Assembly: GCF_020382885.2 (NCBI RefSeq)
Contig: NC_058495.1
Span: 2,535,627-2,599,626, forward strand
From: Scatophagus argus
Lineage: Eukaryota; Chordata; Actinopteri; Scatophagidae
Length of the DNA stretch: 64,000 nucleotides
Reading direction: 5' to 3'
This document shows, piece by piece, positions 1-64,000 of the stretch. The notes beneath the pieces are model-generated. The model made no database searches. It saw nothing but the letters and a program-made list of their open reading frames with translations, and was not told the DNA's origin. The position numbers were made by a program, and so were the translations under genes. Each line of letters opens with the position of its first letter. Position 1 is the stretch's first letter.

Positions 1-201
1 TATTTTTGCTGAGAGTTGATGAAATTTGATATCAAGGAGCACTACCTTCTAAATATTGTGTGTGTGTTTTTGTATAGTTTCTTTTAAAAAGGGTGCAAAT
101 ATCCCTGTATTTTCTTGTTACTCAACCTACCTGCACCTTTATTTTGCTATATTTGTGCTGATATGAAAATGTGAATTTCCCCAGTGTGGGACTAATGAAG
201 G

Positions 202-231
<30 letters not shown>
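1..231. repeat. 3' tail of a dispersed fish retroelement with a (TATCT)n microsatellite
   Basis: The segment reads aatttccccagtgtgggact and then a run of TATCT units ending near 231. This tail form (a 'tccccattgtgggact' type sequence followed by short tandem repeats) is common at the 3' ends of dispersed non-LTR elements in fish. The family was not determined. No gene is visible from here to about 3.7 kb. Confidence 0.45.
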
Positions 232-233
<2 letters not shown>

Positions 234-730
234 GTATGATGAAGCTGCAGTTAGTATGAAACAAAAATCCAGCTCAAAAATGTGGGAAGCTGCTGGATCC
301 GTCCAGAGGGAGCAAAATCTGTCTATCAGCACCTCTGAAGCTCACAAATGAACACATTTTAGGCCTATCTCACTTTAATATAATTATTTGTGATTTTGAC
401 ACCTTTTTGTATGTCATAGCAACATGGTCACACTATACATAGCAATTAGGCAATGCTTATACAATTATTTTATCAGCCCCTCTTTTCTCTCATCGGGAAT
501 TTAAAAAAAAAAGAAAATTAATCAACTGCACCGTTGTGACACCCATCATGTTGGTAATCTGACATTAGCTGCAATTTTTTTTATTTAAATCTCAAAGACT
601 GCATGTTAATATGAATCTCTACATACACTGTCTTCATATAGATGCTTCTTGTGGCTTCTCAGCAACAGCAAGTGTGCTTTCCATTTTTAGATATAGACAG
701 GTCTGTGTGTTGCAGCTGAGGCATACAGTG

Positions 731-762
731 TGTGTGTGTGTGTGTGTGTGTGTCTGACAGAT

Positions 763-814
<52 letters not shown>

Positions 815-1065
815 CCTCCATACTTCAGTAGCCTACAGAAATGGCAGAGCTCAGCGACAGGCATCCAGATGCACCCATCATCATCATCATCATCATCATC
901 ATCACGCGTGTGCACATGCGCATACACCCACACACAATCACCACTTACATCTGCACCATCATCTGCACTACCTGTATCACTAGTATACTGGACCACGGCA
1001 GGTCTCCTCTGCACAAATTCAGCTCTTTACACACACACACACACACTCACACTCACACACATATC
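731..1065. repeat. Compound microsatellite cluster: (TG)n, (CT)n, (ATC)n, (CA)n
   Basis: Four simple-repeat tracts lie in about 330 bp: TG from about 731, CT at about 763-811, ATC at about 876-904, and CA at about 1030-1050. The reading frames through them encode only low-complexity Ser/Leu, His or Thr runs, so they are not treated as genes. Confidence 0.9.
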
Positions 1066-1639
1066 TGGTGGGCAAGTTGGTTACCATAACGACCAAACAG
1101 GCAAAGCAGGGTCACTGAGTGAATCAGTGAATCAGATATGAAATGAAATGAAGGCTACATACAGGACACCTCTACCAGGACTTCCAGCCCATAGCGCAGA
1201 TGTTCCTGTATATGCCGGCCACTTGGTTATGGCGTTCCATGTATGCTGTTCCTCCCTTACATGCTGAATTGTCTCAGGGGCATCTTTGCACAGCCTGGAC
1301 CTTTTTTTCTATTCCTGGATCTTTGTTGTTTCATCCTGGACAGTGGTTATGACATTCACTAGTCCTTGGTCTCCCTCCTTCTGCTTAGTGTACAGTTTCA
1401 AGGGGCTGGACTTGGACTTGGAGGAGCTTCCTTGTTTTGATGACAACAGCCTTTATCTCCTTCTGCACTTTTGTTAACATAACCTTTATGAAAGGTTAAA
1501 GGAATGAGACTTGCTGAACATTCTGTGGCAGGGTGCCATTTTTAGATTATAATTCAAATCAATTTACTCATATAATGTTGTCTCATGATGTTTTCCAAAT
1601 ATAGTAGGCCTAGCCCTTGACCATACTCCTCAATTTAGT

Positions 1640-1925
1640 CTTTACAATAGAAAGACCCAGAATTCCCCCATGAGCAAGCACTTGGCAATGGCAGTGAGGA
1701 AAAACTGCCTTTTAGAAGGCAGAAACTTCTGCCTTGGTTGGTTGGGTTGAGAGAGAAAGAGAGAGAGAAGGAGAGAGACAGAGAGAGAGAGAGAGAGTGC
1801 AGGCACACAAACAGAGATAAGTAGCAATGCCAATAATAATATAGAGTACTGGAACTATATGTAATAATAACAATGATATGTACAGTAACTACTATAATAA
1901 TTATAACAATAAGAGGTAGAGCGGT
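1640..1925. repeat. Dispersed fish repeat fragment with (GA)n tract
   Basis: The stretch contains 'gagcaagcacttggcaatgg' and 'gaggaaaaactgccttttag', a widespread teleost interspersed-repeat sequence. A GA-rich tract and an AT-rich ATAATAA tract follow. A related tail, on the opposite strand, occurs near 41.5 kb. Confidence 0.5.
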
Positions 1926-2232
1926 TGTCCACCAGTGGCTCTTCCAATCGTGTTCATGTGAATGATTGCTGCTCCTGATGAATCCGACCCAAACCTTACA
2001 GTCCGTTATCATATTTGCATATACAACAACTACAACTATTACTGAACAAAACTTGAGACTACTTATGGGTGGTCATGGTGTACAGGTCATGGCTGGTATC
2101 TTCAGAAAATGGCTAATGGCTGTTGATCATGCCATTTTCCCATTCTTGCAATCAGCAAATTATTAGGCCTAAAATCAAGAAATTGATCAGACCTTTGCTG
2201 TTCGTATAATATGACATAATATCGCCACTTAA

Positions 2233-2436
2233 TTGCAGGGCTGACACACAACCACTCATGCACACTCTCACTAGAGTAGCCAATTAACCTAATGTGCATG
2301 CTTCTGGGACTGTGGGAGGAAGCTGGAGTACTCTGAGAAAACCCATGCTGACACAGAAGGGTCCAGATCGGGATTTGAATCTGGAACCCTCTTGCTTAGA
2401 GGCGACTGTGATAACCACTGCACCACCGTGCTGCCC
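2233..2436 (-). mobile_element. tRNA-derived SINE, partial, minus orientation
   Basis: Read on the minus strand it begins with a tRNA-like head: an A-box-like region (gtggtgcagtggttatcaca) and a B-box-like GATTCAAATCCC. It continues through 'gggttttctcagagtactcc' into a diverged body. It lacks the GGAT-repeat tail seen in the intact copies near 24.3 and 26.7 kb, so it is 3'-truncated and older. Confidence 0.7.
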
Positions 2437-3378
2437 AGGTCACAACCAGTATTTCAATTTTGCACACAATATGCCCAATTTGCTTAATGTAGCCCTCAAG
2501 ATTGAATTTGATGGATGAGGAGTAAATATATTTATTCAGCCATGATTTGATCTTTTATTTTGATGTCATTTCTTAAGTCAGTGTTATTTTCTCTGTTTGT
2601 TTTAAGGTAAAAAGAGAAAGATATCTGTGACTGTAAATGAAAAAATAATTCACTTCACTGTGTGTATTTGTATGCAAAACAGAGCATGGCTTGGATGGGT
2701 CTGTAACACTGAATTTGGAAATGGTTTTTAGAGACTACATGTGTCACAAGGCTAACGGCCAAGGGTTTACTTGAACCTGCCCATGTTGGTATGAGCTAAG
2801 AGTGGATGGGTGGTGCTGCTGGAATAGGCTGGCCTGGCTGCAGCTTTGTGAAAGGACAGTTAGGGTTCTCTAAGCTAGCTAGCACGTGGGACTGGATCTT
2901 AAAGGTTTCGGTCACGGGTTTTGGTGAGTGTTAAATGAGATGACACCCCTTATAGGACTGCTGGCTGTGTCGTCTTTCCAATGCAGTCTTACACTGTGTT
3001 TTTATACACATGCATATACATTTATGACAAGCTGTGACTTTCTTGAATTGCAAAATTGTCTTTGAAATTGATAAATGTCAAGTGCAATTTATTCCACATG
3101 GAATCATGTGGATTCCATTTTTGTGGATTCTATTTGTCTCTTACCGTTAACCACTACTTATTTTTCTTGAAATAAGGTCCCATGGTGGTCCACTGGAAGG
3201 CTAGGAACTTTGCCATTTTCTATTTACTACAAGTGTATGTGTTTTTTTAAACATGCTGCAGTTTCTTTGTCAAACACATTGGTTATTTTGAGCAACATCC
3301 CCTGATTCCTGAGCTGGAAGTGATTAATCCAGATGGTATAGAATATGAAAACACCCTTATGTTGTATCAGGTCTAGAT

Positions 3379-3399
3379 TGGCTCTCTCTCTCTCTCTCC

Positions 3400-3446
<47 letters not shown>
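3379..3446. repeat. (CT)n(CA)n microsatellite
   Basis: A CT tract runs directly into a CA tract. Nothing coding is associated with it. Confidence 0.95.
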
Positions 3447-4126
3447 CAGTGAAACAGATATCCTCTGGTAGGGACACTGGAAGGACTACACATCCCAGAA
3501 TGCCCTGAGAAGCATCTGCGTGAGGATCCCCAGTTAACAGCTAGAGGATGGATGGTTGGGTGATGATGATGCTACTGCTTGTATCGCTGCAGTACAGGCT
3601 CCCTCTTGCACATGTCGAGGCTTCATGAGGAGTTTCAGTCAGAGAGGAAGACATCCAGAGGGAGACCACGGCATCTGATTGGTTGATGACTCTTAAAAGG
3701 CCACCAATCAGACACCATCCTCAGTGTGTGACTGCGTGTGTTTCCCTCGCTGTCTCTGATCGCACTGTGTCAGCCTGCGCATATTTTTATGTTTGCAGCC
3801 CTGCATGCATGCATGAGTGTCTGTGTGTGTATGCGTGAGCAGGATGCTACAGTTGAGAGCTGTGAAGGGGGGGGAGGGGCGAGGATCGAGATGCTGAAGA
3901 AATAGATGAAAAAGAAAGAAAAAGGGATATATAGAGGAGAAGAAAAAGGAAGGAGGACAGTGAGGAGAGGACAGATGCTGAGGAGGGAAGTGATCGTGAA
4001 GCACACTGAAGAGATACAGACATAGAGAGTGAGAAAGAGGAGGAAGAAGAGACGATCTGCTGGAGGAAACAGCAGCATCGTTGATTTTCACAGGAACCAA
4101 GGCAGCTTTCCTCTGTTGCCGTGACG

Positions 4127-4168
4127 ATGGGCTGCTGGCTCTCTGGACCGTGGATGGGTGATCAAATG
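4127..4168 (+). CDS. Possible short first coding exon (MGC start) of the downstream PDZRN-like gene
   Basis: An ATG opens 14 codons (MGCWLSGPWMGDQM) that stop at a good donor (ATG|GTGAGC). A purine-rich, UTR-like stretch (about 3860-4060) precedes it, with a CCAAT motif and a TTAAAAGG motif near 3690-3710. Short PDZRN3/4 isoforms are known to begin with MGC, which is the only link to the gene downstream. No exon was found between here and 7199 that would supply the first half of the PDZ domain, so the assignment is weak. It could be a non-coding promoter or an unrelated start. Confidence 0.22.
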
Positions 4169-4291
4169 GTGAGCATCCAAAGACCTGCCTCAGTGTCATA
4201 AATAGTGCTTTATAAGTAACATGCTTTTTATGATGTCTTATCTGAAGGAGATGGAACTGAGATCTGTAAGCGGGATTCAGGCTTGTGTGTC

Positions 4292-4640
4292 TGTGTGTGT
4301 GAGTGTGTGTGTGTGTGTGTGTGCGCGCACGCGTGTATGTGCGCGCTTGTATGCATATAGATGCAGATGCAAAATGGCATCATTTCATGATTTCTGCCGG
4401 GCTCTGCATTTATGTGTGTGTGTGTGTGTGTGGATAAGAAACCTAAATTGAGTGTGTTTAAATCTCGAACAGCTGATTTCCTTATGTTTGTGTGTTTTTT
4501 TTATAAATATGTAGAAAATGTATGTTCTGTGCAAGAATGTAGTTCATATTCGTTATCTCCATGAGCTGAACAGTTACAGTCATTCCGTTGCCATCCTGTG
4601 TCTTCACACACAGGTGCCATTTTGTGCTCCTCAGCTCATG

Positions 4641-4675
<35 letters not shown>
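4292..4675. repeat. (TG)n microsatellites
   Basis: Three TG tracts lie at about 4292-4323, 4413-4431 and 4643-4672. The rest of 4170-6450 shows no exon, ORF or element that I can support, apart from short A-rich tracts near 6030 and 6297. Confidence 0.9.
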
Positions 4676-4678
<3 letters not shown>

Positions 4679-6459
4679 GAATGTAGCGGAGGGTGACTCA
4701 TGGTTGTGATGTGCTAGAGTTAACAATACTGTTCATGCGTCTAATTCAACGGCTGCTGAGCTGCATGTGTTTGTGTGCATATGTGTGTCTGTGAAGCAAG
4801 TTGAGGTTTATGTTGGCTCACAGTTGTTCAGTGCAAATATGGACATCATGTCCAAACTTGTCATGCTTGATGTAATTGCCAAAATTTGACTGTTTGTTTT
4901 TCATACTGAAATAAATCCACCATCTGTCTACAGGCAGAGTTGTGTCTTGTGACCCAGTTGCATAACGTCGATTAATGCAGTTTTCAGTCTGTGTTGTGTT
5001 CACACTGTACAAAAGACTAGATGAAGTGCAGGGAAAATGGAAGCAAGCGGACTAAACTGATTATTGTATCTGACGTTGTTTTCCCACAGTGCATGGCTGG
5101 ATTAAAGGGGTTCTTCTTGAGTCAGTCTGTCACTTCCATAAAGTTGTTGGACTTGTGAGAACAATACAGCACAGGCTGCGATATGCTGACTTTTAGTTCC
5201 CAGTATGAGCCAAACTCCCACAACACTGGATCTTATATTTCCCATAATGGATAATGGAATCTAATACACCTTATCCTTAGACCCTACCTGCCTGGTAAAC
5301 AGCCACTTCTTTAAAGTTCTCCAGTTTGTGACACAGGCAACTCAAGCTGACATAACCCTGATGAAACCACTATGACATGAAGGGGTTATTTTATTTTCCA
5401 GACAAAGCTGAAGGAAGGGTTTTCCTGCTTACCATGATCAGTAAACTGACCTACATGTGTACAATAGGCAGAGTTCAGATAACCCTCATCTAGATTTCAA
5501 TTAATTTAATTGAGGCACATTTTTTATCATGGATGCAAGTTTATATATTTATTTATAAAACTGATCTTACAGACTCTATTACACATTCGAAAGCAGTTGT
5601 TTTTTTACGTGGACTTTTTTTTCAGTCACTGGGACCTGGAGTGCTTGATTTTGCTCTGATGTGTATGTACATGCGTATTGGTATGACAAGAAAGATCTTT
5701 GAACCTATGAACCTTGAAAAACACAATCCCAGTTGAACTAAATCAGTTTTGCCCATTGATTTATAACATTTCTTATAATGGAAAAAACAAAACTAATTTT
5801 GATCCAGTTGTACCCCATTGCTTCTTAATGGGTGCTGCCACATCCTGGTGAGTCTAGGCATCCCCTCTCCCCCCAACACCAAAACACCTGAGTGACTTAT
5901 TCAGGCTTACTTTGACTTTGTGAGGCATCTGGATTTGTGAGAATCATCATGGTGCATCAGGTTATGTACTGTGTCTCTGTGCAACCACACAGAAAATGCC
6001 CTTGCTAAAGAAGGAAAAAGGCAAAAAAAGGGAAAAAAAAAACAACAACAAAACAAAAAACAGACAACTAAGAATAAACTTTTGCAACTAATGAAGGTTC
6101 TTTTCTGAATGTTGCTGCTAATGACATACCCATGCTGTTAGTAGCTAGCTGCAGCGCAAATGACTCAGAAGCTGTCGGTACAAGGTCAGGCACTTACACC
6201 AAGTCTTCCCCCGTCAGCTACAAACTACAGAGCACTCTTTATACCATGGGCATGGTGCTCCAGACTACTGGACAACAGACAATGTTGATATTTCTGAAAA
6301 AAAAAAAAAAAAAAAAAAGGAAAAAAAGATCAATAAATACAAAATATTCATTTATCGAATATGCTAGTCAAACATACATTTTATGTACAAACAGTGTAAA
6401 TGACATAGCATTCATACATACATGCAAACACTATATACACAAAGTATTAGGGCATCTGA

Positions 6460-6905
6460 CCGTTACACCAACAGGGACTTTAATGACATTGCTTTCTAAA
6501 CACAGACAGCTTTTATCTACTGGGAAGGCTTTCCACAAGATCTTAAATTGTTTCTATGGGAATTTGTCCCCATTCATGCAGTAGAGCATTTGTGAGGTCA
6601 GGCACTGATGTTGGACTAAAAGGCCTGGCTCACAGTCTCTGTTCCAGTTCATCCCAAAGGTGTTTGATGGGGTTGAGGTCAGGACTCTGTGTGTGCAAGC
6701 CAGTCAAGTTCTTCCACACCAAACTCATCCAACCATGTCTTTATGGACTTTGCTTTGTGTACTGAGACACAGTCATGCTGGAATAGCAAAGGGCCTTCCC
6801 CAGACTGTTGTCTCAAAGTTGGAAGCATAGCATTGTCCAAAATGTCTTGGGATGCTGAAGCATTAAGAAGTAAGAGGCCGAGCCCAACCCCTGTAAACCA
6901 GCCCT
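6460..6905. mobile_element. Dispersed fish DNA-transposon-like repeat
   Basis: The text 'cccaaaggtgtttgatgggg', 'caagttcttccacaccaaac' and 'aaaatgtcttgggatgctga' belongs to an interspersed repeat found in many fish genomes. The copy is decayed and its ends are not resolved. The family was not determined. Confidence 0.5.
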
Positions 6906-7198
6906 GTCTGGATATTTTTGTCTACATGGAGTAGCATACATTACATGTAATGTAAGGCTGCTGGATGCAAGTTCAGCAGGCAGGTGGATAATATTGTTGA
7001 CTATTTCATAAATTGTTTGATATTTAATGATTAAGATCAAATTTAACATTAGGCTTGTCTAGAGAAAATTGATTGTTCACAAACATGACTCCAACAGGAT
7101 GATCATCTTGATCAGCTCTGTGTCTGCTGGATGTGGGAAATGTGGGTATGTGTTTGCTGACATTACATCCCACCTCTCCCTCTGTATGCTCGTCTCAG

Positions 7199-10100
7199 CT
7201 GAGTGGGCGGAGTCTAGCACACCTGAGCCAGCGAGATGCTCTACGGATCCTGGCAGCCAGTCAGCATCCAATCACCATGCAGATCAAGGGTCAGAAGGGG
7301 TGTGGCACAGAGGCAGACAGGGGATCCTGGGAGCCTCTCCCCCTCAATCTGCAGCACCTCAACCTTCCCCTTCCTTTGATGGGGGCGGGGATTAATGCCT
7401 CTAGCCCCTCCTACCAGGACAGGTACAAACATACAGACAATATGATATGGATCTGTATAGTCTAGCTATAAGTGGATTTCTGTCATTATATGAAAAAAAA
7501 AAGTTAATCCCACATCTAATATCATCTATTTACTGTGGTTCTTGCACACTGTAAAATCTTAATGCCGGGTGGAGAAATTGCAAACTGTGGAACCAAACAA
7601 ATCCCTTTATTTCATGGTTGTAGACTCACATTGGGTAAAATTATTAGTTAATTTAATTAACAAAGGCAATGGAATTAACATTGTTTAAAAAGTCGATTCA
7701 AGTGTCCTGCTGTGTATGGGATTTTCTGGTTGCTTGCAGGCTTTAGTGACCTCAAAATGTCTTTTACACACAAAGTTGTTAAAGGGACACAAGCTATAGA
7801 AAACATCAGTGTAAAGTTCTTGTAATCCATGGGAATGGTGGACAAAATTATTTTTCACAAACACTGAATAATTACACAACTTTGGATGAGAGAGAACTTG
7901 GATTGCTACACTGATGCAGTGCTGAACCATGTATGTATGGACAGCAGATTTTTCAAAAAAACAAAAAACAAAAACAAAAAAAACCAACATCTTGTGATTG
8001 TGTGAGATTGGTGTTTATTACGATTAAAAGGCCAAAAACAAAAGGATGTAATTTAGGTTTTTAGTTCTTTCTGCATTTAGTTTTAGACTGCTGAGAATGG
8101 TTCACACCTCAGGGAAATATGCTCAGCAAAAGAAAAAACTATTCTAAAGATATATGAGAGGAGAAGAATTTATTGTTTATGATTTTTTTTAAAATTTTCC
8201 ACAATAAAATATTTGAATGGATGATACACAGACCATGTTGAACATTTATCTTTACATAGTCTCAAACCGTGTGATTTCACTCCACAGTGAAACAGGTTCT
8301 GAGATTTGCAGCTAAAATCAGTAAATGACTTAACATGCAGGCTAAATAAAAAATTCTTTACATTTTAGCTTAAAATGTGAAAATCACATTTTCGCATATG
8401 CCGAAACACAATGTAATATTAATCTATGTGTCTCTTTTGGCATATATTAGAATCTTTAGTTGTGCTTAGCAGCTGGATTTTTAAAAATGATTTATTGAAG
8501 TGTCGTAATTCTGTTTTCTTGTCATCTGTCTCAGACATTATTACAGCCATCTGTCTCTGCCACAAGATCACTGTGAAGGAGGACGGTACAGTTACCTGTC
8601 CAGCTCCCCAAGGGACACTGTGGACATCAACCACCAGGTGATACACACACACACACACACAAGCAAACAATTAGTAATAAATTAACAACCCATAAACATA
8701 CTAAAGCTTTATGTTGTGTTTCATTGTCATTAACATCCTGAATCCCTCAGGATCCAGAACGGACTGGGCGTGGAACAAAGAATTGCCTGATGGGATGTTG
8801 CAATGCAAACCTAGAAGAACCAAACGCCTGCCAGAGCCAGGTATCCCAAAGTGTTCTATGTATTGTATAGTGAGGGCCGCATATTGTACTTTTTCAATAA
8901 TTTATGACAAAGACAGAAACTAAGAAGGATATATTTAACACATCAATGTGCCATGCTGTTGCACTGATTGTTTCTTCATTAATTCATGCAATGTTCCCTC
9001 CTTTGAGTTGTGTTTGCTAAAAAGTACGGTCACCAGATGTAGAAAAGCACTGAGCATTTCTAAAAAATGAAATCAGATATTTGCGTGTTTTGTTTTTAAG
9101 ATTTGCTGAGTGCCACAGACAGGGTAGGGAGGTCAGAGAGTAGTCTTTTCTCTCTACAGTGAGACGTTGATGTTGATATTGATATGATTTAAGAATCACT
9201 TTATTGACAGTATATATATTTTTACACACACACACTGAATTTGTCTTCTGCATTTGACCCATCCTTAGTTGAACACACACATGCAACACCCAGCAAATTA
9301 CATGCAGTGAAACACACACAGGAGCAGTGGGCAGCATCAAGCATCCGGGGAGCATATTGAGGGTTAAGTGCCTTGCTCAAGGGCACATCAGCCGGCTAAT
9401 GAAGGGGGGGTTCACATTTATCACCGGTGACCCTCCGACCACAAGCTGCTTCTCCAACCTCTAGGCCACGGCTGCCTCCTATCTACAGATCATTTTCAGA
9501 TATGCAAGACCCCAAATCTCAAGATGAGACACCACTGCAGCCGTGCAGCTCATGCGGGCCACATGGTTGCTCTAACTTGATAAAATGAGCACCAAAATGA
9601 AAAGCAAGAGGTCACACAACAGACATGCTCTGCTCATACAGCCTGTGTGGCCTGGCCATAAGCCATACTTTTCAAATGTGTCAGTTAGCTCAAACAGTCA
9701 AAGCCCAAACAGTCAAGAACTTTGAGTAAATTAATAAACTAAATGAAACTAGGAAATATCTAATCAAAGAACACGTAAATGACTAAGAATCTGAACTAGA
9801 TTTCACTACTGATCTTCAGCATTTGAAGATTCCTTTCTGCTACTGACACATTTAGTCATTACACAGAAGGTGCTGTGGTCCCACACACAGATAAATATAA
9901 AAAGATGTGGTTATTCATAGTGTTTGTGTCTGTGTATTATGTAAATGACCTTGGGACTGAGGATACATGTTGTTGCAGACGGATGACGAGGACTTCATTC
10001 TGGAGAAGCCACTGGGTTTCCTGCCCCTCCATCATGAGCTGGACAGTGGTCTGGGCTGGACTGACGGCTCCCTCCACCAGGGCGAACTTTCAGGGCTGGA

Positions 10101-12333
10101 GACTGAGGAGGGAGGCCTGGAGGATTATCATTCACATGGGGCCCTTGCTCCAGGAAGTTGTGGAGGCTTTGGGGGTGGTGGCTCTCCTTCTTCTGAGTCC
10201 TTTATCTCCTCTGAGCTCAGTGACTCAGGTTTTTATAGTGTGAGCACTGGGGAGTTCAGGCACTTCCAGAGGCTGCTGGAGAAACGAATGCGGCTCTACA
10301 ATGCCAGGCTGCAACATCAGGGCGAACCCTGTGAGAGGCGGGAACGGCGTGACAGCTGTCCCAAGAGCCACCGCGAGCTGCTGGAGGCCATTCCTGAGGC
10401 GTTGACCATGCAGCCTCAGTGTCAGCGAAGGCAGCTCGTGATGGAGGAGGGCACTGGGCCCATCATGGACCCCCCCTCCCGTGGACTTTTCAGGTACCAG
10501 CTGGAAGGATGATTTTACAAAATCTTACATTTAAGTTTACATCAGCCTAAACAACTTATTTTTGTGTAAACTAGTTTAAAGCCATTTAAAATCTGCCAAA
10601 ACCAGCTGAAATCTGCTGAATCCTATTAATATCAATTCATCTTGTTAATAAACAGTTTAGACTGGTTGGTGTCCACTTTAAGTTTAACCCCTTGAATGAA
10701 CCAGTTTATAGCAATTTAAAATTTATTTAAAATAATTTATAACTGGTTGGTTTAATCCACTTTTAAATCCCAGCTGAATTCCTAATATCTAAATATCTGA
10801 AGTGTATCTTTTTGAAATCTATCTACAAAACTCATCTAAAATGTTTCAGTACTGTTTGTTGACTTCACCGTTTGTATTTTCAGGGTTTCTTCGGTCCAGT
10901 TCCACAAAGCTGATCGGCCATGTCTAAACCGTCACAGCTCCAGCAGTGGAGCCCTTTTCAACGTCTCTCACTCAGCAGTTTCACGAATGACTGCTCCAGT
11001 CCTCTCCACCTGCAGCACCCCATCTAGCCACCGGAGACCACTAGTACCCATGCAGCAGCACCACCAGGGCTCCAGTTCGGTTGGGATGCTGAGGAGAAGC
11101 CGAACGCTGCACCATCGCCCCCCTCCGCAGGAGTACCGTCGGCGGGCCAGCCACCCAGCTTCCCCCTCCTACTGTGCAGCAACCATGCACCACTGTGGAG
11201 GCGTCACACCATGCAATGTCCTGCCACCAGGTCTGCCAGAGGAAAGTGAGCTAGTCGCAGATATGATGGCTTCCCACCCAGTAGGCCTGACTCTGTCACC
11301 CCAACAGCAACCCACTGTTTTGGGCCATATCAGGGGCGCCAAAACCCATGAGAGATGCTACGACAACAACCCTAACAGCCAAATTGCTCACCATGAGTGG
11401 TGGCACTCACAGGAAAGATGCGTGATGCCTGAAGCTATGGTGACAGAAAGGGACAGAGAGACTGAGAAGGAACTGGAACATAAAAGACAAATGCAAAAGG
11501 AGAAAGAGCTGGAGAGGGAGATGCAGAGGGAGAGGGAGGCACAGTTTCAGGAGCAGATGGACAGAGAGAGACAGCAGGAGATGAACCGAAGCAGAGCCAG
11601 AGATCAGCTGCACCTCCAGAGTTTGGTTCACCCTCCTCAGGCTGGAGACGTCAATGACACCTGGCCGAAACCGGCCAGTCGTCAGTCCCAGGCTGGCGGA
11701 GGAGGAAGAGGCCCCTATAGTACCCTTGAGGGCCACACAGGAGCTTGCTCTGCTGCTGGATGGGATGCACAAAAAGGAAACATGAATGCAAGTTCAAGTC
11801 CTAATCCCAGTTTTGTTCTACAATCAAAACTTGATCTAAGCGCCAAACCCAACACAACCTCACGGGTCTCTAGGAACCAGCTCCTGAGAGACAGGGCTTC
11901 TCAGCTGGCAGATGAACGTAGTGGAATGAGCACGGATGAGGAGACCAGTACTGACAAGCTGATGGGTCGATACTGGACTCGAATGGAGAGGAAGGAACAC
12001 TTCCTGTTGGCCCGTGAGCAGAAACAGCAGCAGCTGCAGGCCAAAGGAGTACCAATGCGAGACCCCATCATCAGGGGAGGAACCATTGCAGGAGGAGGAG
12101 GAGCATCTGTTGGAGATGGAGGTATGCTGGACAGCAGAGGACGCGGAGCTTTTGCAGAAGGGCGGTGCAACACTGTCCTGGAGCTGAGTCAGAGGAAGCT
12201 GAGTCGCCTGAGGAACAGGAAGCTGTTGGATGACTGGACCACAGTAGAGGAGCTGCTGACTCATGGGACCAGGCTGGACAACCGGGAGGACATGCTGTGT
12301 CCCAGCTCCCTGCTGACAGTCACCACTGTCTAA
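7199..12333 (+). CDS. PDZRN3/PDZRN4-family protein (RING and PDZ scaffold), 3' five exons
   Basis: Five exons (7199-7422, 8535-8637, 8751-8840, 9979-10493, 10884-12333) join in phase to give 793 residues ending in TAA. The first exon starts inside a PDZ domain (LSGRSLAHLSQRDALRIL, then PITMQIKG). HELDSGLGWTD (near residue 158) and SSESFIS match blocks known from PDZRN3/4. The last 150 residues carry the family signature: LLRDRAS, ADERSGMSTDEE, MGRYWTRMERK, LSRLRNRKLLDDW, TVEELLTHGT and a terminal LLTVTTV, a class I PDZ ligand. A Glu/Arg/Gln-rich, coiled-coil-like stretch spans about residues 498-552. PDZRN3/4 proteins are RING E3 ligases and scaffolds, known for example at the neuromuscular junction and in Wnt signalling. 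The middle is more diverged than in PDZRN3 or PDZRN4, so this may be a third paralogue; I leave the symbol blank. N-terminal exons were not found here. Every intron has GT-AG ends. Confidence 0.88.
8642..8660. repeat. (CA)n tract directly after a splice donor
   Basis: The donor of the 8535-8637 exon is followed four bases later by a CA run. Confidence 0.8.
9170..9480. mobile_element. Dispersed fish SINE/LINE-tail repeat inside an intron
   Basis: The sequence contains 'aagaatcactttattgacag', 'ttctgcatttgacccatcct' and 'gtgccttgctcaagggcaca', all characteristic of a very common teleost interspersed repeat. It lies in the intron between the 8751-8840 and 9979-10493 exons. Family name not determined. 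Confidence 0.6.
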
Positions 12334-12407
12334 CTGCATGGACACCACACCTAACTGTAACTCTGTGAGTGAGTGTGTGTGATGTGAAGCTAATAATACA
12401 ATATTCA

Positions 12408-12413
12408 AATAAA
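12408..12413 (+). terminator. Poly(A) signal of the PDZRN-like gene
   Basis: AATAAA lies 75 nt after the stop codon, followed by a T/GT-rich stretch (cttgttctgtcatctgtctg). This gives a very short 3'UTR. Confidence 0.6.
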
Positions 12414-12449
12414 TCCTCTTGTTCTGTCATCTGTCTGGAGTCAGAGGTG

Positions 12450-15415
12450 AAGATGGATATCAGCTTCATTTCTCTGTATCCAGTACAGTATGTGATGTCT
12501 TATTTTAACAAACTTTATTTGTTAATCACCTATTGGTTATTGTAAATGACTACTCATTCTTAAGTGCAATCACATTTTCATACCTGCATCTTCATAGCCA
12601 CAAATTTCGTCACCGTGCTAACTTAAGCCCAGTTGTACTTTATGCATCTGTGCAACTGTGTGAGTCTATAACGGTCTGAGCGATTTCATCTACTTTTGTC
12701 CATGCAGACCCTTTTGTGAATGCATCCAAAAATGTATGACTGCGCAGACAATAGGTGCATGTTTGCCATCCACCCTTCCATCTGTGTCTTCCTTAGAGAC
12801 TTAAGTCATCCAAGGGTGAAGAGGGTCCAGAGACACAAATACAAAACTGATATCAATCTTCTACGGAATAAAGAATACATAACAGAACATGAGGATTTAT
12901 GGAAACTGTTTCTATAATGAATGTGTGAGAGAAAGGGAACCTCACTGTTATTGCTGTACACCACCTCAACTGATAGCTTTATGTGTGGGTGTGTCACCAC
13001 TGTACAGCACTCCAGACAAAACGTTTGTGTGTCAGTGCATGACGCTTGTAATAACAACCGGACAAGGTCAGGTGAGTGTGTATGTTTGCATCATGTGTTT
13101 CATGCTACATTTTATGCTACATTTATTTCACAGGAACAAAAGTGTTTGTACTCAACTGCTCAAACAGACCATGAGATTTTGAGGAGCAATACTTTTCTGC
13201 GTGATGTACCTGGCTGTGCACAATAGATCATATACAACTACTTTTACATCAGGGCCACAGAACACATCAACTGTAGCAATGTAGACAGTGATAACTGAGA
13301 TTTGATACCAAATCCTGAATGGTTTTTATAGAAACTCTGTTTACAATAAAAATACCAACAGATGGGAGCTTTTGTAACAAAAAATAATGGAAAAAAAAAC
13401 ACATGGTCTGATTTACTTGCTTGTGCAACACAAGTCAAGCCGTGTTGATCAGGGGTGGGGAACAATGTGCCATGAGGTTTGCAGATCCTTTCGAATACAG
13501 CTTTAATCTGTAAAATCAGCCAATTTTATGGATATAAATAACATGACTTCTTAGGCAACAAAGATATTGGAAACACTTTATTTGAAGACCACATCTATAG
13601 TGAATTATGGGGGCATCCATAGTGCATTATGATGCATTCACAATGCTTTACAACCACTTTCATAAACACACATTGTACTTTCTGATGCACTATATCAACA
13701 GTCACAAAACAGATCTGATTTCTAATCAATTTTAAGTTCAAGTGGTTTATGCATGCTCTTGACTAATTATAAAGCAGAGATATACTGAGTATATACTGAT
13801 ATACTCATGAGGCTATTTAGACATCATGACTACTGACACTTATGTATACACACCTCAGCAATCACATGAAGTAAAGGCTCATGCTGTACTATAACAGTCA
13901 ATCCAGTACCATAATAATCACATAACTTTTAATGCCCCCATATATGCACAACTATAAATATCTAAAACAAAAATAGCCTTTGACCATTAGGTTTGATCAT
14001 CTGGTCTATTAAACAAGGCTACTAAAAAATCTTTATGACATTGGTTAGTCAGTCAACTCCCTCTTTTAAGCCATGTGATGAGATTAGAGCAGCAACTTGA
14101 TGCCACCCAGTCAAAATCCAGAACACCAACATCGCTCAGTGACAGTAGTTGCAGCAACCACTGTAATATCTGAACGTTTCAAAGTCATATCAAGAGTGTT
14201 TTTTCCCCATTTTTATAGTTCTTCTGACATGGCATCAATAAGAGTTTTGGCCCTTCATGGCTCATGGCTCCCTCTTCCTGGTGTTGTTTATACTGTTGGC
14301 AGGATGTTTACAGATCTACCTACCCAGGTAACAGCTTATGCATGTTTACTGAAATCTACAGTGATGTGTTGACTTTGTGGAGACCATTTTAAAGAAGATA
14401 CACCTCAAGTCAACTTTGATCAGACTGCTGCAGCATCTTTACAGTCAGAACAGACAGAGCTCAAGTCAGCATTGTTGCAGTCCACTGAAAACAGGTACAG
14501 CCAGAGTAAATCTGAAATCTATTGATTCCAGGTCTGGAGTTCGGGAAAATGTGCAATAATACCTCAAGCAAGTTTTAATATGATAATGACAGTGTTGTAT
14601 GCGGTACCTGTCAGGTTTCCATCAAATGCAGCAACTTGTTTTAAATCAAACAGATGCACAGAAGTGATGAGTCACCACAAGTGCATGGTACCTAGAATCT
14701 AAAATGGCAAGAGCAAGATAAGATATTATTTCTTTACATTGCTTTCCATGAGGGGGACCTAAGAAAACAACTTTTTGCACATCATTTTTTATACAACAAG
14801 ATTTCCCTACCTTTCTGTACCAGGGACCGAGGCCAGTGGAAAGATTGTAGATAGAACAAATGTGTGTTGATGTTTTCTTTATAACCTATCATAGTGATTT
14901 ATGGAGGAAAAAAAATCAGTTTACTGTCATTGTGTTGGACATATTTCAATATTTTTCTTGTGATAGTTGCAAAACCAATGTGAACAGTTTTTATGATCTT
15001 TAAAATCTTTTAAATCAACTTTATTCATTTAAAAGCTGGTGAAACTTTAATTTATCACTTCTGAAGAGTGAATACACAAAAAGTGAACATTGTTGTCTCT
15101 TTAAATGGTTAACTGAAATTTTGCTGTTGCTTTTTGGTCATTATGACATGTACATATTGATTTTGTCAGAAGGTGCAGATGAAGTTGGAGTTAGCAACAG
15201 GACACGCTGATGCCATCAGGCGCCTTCAATGGTTTATCATGTGATTCTGTTTATAGCTATGTTTTGCGGGCTGTGTACAGCACAGAGGTTAAAACTGTAG
15301 TATTAGTACATTAAATGTTCACAATATTGTCAAAATTCATGGAAAGTGGTTCAGTTTGTTCTGAATGTTAAATGTGGCATCCATGAATTAGGAGTAGGAT
15401 CACTGTCACTGTAAT
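12450..15415. other. Intergenic, no supported gene
   Basis: Only short, unconserved reading frames are present. The stretch from about 13560 ('ggaaacactttatttgaaga') to 13950 resembles a dispersed repeat. CGDHFKEDTPQVNF at about 14376 faintly resembles the end of a THAP zinc finger but has no supporting frame. Confidence 0.6.
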
Positions 15416-15420
15416 GCTTA

Positions 15421-16200
15421 AAGGAACACTATGACATTTTAGATAATATTCCTGTTCTTTGACTTCTCTAGAGTCAGATGTTTCATATTGATATCAGACA
15501 ATATCAGATGAGTTTCATCTCTACTGGGTCCAGTATGTGTTTGGCCTGATTTAGCGCAAATGCTGGCAGCAAAAGCAAAACTTACAAAAACTCTGAATTA
15601 TCTTACTAATTGACCAGACATTAATAAGCTGTGGTGTTTTTAACTTGGTTGGCATAAAGAGATGAAGCAGGGAAAAAGTAAAGCCTATTTCCATCAAAAG
15701 CTAAACAATGCACACAGAACTTTGAGCTACATGTCAACATCAGCATGTTAACAAGCTCACAGTAATAACATGCTGATATTTAGCAGGTCGCCATCTTGAT
15801 TTACACATTGATAGGTAATGTCATTAAATTTGGAGATGTTTGATCATAAACCGAATCCCTGAAAATGCTTAAGTGTAAGCAGTGATTCAGAGGTCAGAAA
15901 TCAGGCTAAGCTGTGACTTCAATGTGCAATCTCAAAAGTTCTGTCCTCATAGTGGGGTGGCCTGCTTCCTGTGCTACTGGTTTGTTTAACTCACACAAAA
16001 GAAAGGAAAGCTTGCAGGTGGATTTTCTCTTTTCATTGAGCTAGGCAAGCAGTTTCCCTCTGCTTCCAGTCTTTATATAGCTACAGGCATGTCCTGGCCC
16101 TATCTTTGTTCTGGACACACAGAAATAAAACTAATATCCATCTTGTCATCTGACTCTAGAGAAGACAGGGAAAAAGAGGATTTACAGAAATGTCAAACTG
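15421..16200. mobile_element. MITE-like element with long imperfect terminal inverted repeats
   Basis: The left end contains cttctctagagtcagatg (15463-15480). The right end contains its exact reverse complement (16147-16164), and similarity extends outward over about 55 nt to tgacattt / aaatgtca. The interior includes 'aacatgctgatatttagcag', a familiar fish repeat motif. No transposase is encoded, so it is non-autonomous. Confidence 0.65.
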
Positions 16201-16716
16201 TTTATTTAAACCTTTCGGAATTAGATGAGGAAGACATGGAATCAAACCTCTACCCTGTTTGTTTCCACATTTTCCCTCTCTCTCAGCTGTGACTCAAACA
16301 GTCTGAATAATGGATGACGAAGAAAGAATTTTTCCTTCTCGCCCACCCCCTTCACTCTCTATGCTTACGTTACACAAGGACACAGAGAGCTGAAAATAGT
16401 GCTGCTGTCCTCATGTGATGTGAAATTAAAAGCACACTGGAGCGGAGACACTTGCTGCTGGGGAATTCAACACTTGTTTTACTTCATCTGACAATCCCTC
16501 CATCCAGCCTGCAACACCACCTCCATCTGTCTGTGCAATGGTACTTTTCACAACGGCAAGCTTTTTGGAATATGATGATGTACATGTGATTGTAATAAAA
16601 GAGATTTTAATTAGCTATGACACAATGGCTTTGTGTTTTTGTATGTTAATAATCACATGGACTTTTAAACTGGGTTAGTCATTAATAATCATATATATAA
16701 TAACAAAAAAGTAATA

Positions 16717-16752
<36 letters not shown>

Positions 16753-17200
16753 TGATAAGGTTATAATAGATGTAGATGACATTCATACAAAAACTGTGTA
16801 ATTGCACTGGATGTAGAAGAAGAAAAGAAAGAGGTTACTTATAATCAGTGATTTCATAATCAACTATATGACATGATAACAACAGGGCCATTTTTGTGAC
16901 AGAAGCAAGCTCCATCTGTTTGAGATGCCGTTGAAAATTCTGGAAGGATAGTTACATTATTAAGATAGTTGCATTTGTATTTCTTCCATAATTGATACAG
17001 CACTTCACCTGCTGTAATGAATATAGGCATCATCTATGTTGTTATTTTTAAATGCATTAGGCCAACGATCTCAGTGGGCAATATCAGTGTGTGGTATTTT
17101 AAGGATTTCTTTTTTCCTTTCCTTTGGTGCAGTTATCAGCGTGAGGTATTTTAGGAGAGAACAGTTTACTTTTCTCTTTCCAAGAGGCCACACACTGCAA
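16201..17200. other. Intergenic with an (AT)n tract
   Basis: An AT tract lies at about 16718-16747. Nothing else is recognisable. Confidence 0.6.
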
Positions 17201-17239
17201 CTTAAGTGATATGTAATGAGATACAGTTGTATTGATCTT

Positions 17240-17430
17240 TCAGGGAAAGCAACGAAAGGACAGAATGTGAATAATCAGGGACAGAGCCCCAGTGGGACCT
17301 CTGCCCTGAATAGCAGTGAGGAAGCCTTTTGGATGAAAGGTGAAATGTCTTCAACAACCTAAAGAGATCTGGTCGCACTTCAACTACCATGACCAGGATG
17401 ACTGAGGACCTACATCGACCTTAAGAAGAA
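17240..17430. repeat. Dispersed repeat fragment
   Basis: 'ttttggatgaaaggtgaaat' followed by 'gtcttcaacaacctaaag' resembles a very common fish repeat sequence. The parent element could not be named with confidence. Confidence 0.4.
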
Positions 17431-17599
17431 ATATTGCTATCAAAATAAAACCCTGTTCATCTGTTTCTGAATGAATATTACATTCCACGTCAAACTTCAG
17501 TCATTTTAACCGTATAAATTTTAATCATATAAGTGAGTCTTGTGGCAATTAAAATTCTTTTTACTTTTGTCCTGTTCTCTGCTAAAAATAGCAGGGAAT

Positions 17600-17930
17600 A
17601 TAATATAGCCAGCCCAGGGCCCAGAGCAGCGGCATCAAGTGATGAATCAGCTGTTGATCAGGGATACTTCAGATGTGATACTCAAGAGGTGGAACACTTC
17701 CTGTTCCAAGAGCAGGTGAAGACACAGAACCCAGAAAATTCTTCTGAACAACTTCCGTAAGCTGCAGCCTTCTTCTGACAAGAACCAGGTAGAAGCTGAG
17801 TGCAGAGTCCAGTCAACAGCGCCCTCTGGAGGCTGTGGTGGACTGTAGTTAAAATGAGATAAGTACACTGGCCAGATTTCTGGACTGAATTCTGTGATTT
17901 ATGACTGCATGTACAGAAGGCAGCTTTACT
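17600..17930 (+). pseudogene. Decayed Hes5/Her4-type last exon, Orange domain retained
   Basis: One frame reads DESAVDQGYFRCDTQEVEHF and then LFQEQVKTQ, an Orange-domain sequence of the Hes5/Her4 type. A shifted frame continues LLNNFRKLQPSSDKN, matching KNFSKLQSSSEK of the array genes. A further shift gives SPVNSALWRLW, the counterpart of SPVSSAPWRPW. Similarity continues past the stop (ctggactgaa, tgtacagaag), matching the array 3'UTR. Two frame changes and the WRLW ending show it is not an intact gene. No bHLH exon was found upstream of it. It sits about 5 kb before the first array gene in the same orientation, so it is probably a relic of the ancestral full-length form. Confidence 0.75.
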
Positions 17931-18257
17931 CAAACATTAAAATTTTCTTGTGATATGAGATGAAATGACACTAATTCACTGTCATCATTCTCATCTTACT
18001 CCAATTTCTCACTGTGGGAACATATTGTTAAAATTAACTTGATCTTATAAATCTAATCTCTGATTACTCAACACTGATCTGTCACAGGATGTGTATGTTT
18101 TATCTTCTTGTCTGAAAGGTTTGGATGAAACCTGCTACCACTTTCTTTTTCTTTTACAACAATGAAATGACTTTTCTATATTAACCTATTTCTTATCCTA
18201 ATCGATCTTTGATATCTGCGATCATCTTAGCCTGAAGGTCAGTTTTTCTCCTTCGCA

Positions 18258-21200
18258 GACATTATGATAATCTCTGAAACATGGCTGACAAAGTCTATTT
18301 CAAACGATGATGTTGACATAAATGGATACAAGATTTATTGTACTGATAGACCAAAAAAAGGTGGTGGGGTAGCCATCTATGTTAAATCAAAATTTGATGC
18401 CTCAATTGTCTTGTCTGAGTCAATTTGTAAACAAATGGAGTTTTTGGCCTTAAATGTGGAAATAGCCAAAACACTCTCTTTAACGGTTGTTGGATGCTAT
18501 AGACCCCCATCTGCAACAAAGGAAGCATTAGCATCCCTACAACAACTCCTGTCCAAATTAAATTGCAAGGAACTTTTAATGGCAGGAGATCTTAATTGGG
18601 ATTGGTTAAACACAGCCTCTGAAGAATTTGAATCCTTCTGTGACTCTGTAAATCTTAGCCAGTTGATCAATCAACCTACTAGGCCAAATATTAAATGTCC
18701 TGAAAAATCAACCTTGATTGATTTAATTTTAACAAATGCTCCACAAAAATTTTCATCCCTGGGTGTGTTCTGCAATGATATGAGTGATCACTGCAGAGTT
18801 GCATCTTGCAGAGACCTGTCCTTGGTCAAATGGGAACAGATAGACCTGCTGCTGTGATGGTCTGGTTTTTTGTTGCTCTTCTGTTTTTTTCCCCTCCCCC
18901 TTTGAGTTTCAGGTTGTGACGGGAGGCGTGGCTGGTCTCTGACTGATATCACACACCTGCAGCAATCACCCTGGCTCTACTTAAACCTGGTCTGACTTCA
19001 CCACTCTGCCAGATGATTGATCATTGAGACCTGTGTGTGCGCGCCCTGCCTGTTAGCCTGCCTCCAGCCTTCACTGCTGAGTTATAGTCTAAGAAACCTT
19101 TGAACCTGTCTTGGGAATTAAAAACTTAAAACTGAACCAGTCTTTGGTCCCCTGCAGTCTTTGGTCCAAACCTTAGCCGTGACAGCTGCCAGATGTCGAG
19201 CTAGCTTGGACATTTTTTAGATAATTTTGAGAGAATTGTAAATAAACATGCTCCTATAAGAAAACTCAGGGTGAAGGGGCAAGAGAACCCCTGGTTTTCC
19301 CCAGATTTGTCTGATATCATTCATCAACGAAACGGGGCATGGGCCAAAGCCAAGAAAAGTGACTCTGCCCTTGATTGGTCAACTTTTAGACAACTGAGAA
19401 ATAAATGCACTTCTCTCATTAAAAGAGCAAAATCAGAATACTATTTATCTGTTACAACTGATAACCTTAATAATGCACAGAAATTTTGGAAGGTGATAAA
19501 ATCTTTTTCTGTAAACAAAACATACATTTATTTTAAATGACTCAACCCCAGTGTACGATAAGACTGAGATTTTAAATTGTTTTAATAAGCATTTTGTGTC
19601 AGCTGGGTCTATTTTTGAATCCACAAGAACTGTTCCTGTGCCCCACTATGTAAGCCCAGAAACACTTCCTGGAGAATCTTTTACACTTGCACCTTTTACC
19701 GTGCAGCAAGTTCACAAGGCCCTTAAAACTTTGAACCATAGTAAACCTCCTGGGCCAGATCTTGTAGAGCCTTACTTTGTAAAAATGGCTGCAGATTTTA
19801 TTGCACAGCCTATCACAACACTTTTTAACTTTGAAAACAAAGAGCTACCTTCAGTTTGGAAGTCAGCCTTTGTTACTCCTATTTTAAAAGGAGGCGACCC
19901 AGCTGTTTTAACCAATTACAGGCCAATTTCTAATTTGTGTGTCCTGTCAAAAATCCTTGAATCACTGGTGTGTGAGCAACTTAAAGATTTTGTATACACA
20001 AATAACCTTCTCTCAAGGCTGCAATCAGGTTTTAGGAAAAAGCACAGTACTATCACTGCTGCCACAAAAGTAATCAATGACATACTTGTCGCCCTTGATA
20101 AAAAACAGTGCTGTGCAGCTCTCTTTATTGACCTGTCAAAAGCATTTGACACCGTTGATCATGCGGTTCTCAGGGAAAGGCTTTCCAGTTTTGGTGTCTC
20201 AGATCATGTAGTTTCCCAGTTCACAAATTATCTAAGTGGCAGGACCCAGTGTATCAAATACGATGGCTTGTGCTCAGAATTTGTTACCGTCCACAAGGGG
20301 GTGCCACAAGGTTCTGTTTTAGGTCCCCTCTTATTTATTATGTACATAAATGACGTGGGACGAAATGTGTCTGATGCTAATATGCATTTTTATGCCGATG
20401 ACAGCACAATCTATTCCTATGGCTCATCCCCTACCAAAGCTGTTGAATCACTGCAGAAGGTTTTTAATGAGATCCAGTATAAATTTCTACAGCTAAAATT
20501 AGTACTTAATGCTGGAAAGACTAAGCAAATGTTGTTCTCAAAACCAAGAAAAGGACTGATAAACATAGTGTTGAAAATGAAATGAAATTGAGGTGGTACA
20601 TCTGTATAAATATCTCGGTATTCTGCTTGATGACACCCTCACATTCAAAGCCCACATTGAAAACCTTGTCAAGAATCTTAAACTGAAACTGGGTTTTTTA
20701 TTTAGAAATACATTTTGTTTTTCTTTTAATGTCAAAAAGCGCCTTGTATCAGCAACTCTTGTACCCATTTTAGACTATGGAGACCTGCTGTATATGAATG
20801 CTTCAGCTCAATGTTTGAATAAGATTGACTCTGTGTATCATGCTGCCCTGAGGTTCATCACTAACTGTAGGGCTCTGACCCATCACTGTGAATTATACTC
20901 CAGAGTACAATGGCCCTCACTCGCTACCAGGAGACTCACTGGTACACCTTCATATACAAGGCAATACTTGGACTACTGCCCGCCTACATCTGCAGCCTCA
21001 TCGCACTGAGGAACATTGGCTCTTATGGTCTGCGTTCCAACGACCAACTGCTGCTCTCTGTTCCACCTGTTCGCACAGAGCAGGGAAAAAGGGCCTTTGT
21101 TTTCTCTGCTGCCACCTCATGGAACAAACTGCAAAAGGACATGAAGCTAACAGAACTGATTCCATTGAGCGATTTTAATTCCAGGATGAGAACACTTGAG

Positions 21201-21270
21201 ACTGACTCCCTGATTTGCCCCTGTTTTAATTGATTTGTTATTTTAATCAAATCAAAAAAAAAGCAAAACA
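18258..21270 (+). mobile_element. Non-LTR retrotransposon (LINE, CR1/jockey-like), 5'-truncated
   Basis: It begins inside the endonuclease domain (ISETWLTKSISNDDVDINGY, LLMAGDLNWDW, LIDLILTNAP). It continues into a reverse transcriptase (KPPGPD, ILKGGDP, NYRPISNL, LQSGFRKKHST, LFIDLSKAFDTVDH, GVPQGSVLGPLLF, YADDSTIY at 20391-20414) and ends in a C-terminal region and a short A-rich tail at 21250-21262. The RT frame closes near 20585 and coding similarity resumes in another frame at about 20593; there is also a frame change near 19540. A solo LTR interrupts it at 18853. It cannot be autonomous. The CR1/L2/jockey placement comes from motif style only. Confidence 0.85.
18853..19184. mobile_element. 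Solo LTR (fossil LTR retrotransposon) inserted in the LINE
   Basis: The element has TGTGATGG...CCGTGACA ends (TG..CA with imperfect inverted termini) and is flanked by the 5-bp direct repeat GCTGC at 18848-18852 and 19185-19189. It contains an AATTAAAA-type signal near 19118. LINE sequence continues on both sides. A 5-bp duplication fits Ty3-like or retrovirus-like integration. No internal region remains. Confidence 0.75.
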
Positions 21271-21559
21271 ACTCAGCATCAAGACCTACATCACAAGCTG
21301 ATGAAGACAAAAAATTATGGTCCAGAATGACAGCTCTCAAAATGCTGGTAATTTACAAAACATGTTAGATGAAAACACAACTGCACACAAAATGAGTCTT
21401 ACTACAATAAGGAGTCTTAGCATATGCATTAATGAAAGATTATTCAGGATGAATGTCAGAGCAGAGGAACGGGACTTATGAAAACCCATAACCATAGAGT
21501 CATATTGGGGGGGGGGTCTGCTGATCTCTTTCCATGTTTCGCTCTTTTCGCCACCAGTG

Positions 21560-22760
21560 ACCCCACTGCTAACACTTGAAAAGAATGAAATTTTCCAAAA
21601 ATAATCATTCTGTAAGTTTTTGTCATGGCAGAAGAAAAATGGAGTTCTCTCCAGGTGCTGTCAGAATTTTGAGCTCTAACCTAATGAATATATTAAATGC
21701 ATTAGAAATTATTATTTGTGCTTGTACCACAGACAGTACGGCTTTAACATGGCACTTAAAGAAAGAGTGTGGGAAAGCGCCGGAGAACCCACTCACAGTT
21801 TAGGCGGATTAACATCCTTAACCCCACCAGCAGCTGATTATTGTCCACAGGAATCTGGCACACATCAGGAAGCATCTGTCTTAACCTCCCACACTCGTAC
21901 AAAGAAATCACATTTTGAGTGATACACAAACTCTGACAGGACATTAAAAGTTTCTTCTGATGTAAGTTGAAAAAGTATATGGCAGTTTAGTATGATCACT
22001 GATACTGATGGTATTTTTGAAATTTTAGCAAACCTTGGAGGACAGCAATAACGTTTTTTTGCCTCCAGATGGTTGATGTCCGACTGTCACTGTTATAACA
22101 GAAGACCAGCATCCGTCACAAAGGCTCCTTTCACAGTTCTTTTGTTGTGCACTGACAGCATCATGCAAAGACTCAGTGTGGGAAACTGAGAGAAACTTTC
22201 TACTCATACCACCCACCAGCCACAAGACGGAGGACACACCTGCTACATCTGGACACCAGGATGACTTTGTCTACAGTCCTGTCTCTGAGAAATTCTGTTC
22301 ATCTAGAGCTAATTTGGATGGGTAAATAACATTACGAGTAAACAAGGAAAAGTAAGACCAACCCATAATATTTTTTTAACACAACGAAAAAATGTTATTA
22401 ATTAAAGTCACAAAATTACTGATATAGTATCAGTAAAATATTCAGTGAAAGCGTATTTTATTTGTTTCATGGAACATTTAACAGAAAAAAAATGCTTCCC
22501 TAATGTTAACCAAAACCAGCACATAAGTCTGTTGTTTGATAAAATAAAAATATTCTCAAAATATAATCCAAACTGTGAATATGTTTCTCTTCTAGACATA
22601 TTTATTGCTGCAAACTGATTCTATATAAAAAATCATTTCGAAGAGCTGTGGTAAATCATAAAATACTTGTATGTATGCAACTGCCTGTTTTGACATGAAA
22701 AGAATATGTATATATTTGCTAAAATGAGTCACAGTCATTGATCCCAGCATCAGGCAGCAG
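21560..22760 (+). promoter_or_regulatory. Upstream region of array copy 1, diverged but homologous to the other upstream regions
   Basis: It holds CSL-type TGTGGGAA sites at 21768-21775 and 22177-22184, plus a conserved island 'ggcacacatcaggaagcatc' (others: ggcacacttcaggaaacagc). It is visibly more diverged than the flanks of copies 2-9, so shared blocks are likely to be functional. An E-box pair around the second CSL site is annotated separately. Confidence 0.6.
22066..22251 (+). promoter_or_regulatory. Enhancer core of copy 1: CAGATG - CSL - CATCTG (version alpha)
   Basis: CAGATG at 22066-22071, TGTGGGAA at 22177-22184 and CATCTG at 22246-22251. CAGATG is a typical proneural bHLH E-box, and TGTGGGAA matches the CSL/RBPJ consensus (YGTGRGAA). 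The alpha version is recognised by 'gaaactgagagaaactttct' next to the CSL site. Confidence 0.55.
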
Positions 22761-22787
22761 ATCTGCTCTCTCTACAGGGTCACCACT

Positions 22788-23013
22788 TTCCCACATTCAC
22801 ACAGAGCTCTGTGAGCTTCTCTCCATCACCCCCCCAGTCCTCCACCTGTTCCCCTGAGATCTAACCATTGTCCCCCAGGCCATCACACACTTCAACATAC
22901 TGCTGCTCCACATGCCTGATTGTCTCACCAAGCTCTGTGATTGGCTGAGACTGTGAGAAACTCCAGTCAGACCAAGACCCACACATTCATATGGAGATGT
23001 GGGACTATAAATA
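22788..23013 (+). promoter_or_regulatory. Core promoter of copy 1 (version 1, 226 bp)
   Basis: Proximal CSL site TTCCCACA (22788-22795), second CSL-like TGTGAGAA (22952-22959), inverted CCAAT (GATTGGCTGAGA, from about 22939), and TATAAATA (23006-23013), 74 nt before the ATG. Version 1 carries 'caacatactgctgctccaca' between the two CSL sites. Confidence 0.75.
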
Positions 23014-23079
23014 GGAGGGATGAAGCCAGCACAGAGCAGATTCTCTCTGCAGAGACCTCTACAGCACAGAGATCCACCC

Positions 23080-23582
23080 ATGGCACCTACTATCACTGCA
23101 GCAATGACCAATTCTCAGGAGCATCTGACTCTGAACCACAAGGTAAACTGAAGATTCAAGAAGGTTTCAGTTTGGTTCATGACATGTTGTCTTTGTTCAT
23201 GCTGACACTTTCCTCCTGAATAAGTTTGTTCATGACTTTGTTCTTCCTTCTGCAGCTCAGAAAGCCTCTGGTGGAGAAGTTACGCAGGGAGCGAATCAAC
23301 AGCAGCATTGAGCAGCTCAAGTCTCTGCTGGCTCCAGAGTTCCTCAAACAGCAGCCAGACTCCAAGCTGGAGAAAGCAGACATCCTGGAGATGACAGTTT
23401 GTGTCCTGCAACGACTGCAGCATCAACAGCAGAGAAGACTGATGAAGAACTTCAGCAAGCTGCAGTCTTCCTCTGAGAAACACCTGACAGATGCTGACTT
23501 CTCTCTTCTGAGCTCCATAGTCCACATCAGCATCACCAAAGACAAGAGTCCAGTCAGCAGCGCCCCCTGGAGGCCGTGGTAG
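23080..23582 (+). CDS. her4-like: Her4/Hes5-like bHLH-WRPW repressor, array copy 1
   Basis: Exons 23080-23142 and 23256-23582 (intron 113 nt, donor AAG|GTAAAC, acceptor TTCTGCAG|CTC) give 129 aa. Exon 1 encodes 21 residues ending LTLNHK. Exon 2 starts LRKPLVEKLRRERINSSIEQ, the basic region and helix 1 with the Hes-type proline, then a loop (EFLKQQPDSKLEK) and helix 2 (ADILEMTVCVLQRLQ). The C-terminus is SAPWRPW, which in this family recruits Groucho/TLE. Between helix 2 and WRPW there are only about 50 residues (HQQQRRLMKNFSKLQSSSEK, HLTDADFSLL) and no Orange domain. Family members are Notch-induced nuclear repressors that bind N/E-box DNA. Unique here: SSIVHIS where the others have SSTVHIS; the 3'UTR lacks several hundred bases; poly(A) signal at 24135-24140. 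Confidence 0.92.
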
Positions 23583-23788
23583 ACACCTCCAGCCTGGAGT
23601 CTCATCAGAGATCAGATCATCAGATCATTTTGATCTAAAATCTTTATTGTCCTTTTTAAGGCTATTTTGTCCTCATGGACTTCTCCTCACATTATGTGAT
23701 TATTGAACTTTGATCAGTTTTTAGATCAATATGTTTCTCCTTTTACTTTAAAAGGTCTGTTTAATGTCACACTGTCACAGTTTTCCAG

Positions 23789-23861
23789 TGACAATGTCAT
23801 TTCTATAGAAATGACATTGTCAGCTCATTCTCAACATGTATACATGTTGAGAATGAGCTGA
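23789..23861 (+). repeat. Two adjacent perfect palindromes in the 3'UTR of copy 1
   Basis: 23789-23822 is a 34-bp perfect palindrome (tgacaatgtcatttcta and its complement). 23820-23861 is a 42-bp perfect palindrome centred at 23840/23841. The other eight copies have only one pass (ttctacatgttgag) at this place. Confidence 0.9.
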
Positions 23862-24330
23862 ATTCAGTGCTTATTAAGAACAATGTGACCTGATTTCAGG
23901 TCAGTTTAACTATTTTTCCTTCTGTTCACTGTGTGCAAATGTTTTGCTATGTTTTCTAATCAAAAAGTGCTGTGTCCTCAAATGTTGTAAATGCTTTGTC
24001 TTTTATAAAGACAGCTGTTCCTTTACTCTGTCAGAGTACAGTGTGTCTTGTAGAAATCTACAAGTTGTTGTTGTGATGTACCATCACCTCTAGTTGGAGC
24101 TGACTTACTTGATGTGGCTCATTGTGCCTTGATGAATAAACAAACTGTGACAGCTGAAAATGTTCTGTCCTCATGTCGTTGTCATTGTCATGTCATTGTC
24201 ATGGCTTCTATCTTGATTAAAATGAAACAGATACTTATTTCACTTCATTGATTAAGAGTCCTACATTTGATTGACAAAAGACAACTTACCTCTTTGTTAA
24301 CAGGTAATTGTATTTATTTCTATTAAATTT

Positions 24331-24700
24331 CCATCCATCCATCCATTTTCTATACCGCTTATCCGTCAGGGTCGCGGGGGAGCTGGAGCCTATCCCAGCT
24401 GACTACGGGCGAGAGGCGGGGTTCACCCTGGACTGGTCGCCAGTCAATCGCAGGGCCAACACACAAAGACAGACAACCACACACTCTCACACTCACACCT
24501 AGGGGCAATTTAGAGTAGCCAATTAACCTAATGTGCATGTTTTTGGTATTGTGGGAGGAAGCCGGAGTACCCGGAGAAAACCCACGCAGGCACAGGGAGA
24601 ACATGCAAACTCCACATAGAAGGGCCCAGACCGGGGATTCGAACCTGGAACCCTCTTGCTATGAGGCGACAGTGCTAACCACTGCACCACTGTGCCGCCC
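24331..24700 (-). mobile_element. Complete tRNA-derived SINE downstream of copy 1
   Basis: The 11-bp direct repeat ctattaaattt flanks it (24320-24330 and 24701-24711). On the minus strand the head has gtggtgcagtggttagcact and the B-box-like GGTTCGAATCCC, followed by the SINE body and a GGATGGATGGAT tail. The matching outer flank of copy 9 (63180-63400) lacks it, so the insertion came after that flank was duplicated. Confidence 0.85.
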
Positions 24701-24834
24701 CTATTAAATTTATTTATATCGTAATCCTAATCGTAAACCTAAATCACAACAAAAGTTCTGAACGTTCTAAACAGTGCAGACCTACATGATAGGACAGAAA
24801 GAAATTTGTGACAGCAATTACAGAGAACTATAGG

Positions 24835-24868
24835 CAATAATAATAATAATGATATGTGCCATAATAAC

Positions 24869-24907
<39 letters not shown>

Positions 24908-24908
24908 G
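24835..24908. repeat. (ATAATG/ATAATA)n microsatellite
   Basis: The counterpart at 63350-63401 is a purer (AATAAT)n tract, as expected for homologous flanks with unequal repeat growth. Confidence 0.85.
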
Positions 24909-24954
24909 TGTACAAGGGGAGAGGTGGAGGATGAGAGAGAATCACAGCATTTGT

Positions 24955-26200
24955 TTTGAGATCCCCCGCAGCCTAAGCTGGGGGCTTCTAGGCCAATCCT
25001 AAATATAAGCTTTATCAAAAAGGAAGGTCTACTCTTAAACTTAGAGAGGGTGTCTTCCTCCTCAGCCAAAACTAAAAGATAACTCCACAAGAGTGGAGCT
25101 TCATAACTAATGTCTCCCGTTTTGGGGACTCTAGGAACCATAAGCAACCCTGCATTCTGGGAACATAGAGTTCTAGTTGACTGTGAGCTCTTTAAGATAT
25201 GATGGTGGACAGGCAGTGTAGAGAAGCCAATTGACCTGTGCTGTCTCTGTGCTATGGTGAGCTTTAAAACCAGACTGGAAATCCTCAAACAAATTATTGC
25301 TACATAGAAAGTCACGTAGCCAAGTCACGTAGCCAGTCGCCCAAAAGCAGTCGGGCGACCGCTTTCTTGGAGCGAAATGGAAGATTTGGGATTGGTCTAT
25401 AGTTGCCCAAAACCTTTGGATCAAGAGTAGGAGAGGTCTGATTACAGCTCCTTTAAGTACTTTTATGAGAGACAGATTGATCATATCTGGTAGGGAAGTG
25501 CTATGTCAAACGTCTTTGAGCACCTTCGTTGGGATGGGGTCAAAGAGAGAACATGTTGTTGGTGTAGATGAGGACATCAATGAGTTTATTTGGTGAAGGT
25601 CAATGCGCGAAATGAAGTGTAGGGAATTATCCAGTCCTACACCTGTTTCTACAGCCTGAAGATAGATCCTTGCCAGTTGAGGTCAGGAGCTGATGAATTT
25701 TGTCTCTAAATGTGAATGTGAATGTGAATTTGTAAATTTCATCCAACTAAGGTCATAAAGTCATTGCTACTGAGGGTATTAGGAACACAAGGCTCAATCG
25801 CGCTATGGCTCCCTGTCAGCTGGGCTACAGTGCTGAACAGAAACCTGGGGTTGTTCTCATTTTCCTCAATTAATGTTGAGCAATAGGCTGCTCTGGCAGT
25901 TCATCGGGCCTTCCTATGTGATTTAAGACTATCTTACCAGATCAGTCGTGATTCTTTGATGGAACGTCATTTCCTTTGAAGTTTGTGTGAGTTTTGCTTA
26001 AATTTGGAGATCTGCGAATTATATCATGGGGCTAATTTCTGTTGCTTTATAGATTTCTTTTTGAGGTGGACAATAGAGTCGAATGTCATTCTCAGTGAGC
26101 TTGCAGCACTGTCAACAAAATCATCAATTTGAGAGTGATAATGTTACTTAAGGTTTTGATGAAGAGAGATGATCAATATCAATAATGACTTCAGGGGACA
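24955..26200 (-). repeat. Composite dispersed fish repeats between copies 1 and 2
   Basis: Text such as 'ctttaagatatgatggtgga', 'gaaacctggggttgttctca' and 'gagtcgaatgtcattctcag' is of the type repeated widely in teleost genomes. No intact frame was found. Ends and family are unresolved. Confidence 0.5.
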
Positions 26201-26549
26201 AAATGGGATAATAATCTCAGAATAAGATGTTCTACCCTAATTTTCAGACCTTGACCCAGTACACAAATGTGAAATTTTAGCATTTTACAAGATTAATTAA
26301 TAATTTCTGTCTTCAAATTCTAGCAGTTCTTTCCATGTATCACTTAAGTCATTTGGTTCAAATGGATAAAATCAAGTCATTAAAATAAAATATATATATA
26401 TATAATTCAAAGACAATTAGCTGTTCCATCTTTTTGATATAATTGTCATTTTCAAGTGTATGTAATGTAAAACATTTGAAGTTAAACATTATTCTCTTTC
26501 ATGAGGTCACACATAGTTTTTGACGCTCCTTTTTAATGTCAGGCTAATC

Positions 26550-26614
26550 AGGTCAAAGGTCTGGATCTATTGTCCCACAAGGCTCTGTGACTGACTTTGC
26601 TCTGGTTTCCCACA
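26550..26614. promoter_or_regulatory. Stranded DR1 + CSL module between copies 1 and 2
   Basis: AGGTCA-A-AGGTCT (26550-26562) and TTCCCACA (26607-26614), with conserved text between (ctggatctattgtcccac). Elsewhere this module lies far upstream of a gene. Here it sits between two converging 3' ends, so it marks a lost or rearranged unit. Confidence 0.55.
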
Positions 26615-26746
26615 CTATGTACTTTCATAAAGAGTGGAGCTAATCTTGAAAATTAGAATTCAAATGTGTGATAACAATAAAGAACTGTATCAATGAAATG
26701 ACAAATAATTAACAAATTAAGAATGGAAAATGTCTGTTTCATCATG

Positions 26747-27092
26747 GGGCGGCACGTGGTGCAGTGGTTAGCACTGTCACCTCATAGCAAGAGGGTTCCA
26801 GGTTTGAATCCCGGTCTGGGCCCTTCTATGTGGAGTTTGCATGTTCTCCCTGTGCCTGCGTGGGTTTTCTCCCACAATACCAAAAACATGCACATTAGGT
26901 TCATTGGCTACTCTAAATTGCCCCTAGGTGTGACTGTGAGGGTGTGTGGTTGTTTGTCTTTGTGTGTTGGCCCTGCGATTGACTGGCGACCAGTCCAGGG
27001 TGAACCCCGCCTCTCGCCCGTAGTCAGCTGGGATAGGCTCCAGCTCCCCCACGACCCTGACGGAAAAGCGGTATAGAAAATGGATGGATGGA
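26747..27092 (+). mobile_element. Complete tRNA-derived SINE
   Basis: A 12-bp direct repeat (tgtttcatcatg) flanks it at 26735-26746 and 27093-27104. Head ggcacgtggtgcagtggtta, B-box-like GGTTTGAATCCC, tail (GGAT)3. Same family as the copy at 24331, opposite orientation. Confidence 0.85.
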
Positions 27093-28253
27093 TGTTTCAT
27101 CATGATCAGGCACTTGAAAATAGCAAAAATTTTAACTTGATTTGTCCATAAAATGTAGAAACAATGATGGCGGCCTCTACCAATGAAATGAAAAAATCTC
27201 AGGTTCATCACAGTCAAGATGGTAGCCATGACAACAATGACATGAGGACAGAACATTTTCAGCTGTCACAGTTTGTTTATTCATCAAGGCACAATGAGCC
27301 ACATCAAGTAAGTCAGCTCCAACTAGAGGTGATGGTACATCACAACAACAACTTGTAGATTTCTACAAGACACACTGTACTCTGACAGAGTAAAGGAACA
27401 GCTGTCTTTATAAAAGACAAAGCATTTACAACATTTGAGGACACAGCACTTTTTGATTAGAAAACATAGCAAAACATTTGCACACAGTGAACAGAAGGAA
27501 AAATAGTTAAACTGACCTGAAATCAGGTCACATTGTTCTTAATAAGCACTGAATTCAGCTCATTCTCAACATGTAGAAATGACATTGTCACTGGAAAACT
27601 GTGACAGTGTGACATTAAACAGACCTTTTAAAGTAAAAGGAGAAACATATTGATCTAAAAACAGATCAAAGTTCAATAATCACATAATGTGAGGAGAAGT
27701 CCATGAGGACAAAATAGCCTTAAAAAGGACAATAAAGATTTTAGATCAAAATGATCATAAAAGTATAAAAGTATCACAGGAAAATTGTGACATAAGAACA
27801 TCATTCAAAAAAAGATAAACATTTGGATCTTACAACAGATCAGTTCTGACCAATCAGTGACATTTAAATAAGAGAAATGCCATAGTGACCAAAGGTCCAT
27901 AAAAAGACAGTTAAAGTTGTTGATCACAACCATCAATAACAATCAAAAGATAGCAAATGTTACCATAGCAGGTACCACCAATACATGAAGTACACTGAGG
28001 TATAATAAGAATTGCTGATGCAATCAGATTTGGTTCATGCAACATGCATGACAAGATGTTCTCTTTCTTAACTTGAAAGATATTGTTGCTGTCATTTCCT
28101 CAGGAAATGTCATCTTGGACAGAGAAAAACACACACAAAATACAAGCTTCTGTACATACAGAAGAACAAGTCCATCAGATTTCAAAGAGTTCAGTCCAGT
28201 CATCTTTGTTTCACAACTGACTTTTTCCAGGAGAGACTCCAGGCTGGAGGTGT

Positions 28254-28756
28254 CTACCACGGCCTCCAGGGGGCGCTGCTGACTGGACTCTTGTCTTTGG
28301 TGATGCTGATGTGGACTGTGGAGCTCAGAAGAGAGAAGTCAGCATCTGTCAGGTGTTTCTCAGAGGAAGACTGCAGCTTGCTGAAGTTCTTCATCAGTCT
28401 TCTCTGCTGTTGATGCTGCAGTCGTTGCAGGACACAAACTGTCATCTCCAGGATGTCTGCTTTCTCCAGCTTGGAGTCTGGCTGCTGTTTGAGGAACTCT
28501 GGAGCCAGCAGAGACTTGAGCTGCTCAATGCTGCTGTTGATTCGCTCCCTGCGTAACTTCTCCACCAGAGGCTTTCTGAGCTGCAGAAGGAAGAACAAAG
28601 TCATGAACAAACTTATTCAGGAGGAAAGTGTCAGCATGAACAAAGACAACATGTCATGAACCAAACTGAAACCTTCTTGAATCTTCAGTTTACCTTGTGG
28701 TTCAGAGTCAGATGCTCCTGAGAATTGGTCATTGCTGCAGTGATAGTAGGTGCCAT
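28254..28756 (-). CDS. her4-like: Her4/Hes5-like bHLH-WRPW repressor, array copy 2
   Basis: Exon 1 is 28694-28756 and exon 2 is 28254-28580 on the minus strand. It carries the consensus protein shared by copies 5-9 and converges on copy 1. Its 3'UTR is full length, with the poly(A) signal (TTTATT on +) at 27276-27281. The start is fixed by the first ATG after TATA and by identity of exon 1 in all copies. Upstream CSL-type sites lie at 29041, 29388, 29778 and 30983. Confidence 0.92.
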
Positions 28757-28822
28757 GGGTGGATCTCTGTGCTGTAGAGGTCTCTGCAGAGAGAATCTGC
28801 TCTGTGCTGGCTTCATCCCTCC

Positions 28823-29048
28823 TATTTATAGTCCCACATCTGCATATGAATGTGTGGGTCTTGGTCTGACTGGAGTTTCTCACAGTCTCAGCCAATCACA
28901 GAGCCTGGTGAGACAATCAGGCATGTGGAGCAGCAGTATGTTGAAGTGTGTGATGGCCTGGGGGACAATGGTTAGATCTCAGGGGAACAGGTGGAGGACT
29001 GGGGGGGTGATGGAGAGAAGCTCACAGAGCTCTGTGTGAATGTGGGAA
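28823..29048 (-). promoter_or_regulatory. Core promoter of copy 2 (version 1)
   Basis: TATA at 28823-28830, CSL-like TTCTCACA at 28877-28884 and CSL TGTGGGAA at 29041-29048; 226 bp, as in copies 1, 3 and 5. Just upstream, 'gactgtgactgtgaactttt' shows a small deletion relative to copies 7-9. Confidence 0.75.
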
Positions 29049-29324
29049 AGTGGTGACCCTGTAGAGAGAGCAGATCTGCTGCCTGATGCTGGGATCAATG
29101 ACTGTGACTGTGAACTTTTTTTGCTTTTTGTCTCAGGCTTTAAATATAGTTGATGAAATCATTTTAATTTAACTCAATCATTTAAGAAGTTCATTTTCTT
29201 TCATCAGCTTCATAATTATTTTTCAGTTTTCCAAAATCAAAAATACAGTGTGACATGTCAGAGAACAGTGTGATGCCCATTGAGGCACTTCAAATAACGT
29301 CAGCACAATAATCATGTAGCTGTC

Positions 29325-29494
29325 CAGATGTAGCAGAGTCTTTGACACGTGCCTTGTAGTCAGTGTGAGTAACAAGTAGAGCTCAGTTTCCCACACTGAC
29401 TCCCTGTATGGTCAATGAACCACAAAGGGACTTCAGTGGCAGATGCTGGCTGTGTGTTGTTATAGAGACAGATCATGACATCATCAGCCATCTG
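29325..29494 (-). promoter_or_regulatory. Enhancer core of copy 2 (version beta)
   Basis: CAGATG 29325-29330, CACGTG 29346-29351, CSL TTCCCACA 29388-29395, CATCTG 29489-29494. The beta version has 'ctgagctctacttgttactc' next to the CSL site (gene-strand reading) and a CACGTG box, a possible Her/Hes binding site. Confidence 0.55.
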
Positions 29495-30925
29495 GAGGGA
29501 ACAGACACGATTGGCTGATTCTGACACTTTGTTAAAGTTGGAATTTTACCAAATCATGTCATCTCATATCCTCAGTTTCTAACCACTGTAAGACAATTTG
29601 AACCCTGCAGTGATGATCATGTCTCATTACTGACCATCAACTACATGGAAATATCAGATGAGGGTGGGAGGTTTCCTGGAGACAGCTGTTTCCTGAAGTG
29701 TGCCAAATCCCCTTAGAGAATTATTTGGCTGCTGGTGGGACGGATGTCGTTCACACTCAAGTCTGCCCTCCAAAGTTTTCCCACACTCCATCCATTAGCA
29801 GAAAACAGGCATGTGGCCCTCTACAAATGGACTCTTTGGGAATACTCTATACAAGCAGTGTGTGTTGTCAAGGCAGAGGGTTTGGGCCCCCAGAGAAAAA
29901 CTTAACCATCAACATGAGAAATGGGTTCTTAAGAGATTTGTGAAAATTAATATGTAACATTGCACACCAAGAAATAATTAATTCATCAAGAAATTCTAAA
30001 ATATTACTGCTGTGTGCTGGGTAAGACTTTGAACATCAAGGTGGAATGTCTAATAGCATTTTGTGTACTCAAGAAGACTTTGGATAAAGAAAGTCTATCC
30101 ATCCCAAGGCTACACACTGCACAGCACACACAGTGTGATTTTGGCCAAACCAGAACCTGCACTTTGGTAGATGTCACGCTTGATACCAGTAAAATGAGAA
30201 GGGACCTCAGGAACCCTCTGAGGAAGAGACTTTCATGAGTCCCTTGGTTACACCTTCCCAGTATACCAATATGGATGATCCACCCCTACTCTTGTTCTGA
30301 TGGGTTATAACTTTCCACGCTCTCCAAGATTTTGCTAAATGCTGAAAAATCATTCAATAAGAGCAAGGCCTGCGCACAGTTGATGCCTGATGACTGTCTT
30401 TTTGCTGTGGTATTGAAAATGGGAAAGAATCCATGTTGACATGTCATTATGTATATAAGTATATAACATAATGCGGCCTATTGAATATGGAAACAGGAAA
30501 ACACACGAGTCAGTGAAATAACTGACTGATGGGATGACACACAGACAGAAAGCCAGTAAAACTACTGATTCTTGGATTTGTCATGTTTAACATGTTCTGA
30601 CATCCTGTTAGTGCTGAATGTAACAAAGCGTTAAAAAATATCACAAAACATCAACTCCAGGTTGCACTGTTATTAACATTATCACAGATGTGTTGGTATG
30701 TGTTCAGTGACTTCTTCTGTACCAACAATGAGTGCTGCTTGTTAGCTAAAAGAAAGAAAAAAATTGATGCAGGGGGGGAGGAAGAGGTTCCCCCCTTTTT
30801 GCTGTGGTATCAAAAGAGTTGTAGAGTATCTTTTTCAATATTAGTATTGTATCAAAATGTAAAATTCTTTGATCATGACAAGCGTACATGGACCAGTCAG
30901 GCTCCTTTTCAATGTGAGGTTCCTC

Positions 30926-30990
30926 AGGTCAAAGGTCTGGATCTATTGTCCCACAGGGCTCTGTGAGTGACTTTCCTCTGGTTTCCCACA
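30926..30990 (-). promoter_or_regulatory. DR1 + CSL module upstream of copy 2
   Basis: AGGTCA-A-AGGTCT (30926-30938) and TTCCCACA (30983-30990), 44 nt apart. The DR1 pattern is that of RXR/HNF4/PPAR-type nuclear receptors. Binding is inferred. Confidence 0.5.
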
Positions 30991-32432
30991 CTCTGTCCTT
31001 TCACTGGACAGACAATAGAAGTGTGTGTTGTTATGCATCACTTAGGAAACAAGGTGTGACCTCCTCAAAGAGTGAAATTATTCTAATGATTTTAAACTTT
31101 TTACACGGAGACACCAAAAACTGACTGCAACACCACCAAGATGCTGCAGCTCCTGGTCTTTGAACTGGAAAGTGTCTCCTATTGGTTTGTGGACTTGGCT
31201 TATTCCATATAAACAGGGTGACCTAATATCAAAAGTCTTAAATTAAGCAGGTTAAAATGTGTTCTGCTTAGAGTGAGTCTCAACAGGCTTTTGCTGTATG
31301 TGCTAAATTTTAACTTGATTTGTCCATCAAATGTAGAAACAATGATGGAGGTCTCTATCAATGAAATGAAAAAAATCTCAGGTTCATCACAGTCAAGATG
31401 GTAGCCATGACAACAATGACATGAGGACAGAACATTTTCAGCTGTCACAGTTTGTTTATTCATCAAGGCACAATGAGCCACATCAAGTAAGTCAGCTCCA
31501 ACTAGAGGTGATGGTACATCACAACAACAACTTGTAGATTTCTACAAGACACACTGTACTCTGACAGAGTAAAGGAACAGCTGTCTTTATAAAAGACAAA
31601 GCATTTACAACATTTGAGGACACAGCACTTTTTGATTAGAAAACATAGCAAAACATTTGCACACAGTGAACAGAAGGAAAAATAGTTAAACTGACCTGAA
31701 ATCAGGTCACATTGTTCTTAATAAGCACTGAATTCAGCTCATTCTCAACATGTAGAAATGACATTGTCACTGGAAAACTGTGACAGTGTGACATTAAACA
31801 GACCTTTTAAAGTAAAAGGAGAAACATATTGATCTAAAAACAGATCAAAGTTCAATAATCACATAATGTGAGGAGAAGTCCATGAGGACAAAATAGCCCT
31901 AAAAAGGACAATAAAGATTTTAGATCAAAATGATCATGAAAGTATAAAAGTATCACAGGAAAATTGTGACATAAGAACATCATTCAAAAAAAGATAAACA
32001 TTTGGATCTTACAACAGATCAGTTCTGACCAATCAGTGACATTTAAATAAGAGAAATGCCATAGTGACCAAAGGTCCATAAAAAGACAGTTAAAGTTGTT
32101 GATCACAACCATCAATAACAATCAAAAGATAGCAAATGTTACCATAGCAGGTACCACCAATACATGAAGTACACTGAGGTATAATAAGAATTGCTGATGC
32201 AATCAGATTTGGTTCATGCAACATGCATGACAAGATGTTCTCTTTCTTAACTTGAAAGATATTGTTGCTGTCATTTCCTCAGGAAATGTCATCTTGGACA
32301 GAGAAAAACACACACAAAATACAAGCTTCTGTACATACAGAAGAACAAGTCCATCAGATTTCAAAGAGTTCAGTCCAGTCATCTTTGTTTCACAACTGAC
32401 TATTTCCAGGAGAGACTCCAGGCTGGAGGTGT

Positions 32433-32935
32433 CTACCACGGCCTCCAGGGGGCGCTGCTTACTGGACTCTTGTCTTTGGTGATGCTGATGTGGACTGTGG
32501 AGCTCAGAAGAGAGAAGTCAGCATCTGTCAGGTGTTTCTCAGAGGAAGACTGCAGCTTGCTGAAGTTCTTCATCAGTCTTCTCTGCTGTTGATGCTGCAG
32601 TCGTTGCAGGACACAAACTGTCATCTCCAGGATGTCTGCTTTCTCCAGCTTGGAGTCTGGCTGCTGTTTGAGGAACTCTGGAGCCAGCAGAGACTTGAGC
32701 TGCTCAATGCTGCTGTTGATTCGCTCCCTGCGTAACTTCTCCACCACAGGCTTTCTGAGCTGCAGAAGGAAGAACAAAGTCATGAACAAACTTATTCAGG
32801 AGGAAAGTGTCAGCATGAACAAAGACAACATGTCATGAACCAAACTGAAACCTTCTTGAATCTTCAGTTTACCTTGTGGTTCAGAGTCAGATGCTCCTGA
32901 GAATTGGTCATTGCTGCAGTGATAGTAGGTGCCAT
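32433..32935 (-). CDS. her4-like: Her4/Hes5-like bHLH-WRPW repressor, array copy 3
   Basis: Exon 1 32873-32935, exon 2 32433-32759. It differs from the consensus by RKPVVEK for RKPLVEK in the basic region (a valine also found in mammalian Hes5) and by silent changes such as V = GTA near the C-terminus. Poly(A) signal at 31455-31460. The spacing to copy 2 is 4179 bp. Confidence 0.92.
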
Positions 32936-33001
32936 GGGTGGATCTCTGTGCTGTAGAGGTCTCTGCAGAGAGAATCTGCTCTGTGCTGGCTTCATCCCTC
33001 C

Positions 33002-33227
33002 TATTTATAGTCCCACATCTCCATATGAATGTGTGGGTCTTGGTCTGACTGGAGTTTCTCACAGTCTCAGCCAATCACAGAGCCTGGTGAGACAATCAGG
33101 CATGTGGAGCAGCAGTATGTTGAAGTGTGTGATGGCCTGGGGCACAATGGTTAGATCTCAGGGGAACAGGTGGAGGACTGGGGGGGTGATGGAGAGAAGC
33201 TCACAGAGCTCTGTGTGAATGTGGGAA
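33002..33227 (-). promoter_or_regulatory. Core promoter of copy 3 (version 1)
   Basis: TATA 33002-33009 and CSL TGTGGGAA 33220-33227. Immediately upstream, the sequence present in copies 4 and 6-9 (agagcagatctgctgcctga and beyond) is deleted, joining 'gtgaccctg' to 'aatatagttg'. Copy 5 has the same deletion. Confidence 0.75.
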
Positions 33228-33422
33228 AGTGGTGACCCTGAATATAGTTGGTGAAATCATTTTAATTTAACTCAATCATTGAAGAAGTTCATTTTCTTTC
33301 ATCAGCTTCATAATTATTTTTCAGTTTTCCAAAATCAAAAATACAGTGTGACATGTCAGAGAACAGTGTGATGCCCATTGAGGCACTTCAAATAACGTCA
33401 GCACAATAATCATGTAGCTGTC

Positions 33423-33592
33423 CAGATGTAGCAGAGTCTTTGACACGTGCCTTGTAGTCAGTGTGAGTAACAAGTAGAGCTCAGTTTCCCACACTGACTC
33501 CCTGTATGGTCAATGAACCACAAAGGGACTTCAGTGGCAGATGCTGGCTGTGTGTTGTTATAGAGACAGATCATGACATCATCAGCCATCTG
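33423..33592 (-). promoter_or_regulatory. Enhancer core of copy 3 (version beta)
   Basis: CAGATG 33423-33428, CSL 33486-33493, CATCTG 33587-33592. Confidence 0.55.
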
Positions 33593-34695
33593 GAGGGAAC
33601 AGACACGATTGGCTGACTCTGACACTTTGTTAAAGTTGAAATTTTAGTGACAATGTTTGATAAAGTTTCACCAAAATGAATCACCAAATCATGTCATCTC
33701 AAATCCTCAGTTTCTAACCACTGTAAGACATTTTGAACCCTGCAGTGATGATCATGTCTCATTACTGACCATCAACTACATGGAAATATCAGATGAGGGT
33801 GGGAGGTTTCCTGGAGACAGCTGTTTCCTGAAGTGTGCCAAATCCCCTTAGAGAATTATTTGGCTGCTGGTGGGACGGATGTCGTTCACACTCAAGTCTG
33901 CCCTCCAAAGTTTTCCCACACTCCATCCATTAGCAGAAAACAGGCATGTGGCCCTCTACAAATGGACTCTTTTGGAATCCTTCTGTTTGGTCCAGACAAT
34001 GTGGGAACCCTATGGAAACAACTAATAAACACAACACAGAAACGTTAAATGGGCACTTGTGTTTTATGCAACAATTTTACAATTTTTCAACAATTTTTCA
34101 AGTTTATTAAACATTTGAGGAACATGCATAAGTAATTAATTTTGCAAAATTTCATATTTGTTTAATAGGTTCTCATGTGCACATCAGTTCAGATTCTATG
34201 AATATGCATTTTTTTCCACTCTAATATTAATTAATATGGCAGCAAGTGGATGCTGTATACAACATTACATGTCTAAACTGATTAGTGGTCTTCAGTTACC
34301 CAGCAATGTTAGTTTGCTCTCAGTGTTCCTATTAGCATATTGGTCTGGATATTTCCCCCTGTGAATCACCCTTTTGGCATTTCAACCATTTTCTCTTTCA
34401 CGTGTTCAAAGTTTAAAGCCCAAATATCTTCAGGATGTAATTCTGATAAACATGACATGAACTGACATTAACTACAGAACTTGTTTATTATAAATAAACA
34501 AGTTTAACAGGTTAACTTGTAAATGTAACTGGTAGACTTTTTCACTGCAGAAAATGTTTGCTCTCACTATGTGATATGGCAGCATTGTTAAAGTGGACAC
34601 ACTAATTTATTTGAGCGGAACAGATATAACTAAAAGCCTGATTTCAAATAATTTCCACTTTTGGTACCAGGCTCCTTTTTAACATCAGGCTCCTC

Positions 34696-34760
34696 AGGTC
34701 AATGGTCTGGATCTATTGTCCCACAGGGCTCTGTGAGCAGCTTTCCTCTGCTTTCCCACA
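34696..34760 (-). promoter_or_regulatory. Weakened DR1 + CSL module upstream of copy 3
   Basis: AGGTCA-A-TGGTCT (one half-site changed) at 34696-34708 with CSL TTCCCACA at 34753-34760. The change is shared with the module at 45054, so it predates the block duplication. Confidence 0.45.
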
Positions 34761-34954
34761 CTTTGTCTTTTCACTGCTTTCACTGGACCAACAATAGAAG
34801 TGTGTCTTATTATGCATCACTGAAGAAAGAAAGTGTGACCTCCGCGAAGAGGAACATGATTCATTTTAAACTTTTTGCATTGAAACACCAATAATTGACA
34901 ACTATAGCAAGAGAATGTTGCTGCAAAATTATCTTTGAAAATGGAGATGGTTCT

Positions 34955-35115
34955 TGTTTACACTCAGTAAAAATATAAATGCAACACTTTGCTCCCGTTT
35001 TTCACAGGCTGAAATCGATGATTTAAGACTTTTTATGTACACAAAAGACTGATACATTTGTTAAAATGTTGGTTGAGTTCATCCACCTGGCAGGTGTTGC
35101 ATGTCAAAATGGTTA
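34955..35115. mobile_element. Tc1/mariner-like terminal fragment
   Basis: 'actcagtaaaaatataaatg' followed by 'caacactttgctcccgtttt' is a known type of fish Tc1-like terminal sequence. No transposase follows. A paralogous copy lies at about 45315-45475. Confidence 0.5.
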
Positions 35116-35159
35116 AACAATGTGATTATAAATGGATTTGGAGTTTATGTACAGTTTAC

Positions 35160-36580
35160 TTACTATAATTTTGTAGATTTTCTCTGTTTTGTCCTGTTTA
35201 ACTCTTCATTTCCTGTCTTTGTCTGTTTTTCCTCCTTTATATATCTTTCGCCCTGCCCTGATTGTTTTTACCTGTGTCTAGTCCTCATTGTCTATGTATG
35301 CCTGCAGTCTCCTTGCATGTTTAGTCAGTTTGTCTGTGGTCCCTTGTTATCATGTCTATTTCCCTGTTCCCTGTGTATCCTGTGTTGCCTGTAGTCAGTT
35401 AGTTGTCTTGTTTGTGCTGTGAGCTCTTTAGTTCCCAGTGTGTCCTGTGTTTCCTTGAGATTCCTGTGTTCCCTGTGTTTTCTACTGTGGATTATTTATT
35501 AGTTCTGAAAATTACTACTTGGACCTCCAGCTGTTTTGTTTGCCTTTATTAGATTTTTTTTTGTTTGGACTGCACTCCCAGCTGACTTTTTTGTTTGGAC
35601 TGCACTCCCAGCTGACGTTAGTTTGCTTCTATACTTTTTTGAGTGAGTTTATTCATTAAAACCTTTTGTTCATCTTACCCTTGTGTCTGTGCTTGCACAT
35701 TTGGTCCACTATTTTGTAACTCTGAACAGTACGAACTGACTACAACATGGACCCTACCGTTCTGGAAATATTTCAAATACATCCGTTGCTCACTAACCGG
35801 ACTATTTTATTAGTTCAGATGCTTCAGACTTTAATGGACAGTCAATGGAAAATGGCCTCCCAGGTCTCAGACTCATTGCAGAAACTCTTCATTCTCAAAG
35901 GTTCAGTTGCTTCCATACAACCTCCCCCTGCACCAGTTTGCCTCCTGTCGTCTCCAGGTCCAGAAAGGGTTCACCTCCAACCTGCTTTCCAGTCAGCTCG
36001 CCACCAACCTGCTAGACCCCCATCAGCTCAAGCTCCAGAGTGGGCTAGCCTCCAGCCTGCTTCCCAGTTGGCTAGCCACAGGCTCTCTAGTCTCCTTCCA
36101 ACCCCTGAGTCGCCCTGCATTCTGACTTTGTCTCCACCCAGCGCCGTGGCGGTCCTGCTGCCGCCCAGTGCCATGGGGGCTCCATGGCCTCCAGAGCTTC
36201 TGCTACCCAGTGATCCTGAGCAGCCCAGCACCACAGAGAGGCTGTCATCTTGTCTTGTCTTCAGTCAACGTCCCGGCTGATCAATCAATGCTCCTGGTTC
36301 TTAGTCGGAGGCTCAGATGATACCTGCTCCTGTTTCTGGTCTTTAGTTACCAGTTCATCCAAAACCTGCTCCTGCTCCTGGCTTCCAGTTGGTGGCCCGG
36401 CTGACACCACCTCCAAGCCCTGATCCTCAGTTGGCAGGCTGGCCAATACCTGCCAATACCTGCCGATACCAGGAGAAGGTGTCGGCCTGCCTGATTTCTT
36501 GCTCCCAGATCTTCCATCTGAGAAACTAGTTTTTTGTTCACCTTACCCTCATTTGGTGCTCCATTTTGTAACTCTTAACA
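35160..36580 (+). mobile_element. Fossil LTR retrotransposon fragment (probably Ty3-like)
   Basis: A T/C-rich LTR-like segment ends with 'ttcattaaaacc' and a tail (gttcatcttacccttgtgtc). A short gag-like stretch opens with MDPTVLEIFQIHPLLTNRT, the MDP start style common in fish Ty3-like gag. Proline-rich degenerate sequence follows. A second tail copy (gttcaccttaccctcatttg) near 36536 suggests remains of a 3' LTR. The element is broken and lacks any pol region. The family call is tentative. Confidence 0.45.
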
Positions 36581-36940
36581 CATTATTGTACAAGTGTGCT
36601 TCAGACTGGCCATAATTAAAAGCCACTCTAAAATGTGTACTTTTATAATGAAGAAGGACACTTATTAGACACTGAAATATAGATTTTACGTTACTAGGTT
36701 TACAGATGTGCATTTTTTGCTTACAAATATCCCAAACAAAGAAGGCAGCATGACACATCTCCTTCATATTGAGTTGATGATGGCAGCAGATGAATTCCAC
36801 GACAATAGGCTTAATCTATGCGTTCAAATTGTCAACAGTGCAACCGTGTTTGTAGCTTATGACTCCCCACACCATAACCCCACCATAAACCATCTTCACA
36901 CAGCAGCCATTTTCCTCTGACGTCACACTCAGGGTGAATA

Positions 36941-36994
36941 ATGTCATAGTGCTGTGTGCCAGGTTGCAAGTCATATAAACGTAGGGAATCTAAG
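36941..36994 (+). pseudogene. THAP-like zinc-finger first-exon fragment
   Basis: ATG-TCA-TAG is followed in frame by CCVPGCKSYKRRESK and a donor-like AAG|GTAAAA. CxxxxC followed by a basic stretch is how THAP domains begin. A CRE-like TGACGTCA (36918-36925) lies just upstream. The stop at codon 3 and the lack of further exons argue for a relic. Its paralogue is at 46510-46564. Confidence 0.35.
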
Positions 36995-37269
36995 GTAAAA
37001 GGTCAGATATATTTGATAACTCAATACCTACATCAAGAAACTGCTAACTTTAGCATTCAGTCACTTCCTAGCTAACATTACCATTTAATAGTATTGCACA
37101 ATACAATAGAAAAGGGGTAAATGAGATATGAAATATTAATGCATATCTTGGACATTTTTAGCCTTGAAGTAAAGGGCAGTTGGTGTAACCAAGCCAAACA
37201 GTAATGTTAGCTAAGAAGTGGTTGAATGCTAATGTTAGCAGTTATCAAAAGGTCTGTCTGTCTGTCTAA

Positions 37270-37600
37270 CAGATGATGGGAATCAAATAGACAGTCCCAG
37301 GTTCAAGTCTGTGTCTGGGCTCTTCTGTGCTGAGTTTGCATGTTCTCCCTCTGCCTGTGTGGGTTTTCTCCAGGTAATATGACTTTTTCACAGTTCCAAA
37401 AGCATGCACATTCAGTCAATCTTCTACTCTGTATTGACCCAAGTTGTGAGTGTGAGTGATTGTCTTTGTGTGCCATCTCTGTGATTGACGGGCAACCAGT
37501 CTAGGGTGTACCCTGCATCTCACCCACTGTGAGTTGGGATATGCTCCAGCCCCCATGTGATGGATGGATATGAGGATGGATGGATGGATATGATTAAAAT
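37270..37600 (+). mobile_element. Diverged tRNA-derived SINE
   Basis: GGTTCAAGTCTG (B-box-like), 'tgcatgttctccctctgcct', 'gattgacgggcaaccagtct' and a (GGAT)n tail. The paralogue at 48420-48684 is cut before the tail. Confidence 0.7.
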
Positions 37601-38876
37601 CCGAGAGATAAGTCTTTTGTCCATAAAAAAGTCTGAAATCTGTTAATGCAACTTGTGAGCAAACGGGGCAAAGCTGTTGCATCCCCACTGCTTAGTTGTA
37701 CGTGAGACAAAACAAGTTTGTTCTGAATGAACATTTATTGTGCTTGCTGGACTTTATCATGATTTGTCCATCAAATGTAGAAACAATGATGGAGGTCTCT
37801 ATCAATGAAATGAAAAATTTTAGGTTCATCACAGTCAAGATGGTAGCCACGACAACAACGACATGAGGACAGAACATTTTCAGCTGTCACAGTTTGTTTA
37901 TTCATCAAGGCACAATGAGCCACATCAAGTAGGTCAGCTCCAACTAGAGGTGATGGTACATCACAACAACAACTTGTAGATTTCTACAAGACACACTGTA
38001 CTCTGACAGAGTAAAGGAACAGCTGTCTTTATAAAAGACAAAGCATTTACAACATTTGAGGACACAGCACTTTTTGATTAGAAAACATAGCAAAACATTT
38101 GCACACAGTGAACAGAAGGAAAAATAGTTAAACTGACCTGAAATCAGGTCACATTGTTCTTAATAAGCACTGAATTCAGCTCATTCTCAACATGTAGAAA
38201 TGACATTGTCACTGGAAAACTGTGACAGTGTGACATTAAACAGACCTTTTAAAGTAAAAGGAGAAACATATTGATCTAAAAACAGATCAAAGTTCAATAA
38301 TCACATAACGTGAGGAGAAGTCCATGAGGACAAAATAGCCTTAAAAAGGGCAATAAAGATTTTAGATCAAAATGATCATAAAAGTATAAAAGTATCACAG
38401 GAAAATTGTGACATAAGAAAATCGTTCAAAAAGGGATAAACATTTGGATCTTACAACAGATCAGTTCTGACCAATCAGTGACATTTAAATAAGAGAAATG
38501 CCATGGTGACCAAAGGTCCATAAAAAGACAGTTAAAGTTGTTGATCACAACCATCAATAACAATCAAAAGATGACAAATGTTACCATAGCAGGTACCACC
38601 AATACATGAAGTACACTGAGGTATAATAAGAATTGCTGATGCAATCAGATTTGGTTCATGCAACATGCATGACAAGATGTTCTCTTTCTTAACTTGAAAG
38701 ATATTGTTGCTGTCATTTCCTCAGGAAATGTCATCTTGACAGAGAAAAACACACACAAAATACAAGCTTCTGTACATACAGAAGAACAAGTCCATCAGAT
38801 TTCAAAGAGTTCAGTCCAGTCATCTTTGTTTCACAACTGACTTTTTCCAGGAGAGACTCCAGGCTGGAGGTGTCTA

Positions 38877-39376
38877 CTACGGCCTCCAGGGGGCGCTGCT
38901 GACTGGACTCTTGTCTTTGGTGATGCTGATGTGGACTGTGGAGCTCAGAAGAGAGAAGTCAGCATCTGTCAGGTGTTTCTCAGAGGAAGACTGCAGCTTG
39001 CTGAAGTTCTTCATCAGTCTTCTCTGCTGTTGATGCTGCAGTCGTTGCAGGACACAAACTGTCATCTCCAGGATGTCTGCTTTCTCCAGCTTGGAGTCTG
39101 GCTGCTGTTTGAGGAACTCTGGAGCCAGCAGAGACTTGAGCTGCTCAATGCTGCTGTTGATTCGCTCCCTGCGTAACTTCTCCACCAGAGGCTTTCTGAG
39201 CTGCAGAAGGAAGAACAAAGTCATGAACAAACTTATTCAGGAGGAAAGTGTCAGCATGAACAAAGACAACATGTCATGAACCAAACTGAAACCTTCTTGA
39301 ATCTTCAGTTTACCTTGTGGTTCAGAGTCAGATGCTCCTGAGCATTGGTCATTGCTGCAGTGATAGTAGGTGCCAT
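38877..39376 (-). CDS. her4-like: Her4/Hes5-like bHLH protein, array copy 4, C-terminal WRPW cut to WRP
   Basis: Exon 1 39314-39376, exon 2 38877-39200. The last TGG is TAG, so the protein ends SSAPWRP and is 128 aa. WRPW is the Groucho/TLE-binding tail, and loss of its last tryptophan is expected to weaken or abolish co-repressor recruitment, leaving a bHLH that might act as a dimer poison. It also carries MTNAQEHL for MTNSQEHL in exon 1. The rest of the frame, splice sites, promoter and poly(A) signal (37897-37902) are intact, so it could still be expressed. Confidence 0.88.
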
Positions 39377-39442
39377 GGGTGGATCTCTGTGCTGTAGAGG
39401 TCTCTGCAGAGAGAATCTGCTCTGTGCTGGCTTCATCCCTCC

Positions 39443-39660
39443 TATTTATAGTCCCACATCTCCATATGAATGTGTGGGTCTTGGTCTGACTGGAGTTTCT
39501 CACACTCTCAGCCAATCACAGAGCTTGGTGAGACAATAGAGGATATCGCAGCGTGAAGTGTGTGATGGCCTGGGGGACAATGGTTAGATCTCAGGGGAAC
39601 AGGTGGAGGACTGGGGGGGTGATGGAGAGAAGCTCACAGAGCTCTGTGTGAATGTGGGAA
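39443..39660 (-). promoter_or_regulatory. Core promoter of copy 4 (version 2, 218 bp)
   Basis: TATA 39443-39450 and CSL TGTGGGAA 39653-39660. Version 2 has 'tagaggatatcgcagcgtga' where version 1 has 'caggcatgtggagcagcagt'. Confidence 0.75.
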
Positions 39661-39941
39661 AGTGGTGACCCTGTAGAGAGAGCAGATCTGCTGCCTGATG
39701 CTGGGATCAATGACTGTGACTGAGCACACGCTCAGCATCACATCACACACGTGTGACACCGACAGTTTCGTCCCTCTTTGGTTAAGAATACTGTATGACT
39801 TACATGGTGCTAAATTAAATAATCAGTGGAATTCTTTGTTTAGGACCTCAGTTTTATCAGGTCTATACAAGAGTGTGATCATCATGATCCATTAAAAGGT
39901 CATTTTTTTAAACCTTTGAGGAAAACAGTCATCCTGGTGTC

Positions 39942-40129
39942 CAGATGAAGCACTGCCCTCTGAGTTGTGCCTTGTGGTCAGTGTGGGTAGAAAGTTGCTC
40001 TCAGTTTCCCACACTGACTCCCTGAATGCTGTGGTCAATGAACACCAAAAAGACTTTGAATGGAGCTTTTGTGAGTGATACTGGACGTCTGCTTTAGTAC
40101 AAACAGAGCCTGACGTCACCAACCATCTG
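39942..40129 (-). promoter_or_regulatory. Enhancer core of copy 4 (version alpha, with CRE)
   Basis: CAGATG 39942-39947, CSL TTCCCACA 40006-40013, a full CRE palindrome TGACGTCA 40111-40118, CATCTG 40124-40129. Copy 6 has the same arrangement. In copy 1 the alpha version has no CRE. Confidence 0.55.
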
Positions 40130-41035
40130 GAGGGAAAGAATGCCATTGGCTGTTTCTGACACTTTGTGAAGTTTGAAATTATCTTGACACTTTGATCATG
40201 AAGATTTAGCTAGATATTTGTACAAATTATCTGACTCAGCTTCCAATCGCTGTGGTACATTTTGATCAGCCAATTGTAATTGTTCCTTTATATCAGTCAA
40301 TACATGTTATCTGAGCTCTGTCAACGAGGGTGGGAGGATGAGGCAGCTGCTTCCTGAAGTGTGCCAAATCCCTTTGGAGAATAGTCTAACCATAATAAAC
40401 TCTGTTCTCCAGTGTTTTCCCACACTTTGCTCATTCAAAAACATTTGGGCACATGTTCAAGTCCAAATACAACGTTTCAGGATACTCGTTTTTATTAGAG
40501 CTCATTATGGTTTTTCATCTTTTTGGTCTTTTTTCTTTTCTAGACTCTACTGCTCCTAAACTTTTAATTTCAAACATATGTAAAGCCAAAAGTGGGAGGA
40601 TTAGAAAGCATCGGAAAAATCACTTATTCCACATAACCAGTGTACAATGAGGTCAACATGTGATAGCTGGTTTTAGTCATATTCTTTCAGCGAAACACTG
40701 AGCCTTGTGTTACCAACACTGACCACTTTTCTGCTTTCCAGGATCTTGTGTTTAAAAATGAAATATCATAACGCCTCACATGTTAGTGAGGTAAATCAAT
40801 CCTAAAATCTTGCGTTATAAATTCTACAGAATGATTACTATTTCCTGGTTTCTCCACCAGCAGAAAGTTAGATAATGAATCTGCTGGGCAGCGAAATGAA
40901 TACATTGTTATATATGTCAATTTGATGGAGATGGTTTTATCAAAAGAAGAAACATTTAGAATTTTACATGTGACTTTAAACAGGTTCAGAAGATTCAGTT
41001 TTGGTACCACGCTCCTTTTTAATGTGAGGTTCCTC

Positions 41036-41100
41036 AGGTCAAAGGTCTGGATCTATTGTCCCACACAGCTCTGTGAGTGACTTTCCTCTGGTTTCCCACA
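41036..41100 (-). promoter_or_regulatory. DR1 + CSL module upstream of copy 4
   Basis: AGGTCA-A-AGGTCT (41036-41048) and TTCCCACA (41093-41100). Confidence 0.5.
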
Positions 41101-41136
41101 CTCTGTCCTTTCATTGGACAAACAATAGAAGTGTGT

Positions 41137-41605
41137 CCAGATCTACATGTTGACTGCATCCGGCCCTCTGACAAACCCAGTGTCTCCTGTCAACATCTGC
41201 CCATGTTGTTCTTCTATGTAGTGCTATTATAACTAACTTAAATAATATATCAGCTAAAAAACAAATACATACAATACATAGTCTTCAGAATTCCAATTAT
41301 AACAACCTGTCATGTTTGTCCTTTGTGATTTATGATGTTTGTTGCATGTATGTTTCTTTCTCTTTATCTTTCATCCTCTCTGTCCTGTCTACCTCTTCTT
41401 CCCCCCCTTCACCGAGCCGACAATCAGCAGGATGGTTCTCCCTTGTGAGTCGGGTCCTGCTCAAGGTTTCTTCCTGTTAAAGGGGAGTTTTTCCTTGCCA
41501 CTGTCTGCTTGCTTGGGGGTTCAGGCTCTGGGTCTCTGTAAAGCACCTAGAGACAATTTTGACTGTATAAGGTGCTATATAGATAAATTGAACTGAAATT
41601 GAATT
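41137..41605 (+). mobile_element. Dispersed retroelement tail inserted beside the DR1 + CSL module
   Basis: The matching position between copies 2 and 3 (about 31020) is uninterrupted, so this roughly 470-bp block is an insertion. It contains 'ggtttcttcctgttaaaggg', 'gagtttttccttgccactgt' and an AATTGAA-type tail, a widespread fish repeat. Confidence 0.6.
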
Positions 41606-42801
41606 GTCTTTTTATGCATCACTTAAGAAACAAGGTGTGACCTCCTCGAAGAGGAACGTGATTAATTTTAAATTTTTTACACTGAGACACCAAAAACTAA
41701 CTGCAACAATGATGGAGGTCTCTATCAATGAAATGAAAAAATCTCAGGTTCATCACAGTCAAGATGGTAGCCATGACAACAATGACATGAGGACAGAACA
41801 TTTTCAGCTGTCACAGTTTGTTTATTCATCAAGGCACAATGAGCCACATCAAGTAAGTCAGCTCCAACTAGAGGTGATGGTACATCACAACAACAACTTG
41901 TAGATTTCTACAAGACACACTGTACTCTGACAGAGTAAAGGAACAGCTGTCTTTATAAAAGACAAAGCATTTACAACATTTGAGGACACAGCACTTTTTG
42001 ATTAGAAAACATAGCAAAACATTTGCACACAGTGAACAGAAGGAAAAATAGTTAAACTGACCTGAAATCAGGTCACATTGTTCTTAATAAGCACTGAATT
42101 CAGCTCATTCTCAACATGTAGAAATGACATTGTCACTGGAAAACTGTGACAGTGTGACATTAAACAGACCTTTTAAAGTAAAAGGAGAAACATATTGATC
42201 TAAAAACAGATCAAAGTTCAATAATCACATAATGTGAGGAGAAGTCCATGAGGACAAAATAACCTTAAAAAGGACAATAAAGATTTTAGATCAAAATGAT
42301 CATAAATAAAAGTATAAAAGTATCACAGGAAAATTGTGACATAAGAACATCATTCAAAAAAAGATAAACATTTGGATCTTACAACAGATCAGTTCTGACC
42401 AATCAGTGACATTTAAATAAGAGAAATGCCATAGTGACCAAAGGTCCATAAAAAGACAGTTAAAGTTGTTGATCACAACCATCAATAACAATCAAAAGAT
42501 AGCAAATGTTACCATAGCAGGTACCACCAATACATGAAGTACACTGAGGTATAATAAGAATTGCTGATGCAATCAGATTTGGTTCATGCAACATGCATGA
42601 CAAGATGTTCTCTTTCTTAACTTGAAAGATATTGTTGCTGTCATTTCCTCAGGAAATGTCATCTTGACAGAGAAAAACACACACAAAATACAAGCTTCTG
42701 TACATACAGAAGAACAAGTCCATCAGATTTCAAAGAGTTCAGTCCAGTCATCTTTGTTTCACAACTGACTTTTTCCAGGAGAGACTCCAGGCTGGAGGTG
42801 T

Positions 42802-43304
42802 CTACCACGGCCTCCAGGGGGCGCTGCTGACTGGACTCTTGTCTTTGGTGATGCTGATGTGGACTGTGGAGCTCAGAAGAGAGAAGTCAGCATCTGTCAG
42901 GTGTTTCTCAGAGGAAGACTGCAGCTTGCTGAAGTTCTTCATCAGTCTTCTCTGCTGTTGATGCTGCAGTCGTTGCAGGACACAAACTGTCATCTCCAGG
43001 ATGTCTGCTTTCTCCAGCTTGGAGTCTGGCTGCTGTTTGAGGAACTCTGGAGCCAGCAGAGACTTGAGCTGCTCAATGCTGCTGTTGATTCGCTCCCTGC
43101 GTAACTTCTCCACCAGAGGCTTTCTGAGCTGCAGAAGGAAGAACAAAGTCATGAACAAACTTATTCAGGAGGAAAGTGTCAGCATGAACAAAGACAACAT
43201 GTCATGAGCCAAACTGAAACCTTCTTGAATCTTCAGTTTACCTTGTGGTTCAGAGTCAGATGCTCCTGAGAATTGGTCATTGCTGCAGTGATAGTAGGTG
43301 CCAT
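42802..43304 (-). CDS. her4-like: Her4/Hes5-like bHLH-WRPW repressor, array copy 5
   Basis: Exon 1 43242-43304, exon 2 42802-43128, consensus protein. Poly(A) signal at 41821-41826. The coding part is intact, but its proximal CSL site is altered (see promoter), so its Notch response may differ from its sisters'. Confidence 0.92.
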
Positions 43305-43370
43305 GGGTGGATCTCTGTGCTGTAGAGGTCTCTGCAGAGAGAATCTGCTCTGTGCTGGCTTCATCCCTCC

Positions 43371-43596
43371 TATTTATAGTCCCACATCTGCATATGAATG
43401 TGTGGGTCTTGGTCTGACTGCAGTTTCTCACAGTCTCAGCCAATCACAGAGCTTGGTGAGACAATCAGGCATGTGGAGCAGCAGTATGTTGAAGTGTGTG
43501 ATGGCCTGGGGCACAATGGTTAGATCTCAGGGGAACAGGTGGAGGACTGGGGGGGTGATGGAGAGAAGCTCACAGAGCTCTGTGTGAATCTGGGAA
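43371..43596 (-). promoter_or_regulatory. Core promoter of copy 5 (version 1, proximal CSL site altered)
   Basis: TATA 43371-43378; TTCTCACA is retained. The proximal site reads TCTGGGAA (43589-43596) instead of TGTGGGAA, changing the invariant GTG core. It has the same upstream deletion as copy 3. Confidence 0.7.
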
Positions 43597-43791
43597 AGTG
43601 GTGACCCTGAATATAGTTGGTGAAATCATTTTAATTTAACTCAATCATTGAAGAAGTTAATTTTCTTTCATCAGCTTCATAATTATTTTTCAGTTTTCCA
43701 AAATCAAAAATACAGTGTGACATGTCAGAGAACAGTGTGATGCCCATTGAGGCACTTCAAATAACGTCAGCACAATAATCATGTAGCTGTC

Positions 43792-43961
43792 CAGATGTAG
43801 CAGAGTCTTTGACACGTGCCTTGTAGTCAGTGTGAGTAACAAGTAGAGCTCAGTTTCCCACACTGACTCCCTGTATGGTCAATGAACCACAAAGGGACTT
43901 CAGTGGCAGATGCTGGCTGTGTGTTGTTATAGAGACAGATCATGACATCATCAGTCATCTG
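43792..43961 (-). promoter_or_regulatory. Enhancer core of copy 5 (version beta)
   Basis: CAGATG 43792-43797, CSL TTCCCACA near 43856, CATCTG 43956-43961. Confidence 0.55.
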
Positions 43962-45053
43962 GAGGGAACAGACACGATTGGCTGACTCTGACACTTTGTT
44001 AAAGTTGAAATTTTAGTGACAATGTTTGATAAAGTTTCACCAAAATGAATCACCAAATCATGTCATCTCATATCCTCAGTTTCTAACCACTGTAAGACAT
44101 TTTGAACCCTGCAGTGATGATCATGTCTCATTACTGACCATCAACTACATGGAAATATCAGATGAGGGTGGGAGGTTTCCTGGAGACAGCTGTTTCCTGA
44201 AGTGTGCCAAATCCCCTTAGAGAATTATTTGGCTGCTGGTGGGACGGATGTCGTTCACACTCAAGTCTGCCCTCCAAAGTTTTCCCACACTCCATCCATT
44301 AGCAGAAAACAGGCATGTGGCCCTCTACAAATGGACTCTTTTGGAATCCTTCTGTTTGGTCCAGACAATGTGGGAACCCTATGGAAACAACTAATAAACA
44401 CAACACAGAAACGTTAAATGGGCACTTGTGTTTTATGCAACAATTTTACAATTTTTCAAGTTTATTAAACATTTGAGGAACATGCATAAGTAATTAATAT
44501 TGCAAAATTTCATATTTGTTTAATAGGTTCTCATGCGCACATCAGTTCAGATTCTATGAATATGCATTTTTTTCCACTCTAATATTAATTAATATGGCAG
44601 CAAGTGGATGCTGTATACAACATTACATGTCTAAACTGATTAGTGGTCTTCAGTTACCCAGCAATGTTAGTTTGCTCTCAGTGTTCCTATTAGCATATTG
44701 GTCTGGATATTTCCCCTTGTGAATCACCCTTTTGGCATTTCAACCATTTTCTCTTTCACGTGTTCAAAGTTTAAAGCCCAGATATCTTCAGGATGTAATT
44801 CTGATAAACATAACATGAACTGACATTAACTACAGAACTTGTTTATTATAAATAAACAAGTTTAACAGGTTAACTTGTAAATGTAACTGGTAGACTTTTT
44901 CACTGCAGAAAATGTTTGCTCTCACTATGTGATATGGCAGCATTGTTAAAGTGGACACACTAATTTATTTGAGCGGAACAGATATAACTAAAAGCCTGAT
45001 TTCAAATAATTTCCAGTTTTGGTACCAGGCTCCTTTTTAACATCAGGCTCCTC

Positions 45054-45118
45054 AGGTCAATGGTCTGGATCTATTGTCCCACAGGGCTCTGTGAGCAGCT
45101 TTCCTCTGCTTTCCCACA
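45054..45118 (-). promoter_or_regulatory. Weakened DR1 + CSL module upstream of copy 5
   Basis: AGGTCA-A-TGGTCT (45054-45066) with CSL TTCCCACA (45111-45118), the duplicate of the module at 34696. Confidence 0.45.
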
Positions 45119-45314
45119 CTTTGTCTTTTCACTGTTTTCACTGGACCAACAATAGAAGTGTGTCTTATTATGCATCACTGAAGAAAGAAAGTGTGACCTC
45201 CTCGAAGAGGAACATGATTCATTTTAAACTTTTTGCATTGAAACACCAATAATTGACAACTATAGCAAGAGAATGTTGCTGCAAAATTATCTTTGAAAAT
45301 GGAGATGGTTCTTG

Positions 45315-45475
45315 TTTACACTCAGTAAAAATATAAATGCAACACTTTGCTCCCGTTTTTCACAGGCTGAAATCGATGATTTAAGACTTTTTATGTACAC
45401 AAAAGACTGATACATTTGTTAAAATGTTGGTTGAGTTCATCCACCTGGCAGGTGTTGCATGTCAAAATGGTTAAA
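45315..45475. mobile_element. Tc1/mariner-like terminal fragment, paralogue
   Basis: Near-identical to 34955-35115. Confidence 0.5.
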
Positions 45476-45519
45476 CAATGTAATTATAAATGGATTTGGA
45501 GTTTATGTACAGTTTACTT

Positions 45520-46015
45520 ATTATAATTTTGTAGATTTTCTCTGTTTTGTCCTGTTTAACTCTTCATTTCCTGTCTTTGTCTGTTTTTCCTCCTTTATAT
45601 ATCTTTCGCCCTGCCCTGATTGTTTTTACCTGTGTCTAGTCCTCATTGTCTATGTATGCCTGCAGTCTCCTTGCATGTTTAGTCAGTTTGTCTGTGGTCC
45701 CTTGTTATCATGTCTATTTCCCTGTTCCCTGTCATTCCTGTGTATCCTGTGTTGCCTGTAGTCAGTTAGTTGTCTTGTTTGTGCTGTGAGCTCTTTAGTT
45801 CCCAGTGTGTCCTGTGTTTCCTTGAGATTCCTGTGTTCCCTGTGTTTTCTACTGTGGATTATTTATTAGTTTGGAAAATTACTACTTGGACCTCCAGCTG
45901 TTTTGTTTGCCTTTATTAGATTTTTTCTTTGTTTGGACTGCACTACTTGGACTTCCAGACAACTTTGGTTTGCTTCTATTCCTTTTTGAGTGAGTTTGTT
46001 CATTAAAACCTTTTT
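45520..46015 (+). mobile_element. Fossil LTR-derived sequence, paralogue of the 35.2-kb element
   Basis: Only the LTR-like part remains; the gag-like interior present at 35.7-36.5 kb is absent. Confidence 0.45.
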
Positions 46016-46509
46016 ACGCAGCTACAGATTATTGTACAAGTGTGCTTTAGACTGACCATAATTGAAGGGCACTCTAAAATGTGTACTTTTATTATGAAGA
46101 AGGACACTTATTAGGCACTGAACTATAGACTTTACGCTAGGTTTACAGATGTGCATTATTGCTTACAGATATCCCAAACAAAGAAGGCAGCGTGACACAT
46201 CTCCTTCATATTGAGTTGATCAGGTTGTTTATTGTGGCCTGTGGAAGAGCTGGATTTTAAGGTTTCAGTTTTCAGGAAGCGTTTACGGATCTTTGTAACA
46301 CGAAGCTGTGCAGTATCATACTGCAACATGATAAAATGACAGCAGATAAATTGCATGACAGTAGGCTTAATCTTGACACAGTATCTATGCATTCAAATTG
46401 TCATCAGTGCAACCGTGTTTGTAACTTATGACTCCCCACACCATAACCCCACCATAAACCATCTTCACACAGCAACCATTTTCCTCTGATGTCACACTCA
46501 GGGTGAATA

Positions 46510-46564
46510 ATGTCATAGTGCTGTGTGCCAGGTTGCAAGTCATGTAAACGTAGAGAATCTTAGG
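46510..46564 (+). pseudogene. THAP-like first-exon fragment, paralogue
   Basis: Same CCVPGCKS start as at 36941, with the same early stop and further changes. The CRE-like site upstream has decayed to TGATGTCA. Confidence 0.35.
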
Positions 46565-46585
46565 TAAGGTAAAAGGTCAGATATA

Positions 46586-48157
46586 CACTCACTGGCCACT
46601 TTATTAGGCACACCTGTCCAACTGCTCGTTAACGCAAATTTCTAATCAACCAATCACATGGTAGCAACTCAATGCATTTAGGCATGTAGACATGGTCAAG
46701 ACGATCTGCTGCGGTTCATACTGTGGCCAGGTGGGTTGTTTCCTCCCCACCGCTGTATGGCGCTGTCCCACGGTTCCAGTGTGCTGATTGTGGGGCGGCC
46801 CCGCAGCTATTTAAGCCGGCAGGTGGCTGCGCTTTCCCTCTCTTCTTCCTCCTTGTGCGGCGGTGGCCTGCAGCAGTAGCTGTGGTGAACGTGGGTGCCG
46901 TGGTGCTCCGGTATCCAGCGTGCGTTGTGGCGGCGTGTATGCGGTGGGGCTGTCGTGTCCTCTTGCCTGGGCCCGCCTGCGGTGTTGGCACGCGGTGGTT
47001 GTGACGGGGGTGGCTCACCCACCGTTAGCGTGGCCTCCTTTCCCTCCCCTTTTTATCGGTGCACCGGGTAGGGGCTGCTGTTCTGGTGGCGCTGCCACAA
47101 TACCGCGCATCAAAATGGGGAAGAAAGGTTATTTAAGTGACTTTGAACATGGCATGGTTGTTGGTGCCAGAAGGGCTGGTCTGAGTATTTCAGAAAGTGC
47201 TGATCTACTGGGATTTTCACGCACAGCCGAAAAAGAGAAAATATCCAGTGTGCGGCAGTTCTGTGGGCGAAAATAACTTGTTGATGCCAGAGGTCAGAGG
47301 AGAACGGCCAGACTGGTTCGAGCTGATAGAAAGGCGACAGTAACTCAAATAACCACTTGTTACAACCAAGGTATGCAGAAGAGCATCTCTGAACGCACAA
47401 CACGTCGAACCTTGAGGCAGATGGGCTACAGCAGCAGATGACCACACCAGGTGCCACTTCTGTCAGCTAAGAACAGGAAACTGAGGCTACAATTCGCACA
47501 GGCTCACCGAATTTGGACAACAGAAGACTGGAAAAACGTTGCCTGGTCTGATGAGTTTTGATTTCTGCTGCAACATTCGGATGGTAGGGTCAGAATTTGG
47601 CGTCAACAACGTGAAAGCATAGATCCATCCGGGCTTGTATCAACGGTTCAGGCTGGTGGTGGTGTAATGGTGTGGGGGATATTTTCTTGGCACCCTTTGG
47701 GCCCCTTAGTACCAATTGAGCATCGTTGCAACGCCACAGCCTACCTGAGTATTGTTGCTGACCATGTCCATCCCTTTATGACCACAGTGTACCCATCTTC
47801 TGATGGCTGCTTCCAGCAGGATAACGCGCCATGTCATAAAGCGAGATTAATCTCAGACTGGTTTCTTGAACATGACAATGAGTTCACTGTACTCAAATGG
47901 ACTCCACAGTCACCAGATCTCAATCCAATAGAGCACCTTTGGGATGTGGTGGAAAGGGAGATTTGCATCATGGATGTACAGCCGACAAATCTGCAGCAAC
48001 TGCGTGATGTTATCATATCAATATGGACCAAATTCTTTGAGGAATGTTTCCAGTACCTTGTTGAATCTATGCCACGAAGGGGTAAGGCAGATCTGAAGGC
48101 AAAAGGGAGTCCAGCTCGGTACTAGCAAGGTGTACCTAATAAAGTGGCAAGTGAGTG
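46586..48157 (+). mobile_element. Tc1-like DNA transposon, inactive
   Basis: Inverted ends cactcactggccactttatt and aataaagtggcaagtgagtg, flanked by TA (46584-46585 and 48158-48159). The matching empty site is agatatatttg at about 37008. Transposase pieces: MGKKGYLSDFEHGMVVGARR (DNA-binding start, 47115), WSDEF near 47547 (first catalytic Asp), CFQQDNAPCHKA (second Asp), SPDLNPIEHLWDVVERE (catalytic Glu). In-frame stops near 47274 and 47560 and a shifted frame mean no full transposase. A solo LTR is inserted near its 5' end. Confidence 0.9.
46722..47099. mobile_element. GC-rich solo LTR nested in the Tc1-like element (fossil)
   Basis: Ends TGTGGC...GCCACA are perfectly inverted, flanked by the 4-bp direct repeat ATAC (46718-46721 and 47100-47103). 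A TATA-like ctatttaagcc lies near 46807. It is much richer in G+C than its surroundings. Tc1 sequence resumes on the far side (cgcgcatcaaaatgg). Family not assigned. Confidence 0.7.
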
Positions 48158-48419
48158 TATTTGATAACTCAATAACGACATCAAGAAACTGCTGACTTTA
48201 GCATTCAGTCACTTCCTAGCTAACATTACCATTTAATAGTGTTGCACAATACAATAGAAAAGGGGTAAATGAGATATGAAATATTAATGCATATCTTGGA
48301 CATTTTTAGCCTTGAAGTAAAGGGCAGTTGGTGTAACCAAGCCAAACAGTAATGTTAGCTAAGAAGTGGTTGAATGCTAATGTTAGCAGTTATCAAAAGG
48401 TCTGTCTGTCTGTCTAACA

Positions 48420-48684
48420 GATGATGGGAATCAAATAGACAGTCCCAGGTTCAAGTCTGTGTCTGGGCTCTTCTGTGCTGAGTTTGCATGTTCTCTCTCT
48501 GCCTGTGTGGGTTTTCTCCAGGTAATATGACTTTTTCACAGTTCCAAAAGCATGCACATTCAGTCAATCTTCTACTCTGTATTGACCCAAGTTGTGAGTG
48601 TGAGTGATTGTCTTTGTGTGCCATCTCTGTGATTGACGGGCAACCAGTCTAGGGTGTACCCTGCATCTCACCCACTGTGAGTTT
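48420..48684 (+). mobile_element. Diverged tRNA-derived SINE, paralogue, 3'-truncated
   Basis: Matches 37270-37520, then breaks at 'cccactgtgagt' and joins the flank of copy 6 directly. Confidence 0.7.
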
Positions 48685-49867
48685 TTTAGTTGTACGTGAG
48701 ACAAAACAAGTTTGTTCTGGATGAACATTTATTGTGCTTGCTGGACTTTATCATGATTTGTCCATCATATGTAAAAACAATGATGGAGGTCTCTATCAAT
48801 GAAATGAAAAATTTCAGGTTCATCACAGTCAAGATGGTAGCCACGACAACAATGACATGAGGACAGAACATTTTCAGCTGTCAAAGTTTGTTTATTCATC
48901 AAGGCACAATGAGCCACATCAAGTAAGTCAGCTCCAACTAGAGGTGATGGTACATCACAACAACAACTTGTAGATTTCTACAAGACACACTGTACTCTGA
49001 CAGAGTAAAGGAACAGCTGTCTTTATAAAAGACAAAGCATTTACAACATTTGAGGACACAGCACTTTTTGATTAGAAAACATAGCAAAACATTTGCACAC
49101 AGTGAACAGAAGGAAAAATAGTTAAACTGACCTGAAATCAGGTCACATTGTTCTTAATAAGCACTGAATTCAGCTCATTCTCAACATGTAGAAATGACAT
49201 TGTCACTGGAAAACTGTGACAGTGTGACATTAAACAGACCTTTTAAAGTAAAAGGAGAAACATATTGATCTAAAAACAGATCAAAGTTCAATAATCACAT
49301 AACGTGAGGAGAAGTCCATGAGGACAAAATAGCCTTAAAAAGGACAATAAAGATTTTAGATCAAAATGATCATGAAAGTATAAAAGTATCACAGGAAAAT
49401 TGTGACATAAGAACATCATTCAAAAAAAGAGAAACATTTGGATCTTACAACAGATCAGTTCTGACCAATCAGTGACATTTAAATAAGAGAAATGCCAAAG
49501 TGACCAAAGGTCCATAAAAAGACAGTTAAAGTTGTTGATCACAACCATCAATAACAATCAAAAGATAGCAAATGTTACCATAGCAGGTACCACCAATACA
49601 TGAAGTACACTGAGGTATAATAAGAATTGCTGATGCAATCAGATTTGGTTCATGCAACATGCATGACAAGATGTTCTCTTTCTTAACTTGAAAGATATTG
49701 TTGCTGTCATTTCCTCAGGAAATGTCATCTTGACAGAGAAAAACACACACAAAATACAAGCTTCTGTACATACAGAAGAACAAGTCCATCAGATTTCAAA
49801 GAGTTCAGTCCAGTCATCTTTGTTTCACAACTGACTTTTTCCAGGAGAGACTCCAGGCTGGAGGTGT

Positions 49868-50370
49868 CTACCACGGCCTCCAGGGGGCGCTGCTGACTGG
49901 ACTCTTGTCTTTGGTGATGCTGATGTGGACTGTGGAGCTCAGAAGAGAGAAGTCAGCATCTGTCAGGTGTTTCTCAGAGGAAGACTGCAGCTTGCTGAAG
50001 TTCTTCATCAGTCTTCTCTGCTGTTGATGCTGCAGTCGTTGCAGGACACAAACTGTCATCTCCAGGATGTCTGCTTTCTCCAGCTTGGAGTCTGGCTGCT
50101 GTTTGAGGAACTCTGGAGCCAGCAGAGACTTGAGCTGCTCAATGCTGCTGTTGATTCGCTCCCTGCGTAACTTCTCCACCAGAGGCTTTCTGAGCTGCAG
50201 AAGGAAGAACAAAGTCATGAACAAACTTACTCAGGAGGAAAGTGTCAGCATGAACAAAGACAACATGTCATGAACCAAACTGAAACCTTCTTGAATCTTC
50301 AGTTTACCTTGTGGTTCAGAGTCAGATGCTCCTGAGAATTGGTCATTGCTGCAGTGATAGTAGGTGCCAT
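49868..50370 (-). CDS. her4-like: Her4/Hes5-like bHLH-WRPW repressor, array copy 6
   Basis: Exon 1 50308-50370, exon 2 49868-50194, consensus protein. Poly(A) signal at 48891-48896. It is the last of the minus-strand run and lies head to head with copy 7; about 2.7 kb separates the two ATGs, so the two genes share one intergenic regulatory interval. Confidence 0.92.
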
Positions 50371-50436
50371 GGGTGGATCTCTGTGCTGTAGAGGTCTCTG
50401 CAGAGAGAATCTGCTCTGTGCTGGCTTCATCCCTCC

Positions 50437-50654
50437 TATTTATAGTCCCACATCTGCATATGAATGTGTGGGTCTTGGTCTGACTGGAGTTTCTCACAGT
50501 CTCAGCCAATCACAGAGCCTGGTGAGACAATAGAGGATACCGCAGCGTGAAGTGTGTGATGGCCTGGGGGACAATGGTTAGATCTCAGGGGAACAGGTGG
50601 AGGACTGGGGGGGTGATGGAGAGAAGCTCACAGAGCTCTGTGTGAATGTGGGAA
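50437..50654 (-). promoter_or_regulatory. Core promoter of copy 6 (version 2)
   Basis: TATA 50437-50444 and CSL TGTGGGAA 50647-50654. Upstream text (gagcacacgctcagcatcac, cacacgtgtg) matches copy 4. Confidence 0.75.
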
Positions 50655-50935
50655 AGTGGTGACCCTGTAGAGAGAGCAGATCTGCTGCCTGATGCTGGGA
50701 TCAATGACTGTGACTGAGCACACGCTCAGCATCACATCACACACGTGTGACACCGACAGTTTCGTCCCTCTTTGGTTAAGAATACTGTATGACTTACATG
50801 GTGCTAAATTAAATAATCAGTGGAATTCTTTGTTTAGGACCTCAGTTTTATCAGGTCTATACAAGAGTGTGATCATCATGATCCATTAAAAGGTCATTTT
50901 TTTAAACCTTTGAGAAAAACAGTCATCCTGGTGTC

Positions 50936-51123
50936 CAGATGAAGCACTGCCCTCTGAGTTGTGCCTTGTGGTCAGTGTGGGTAGAAAGTTGCTCTCAGTT
51001 TCCCACACTGACTCCCTGAATGCTGTGGTCAATGAACACCAAAAAGACTTTGAATGGAGCTTTTGTGAGTGATACTGGACGTCTGCTTTAGTACAAACAG
51101 AGCCTGACGTCACCAACCATCTG
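50936..51123 (-). promoter_or_regulatory. Enhancer core of copy 6 (version alpha, with CRE)
   Basis: CAGATG 50936-50941, a CSL TTCCCACA near 51000, CRE TGACGTCA near 51105-51112, CATCTG 51118-51123. Confidence 0.55.
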
Positions 51124-51599
51124 GAGGGAAAGAATGCCATTGGCTGTTTCTGACACTTTGTGAAGTTTGAAATTATCTTGACACTTTGATCATGAAGATT
51201 TAGCTAGATATTTGTACAAATTATCTGACTCAGCTTCCAATCGCTGTGGTACATTTTGATCAGCCAATTGTAATTGTTCCTTTATATCAGTCAATACATG
51301 TTATCTGAGCTCTGTCAACGAGGGTGGGAGGATGAGGCAGCTGCTTCCTGAAGTGTGCCAAATCCCTTTGGAGAATAGTCTAACCATAATAAACTCTGTT
51401 CTCCGGAGACTGGGCGCATGTTCAAGTCCAAATATAACATTTCAGGTTACCCTTTTTCATAAGGGCTAGGAAAGCTTGTTTTCCTTTTGTTTTTCACAGT
51501 TTACTATTAAAACATTCAAATTTCAAAGATATATGAAAGCAGAATGGGAAGATTGGAAACCAGGAGAGAAATGACATATTTCTGACATAATATTCTTTC

Positions 51600-51690
51600 A
51601 TTCAATACATTTCAAATTAAATTCAGTTCAGTTTATTTATATAGCACCAATTCACAAGCCATGTGCCTTGATCGGTTGGGTTGAGAGAAT
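51600..51690. repeat. Junction between the two array arms, with a dispersed-repeat fragment
   Basis: 'cagttcagtttatttatata' is the inverted form of the retroelement tail seen near 41.57 kb. It lies where copy 6-type upstream sequence gives way to copy 7-type upstream sequence, so it may mark the inversion joint. Confidence 0.45.
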
Positions 51691-52281
51691 CTATACCAAT
51701 CTGACTGCATTGAGGTAAACATGTATTAGCTGGTTGGAATCACAATATTTAAACAAAACACTGATCCCCATGTTAACAGAGTTATATCTTAATTTCCACT
51801 TATCTTTGGAAAATCCATTTCTCATGTTGATGGTTAAGTTTTTCTCTGGGGGCCCAAACCCTCTGCCTTGACAACACACACTGCTTGTATAGAGTATTCC
51901 CAAAGAGTCCATTTGTAGAGGGCCACATGCCTGTTTTCTGCTAATGGATGGAGTGTGGGAAAACTTTGGAGGGCAGACTTGAGTGTGAACGACATCCGTC
52001 CCACCAGCAGCCAAATAATTCTCTAAGGGGATTTGGCACACTTCAGGAAACAGCTGTCTCCAGGAAACCTCCCACCCTCATCTGATATTTCCATGTAGTT
52101 GATGGTCAGTAATGAGACATGATCATCACTGCAGGGTTCAAATTGTCTTACAGTGGTTAGAAACTGAGGATTTGAGATGACATGATTTGGTGTTTCATTT
52201 TGGTGAAACTTTATCAAACATTGTCACTAAAATTTCAACATTAACAAAGTGTCAGAGTCAGCCAATCGTGTCTGTTCCCTC

Positions 52282-52451
52282 CAGATGGCTGATGATGTCA
52301 TGATCTGTCTCTATAACAACACACAGCCAGCATCTGCCACTGAAGTCCCTTTGTGGTTCATTGACCATACAGGGAGTCAGTGTGGGAAACTGAGCTCTAC
52401 TTGTTACTCACACTGACTACAAGGCACGTGTCAAAGACTCTGCTACATCTG
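52282..52451 (+). promoter_or_regulatory. Enhancer core of copy 7 (version beta)
   Basis: CAGATG 52282-52287, CSL TGTGGGAA 52381-52388, CACGTG 52425-52430, CATCTG 52446-52451. A further CSL site lies at 51954-51961. Confidence 0.55.
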
Positions 52452-52825
52452 GACAGCTACATGATTATTGTGCTGACGTTATTTGAAGTGCCTCAATGGG
52501 CATCACACTGTTCTCTGACATGTCACACTGTATTTTTGATTTTGGAAAACTGAAAAATAATTATGAAGCTGATGAAAGAAAATGAACTTCTTAAATGATT
52601 GAGTTAAATTAAAATGATTTCGCCAACTATATTTAAAGCCTGAGACAAAAAGCAAAGAAAGTTCCAGTTAAGTTTTTGTATTTATTGCGATCATACATGT
52701 AATTTATGCATTACACACAAATGTTATTCCCTCGTGTGTGTGATGTGATGCTGAGCGTGTGCTCAGTCACAGTCATTGATCCCAGCATCAGGCAGCAGAT
52801 CTGCTCTCTCTACAGGGTCACCACT

Positions 52826-53043
52826 TTCCCACATTCACACAGAGCTCTGTGAGCTTCTCTCCATCACCCCCCCAGTCCTCCACCTGTTCCCCTGAGATCT
52901 AACCATTGTGCCCCAGGCCATCACACACTTCACACTGCGGTATCCTCTATTGTCTCACCAAGCTCTGTGATTGGCTGAGACTGTGAGAAACTCCAGTCAG
53001 ACCAAGACCCACACATTCATATGGAGATGTGGGGCTATAAATA
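52826..53043 (+). promoter_or_regulatory. Core promoter of copy 7 (version 2)
   Basis: CSL TTCCCACA 52826-52833, TGTGAGAA 52982-52989, TATAAATA 53036-53043. Confidence 0.75.
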
Positions 53044-53109
53044 GGAGGGATGAAGCCAGCACAGAGCAGATTCTCTCTGCAGAGACCTCTACAGCACAGA
53101 GATCCACCC

Positions 53110-53612
53110 ATGGCACCTACTATCACTGCAGCAATGACCAATTCTCAGGAACATCTGACTCTGAACCACAAGGTAAACTGAAGATTCAAGAAGGTTTCAG
53201 TTTGGTTCATGACATGTTGTCTTTGTTCATGCTGACACTTTCCTCCTGAATAAGTTTGTTCATGACTTTGTTCTTCCTTCTGCAGCTCAGAAAGCCTCTG
53301 GTGGAGAAGTTACGCAGGGAGCGAATCAACAGCAGCATTGAGCAGCTCAAGTCTCTGCTGGCTCCAGAGTTCCTCAAACAGCAGCCAGACTCCAAGCTGG
53401 AGAAAGCAGACATCCTGGAGATGACAGTTTGTGTCCTGCAACGACTGCAGCATCAACAGCAGAGAAGACTGATGAAGAACTTCAGCAAGCTGCAGTCTTC
53501 CTCTGAGAAACACCTGACAGATGCTGACTTCTCTCTTCTGAGCTCCACAGTCCACATCAGCATCACCAAAGACAAGAGTCCAGTCAGCAGCGCCCCCTGG
53601 AGGCCGTGGTAG
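53110..53612 (+). CDS. her4-like: Her4/Hes5-like bHLH-WRPW repressor, array copy 7
   Basis: Exon 1 53110-53172, exon 2 53286-53612, consensus protein (one silent change in exon 1, GAA for GAG). First gene of the right-hand plus-strand arm. Poly(A) signal at 54584-54589. Confidence 0.92.
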
Positions 53613-55052
53613 ACACCTCCAGCCTGGAGTCTCTCCTGGAAAAAGTCAGTTGTGAAACAAAGATGACTGGACTGAACTCTTTGAAATCTGATGGACCTGT
53701 TCTTCTGTATGTACAGAAGCTTGTATTTTGTGTGTGTTTTTCTCTGTCAAGATGACATTTCCTGAGGAAATGACAGCAACAATATCTTTCAAGTTAAGAA
53801 AGAGAACATCTTGTCATGCATGTTGCATGAACCAAATCTGATTGCATCAGCAATTCTTATTATACCTCAGTGTACTTCATGTATTGGTGGTACCTGCTAT
53901 GGTAACATTTGTTATCTTTTGATTGTTATTGATGGTTGTGATTAACAACTTTAACTGTCTTTTTATGGACCTTTGGTCACTATGGCATTTCTCTTATTTA
54001 AATGTCACTGATTGGTCAGAACTGATCTGTTGTAAGATCCAAATGTTTATCTTTTTTTGAATGATGTTCTTATGTCACAATTTTCCTGTGATACTTTTAT
54101 ACTTTTATGATCATTTTGATCTAAAATCTTTATTGTCCTTTTTAAGGCTATTTTGTCCTCATGGACTTCTCCTCACATTATGTGATTATTGAACTTTGAT
54201 CTGTTTTTAGATCAATATGTTTCTCCTTTTACTTTAAAAGGTCTGTTTAATGTCACACTGTCACAGTTTTCCAGTGACAATGTCATTTCTACATGTTGAG
54301 AATGAGCTGAATTCAGTGCTTATTAAGAACAATGTGACCTGATTTCAGGTCAGTTTAACTATTTTTCCTTCTGTTCACTGTGTGCAAATGTTTTGCTATG
54401 TTTTCTAATCAAAAAGTGCTGTGTCCTCAAATGTTGTAAATGCTTTGTCTTTTATAAAGACAGCTGTTCCTTTACTCTGTCAGAGTACAGTGTGTCTTGT
54501 AGAAATCTACAAGTTGTTGTTGTGATGTACCATCACCTCTAGTTGGAGCTGACTTACTTGATGTGGCTCATTGTGCCTTGATGAATAAACAAACTGTGAC
54601 AGCTGAAAATGTTCTGTCCTCATGTCATTGTTGTCATGGCTACCATCTTGACTGTGATGAACCTGAGATTTTTTCATTTCATTGATAGAGACCTCCATCA
54701 TTGTTTCTACATTTGATGGACAAATCAAGTTAAAATTTAGCACATACAGCAAAAGCCTGTTGAGACTCACTCTAAGCAGAACATATTTCAACCTGCTTAA
54801 TTTAAGACTTTTGATATTAGGTCACCCTGTTTATATGGAATAAGCCAAGTCCACAAACCAAAAGGAGACACTTTCCAGTTCAAAGACCAGGAGCTGCAGC
54901 ATCTTGGTGGTGTTGCAGTCAGTTTTTGGTGTCTCAGTGTAAAAAGTTTAAAATCATTAGAATAATTTCACTCTTTGAGGAGGTCACACCTTGTTTCCTA
55001 AGTGATGCATAACAACACACACTTCTATTGTCTGTCCAGTGAAAGGACAGAG

Positions 55053-55117
55053 TGTGGGAAACCAGAGGAAAGTCACTCACAGAGCCCTGTGGGACAATAG
55101 ATCCAGACCTTTGACCT
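55053..55117 (+). promoter_or_regulatory. DR1 + CSL module upstream of copy 8
   Basis: TGTGGGAA (55053-55060) and the inverted DR1 AGACCT-T-TGACCT (55105-55117). Confidence 0.5.
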
Positions 55118-56549
55118 GAGGAACCTCACATTGAAAAGGAGCCTGACTGGTCCATGTACGCTTGTCATGATCAAAGAATTTTACATTTTGATACAATACT
55201 AATATTGAAAAAGATACTCTACAACTCTTTTGATACCACAGCAAAAAGGGGGGAACCTCTTCTGCACCCACCTGCATCAATTTTTTTCTTTCTTTTAACT
55301 AACAACCAGCACTCATTGTTGGTACAGAAGAAGTCACTGAACACATACCAACACATCTGTGATAATGTTAATAACAGTGCAACCTGGAGTTGAGGTTTAA
55401 TGATATTTTTTAACGCTTTGTTACATTCAGCACTAACAGGATGTCAGAACATGTTAAACATGACAAATCCAAGAATCAGTAGTTTTACTGGCTTTCTGTC
55501 TGTGTGTCATCCCATCAGTCAGTTATTTCACTGACCCGTGTGTTTTCCTGTTTCCATATTCAATAGGCCACATTATGTTATATACTTATATACATAATGA
55601 CATGTCAACATGGATTCTTTCCCAATTTCAATACCAGAGCAAAAAGACAGTCATCAGGCATCAACTGTGCGCAGGCCTTGCTCTTATTGAATGATTTTTC
55701 AGCATTTATCAAACGCTTGGATAGCGTGGAAAGTTATAACCCATCAGAACAAGAGTAGGGGTGGATCATCCATATTGGTATACTGGGAAGGTGTAACCAA
55801 GGGACTCATGAAAGTCTCTTCCTCAGAGGGTTCCTGAGGTCCCTTCTCATTTTACTGGTATCAAGCGTGACATCTACCAAAGTGCAAGTTCTGATTAGGC
55901 CAAAATCACACTGTGTGTGCTGTGCAGTGTGTAGCCTTGGGATGGATAGACTTTCTTTATCCAAAGTCTTCTTGAGTACACAAAATGCTATTAGACATTC
56001 CACCTTGATGTTCAAAGTCTTACCCAGCACACAGCAGTAATATTTTAGAATTTCTTGATGAATTAATTATTTCTTGGTGTGCAATGTTACATATTAATTT
56101 TCACAAATCTCTTAAGAACCCATTTCTCATGTTGATGGTTAAGTTTTTCTCTGGGGGCCCAAACCCTCTGCCTTGACAACACACACTGCTTGTATAGAGT
56201 ATTCCCAAAGAGTCCATTTGTAGAGGGCCACATGCCTGTTTTCTGCTAATGGATGGAGTGTGGGAAAACTTTGGAGGGCAGACTTGAGTGTGAACGACAT
56301 CCGTCCCACCAGCAGCCAAATAATTCTCTAAGGGGATTTGGCACACTTCAGGAAACAGCTGTCTCCAGGAAACCTCCCACCCTCATCTCATATTTCCATG
56401 TAGTTGATGGTCAGTAATGAGACATGATCATCACTGCAGGGTTCAAATTGTCTTACAGTGGTTAGAAACTGAGGATATGAGATGATATGATTTGGTAAAA
56501 TTCCAACTTTAACAAAGTGTCAGAATCAGCCAATCGTGTCTGTTCCCTC

Positions 56550-56719
56550 CAGATGGCTGATGATGTCATGATCTGTCTCTATAACAACACACAGCCAGCA
56601 TCTGCCACTGAAGTCCCTTTGTGGTTCATTGACCATACAGGGAGTCAGTGTGGGAAACTGAGCTCTACTTGTTACTCACACTGACTACAAGGCACGTGTC
56701 AAAGACTCTGCTACATCTG
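56550..56719 (+). promoter_or_regulatory. Enhancer core of copy 8 (version beta)
   Basis: CAGATG 56550-56555, CSL TGTGGGAA near 56649, CATCTG 56714-56719. Confidence 0.55.
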
Positions 56720-57090
56720 GACAGCTACATGATTATTGTGCTGACGTTATTTGAAGTGCCTCAATGGGCATCACACTGTTCTCTCACATGTCACACTGTA
56801 TTTTTGATTTTGGAAAACTGAAAAATAATTATGAAGCTGAAAGAAAATGAACTTCTTCAATGATTGAGTTAAATTAAAATGATTTCATCAACTATATTTA
56901 AAGCCTGAGACAAAAAGCAAAGAAAGTTCCAGTTAAGTTTTTGTATTTATTGCGATCATACATGTAATTTATGCATTACACACAAATGTTATTCCCTCGT
57001 GTGTGTGATGTGATGCTGAGCGTGTGCTCAGTCACAGTCATTGATCCCAGCATCAGGCAGCAGATCTGCTCTCTCTACAGGGTCACCACT

Positions 57091-57308
57091 TTCCCACATT
57101 CACACAGAGCTCTGTGAGCTTCTCTCCATCACCCCCCCAGTCCTCCACCTGTTCCCCTGAGATCTAACCATTGTGCCCCGGGCCATCACACACTTCACGC
57201 TGCGGTATCCTCTATTGTCTCACCAAGCTCTGTGATTGGCTGAGACTGTGAGAAACTCCAGTCAGACCAAGACCCACACATTCATATGCAGATGTGGGAC
57301 TATAAATA
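57091..57308 (+). promoter_or_regulatory. Core promoter of copy 8 (version 2)
   Basis: CSL TTCCCACA 57091-57098 and TATAAATA 57301-57308. Confidence 0.75.
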
Positions 57309-57374
57309 GGAGGGATGAAGCCAGCACAGAGCAGATTCTCTCTGCAGAGACCTCTACAGCACAGAGATCCACCC

Positions 57375-57877
57375 ATGGCACCTACTATCACTGCAGCAAT
57401 GACCAATTCTCAGGAGCATCTGACTCTGAACCACAAGGTAAACTGAAGATTCAAGAAGGTTTCAGTTTGGTTCATGACATGTTGTCTTTGTTCATGCTGA
57501 CACTTTCCTCCTGAGTAAGTTTGTTCATGACTTTGTTCTTCCTTCTGCAGCTCAGAAAGCCTCTGGTGGAGAAGTTACGCAGGGAGCGAATCAACAGCAG
57601 CATTGAGCAGCTCAAGTCTCTGCTGGCTCCAGAGTTCCTCAAACAGCAGCCAGACTCCAAGCTGGAGAAAGCAGACATCCTGGAGATGACAGTTTGTGTC
57701 CTGCAACGACTGCAGCATCAACAGCAGAGAAGACTGATGAAGAACTTCAGCAAGCTGCAGTCTTCCTCTGAGAAACACCTGACAGATGCTGACTTCTCTC
57801 TTCTGAGCTCCACAGTCCACATCAGCATCACCAAAGACAAGAGTCCAGTCAGCAGCGCCCCCTGGAGGCCGTGGTAG
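57375..57877 (+). CDS. her4-like: Her4/Hes5-like bHLH-WRPW repressor, array copy 8
   Basis: Exon 1 57375-57437, exon 2 57551-57877, consensus protein. The start-to-start distance is 4265 bp from copy 7 and 4269 bp to copy 9, so these are the most regular and probably youngest units. Poly(A) signal at 58850-58855. Confidence 0.92.
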
Positions 57878-59318
57878 ACACCTCCAGCCTGGAGTCTCTC
57901 CTGGAAAAAGTCAGTTGTGAAACAAAGATGACTGGACTGAACTCTTTGAAATCTGATGGACTTGTTCTTCTGTATGTACAGAAGCTTGTATTTTGTGTGT
58001 GTTTTTCTCGGTCCAAGATGATATTTCCTGAGGAAATGACAGCAACAATATCTTTCAAGTTAAGAAAGAGAACATCTTGTCATGCATGTTGCATGAACCA
58101 AATCTGATTGCATCAGCAATTCTTATTATACCTCAGTGTACTTCATGTATTGGTGGTACCTGCTATGGTAACATTTGCTATCTTTTGATTGTTATTGATG
58201 GTTGTGATCAACAACTTTAACTGTCTTTTTATGGACCTTTGGTCACTATGGCATTTCTCTTATTTAAATGTCACTGATTGGTCAGAACTGATCTGTTGTA
58301 AGATCCAAATGTTTATCTTTTTTTGAATGATGTTCTTATGTCACAATTTTCCTGTGATACTTTTATACTTTTATGATCATTTTGATCTAAAATCTTTATT
58401 GTCCTTTTTAGGGCTATTTTGTCCTCATGGACTTCTCCTCACATTATGTGATTATTGAACTTTGATCTGTTTTTAGATCAATATGTTTCTCCTTTTACTT
58501 TAAAAGGTCTGTTTAATGTCACACTGTCACAGTTTTCCAGTGACAATGTCATTTCTACATGTTGAGAATGAGCTGAATTCAGTGCTTATTAAGAACAATG
58601 TGACCTGATTTCAGGTCAGTTTAACTATTTTTCCTTCTGTTCACTGTGTGCAAATGTTTTGCTATGTTTTCTAATCAAAAAGTGCTGTGTCCTCAAATGT
58701 TGTAAATGCTTTGTCTTTTATAAAGACAGCTGTTCCTTTACTCTGTCAGAGTACAGTGTGTCTTGTAGAAATCTACAAGTTGTTGTTGTGATGTACCATC
58801 ACCTCTAGTTGGAGCTGACTTACTTGATGTGGCTCATTGTGCCTTGATGAATAAACAAACTGTGACAGCTGAAAATGTTCTGTCCTCATGTCATTGTTGT
58901 CATGGCTACCATCTTGACTGTGATGAACCTGAGATTTTTTCATTTCATTGGTAGAGACCTCCATCATTGTTTCTACATTTTATGGACAAATCAAGTTAAA
59001 ATTTAGCACATACAGCAAAAGTCTGTTGAGACTCACTCTAAGCAGAACATATTTCAACCTGCTTAATTTAAGACTTTTGATATTAGGTCACCCTGTTTAT
59101 ATGGAATAAGCCAAGTCCACAAACCAAAAGGAGACACTTTCCAGTTCAAAGACCAGGAGCTGCAGCATCTTGGTGGTGTTGCAGTCAGTTTTTGGTGTCT
59201 CAGTGTAAAAAGTTTAAAATCATTAGAATAATTTCACTCTTTGAGGAGGTCACACCTTGTTTCCTAAGTGATGCATAACAACACACACTTCTATTGTCTG
59301 TCCAGTGAAAGGACAGAG

Positions 59319-59383
59319 TGTGGGAAACCAGAGGAAAGTCACTCACAGAGCCCTGTGGGACAATAGATCCAGACCTTTGACCT
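59319..59383 (+). promoter_or_regulatory. DR1 + CSL module upstream of copy 9
   Basis: TGTGGGAA (59319-59326) and AGACCT-T-TGACCT (59371-59383). Confidence 0.5.
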
Positions 59384-60815
59384 GAGGAACCTCACATTGA
59401 AAAGGAGCCTGACTGGTCCATGTACGCTTGTCATGATCAAAGAATTTTACATTTTGATACAATACTAATATTGAAAAAGATACTCTACAACTCTTTTGAT
59501 ACCACAGCAAAAAGGGGGGAACCTCTTCCTCACCCACCTGCATCATTTTTTTTCTTTCTTTTAACTAACAACCAGCACTCATTGTTGGTACAGAAGAAGT
59601 CACTGAACACATACCAACACATCTGTGATAATGTTAATAACAGTGCAACCTGGAGTTGAGGTTTAATGATATTTTTTAACGCTTTGTTACATTCAGCACT
59701 AACAGGATGTCAGAACATGTTAAACATGACAAATCCAAGAATCAGTAGTTTTACTGGCTTTCTGTCTGTGTGTCATCCCATCAGTCAGTTATTTCACTGA
59801 CTCGTGTGTTTTCCTGTTTCCATATTCAATAGGCCACATTATGTTATATACTTATATACATAATGACATGTCAACATGGATTCTTTCCCAATTTCAATAC
59901 CAGAGCAAAAAGACAGTCATCAGGCATCAACTGTGCGCAGGCCTTGCTCTTATTGAATGATTTTTCAGCATTTATCAAACGCTTGGAGAGCGTGGAAAGT
60001 TATAACCCATCAGAACAAGAGTAGGGGTGGATCATCCATATTGGTATACTGGGAAGGTGTAACCAAGGGACTCATGAAAGTCTCTTCCTCAGAGGGTTCC
60101 TGAGGTCCCTTCTCATTTTTCTGGTATCAAGCGTGACATCTACCAAAGTGCAGGTTCTGATTAGGCCAAAATCACACTGTGTGTGCTGTGCAGTGTGTAG
60201 CCTTGGGATGGATAGACTTTCTTTATCCAAAGTCTTCTTGAGTACACAAAATGCTATTAGACATTCCACCTTGATGTTCAAAGTCTTACCCAGCACACAG
60301 CAGTAATATTTTAGCATTTCTTGATGAATTAATTATTTCTTGGTGTGCAATGTTACATATTAATTTTCACAAATCTCTTAAGAACCCATTTCTCATGTTG
60401 ATGGTTAAGTTTTTCTCTGGGGGCCCAAACCCTCTGCCTTGACAACACACACTGCTTGTATAGAGTATTCCCAAAGAGTCCATTTGTAGAGGGCCACATG
60501 CCTGTTTTCTGCTAATGGATGGAGTGTGGGAAAACTTTGGAGGGCAGACTTGAGTGTGAACGACATCCGTCCCACCAGCAGCCAAATAATTCTCTAAGGG
60601 GATTTGGCACACTTCAGGAAACAGCTGTCTCCAGGAAACCTCCCACCCTCATCTGATATTTCCATGTAGTTGATGGTCAGTAATGAGACATGATCATCAC
60701 TGCAGGGTTCAAATTGTCTTACAGTGGTTAGAAACTGAGGATATGAGATGACATGATTTGGTAAAATTCCAACTTTAACAAAGTGTCAGAATCAGCCAAT
60801 CGTGTCTGTTCCCTC

Positions 60816-60985
60816 CAGATGGCTGATGATGTCATGATCTGTCTCTATAACAACACACAGCCAGCATCTGCCACTGAAGTCCCTTTGTGGTTCATTGACC
60901 ATACAGGGAGTCAGTGTGGGAAACTGAGCTCTACTTGTTACTCACACTGACTACAAGGCACGTGTCAAAGACTCTGCTACATCTG
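60816..60985 (+). promoter_or_regulatory. Enhancer core of copy 9 (version beta)
   Basis: CAGATG 60816-60821, a CSL TGTGGGAA near 60916, CATCTG 60980-60985. Confidence 0.55.
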
Positions 60986-61359
60986 GACAGCTACATGATT
61001 ATTGTGCTGACGTTATTTGAAGTGCCTCAATGGGCATCACACTGTTCTCTGACATGTCACACTGTATTTTTGATTTTGGAAAACTGAAAAATAATTATGA
61101 AGCTGATGAAAGAAAATGAACTTCTTCAATGATTGAGTTAAATTAAAATGATTTCAATAAATATATTTAAATCCTGAGACAAAAAGCAAAGAAGGTTCCA
61201 GTTAAGTTTTTGTATTTATTGCGATCATACATGTAATTTATGCATTACACACAAATGTTATTCCCTCGTGTGTGTGATGTGATGCTGAGCGTGTGCTCAG
61301 TCACAGTCATTGATCCCAGCATCAGGCAGCAGATCTGCTCTCTCTACAGGGTCACCACT

Positions 61360-61577
61360 TTCCCACATTCACACAGAGCTCTGTGAGCTTCTCTCCATCA
61401 CCCCCCCAGTCCTCCACCTGTTCCCCTGAGATCTAACCATTGTCCCCCAGGCCATCACACACTTCATGCTGCGGTATCCTCTATTGTCTCACCAGGCTCT
61501 GTGATTGGCTGAGACTGTGAGAAACTCCAGTCAGACCAAGACCCACACATTCATATGCAGATGTGGGACTATAAATA
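61360..61577 (+). promoter_or_regulatory. Core promoter of copy 9 (version 2)
   Basis: CSL TTCCCACA 61360-61367 and TATAAATA 61570-61577. Confidence 0.75.
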
Positions 61578-61643
61578 GGAGGGATGAAGCCAGCACAGAG
61601 CAGATTCTCTCTGCAGAGACCTCTACAGCACAGAGATCCACCC

Positions 61644-62146
61644 ATGGCACCTACTATCACTGCAGCAATGACCAATTCTCAGGAGCATCTGACTCTGAAC
61701 CACAAGGTAAACTGAAGATTCAAGAAGGTTTCAGTTTGGTTCATGACATGTTGTCTTTGTTCATGCTGACACTTTCCTCCTGAGTAAGTTTGTTCATGAC
61801 TTTGTTCTTCCTTCTGCAGCTCAGAAAGCCTCTGGTGGAGAAGTTACGCAGGGAGCGAATCAACAGCAGCATTGAGCAGCTCAAGTCTCTGCTGGCTCCA
61901 GAGTTCCTCAAACAGCAGCCAGACTCCAAGCTGGAGAAAGCAGACATCCTGGAGATGACAGTTTGTGTCCTGCAACGACTGCAGCATCAACAGCAGAGAA
62001 GACTGATGAAGAACTTCAGCAAGCTGCAGTCTTCCTCTGAGAAACACCTGACAGATGCTGACTTCTCTCTTCTGAGCTCCACAGTCCACATCAGCATCAC
62101 CAAAGACAAGAGTCCAGTCAGCAGCGCCCCCTGGAGGCCATGGTAG
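61644..62146 (+). CDS. her4-like: Her4/Hes5-like bHLH-WRPW repressor, array copy 9
   Basis: Exon 1 61644-61706, exon 2 61820-62146, consensus protein; the WRPW proline codon is CCA instead of CCG. Poly(A) signal at 63119-63124, giving a 3'UTR of about 1 kb. Confidence 0.92.
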
Positions 62147-62870
62147 ACACCTCCAGCCTGGAGTCTCTCCTGGAAAAAGTCAGTTGTGAAACAAAGATGA
62201 CTGGACTGAACTCTTTGAAATCTGATGGACTTGTTCTTCTGTATGTACAGAAGCTTGTATTTTGTGTGTGTTTTTCTCTGTCCAAGATGACATTTCCTGA
62301 GGAAATGACAGCAACAATATCTTTCAAGTTAAGAAAGAGAACATCTTGTCATGCATGTTGCATGAACCAAATCTGATTGCATCAGCAATTCTTATTATAC
62401 CTCAGTGTACTTCATGTATTGGTGGTACCTGCTATGGTAACATTTGCTATCTTTTGATTGTTATTGATGGTTGTGATCAACAACTTTAACTGTCTTTTTA
62501 TGGACCTTTGGTCACTATGGCATTTCTCTTATTTAAATGTCACTGATTGGTCAGAACTGATCTGTTGTAAGATCCAAATGTTTATCTTTTTTTGAATGAT
62601 GTTCTTATGTCACAATTTTCCTGTGATACTTTTATACTTTCATGATCATTTTGATCTAAAATCTTTATTGTCCTTTTTAAGGCTATTTTGTCCTCATGGA
62701 CTTCTCCTCACGTTATGTGATTATTGAACTTTGATCTGTTTTTAGATCAATATGTTTCTCCTTTTACTTTAAAAGGTCTGTTTAATGTCACACTGTCACA
62801 GTTTTCCAGTGACAATGTCATTTCTACATGTTGAGAATGAGCTGAATTCAGTGCTTATTAAGAACAATGT

Positions 62871-63048
62871 GACCTGATTTCAGGTCAGTTTAACTATTTT
62901 TCCTTCTGTTCACTGTGTGCAAATGTTTTGCTATGTTTTCTAATCAAAAAGTGCTGTGTCCTCAAATGTTGTAAATGCTTTGTCTTTTATAAAGACAGCT
63001 GTTCCTTTACTCTGTCAGAGTACAGTGTGTCTTGTAGAAATCTACAAG
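62871..63048 (+). promoter_or_regulatory. Four short hairpins near the end of the 3'UTR (shown for copy 9)
   Basis: gacctga-tt-tcaggtc (62871-62886), tgtcttt-tat-aaagaca (62981-62997), tactctg-t-cagagta (63008-63022) and cttgtaga-aa-tctacaag (63031-63048). All four are visible in the other copies. They lie within the last 260 nt before the poly(A) signal. Confidence 0.55.
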
Positions 63049-63159
63049 TTGTTGTTGTGATGTACCATCACCTCTAGTTGGAGCTGACTTACTTGATGTG
63101 GCTCATTGTGCCTTGATGAATAAACAAACTGTGACAGCTGAAAATGTTCTGTCCTCATG

Positions 63160-64000
63160 TCATTGTCACTTCATTGTGACACTTCATTGATTACGAGTCC
63201 TACATTTGATTGACAAAAGATAACTTACCTCTTTGTTAACAGGTAAATCACAACAAAAGTTCTGAACGTTCTAAACAGTGCAGACCTACACGATAGGGCA
63301 GAAAGAGATTTGTGACAGCAATTACAGAGAACTGGAACTATAGGCAATAATAGTAATAATGATATGTGCCATAATAATAATAATAATAATAATAATAATG
63401 TGTAACTGTCCTTTTTATGGATCTCTTGTCACCTCTTGTTATGGTAACATTTGTTATCTTTTGATTGTTATTGATGGTTGTGATCAACAACTTTAACTGT
63501 CTTTTTATGGACCTTTGGTCACTATGGCATTTCTCTTATTTAAATGTCACTGACTGGTCAGAACTGATCTGTTGTAAGATCCAAATGTTTATCTTTTTTT
63601 AAAAGGTTTGCTTATTATCACCATTTTCCTGTGAGACTTTTATGTCTCACTGTGTGTCATGTATTGGTAAAATATAATGAAATGATATTTGTTATCTTGT
63701 GAGAAGTAATGATCATTTCAATACAAAGTCTTGATTGTCATTTTTATGGATATTTGTGTCCATGAAGATTTGTCACATTTTTCTTGTGACCATTGTGTTT
63801 TTTAATGTATATTTTGATATTTTGCATTTTTAACCCACATTCCTCACTTTGTGATCACAACATTTTGATCTATTTAAGATCAATCTTTCTTGGTTTGCCT
63901 TTGTTCAAGACCATTTTTGTCTTTCATAAAGACTATTGTTTATTTTTCTTGCTGCTCTTTACTTTTCTTGAAACAGGTTGAGGTTTTCATACTTGATGTG
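63160..64000 (+). pseudogene. Outer flank and orphan, diverged 3'UTR of a further array unit
   Basis: 63180-63405 matches the flank downstream of copy 1 (24241-24300 and 24737-24910). From about 63410 a second copy of the array 3'UTR begins (tatcttttgattgttattga, taactgtctttttatggacc) and drifts to a diverged version by the window edge. No bHLH frame precedes it, so it is a truncated unit; the array may continue beyond 64 kb. Confidence 0.65.

Follow-up and report, generated by a model that had tools for sequence, protein, structure and literature searches.

The window, the whole 64,000-nucleotide stretch of DNA analysed, contains nine intact two-exon genes of the Her4/Hes5 type, four on the forward and five on the reverse strand, which extend from position 23080 (first ATG) to 62146 (last stop) (Table 1). 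Every copy consists of a 63 nt exon 1, a 113 nt GT..AG intron, and exon 2. The encoded proteins comprise 129 aa in eight copies and 128 aa in copy 4, and six of the nine are identical. The C-terminal WRPW is found in eight copies; in copy 4, a TAG replaces the last Trp codon, so that the protein ends in WRP. An earlier note had described nine near-identical bHLH genes, eight with WRPW, and this is borne out, with all two-exon frames open and the span exact. A tenth gene, here called the sibling, lies ~6 kb past the right edge of the window and ~8 kb from copy 9, and bears an Orange domain.

Table 1. Positions of the array genes, the sibling, and associated features (window positions unless a locus is given)
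Feature	Position	Strand	Details
Decayed her4-type fragment	17625..17860	+	reading frame disrupted; Orange segment and tail retained
Copy 1	23080..23582	+	exon 1 23080-23142, intron 23143-23255, exon 2 23256-23582; 129 aa, WRPW; T109I
Copy 2	28254..28756	-	exon 1 28756-28694, exon 2 28580-28254; 129 aa, WRPW
Copy 3	32433..32935	-	exon 1 32935-32873, exon 2 32759-32433; 129 aa, WRPW; L26V
Copy 4	38877..39376	-	exon 1 39376-39314, exon 2 39200-38877; 128 aa; S12A
Copy 5	42802..43304	-	exon 1 43304-43242, exon 2 43128-42802; 129 aa, WRPW; distal CSL-like site absent
Copy 6	49868..50370	-	exon 1 50370-50308, exon 2 50194-49868; 129 aa, WRPW
Copy 7	53110..53612	+	exon 1 53110-53172, intron 53173-53285, exon 2 53286-53612; 129 aa, WRPW
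Copy 7 promoter	52826..53041	+	CSL/RBPJ-like TTCCCACA at 52826, TGTGAGAA at 52982; TATAAA at 53036
Copy 7 front block (promoter, exon 1, intron, bHLH)	52746..53460	+	7/715 bp differ from L010:6832-7546; ends at Orange junction
Copy 7 Orange junction	~53454-53460	+	
Copy 7 tail block (from the final third of Orange to shortly after the stop)	53462..53617	+	86.5% identical to L010:6576-6731
Copy 7 AATAAA	54584..54589	+	972 nt past stop codon
Copy 8	57375..57877	+	exon 1 57375-57437, exon 2 57551-57877; 129 aa, WRPW
Copy 9	61644..62146	+	exon 1 61644-61706, exon 2 61820-62146; 129 aa, WRPW
Orange-bearing sibling	G000:C3:2605583-2606181 = L010:6584-7182	-	162 aa, intact, single copy

Pfam detected a significant HLH domain in the array proteins scanned (E ~8e-14). 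The basic region, intact in all nine, is of the Hes type with a proline, as RKPLVEK aligns to SKPIMEK of HES-1 in 2mh3. The array bHLH had its best matches in the genome at Hes5-type loci and clustered with the Hes5-type genes of this genome, with support of 0.97 for the split from Hes1, Hes6, Hey, and L032 in a tree of 11 short rows, three of them hand-joined across introns. The gene structure, two coding exons with the bHLH within one, is that of Hes5/Her4; many ray-finned fish hes5 genes have two exons, according to the available part of one report (PMC8320183).

In the array promoters, the CSL/RBPJ-like site TTCCCACA is present in 8/9 copies, and both TGTGAGAA and TATAAA are present in 9/9. 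The same kinds of element, a TATA box plus a pair of CSL-like sites, recur in the sibling promoter. The window as a whole holds 50 CSL-like sites versus 12.0 expected, a count inflated by repeats. Downstream, AATAAA is located 972-976 nt past the stop in eight copies and at 553 nt in copy 1.

Alignment with the sibling revealed that the array protein corresponds to the Orange-bearing protein minus 33 residues. The last 11 of the 34 Orange positions are joined to HLH helix 2 and the other 23 are gone, which, together with the missing Pfam match described below, departs from the Hes5/Her4 class. The retained piece, QRRLMKNFSKL, is a homologue of the Orange C-terminus. By this alignment, the array Orange domain is truncated to its last third, with some remnant kept, and the earlier description of these proteins as Orange-less holds for most of the domain but not for this remainder. 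Six further Hes5-type genes selected from this genome, the sibling among them, all have the [YF]SxC core of Orange, which no array gene has.

The Pfam scan agreed with the earlier note in finding HLH and no significant Orange match: Hairy_orange gave no match listed at E ≤ 1 in the three array copies scanned, and no match at E ≤ 10 in the spliced copy 7 protein. Pfam alone is a weak Orange test, with the Hes5-type Orange domains of this genome scoring 14-23 bits or nothing against a cut-off of 25.3 bits. Among the 14 matches listed genome-wide for PF07527, none lies in the window and none at the sibling, whose Hairy_orange domain (residues 90-123, E 1.3e-4, 22.6 bits) is slightly below the cut-off. 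As judged from the sequences, the decisive evidence for the loss is the direct comparison with the sibling. The loss is real and no annotation failure, because this adjacent gene still bears Orange.

The promoter, exon 1, intron, and bHLH are common to sibling and array. No position between ~-305 and +342 (the end of helix 2) sets the sibling apart from all nine copies. Over the 715 bp front, copies 4, 6, 7, 8, and 9 show 4-7 differences from the sibling (99.0-99.4% identity) and 1-8 among themselves. The likeness breaks abruptly at the deletion: the tail differs from that of the sibling at 21/156 positions in five copies and 22/156 in four (~86% identity), and the alignment ends after the tail. 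This front versus tail divergence is significant (4/715 vs 21/156; Fisher p 4e-13). The 3' flanks of array and sibling are alike within chance, their score being reached by 36/300 shuffles. The sibling differs from the array in its Orange domain, its length of 162 aa, its single copy, its tail, and its 3' flank. A simple recent deletion from the neighboring Orange gene is ruled out as the whole story by the ~86% tail and the unlike 3' flank, since both would otherwise also be ~99% alike. By this comparison, the array gene is a mosaic of a sibling-like front and a diverged back end. In the tail, dN (0.171) and dS (0.135; 50 codons), both measured relative to the sibling, gave no clear sign of strong purifying selection behind the bHLH of the array protein.

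An additional Orange exon, a possibility raised in the earlier note, was sought across the 64 kb with a permissive motif pattern in all six frames, and none was found. The search gave five matches. Only the match at 17665 stands in a context resembling Orange, and two of the remaining four sit in array 3' flanks. On this search, a hidden Orange exon in the window is rejected, as the sole Orange-like match belongs to the decayed her4-type fragment. No bHLH was found in this fragment (17625..17860), and its Orange segment is homologous to that of the sibling. The tail identities are 86.1% for array/sibling, 79.6% for array/fragment, and 78.1% for sibling/fragment. The 3' flanks of fragment and array aligned with a score of 95, where the shuffle maximum was 80.5 and 0/300 reached the score, in a mild test with single-base shuffles. 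On back-end ancestry, the tail identities and the 3' flank comparison tell different stories.

The array units are ~0.4-4.1% apart, with 7-57 pairwise differences over the unit. Among copies 2-9, variable sites number 6/390 in the CDS versus 69/1,350 in the flanks (p 0.0016). The intron (2/113) is as uniform as the CDS, and the low CDS diversity may therefore reflect conversion rather than selection.

AlphaFold2 predicted one helix spanning residues 37 to 73 of exon 2, in a shallow model built from 9 near-identical rows (mean pLDDT 68, pTM 0.33). A fold search with this model returned nothing useful. The signs bearing on a heptad leucine zipper running on from helix 2, as in bHLH leucine zipper proteins, are mixed: besides the modelled helix, the array alignment extended weakly to MITF (E 3e-4), and, as read from the sequence, the hydrophobic residues hold no single heptad register. 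Fusion of the Orange remnant to helix 2 may, on this model, yield one long helix.

We favor, with some reservation, a young amplification of an Orange-deficient Hes5/Her4-type gene whose products would be working Notch-driven bHLH-WRPW repressors. One such gene, with a back end short of 33 residues, would have been recently amplified, and either gene conversion or the fusion that created the array gene would have kept its front half like that of the sibling. Notch would switch on the array genes and the sibling together through the RBPJ sites. The identical bHLH is predicted to let the array products pair among themselves and with the sibling product, and the array proteins would then bind DNA of the N-box type and, through WRPW, recruit Groucho/TLE. 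The outcome would be a large dose of a core repressor, with partner choice freed from Orange. An unlikely further reading is that of a two-part Notch effector locus, in which one full her4 and nine Orange-truncated twins have a common promoter and bHLH via conversion halting at the deletion. Copy number would then set the ratio of full-length to Orange-less partner per Notch pulse, and the longer dimer helix would bring new partner rules.

It is possible, but rather doubtful, that the array is passive, with Orange loss having disabled or weakened the gene, and duplication plus conversion from the working sibling having spread intact fronts by chance, with little or no role. The excess of dN over dS in the tail, a CDS no more uniform than the intron, and the loss of the WRPW end in one copy are in line with this, and units so little diverged are too young to show decay. 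Against it stand the open frames (9/9), the retention of WRPW in all copies but one, promoter sites in 8-9/9 copies, and a flank variation about three times that of the CDS. Orange favors dimers within class E bHLH proteins, according to the available part of one report (PMC8431614), and the bHLH and promoter, identical to those of the sibling, make co-expression and dimerization with it plausible. The Orange-less products might thus act as a competitor or dominant-negative set, titrating the sibling or other Her proteins by dimerizing and not repressing themselves. We consider this quite improbable, as the intact basic region in every copy and WRPW in eight lead one to expect DNA and Groucho binding.

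That the array arose in the assembly, through nine false duplications of one gene or a misassembly that removed Orange, is hardly credible. Near-identical copies in mixed orientation could raise such a suspicion, but the window has zero N, and the copies differ in their flanks and by the pairwise differences given above. One junction is common to all nine, yet the sibling, so close to copy 9, was assembled with Orange.

The contribution of Orange to Hes repressors is usually studied by artificial deletions. One example concerns Hey1, in the part of the report available (PMC4466309). Array and sibling form a natural matched set within a single genome, in which promoter and bHLH are alike and nine genes lacking most of Orange stand beside one that has it. 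They also suggest that gene conversion can keep a control-plus-binding module alike in paralogues while their back ends part; new effector variants could arise simply in this way.

Related arrangements are known from the available parts of earlier reports. The zebrafish her4.1-her4.5 genes (hes5 orthologues) are likewise clustered in tandem; they are of the Hes5 type, nearly identical, with two exons each, and are Notch dependent (PMC3396596; PMC8320183; PMC10112928). That cluster has five genes versus nine in the array (PMC3396596), and zebrafish her4, of the bHLH-Orange family, has 152 aa (PMC8320183), whereas the array proteins are shorter, at 128-129 aa, and two thirds of their Orange domain is missing. 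Stickleback, also a teleost, likewise has nine lineage-specific HES5 copies; compared by description only, trees built on bHLH plus Orange suggest that Orange is present there (PMC3396596). Like the array proteins, Platynereis Hes10-Hes13 have bHLH and WRPW without Orange, read as secondary loss, and in the same survey Orange is missing from about a quarter of predicted Hes sequences (PMC4172395). These annelid proteins have at least 215 aa, unlike those of the array, and the available part of the report describes neither a near-identical array nor a twin that has Orange and shares promoter and bHLH (PMC4172395). The amplified Orange-deficient Her4-type family proposed in the earlier note is real by the sibling comparison, but its standing as a new type of Notch effector gives way to the precedents in Platynereis, zebrafish, and stickleback. 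With Hes proteins lacking Orange already described from annelids, and clusters of her4 from fishes, the array is a new form of Orange-less Hes or clustered her4 and no new class.

A small two-exon gene of the her4/Hes5 type is present in the window nine times; in each copy, a 63-nt exon 1 and a 113-nt intron with GT..AG ends precede an exon 2 carrying the bHLH and WRPW. All nine have an open reading frame and eight keep WRPW; the proteins are identical in six of the nine and 129 aa long in eight, copy 4 encoding 128 aa because its final Trp codon is TAG. Array units diverge by 0.4-4.1% (common unit, 1,398 to 1,870 aligned columns), and two pairs of bigger duplicated blocks were identified. Searched against the whole genome, the array protein matched at this locus at least nine copies (counts are lower bounds), one further gene and, weakly (E 0.49), a decayed her4 fragment. 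The table includes other features of the window; the two ORFs at its left could be used as a synteny marker.

Features of the array locus and Hes5-type genes compared
Feature	Position	Strand	Remarks
Two ORFs	9967-12333	+	No Pfam match at E<=1; perhaps exons of a single gene
Decayed her4 fragment	17625-17860	+	
Retrotransposon ORFs	18264-21233	+	Between decayed fragment and copy 1
Endonuclease ORF	18264-18857	+	Pfam
Reverse transcriptase ORF	19785-20585	+	Pfam
Array copies 1-9	23080-62146	+ (1, 7, 8, 9); - (2-6)	
Duplicated block pair	31.3-35.6 kb; 41.7-45.9 kb		
Duplicated block pair	37.7-40.4 kb; 48.7-51.4 kb		
Transposase-like ORF	47667-48125	+	Within array; DDE_3 match (Pfam)
Promoter haplotype difference	52932-52948		Equivalent places in other copies
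207-bp piece	63437-63643	+	94% identity to array 3' flank, no gene attached; perhaps leftover of another array unit
Sibling (L010:6584-7182)	G000:C3:2605583-2606181	-	Hairy_orange 22.6-22.9 bits
L027	G000:C8:16.788M		Hairy_orange 21.5 bits
L028	G000:C8:16.793M		No Hairy_orange match at E<=1
L030	G000:C3:27.078M		Hairy_orange 14.5 bits
L031	G000:C3:27.0815M		
L033	G000:C3:27.084M		Hairy_orange 14.1 bits

The sibling, an intact gene ~6 kb past the window's right edge, encodes 162 aa; it shares exon 1 and the bHLH with the array and has an Orange match at residues 90-123. Its residues 80-112 are absent from the aligned array protein, so that 23 of the 34 Orange positions are lost; the 11 that remain, at the end of Orange, read QRRLMKNFSKL in the array and are fused directly to helix 2. 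The earlier note had called these proteins Orange-less, which is correct for the 23 missing positions and not for the remnant. A [YF]SxC core and a terminal WRPW were found in all six Hes5-type genes hand-picked for comparison (the sibling and the five in the table); against these six, the array proteins have WRPW and lack the core. L030 and L031 are almost identical and oppositely oriented.

Pfam detected HLH and no Hairy_orange in the three array copies scanned and in spliced copy 7, in line with the proposed retention of the bHLH and absence of a detectable Orange, and a Her4-like control protein scored Hairy_orange at E 3e-7 in the same scan. Four of the five Hes5-type genes scanned also scored below the 25.3-bit cut-off (14-23 bits), and none of the 14 matches listed from a genome-wide Hairy_orange search fell in the window or at these five genes. 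Pfam is therefore a weak test for Orange in this genome; direct comparison with the sibling sequence is a strong test of its loss. In four of the genes scanned, with L031 left out, the match covered nearly the whole of Orange (L027), its first half only (L030, L033) or none of it (L028).

Over the front (promoter, exon 1, intron and bHLH), copies 4, 6, 7, 8 and 9 match the sibling at 99.0-99.4% across 715 bp (4-7 differences) and differ among themselves by 1-8, the sibling being no further away. For copies 1 and 2 the aligned stretch is 704-705 bp long (97.3% identity), and for copies 3 and 5 it is 656 bp (96.6%). Between about -305 and +342 no site sets the sibling apart from all nine copies, +343 being the first to do so. 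The promoter occurs as two haplotypes, told apart by clustered changes plus an 8-bp insertion: one in copies 1, 2, 3 and 5, the other in copies 4 and 6-9 and in the sibling. Past the front, a 99-bp gap is followed by a 156-bp tail (the last third of Orange to just past the stop codon) at 85.9-86.5% (21 or 22 differences), giving difference rates of 4/715 versus 21/156 (Fisher p 4e-13); the alignment stops 5 bp past the stop codon, and none continues beyond.

A simple recent deletion in the sibling does not explain the array, since identity drops abruptly after the gap, from ~99% to ~86%, and the alignment then ends. A sibling-type front could have been fused, at the CAG-rich junction, to the back end of another her4. 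Alternatively, an older Orange-deleted paralogue may keep receiving sibling-type fronts by gene conversion that halts at the deletion. Because the sibling front nests inside the array variation, we infer that continuing exchange is favoured over one fusion.

The decayed fragment retains the Orange segment and tail in a broken reading frame, with no detectable bHLH. From Orange to tail it aligned with the sibling over 177 columns (68.4%, E 3e-10), and the score of the Orange segment alone was reached by 0/300 shuffles. Its 3' flank resembles the array 3' flank above chance (0/300 shuffles), and its likeness to the sibling flank is at chance level (130/300). An Orange segment beside an array-like 3' flank indicates, on sequence grounds, that some gene with such a flank formerly carried Orange; tail identities did not single out the array as the fragment's nearest relative.

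Evidence of constraint on the array genes is mixed. Among copies 2-9, variable sites number 6/390 in the CDS versus 69/1,350 in the flanks (p 0.0016, a generous value because variable sites cluster) and 2/113 in the intron. The uniform front can be explained by gene conversion, and comparison of the tail with the sibling did not indicate purifying selection (dN 0.171, dS 0.135).

The common promoter contains a TATA box in all nine copies and two CSL/RBPJ-like sites, TGTGAGAA in nine copies and TTCCCACA in eight, each also present in the sibling; CSL/RBPJ-like sites number 50 over the window versus 12.0 expected, a count multiplied by the repeats. Through these predicted sites, Notch would switch on the array genes together with the sibling, with whose Orange-bearing protein the array protein would pair. 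Alignment to HES-1 identified a Hes-type proline in the basic region. WRPW in Hes proteins is described as recruiting Groucho co-repressors (PMC4172395, PMC3396596), and Orange as contributing to dimerisation and partner choice (PMC3125270, PMC8431614, PMC4466309). Taken together, the common promoter sites, proline, WRPW and known Orange function suggest that the array product is likely a bHLH-WRPW repressor driven by Notch, which is expressed alongside the sibling and can pair with it. AlphaFold2 modelled exon 2 with a single helix (residues 37-73) spanning helix 2 and the Orange remnant (block means pLDDT 80-88 for residues 41-70; pTM 0.33, shallow alignment), and a lengthened dimer helix is possible.

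The proposal of a new type of Notch effector was not borne out, because a survey of metazoans reports roughly 1/4 of its predicted Hes sequences to be without Orange (PMC4172395) and lineage-specific HES5 copies number five in zebrafish (PMC3396596), so that neither Orange loss nor her4 amplification is new. For their combination next to an Orange-bearing twin whose front is the same, no precedent was found in the literature searched. Two coding exons are described for many ray-finned fish hes5 genes; her4 proteins are 152 aa in zebrafish and, for the two of medaka, 145 and 166 aa (PMC8320183), in contrast to 128-129 aa in the array. As in the array, Platynereis Hes10-13 keep WRPW and lack Orange (PMC4172395), and stickleback likewise has nine lineage-specific HES5 copies (PMC3396596).
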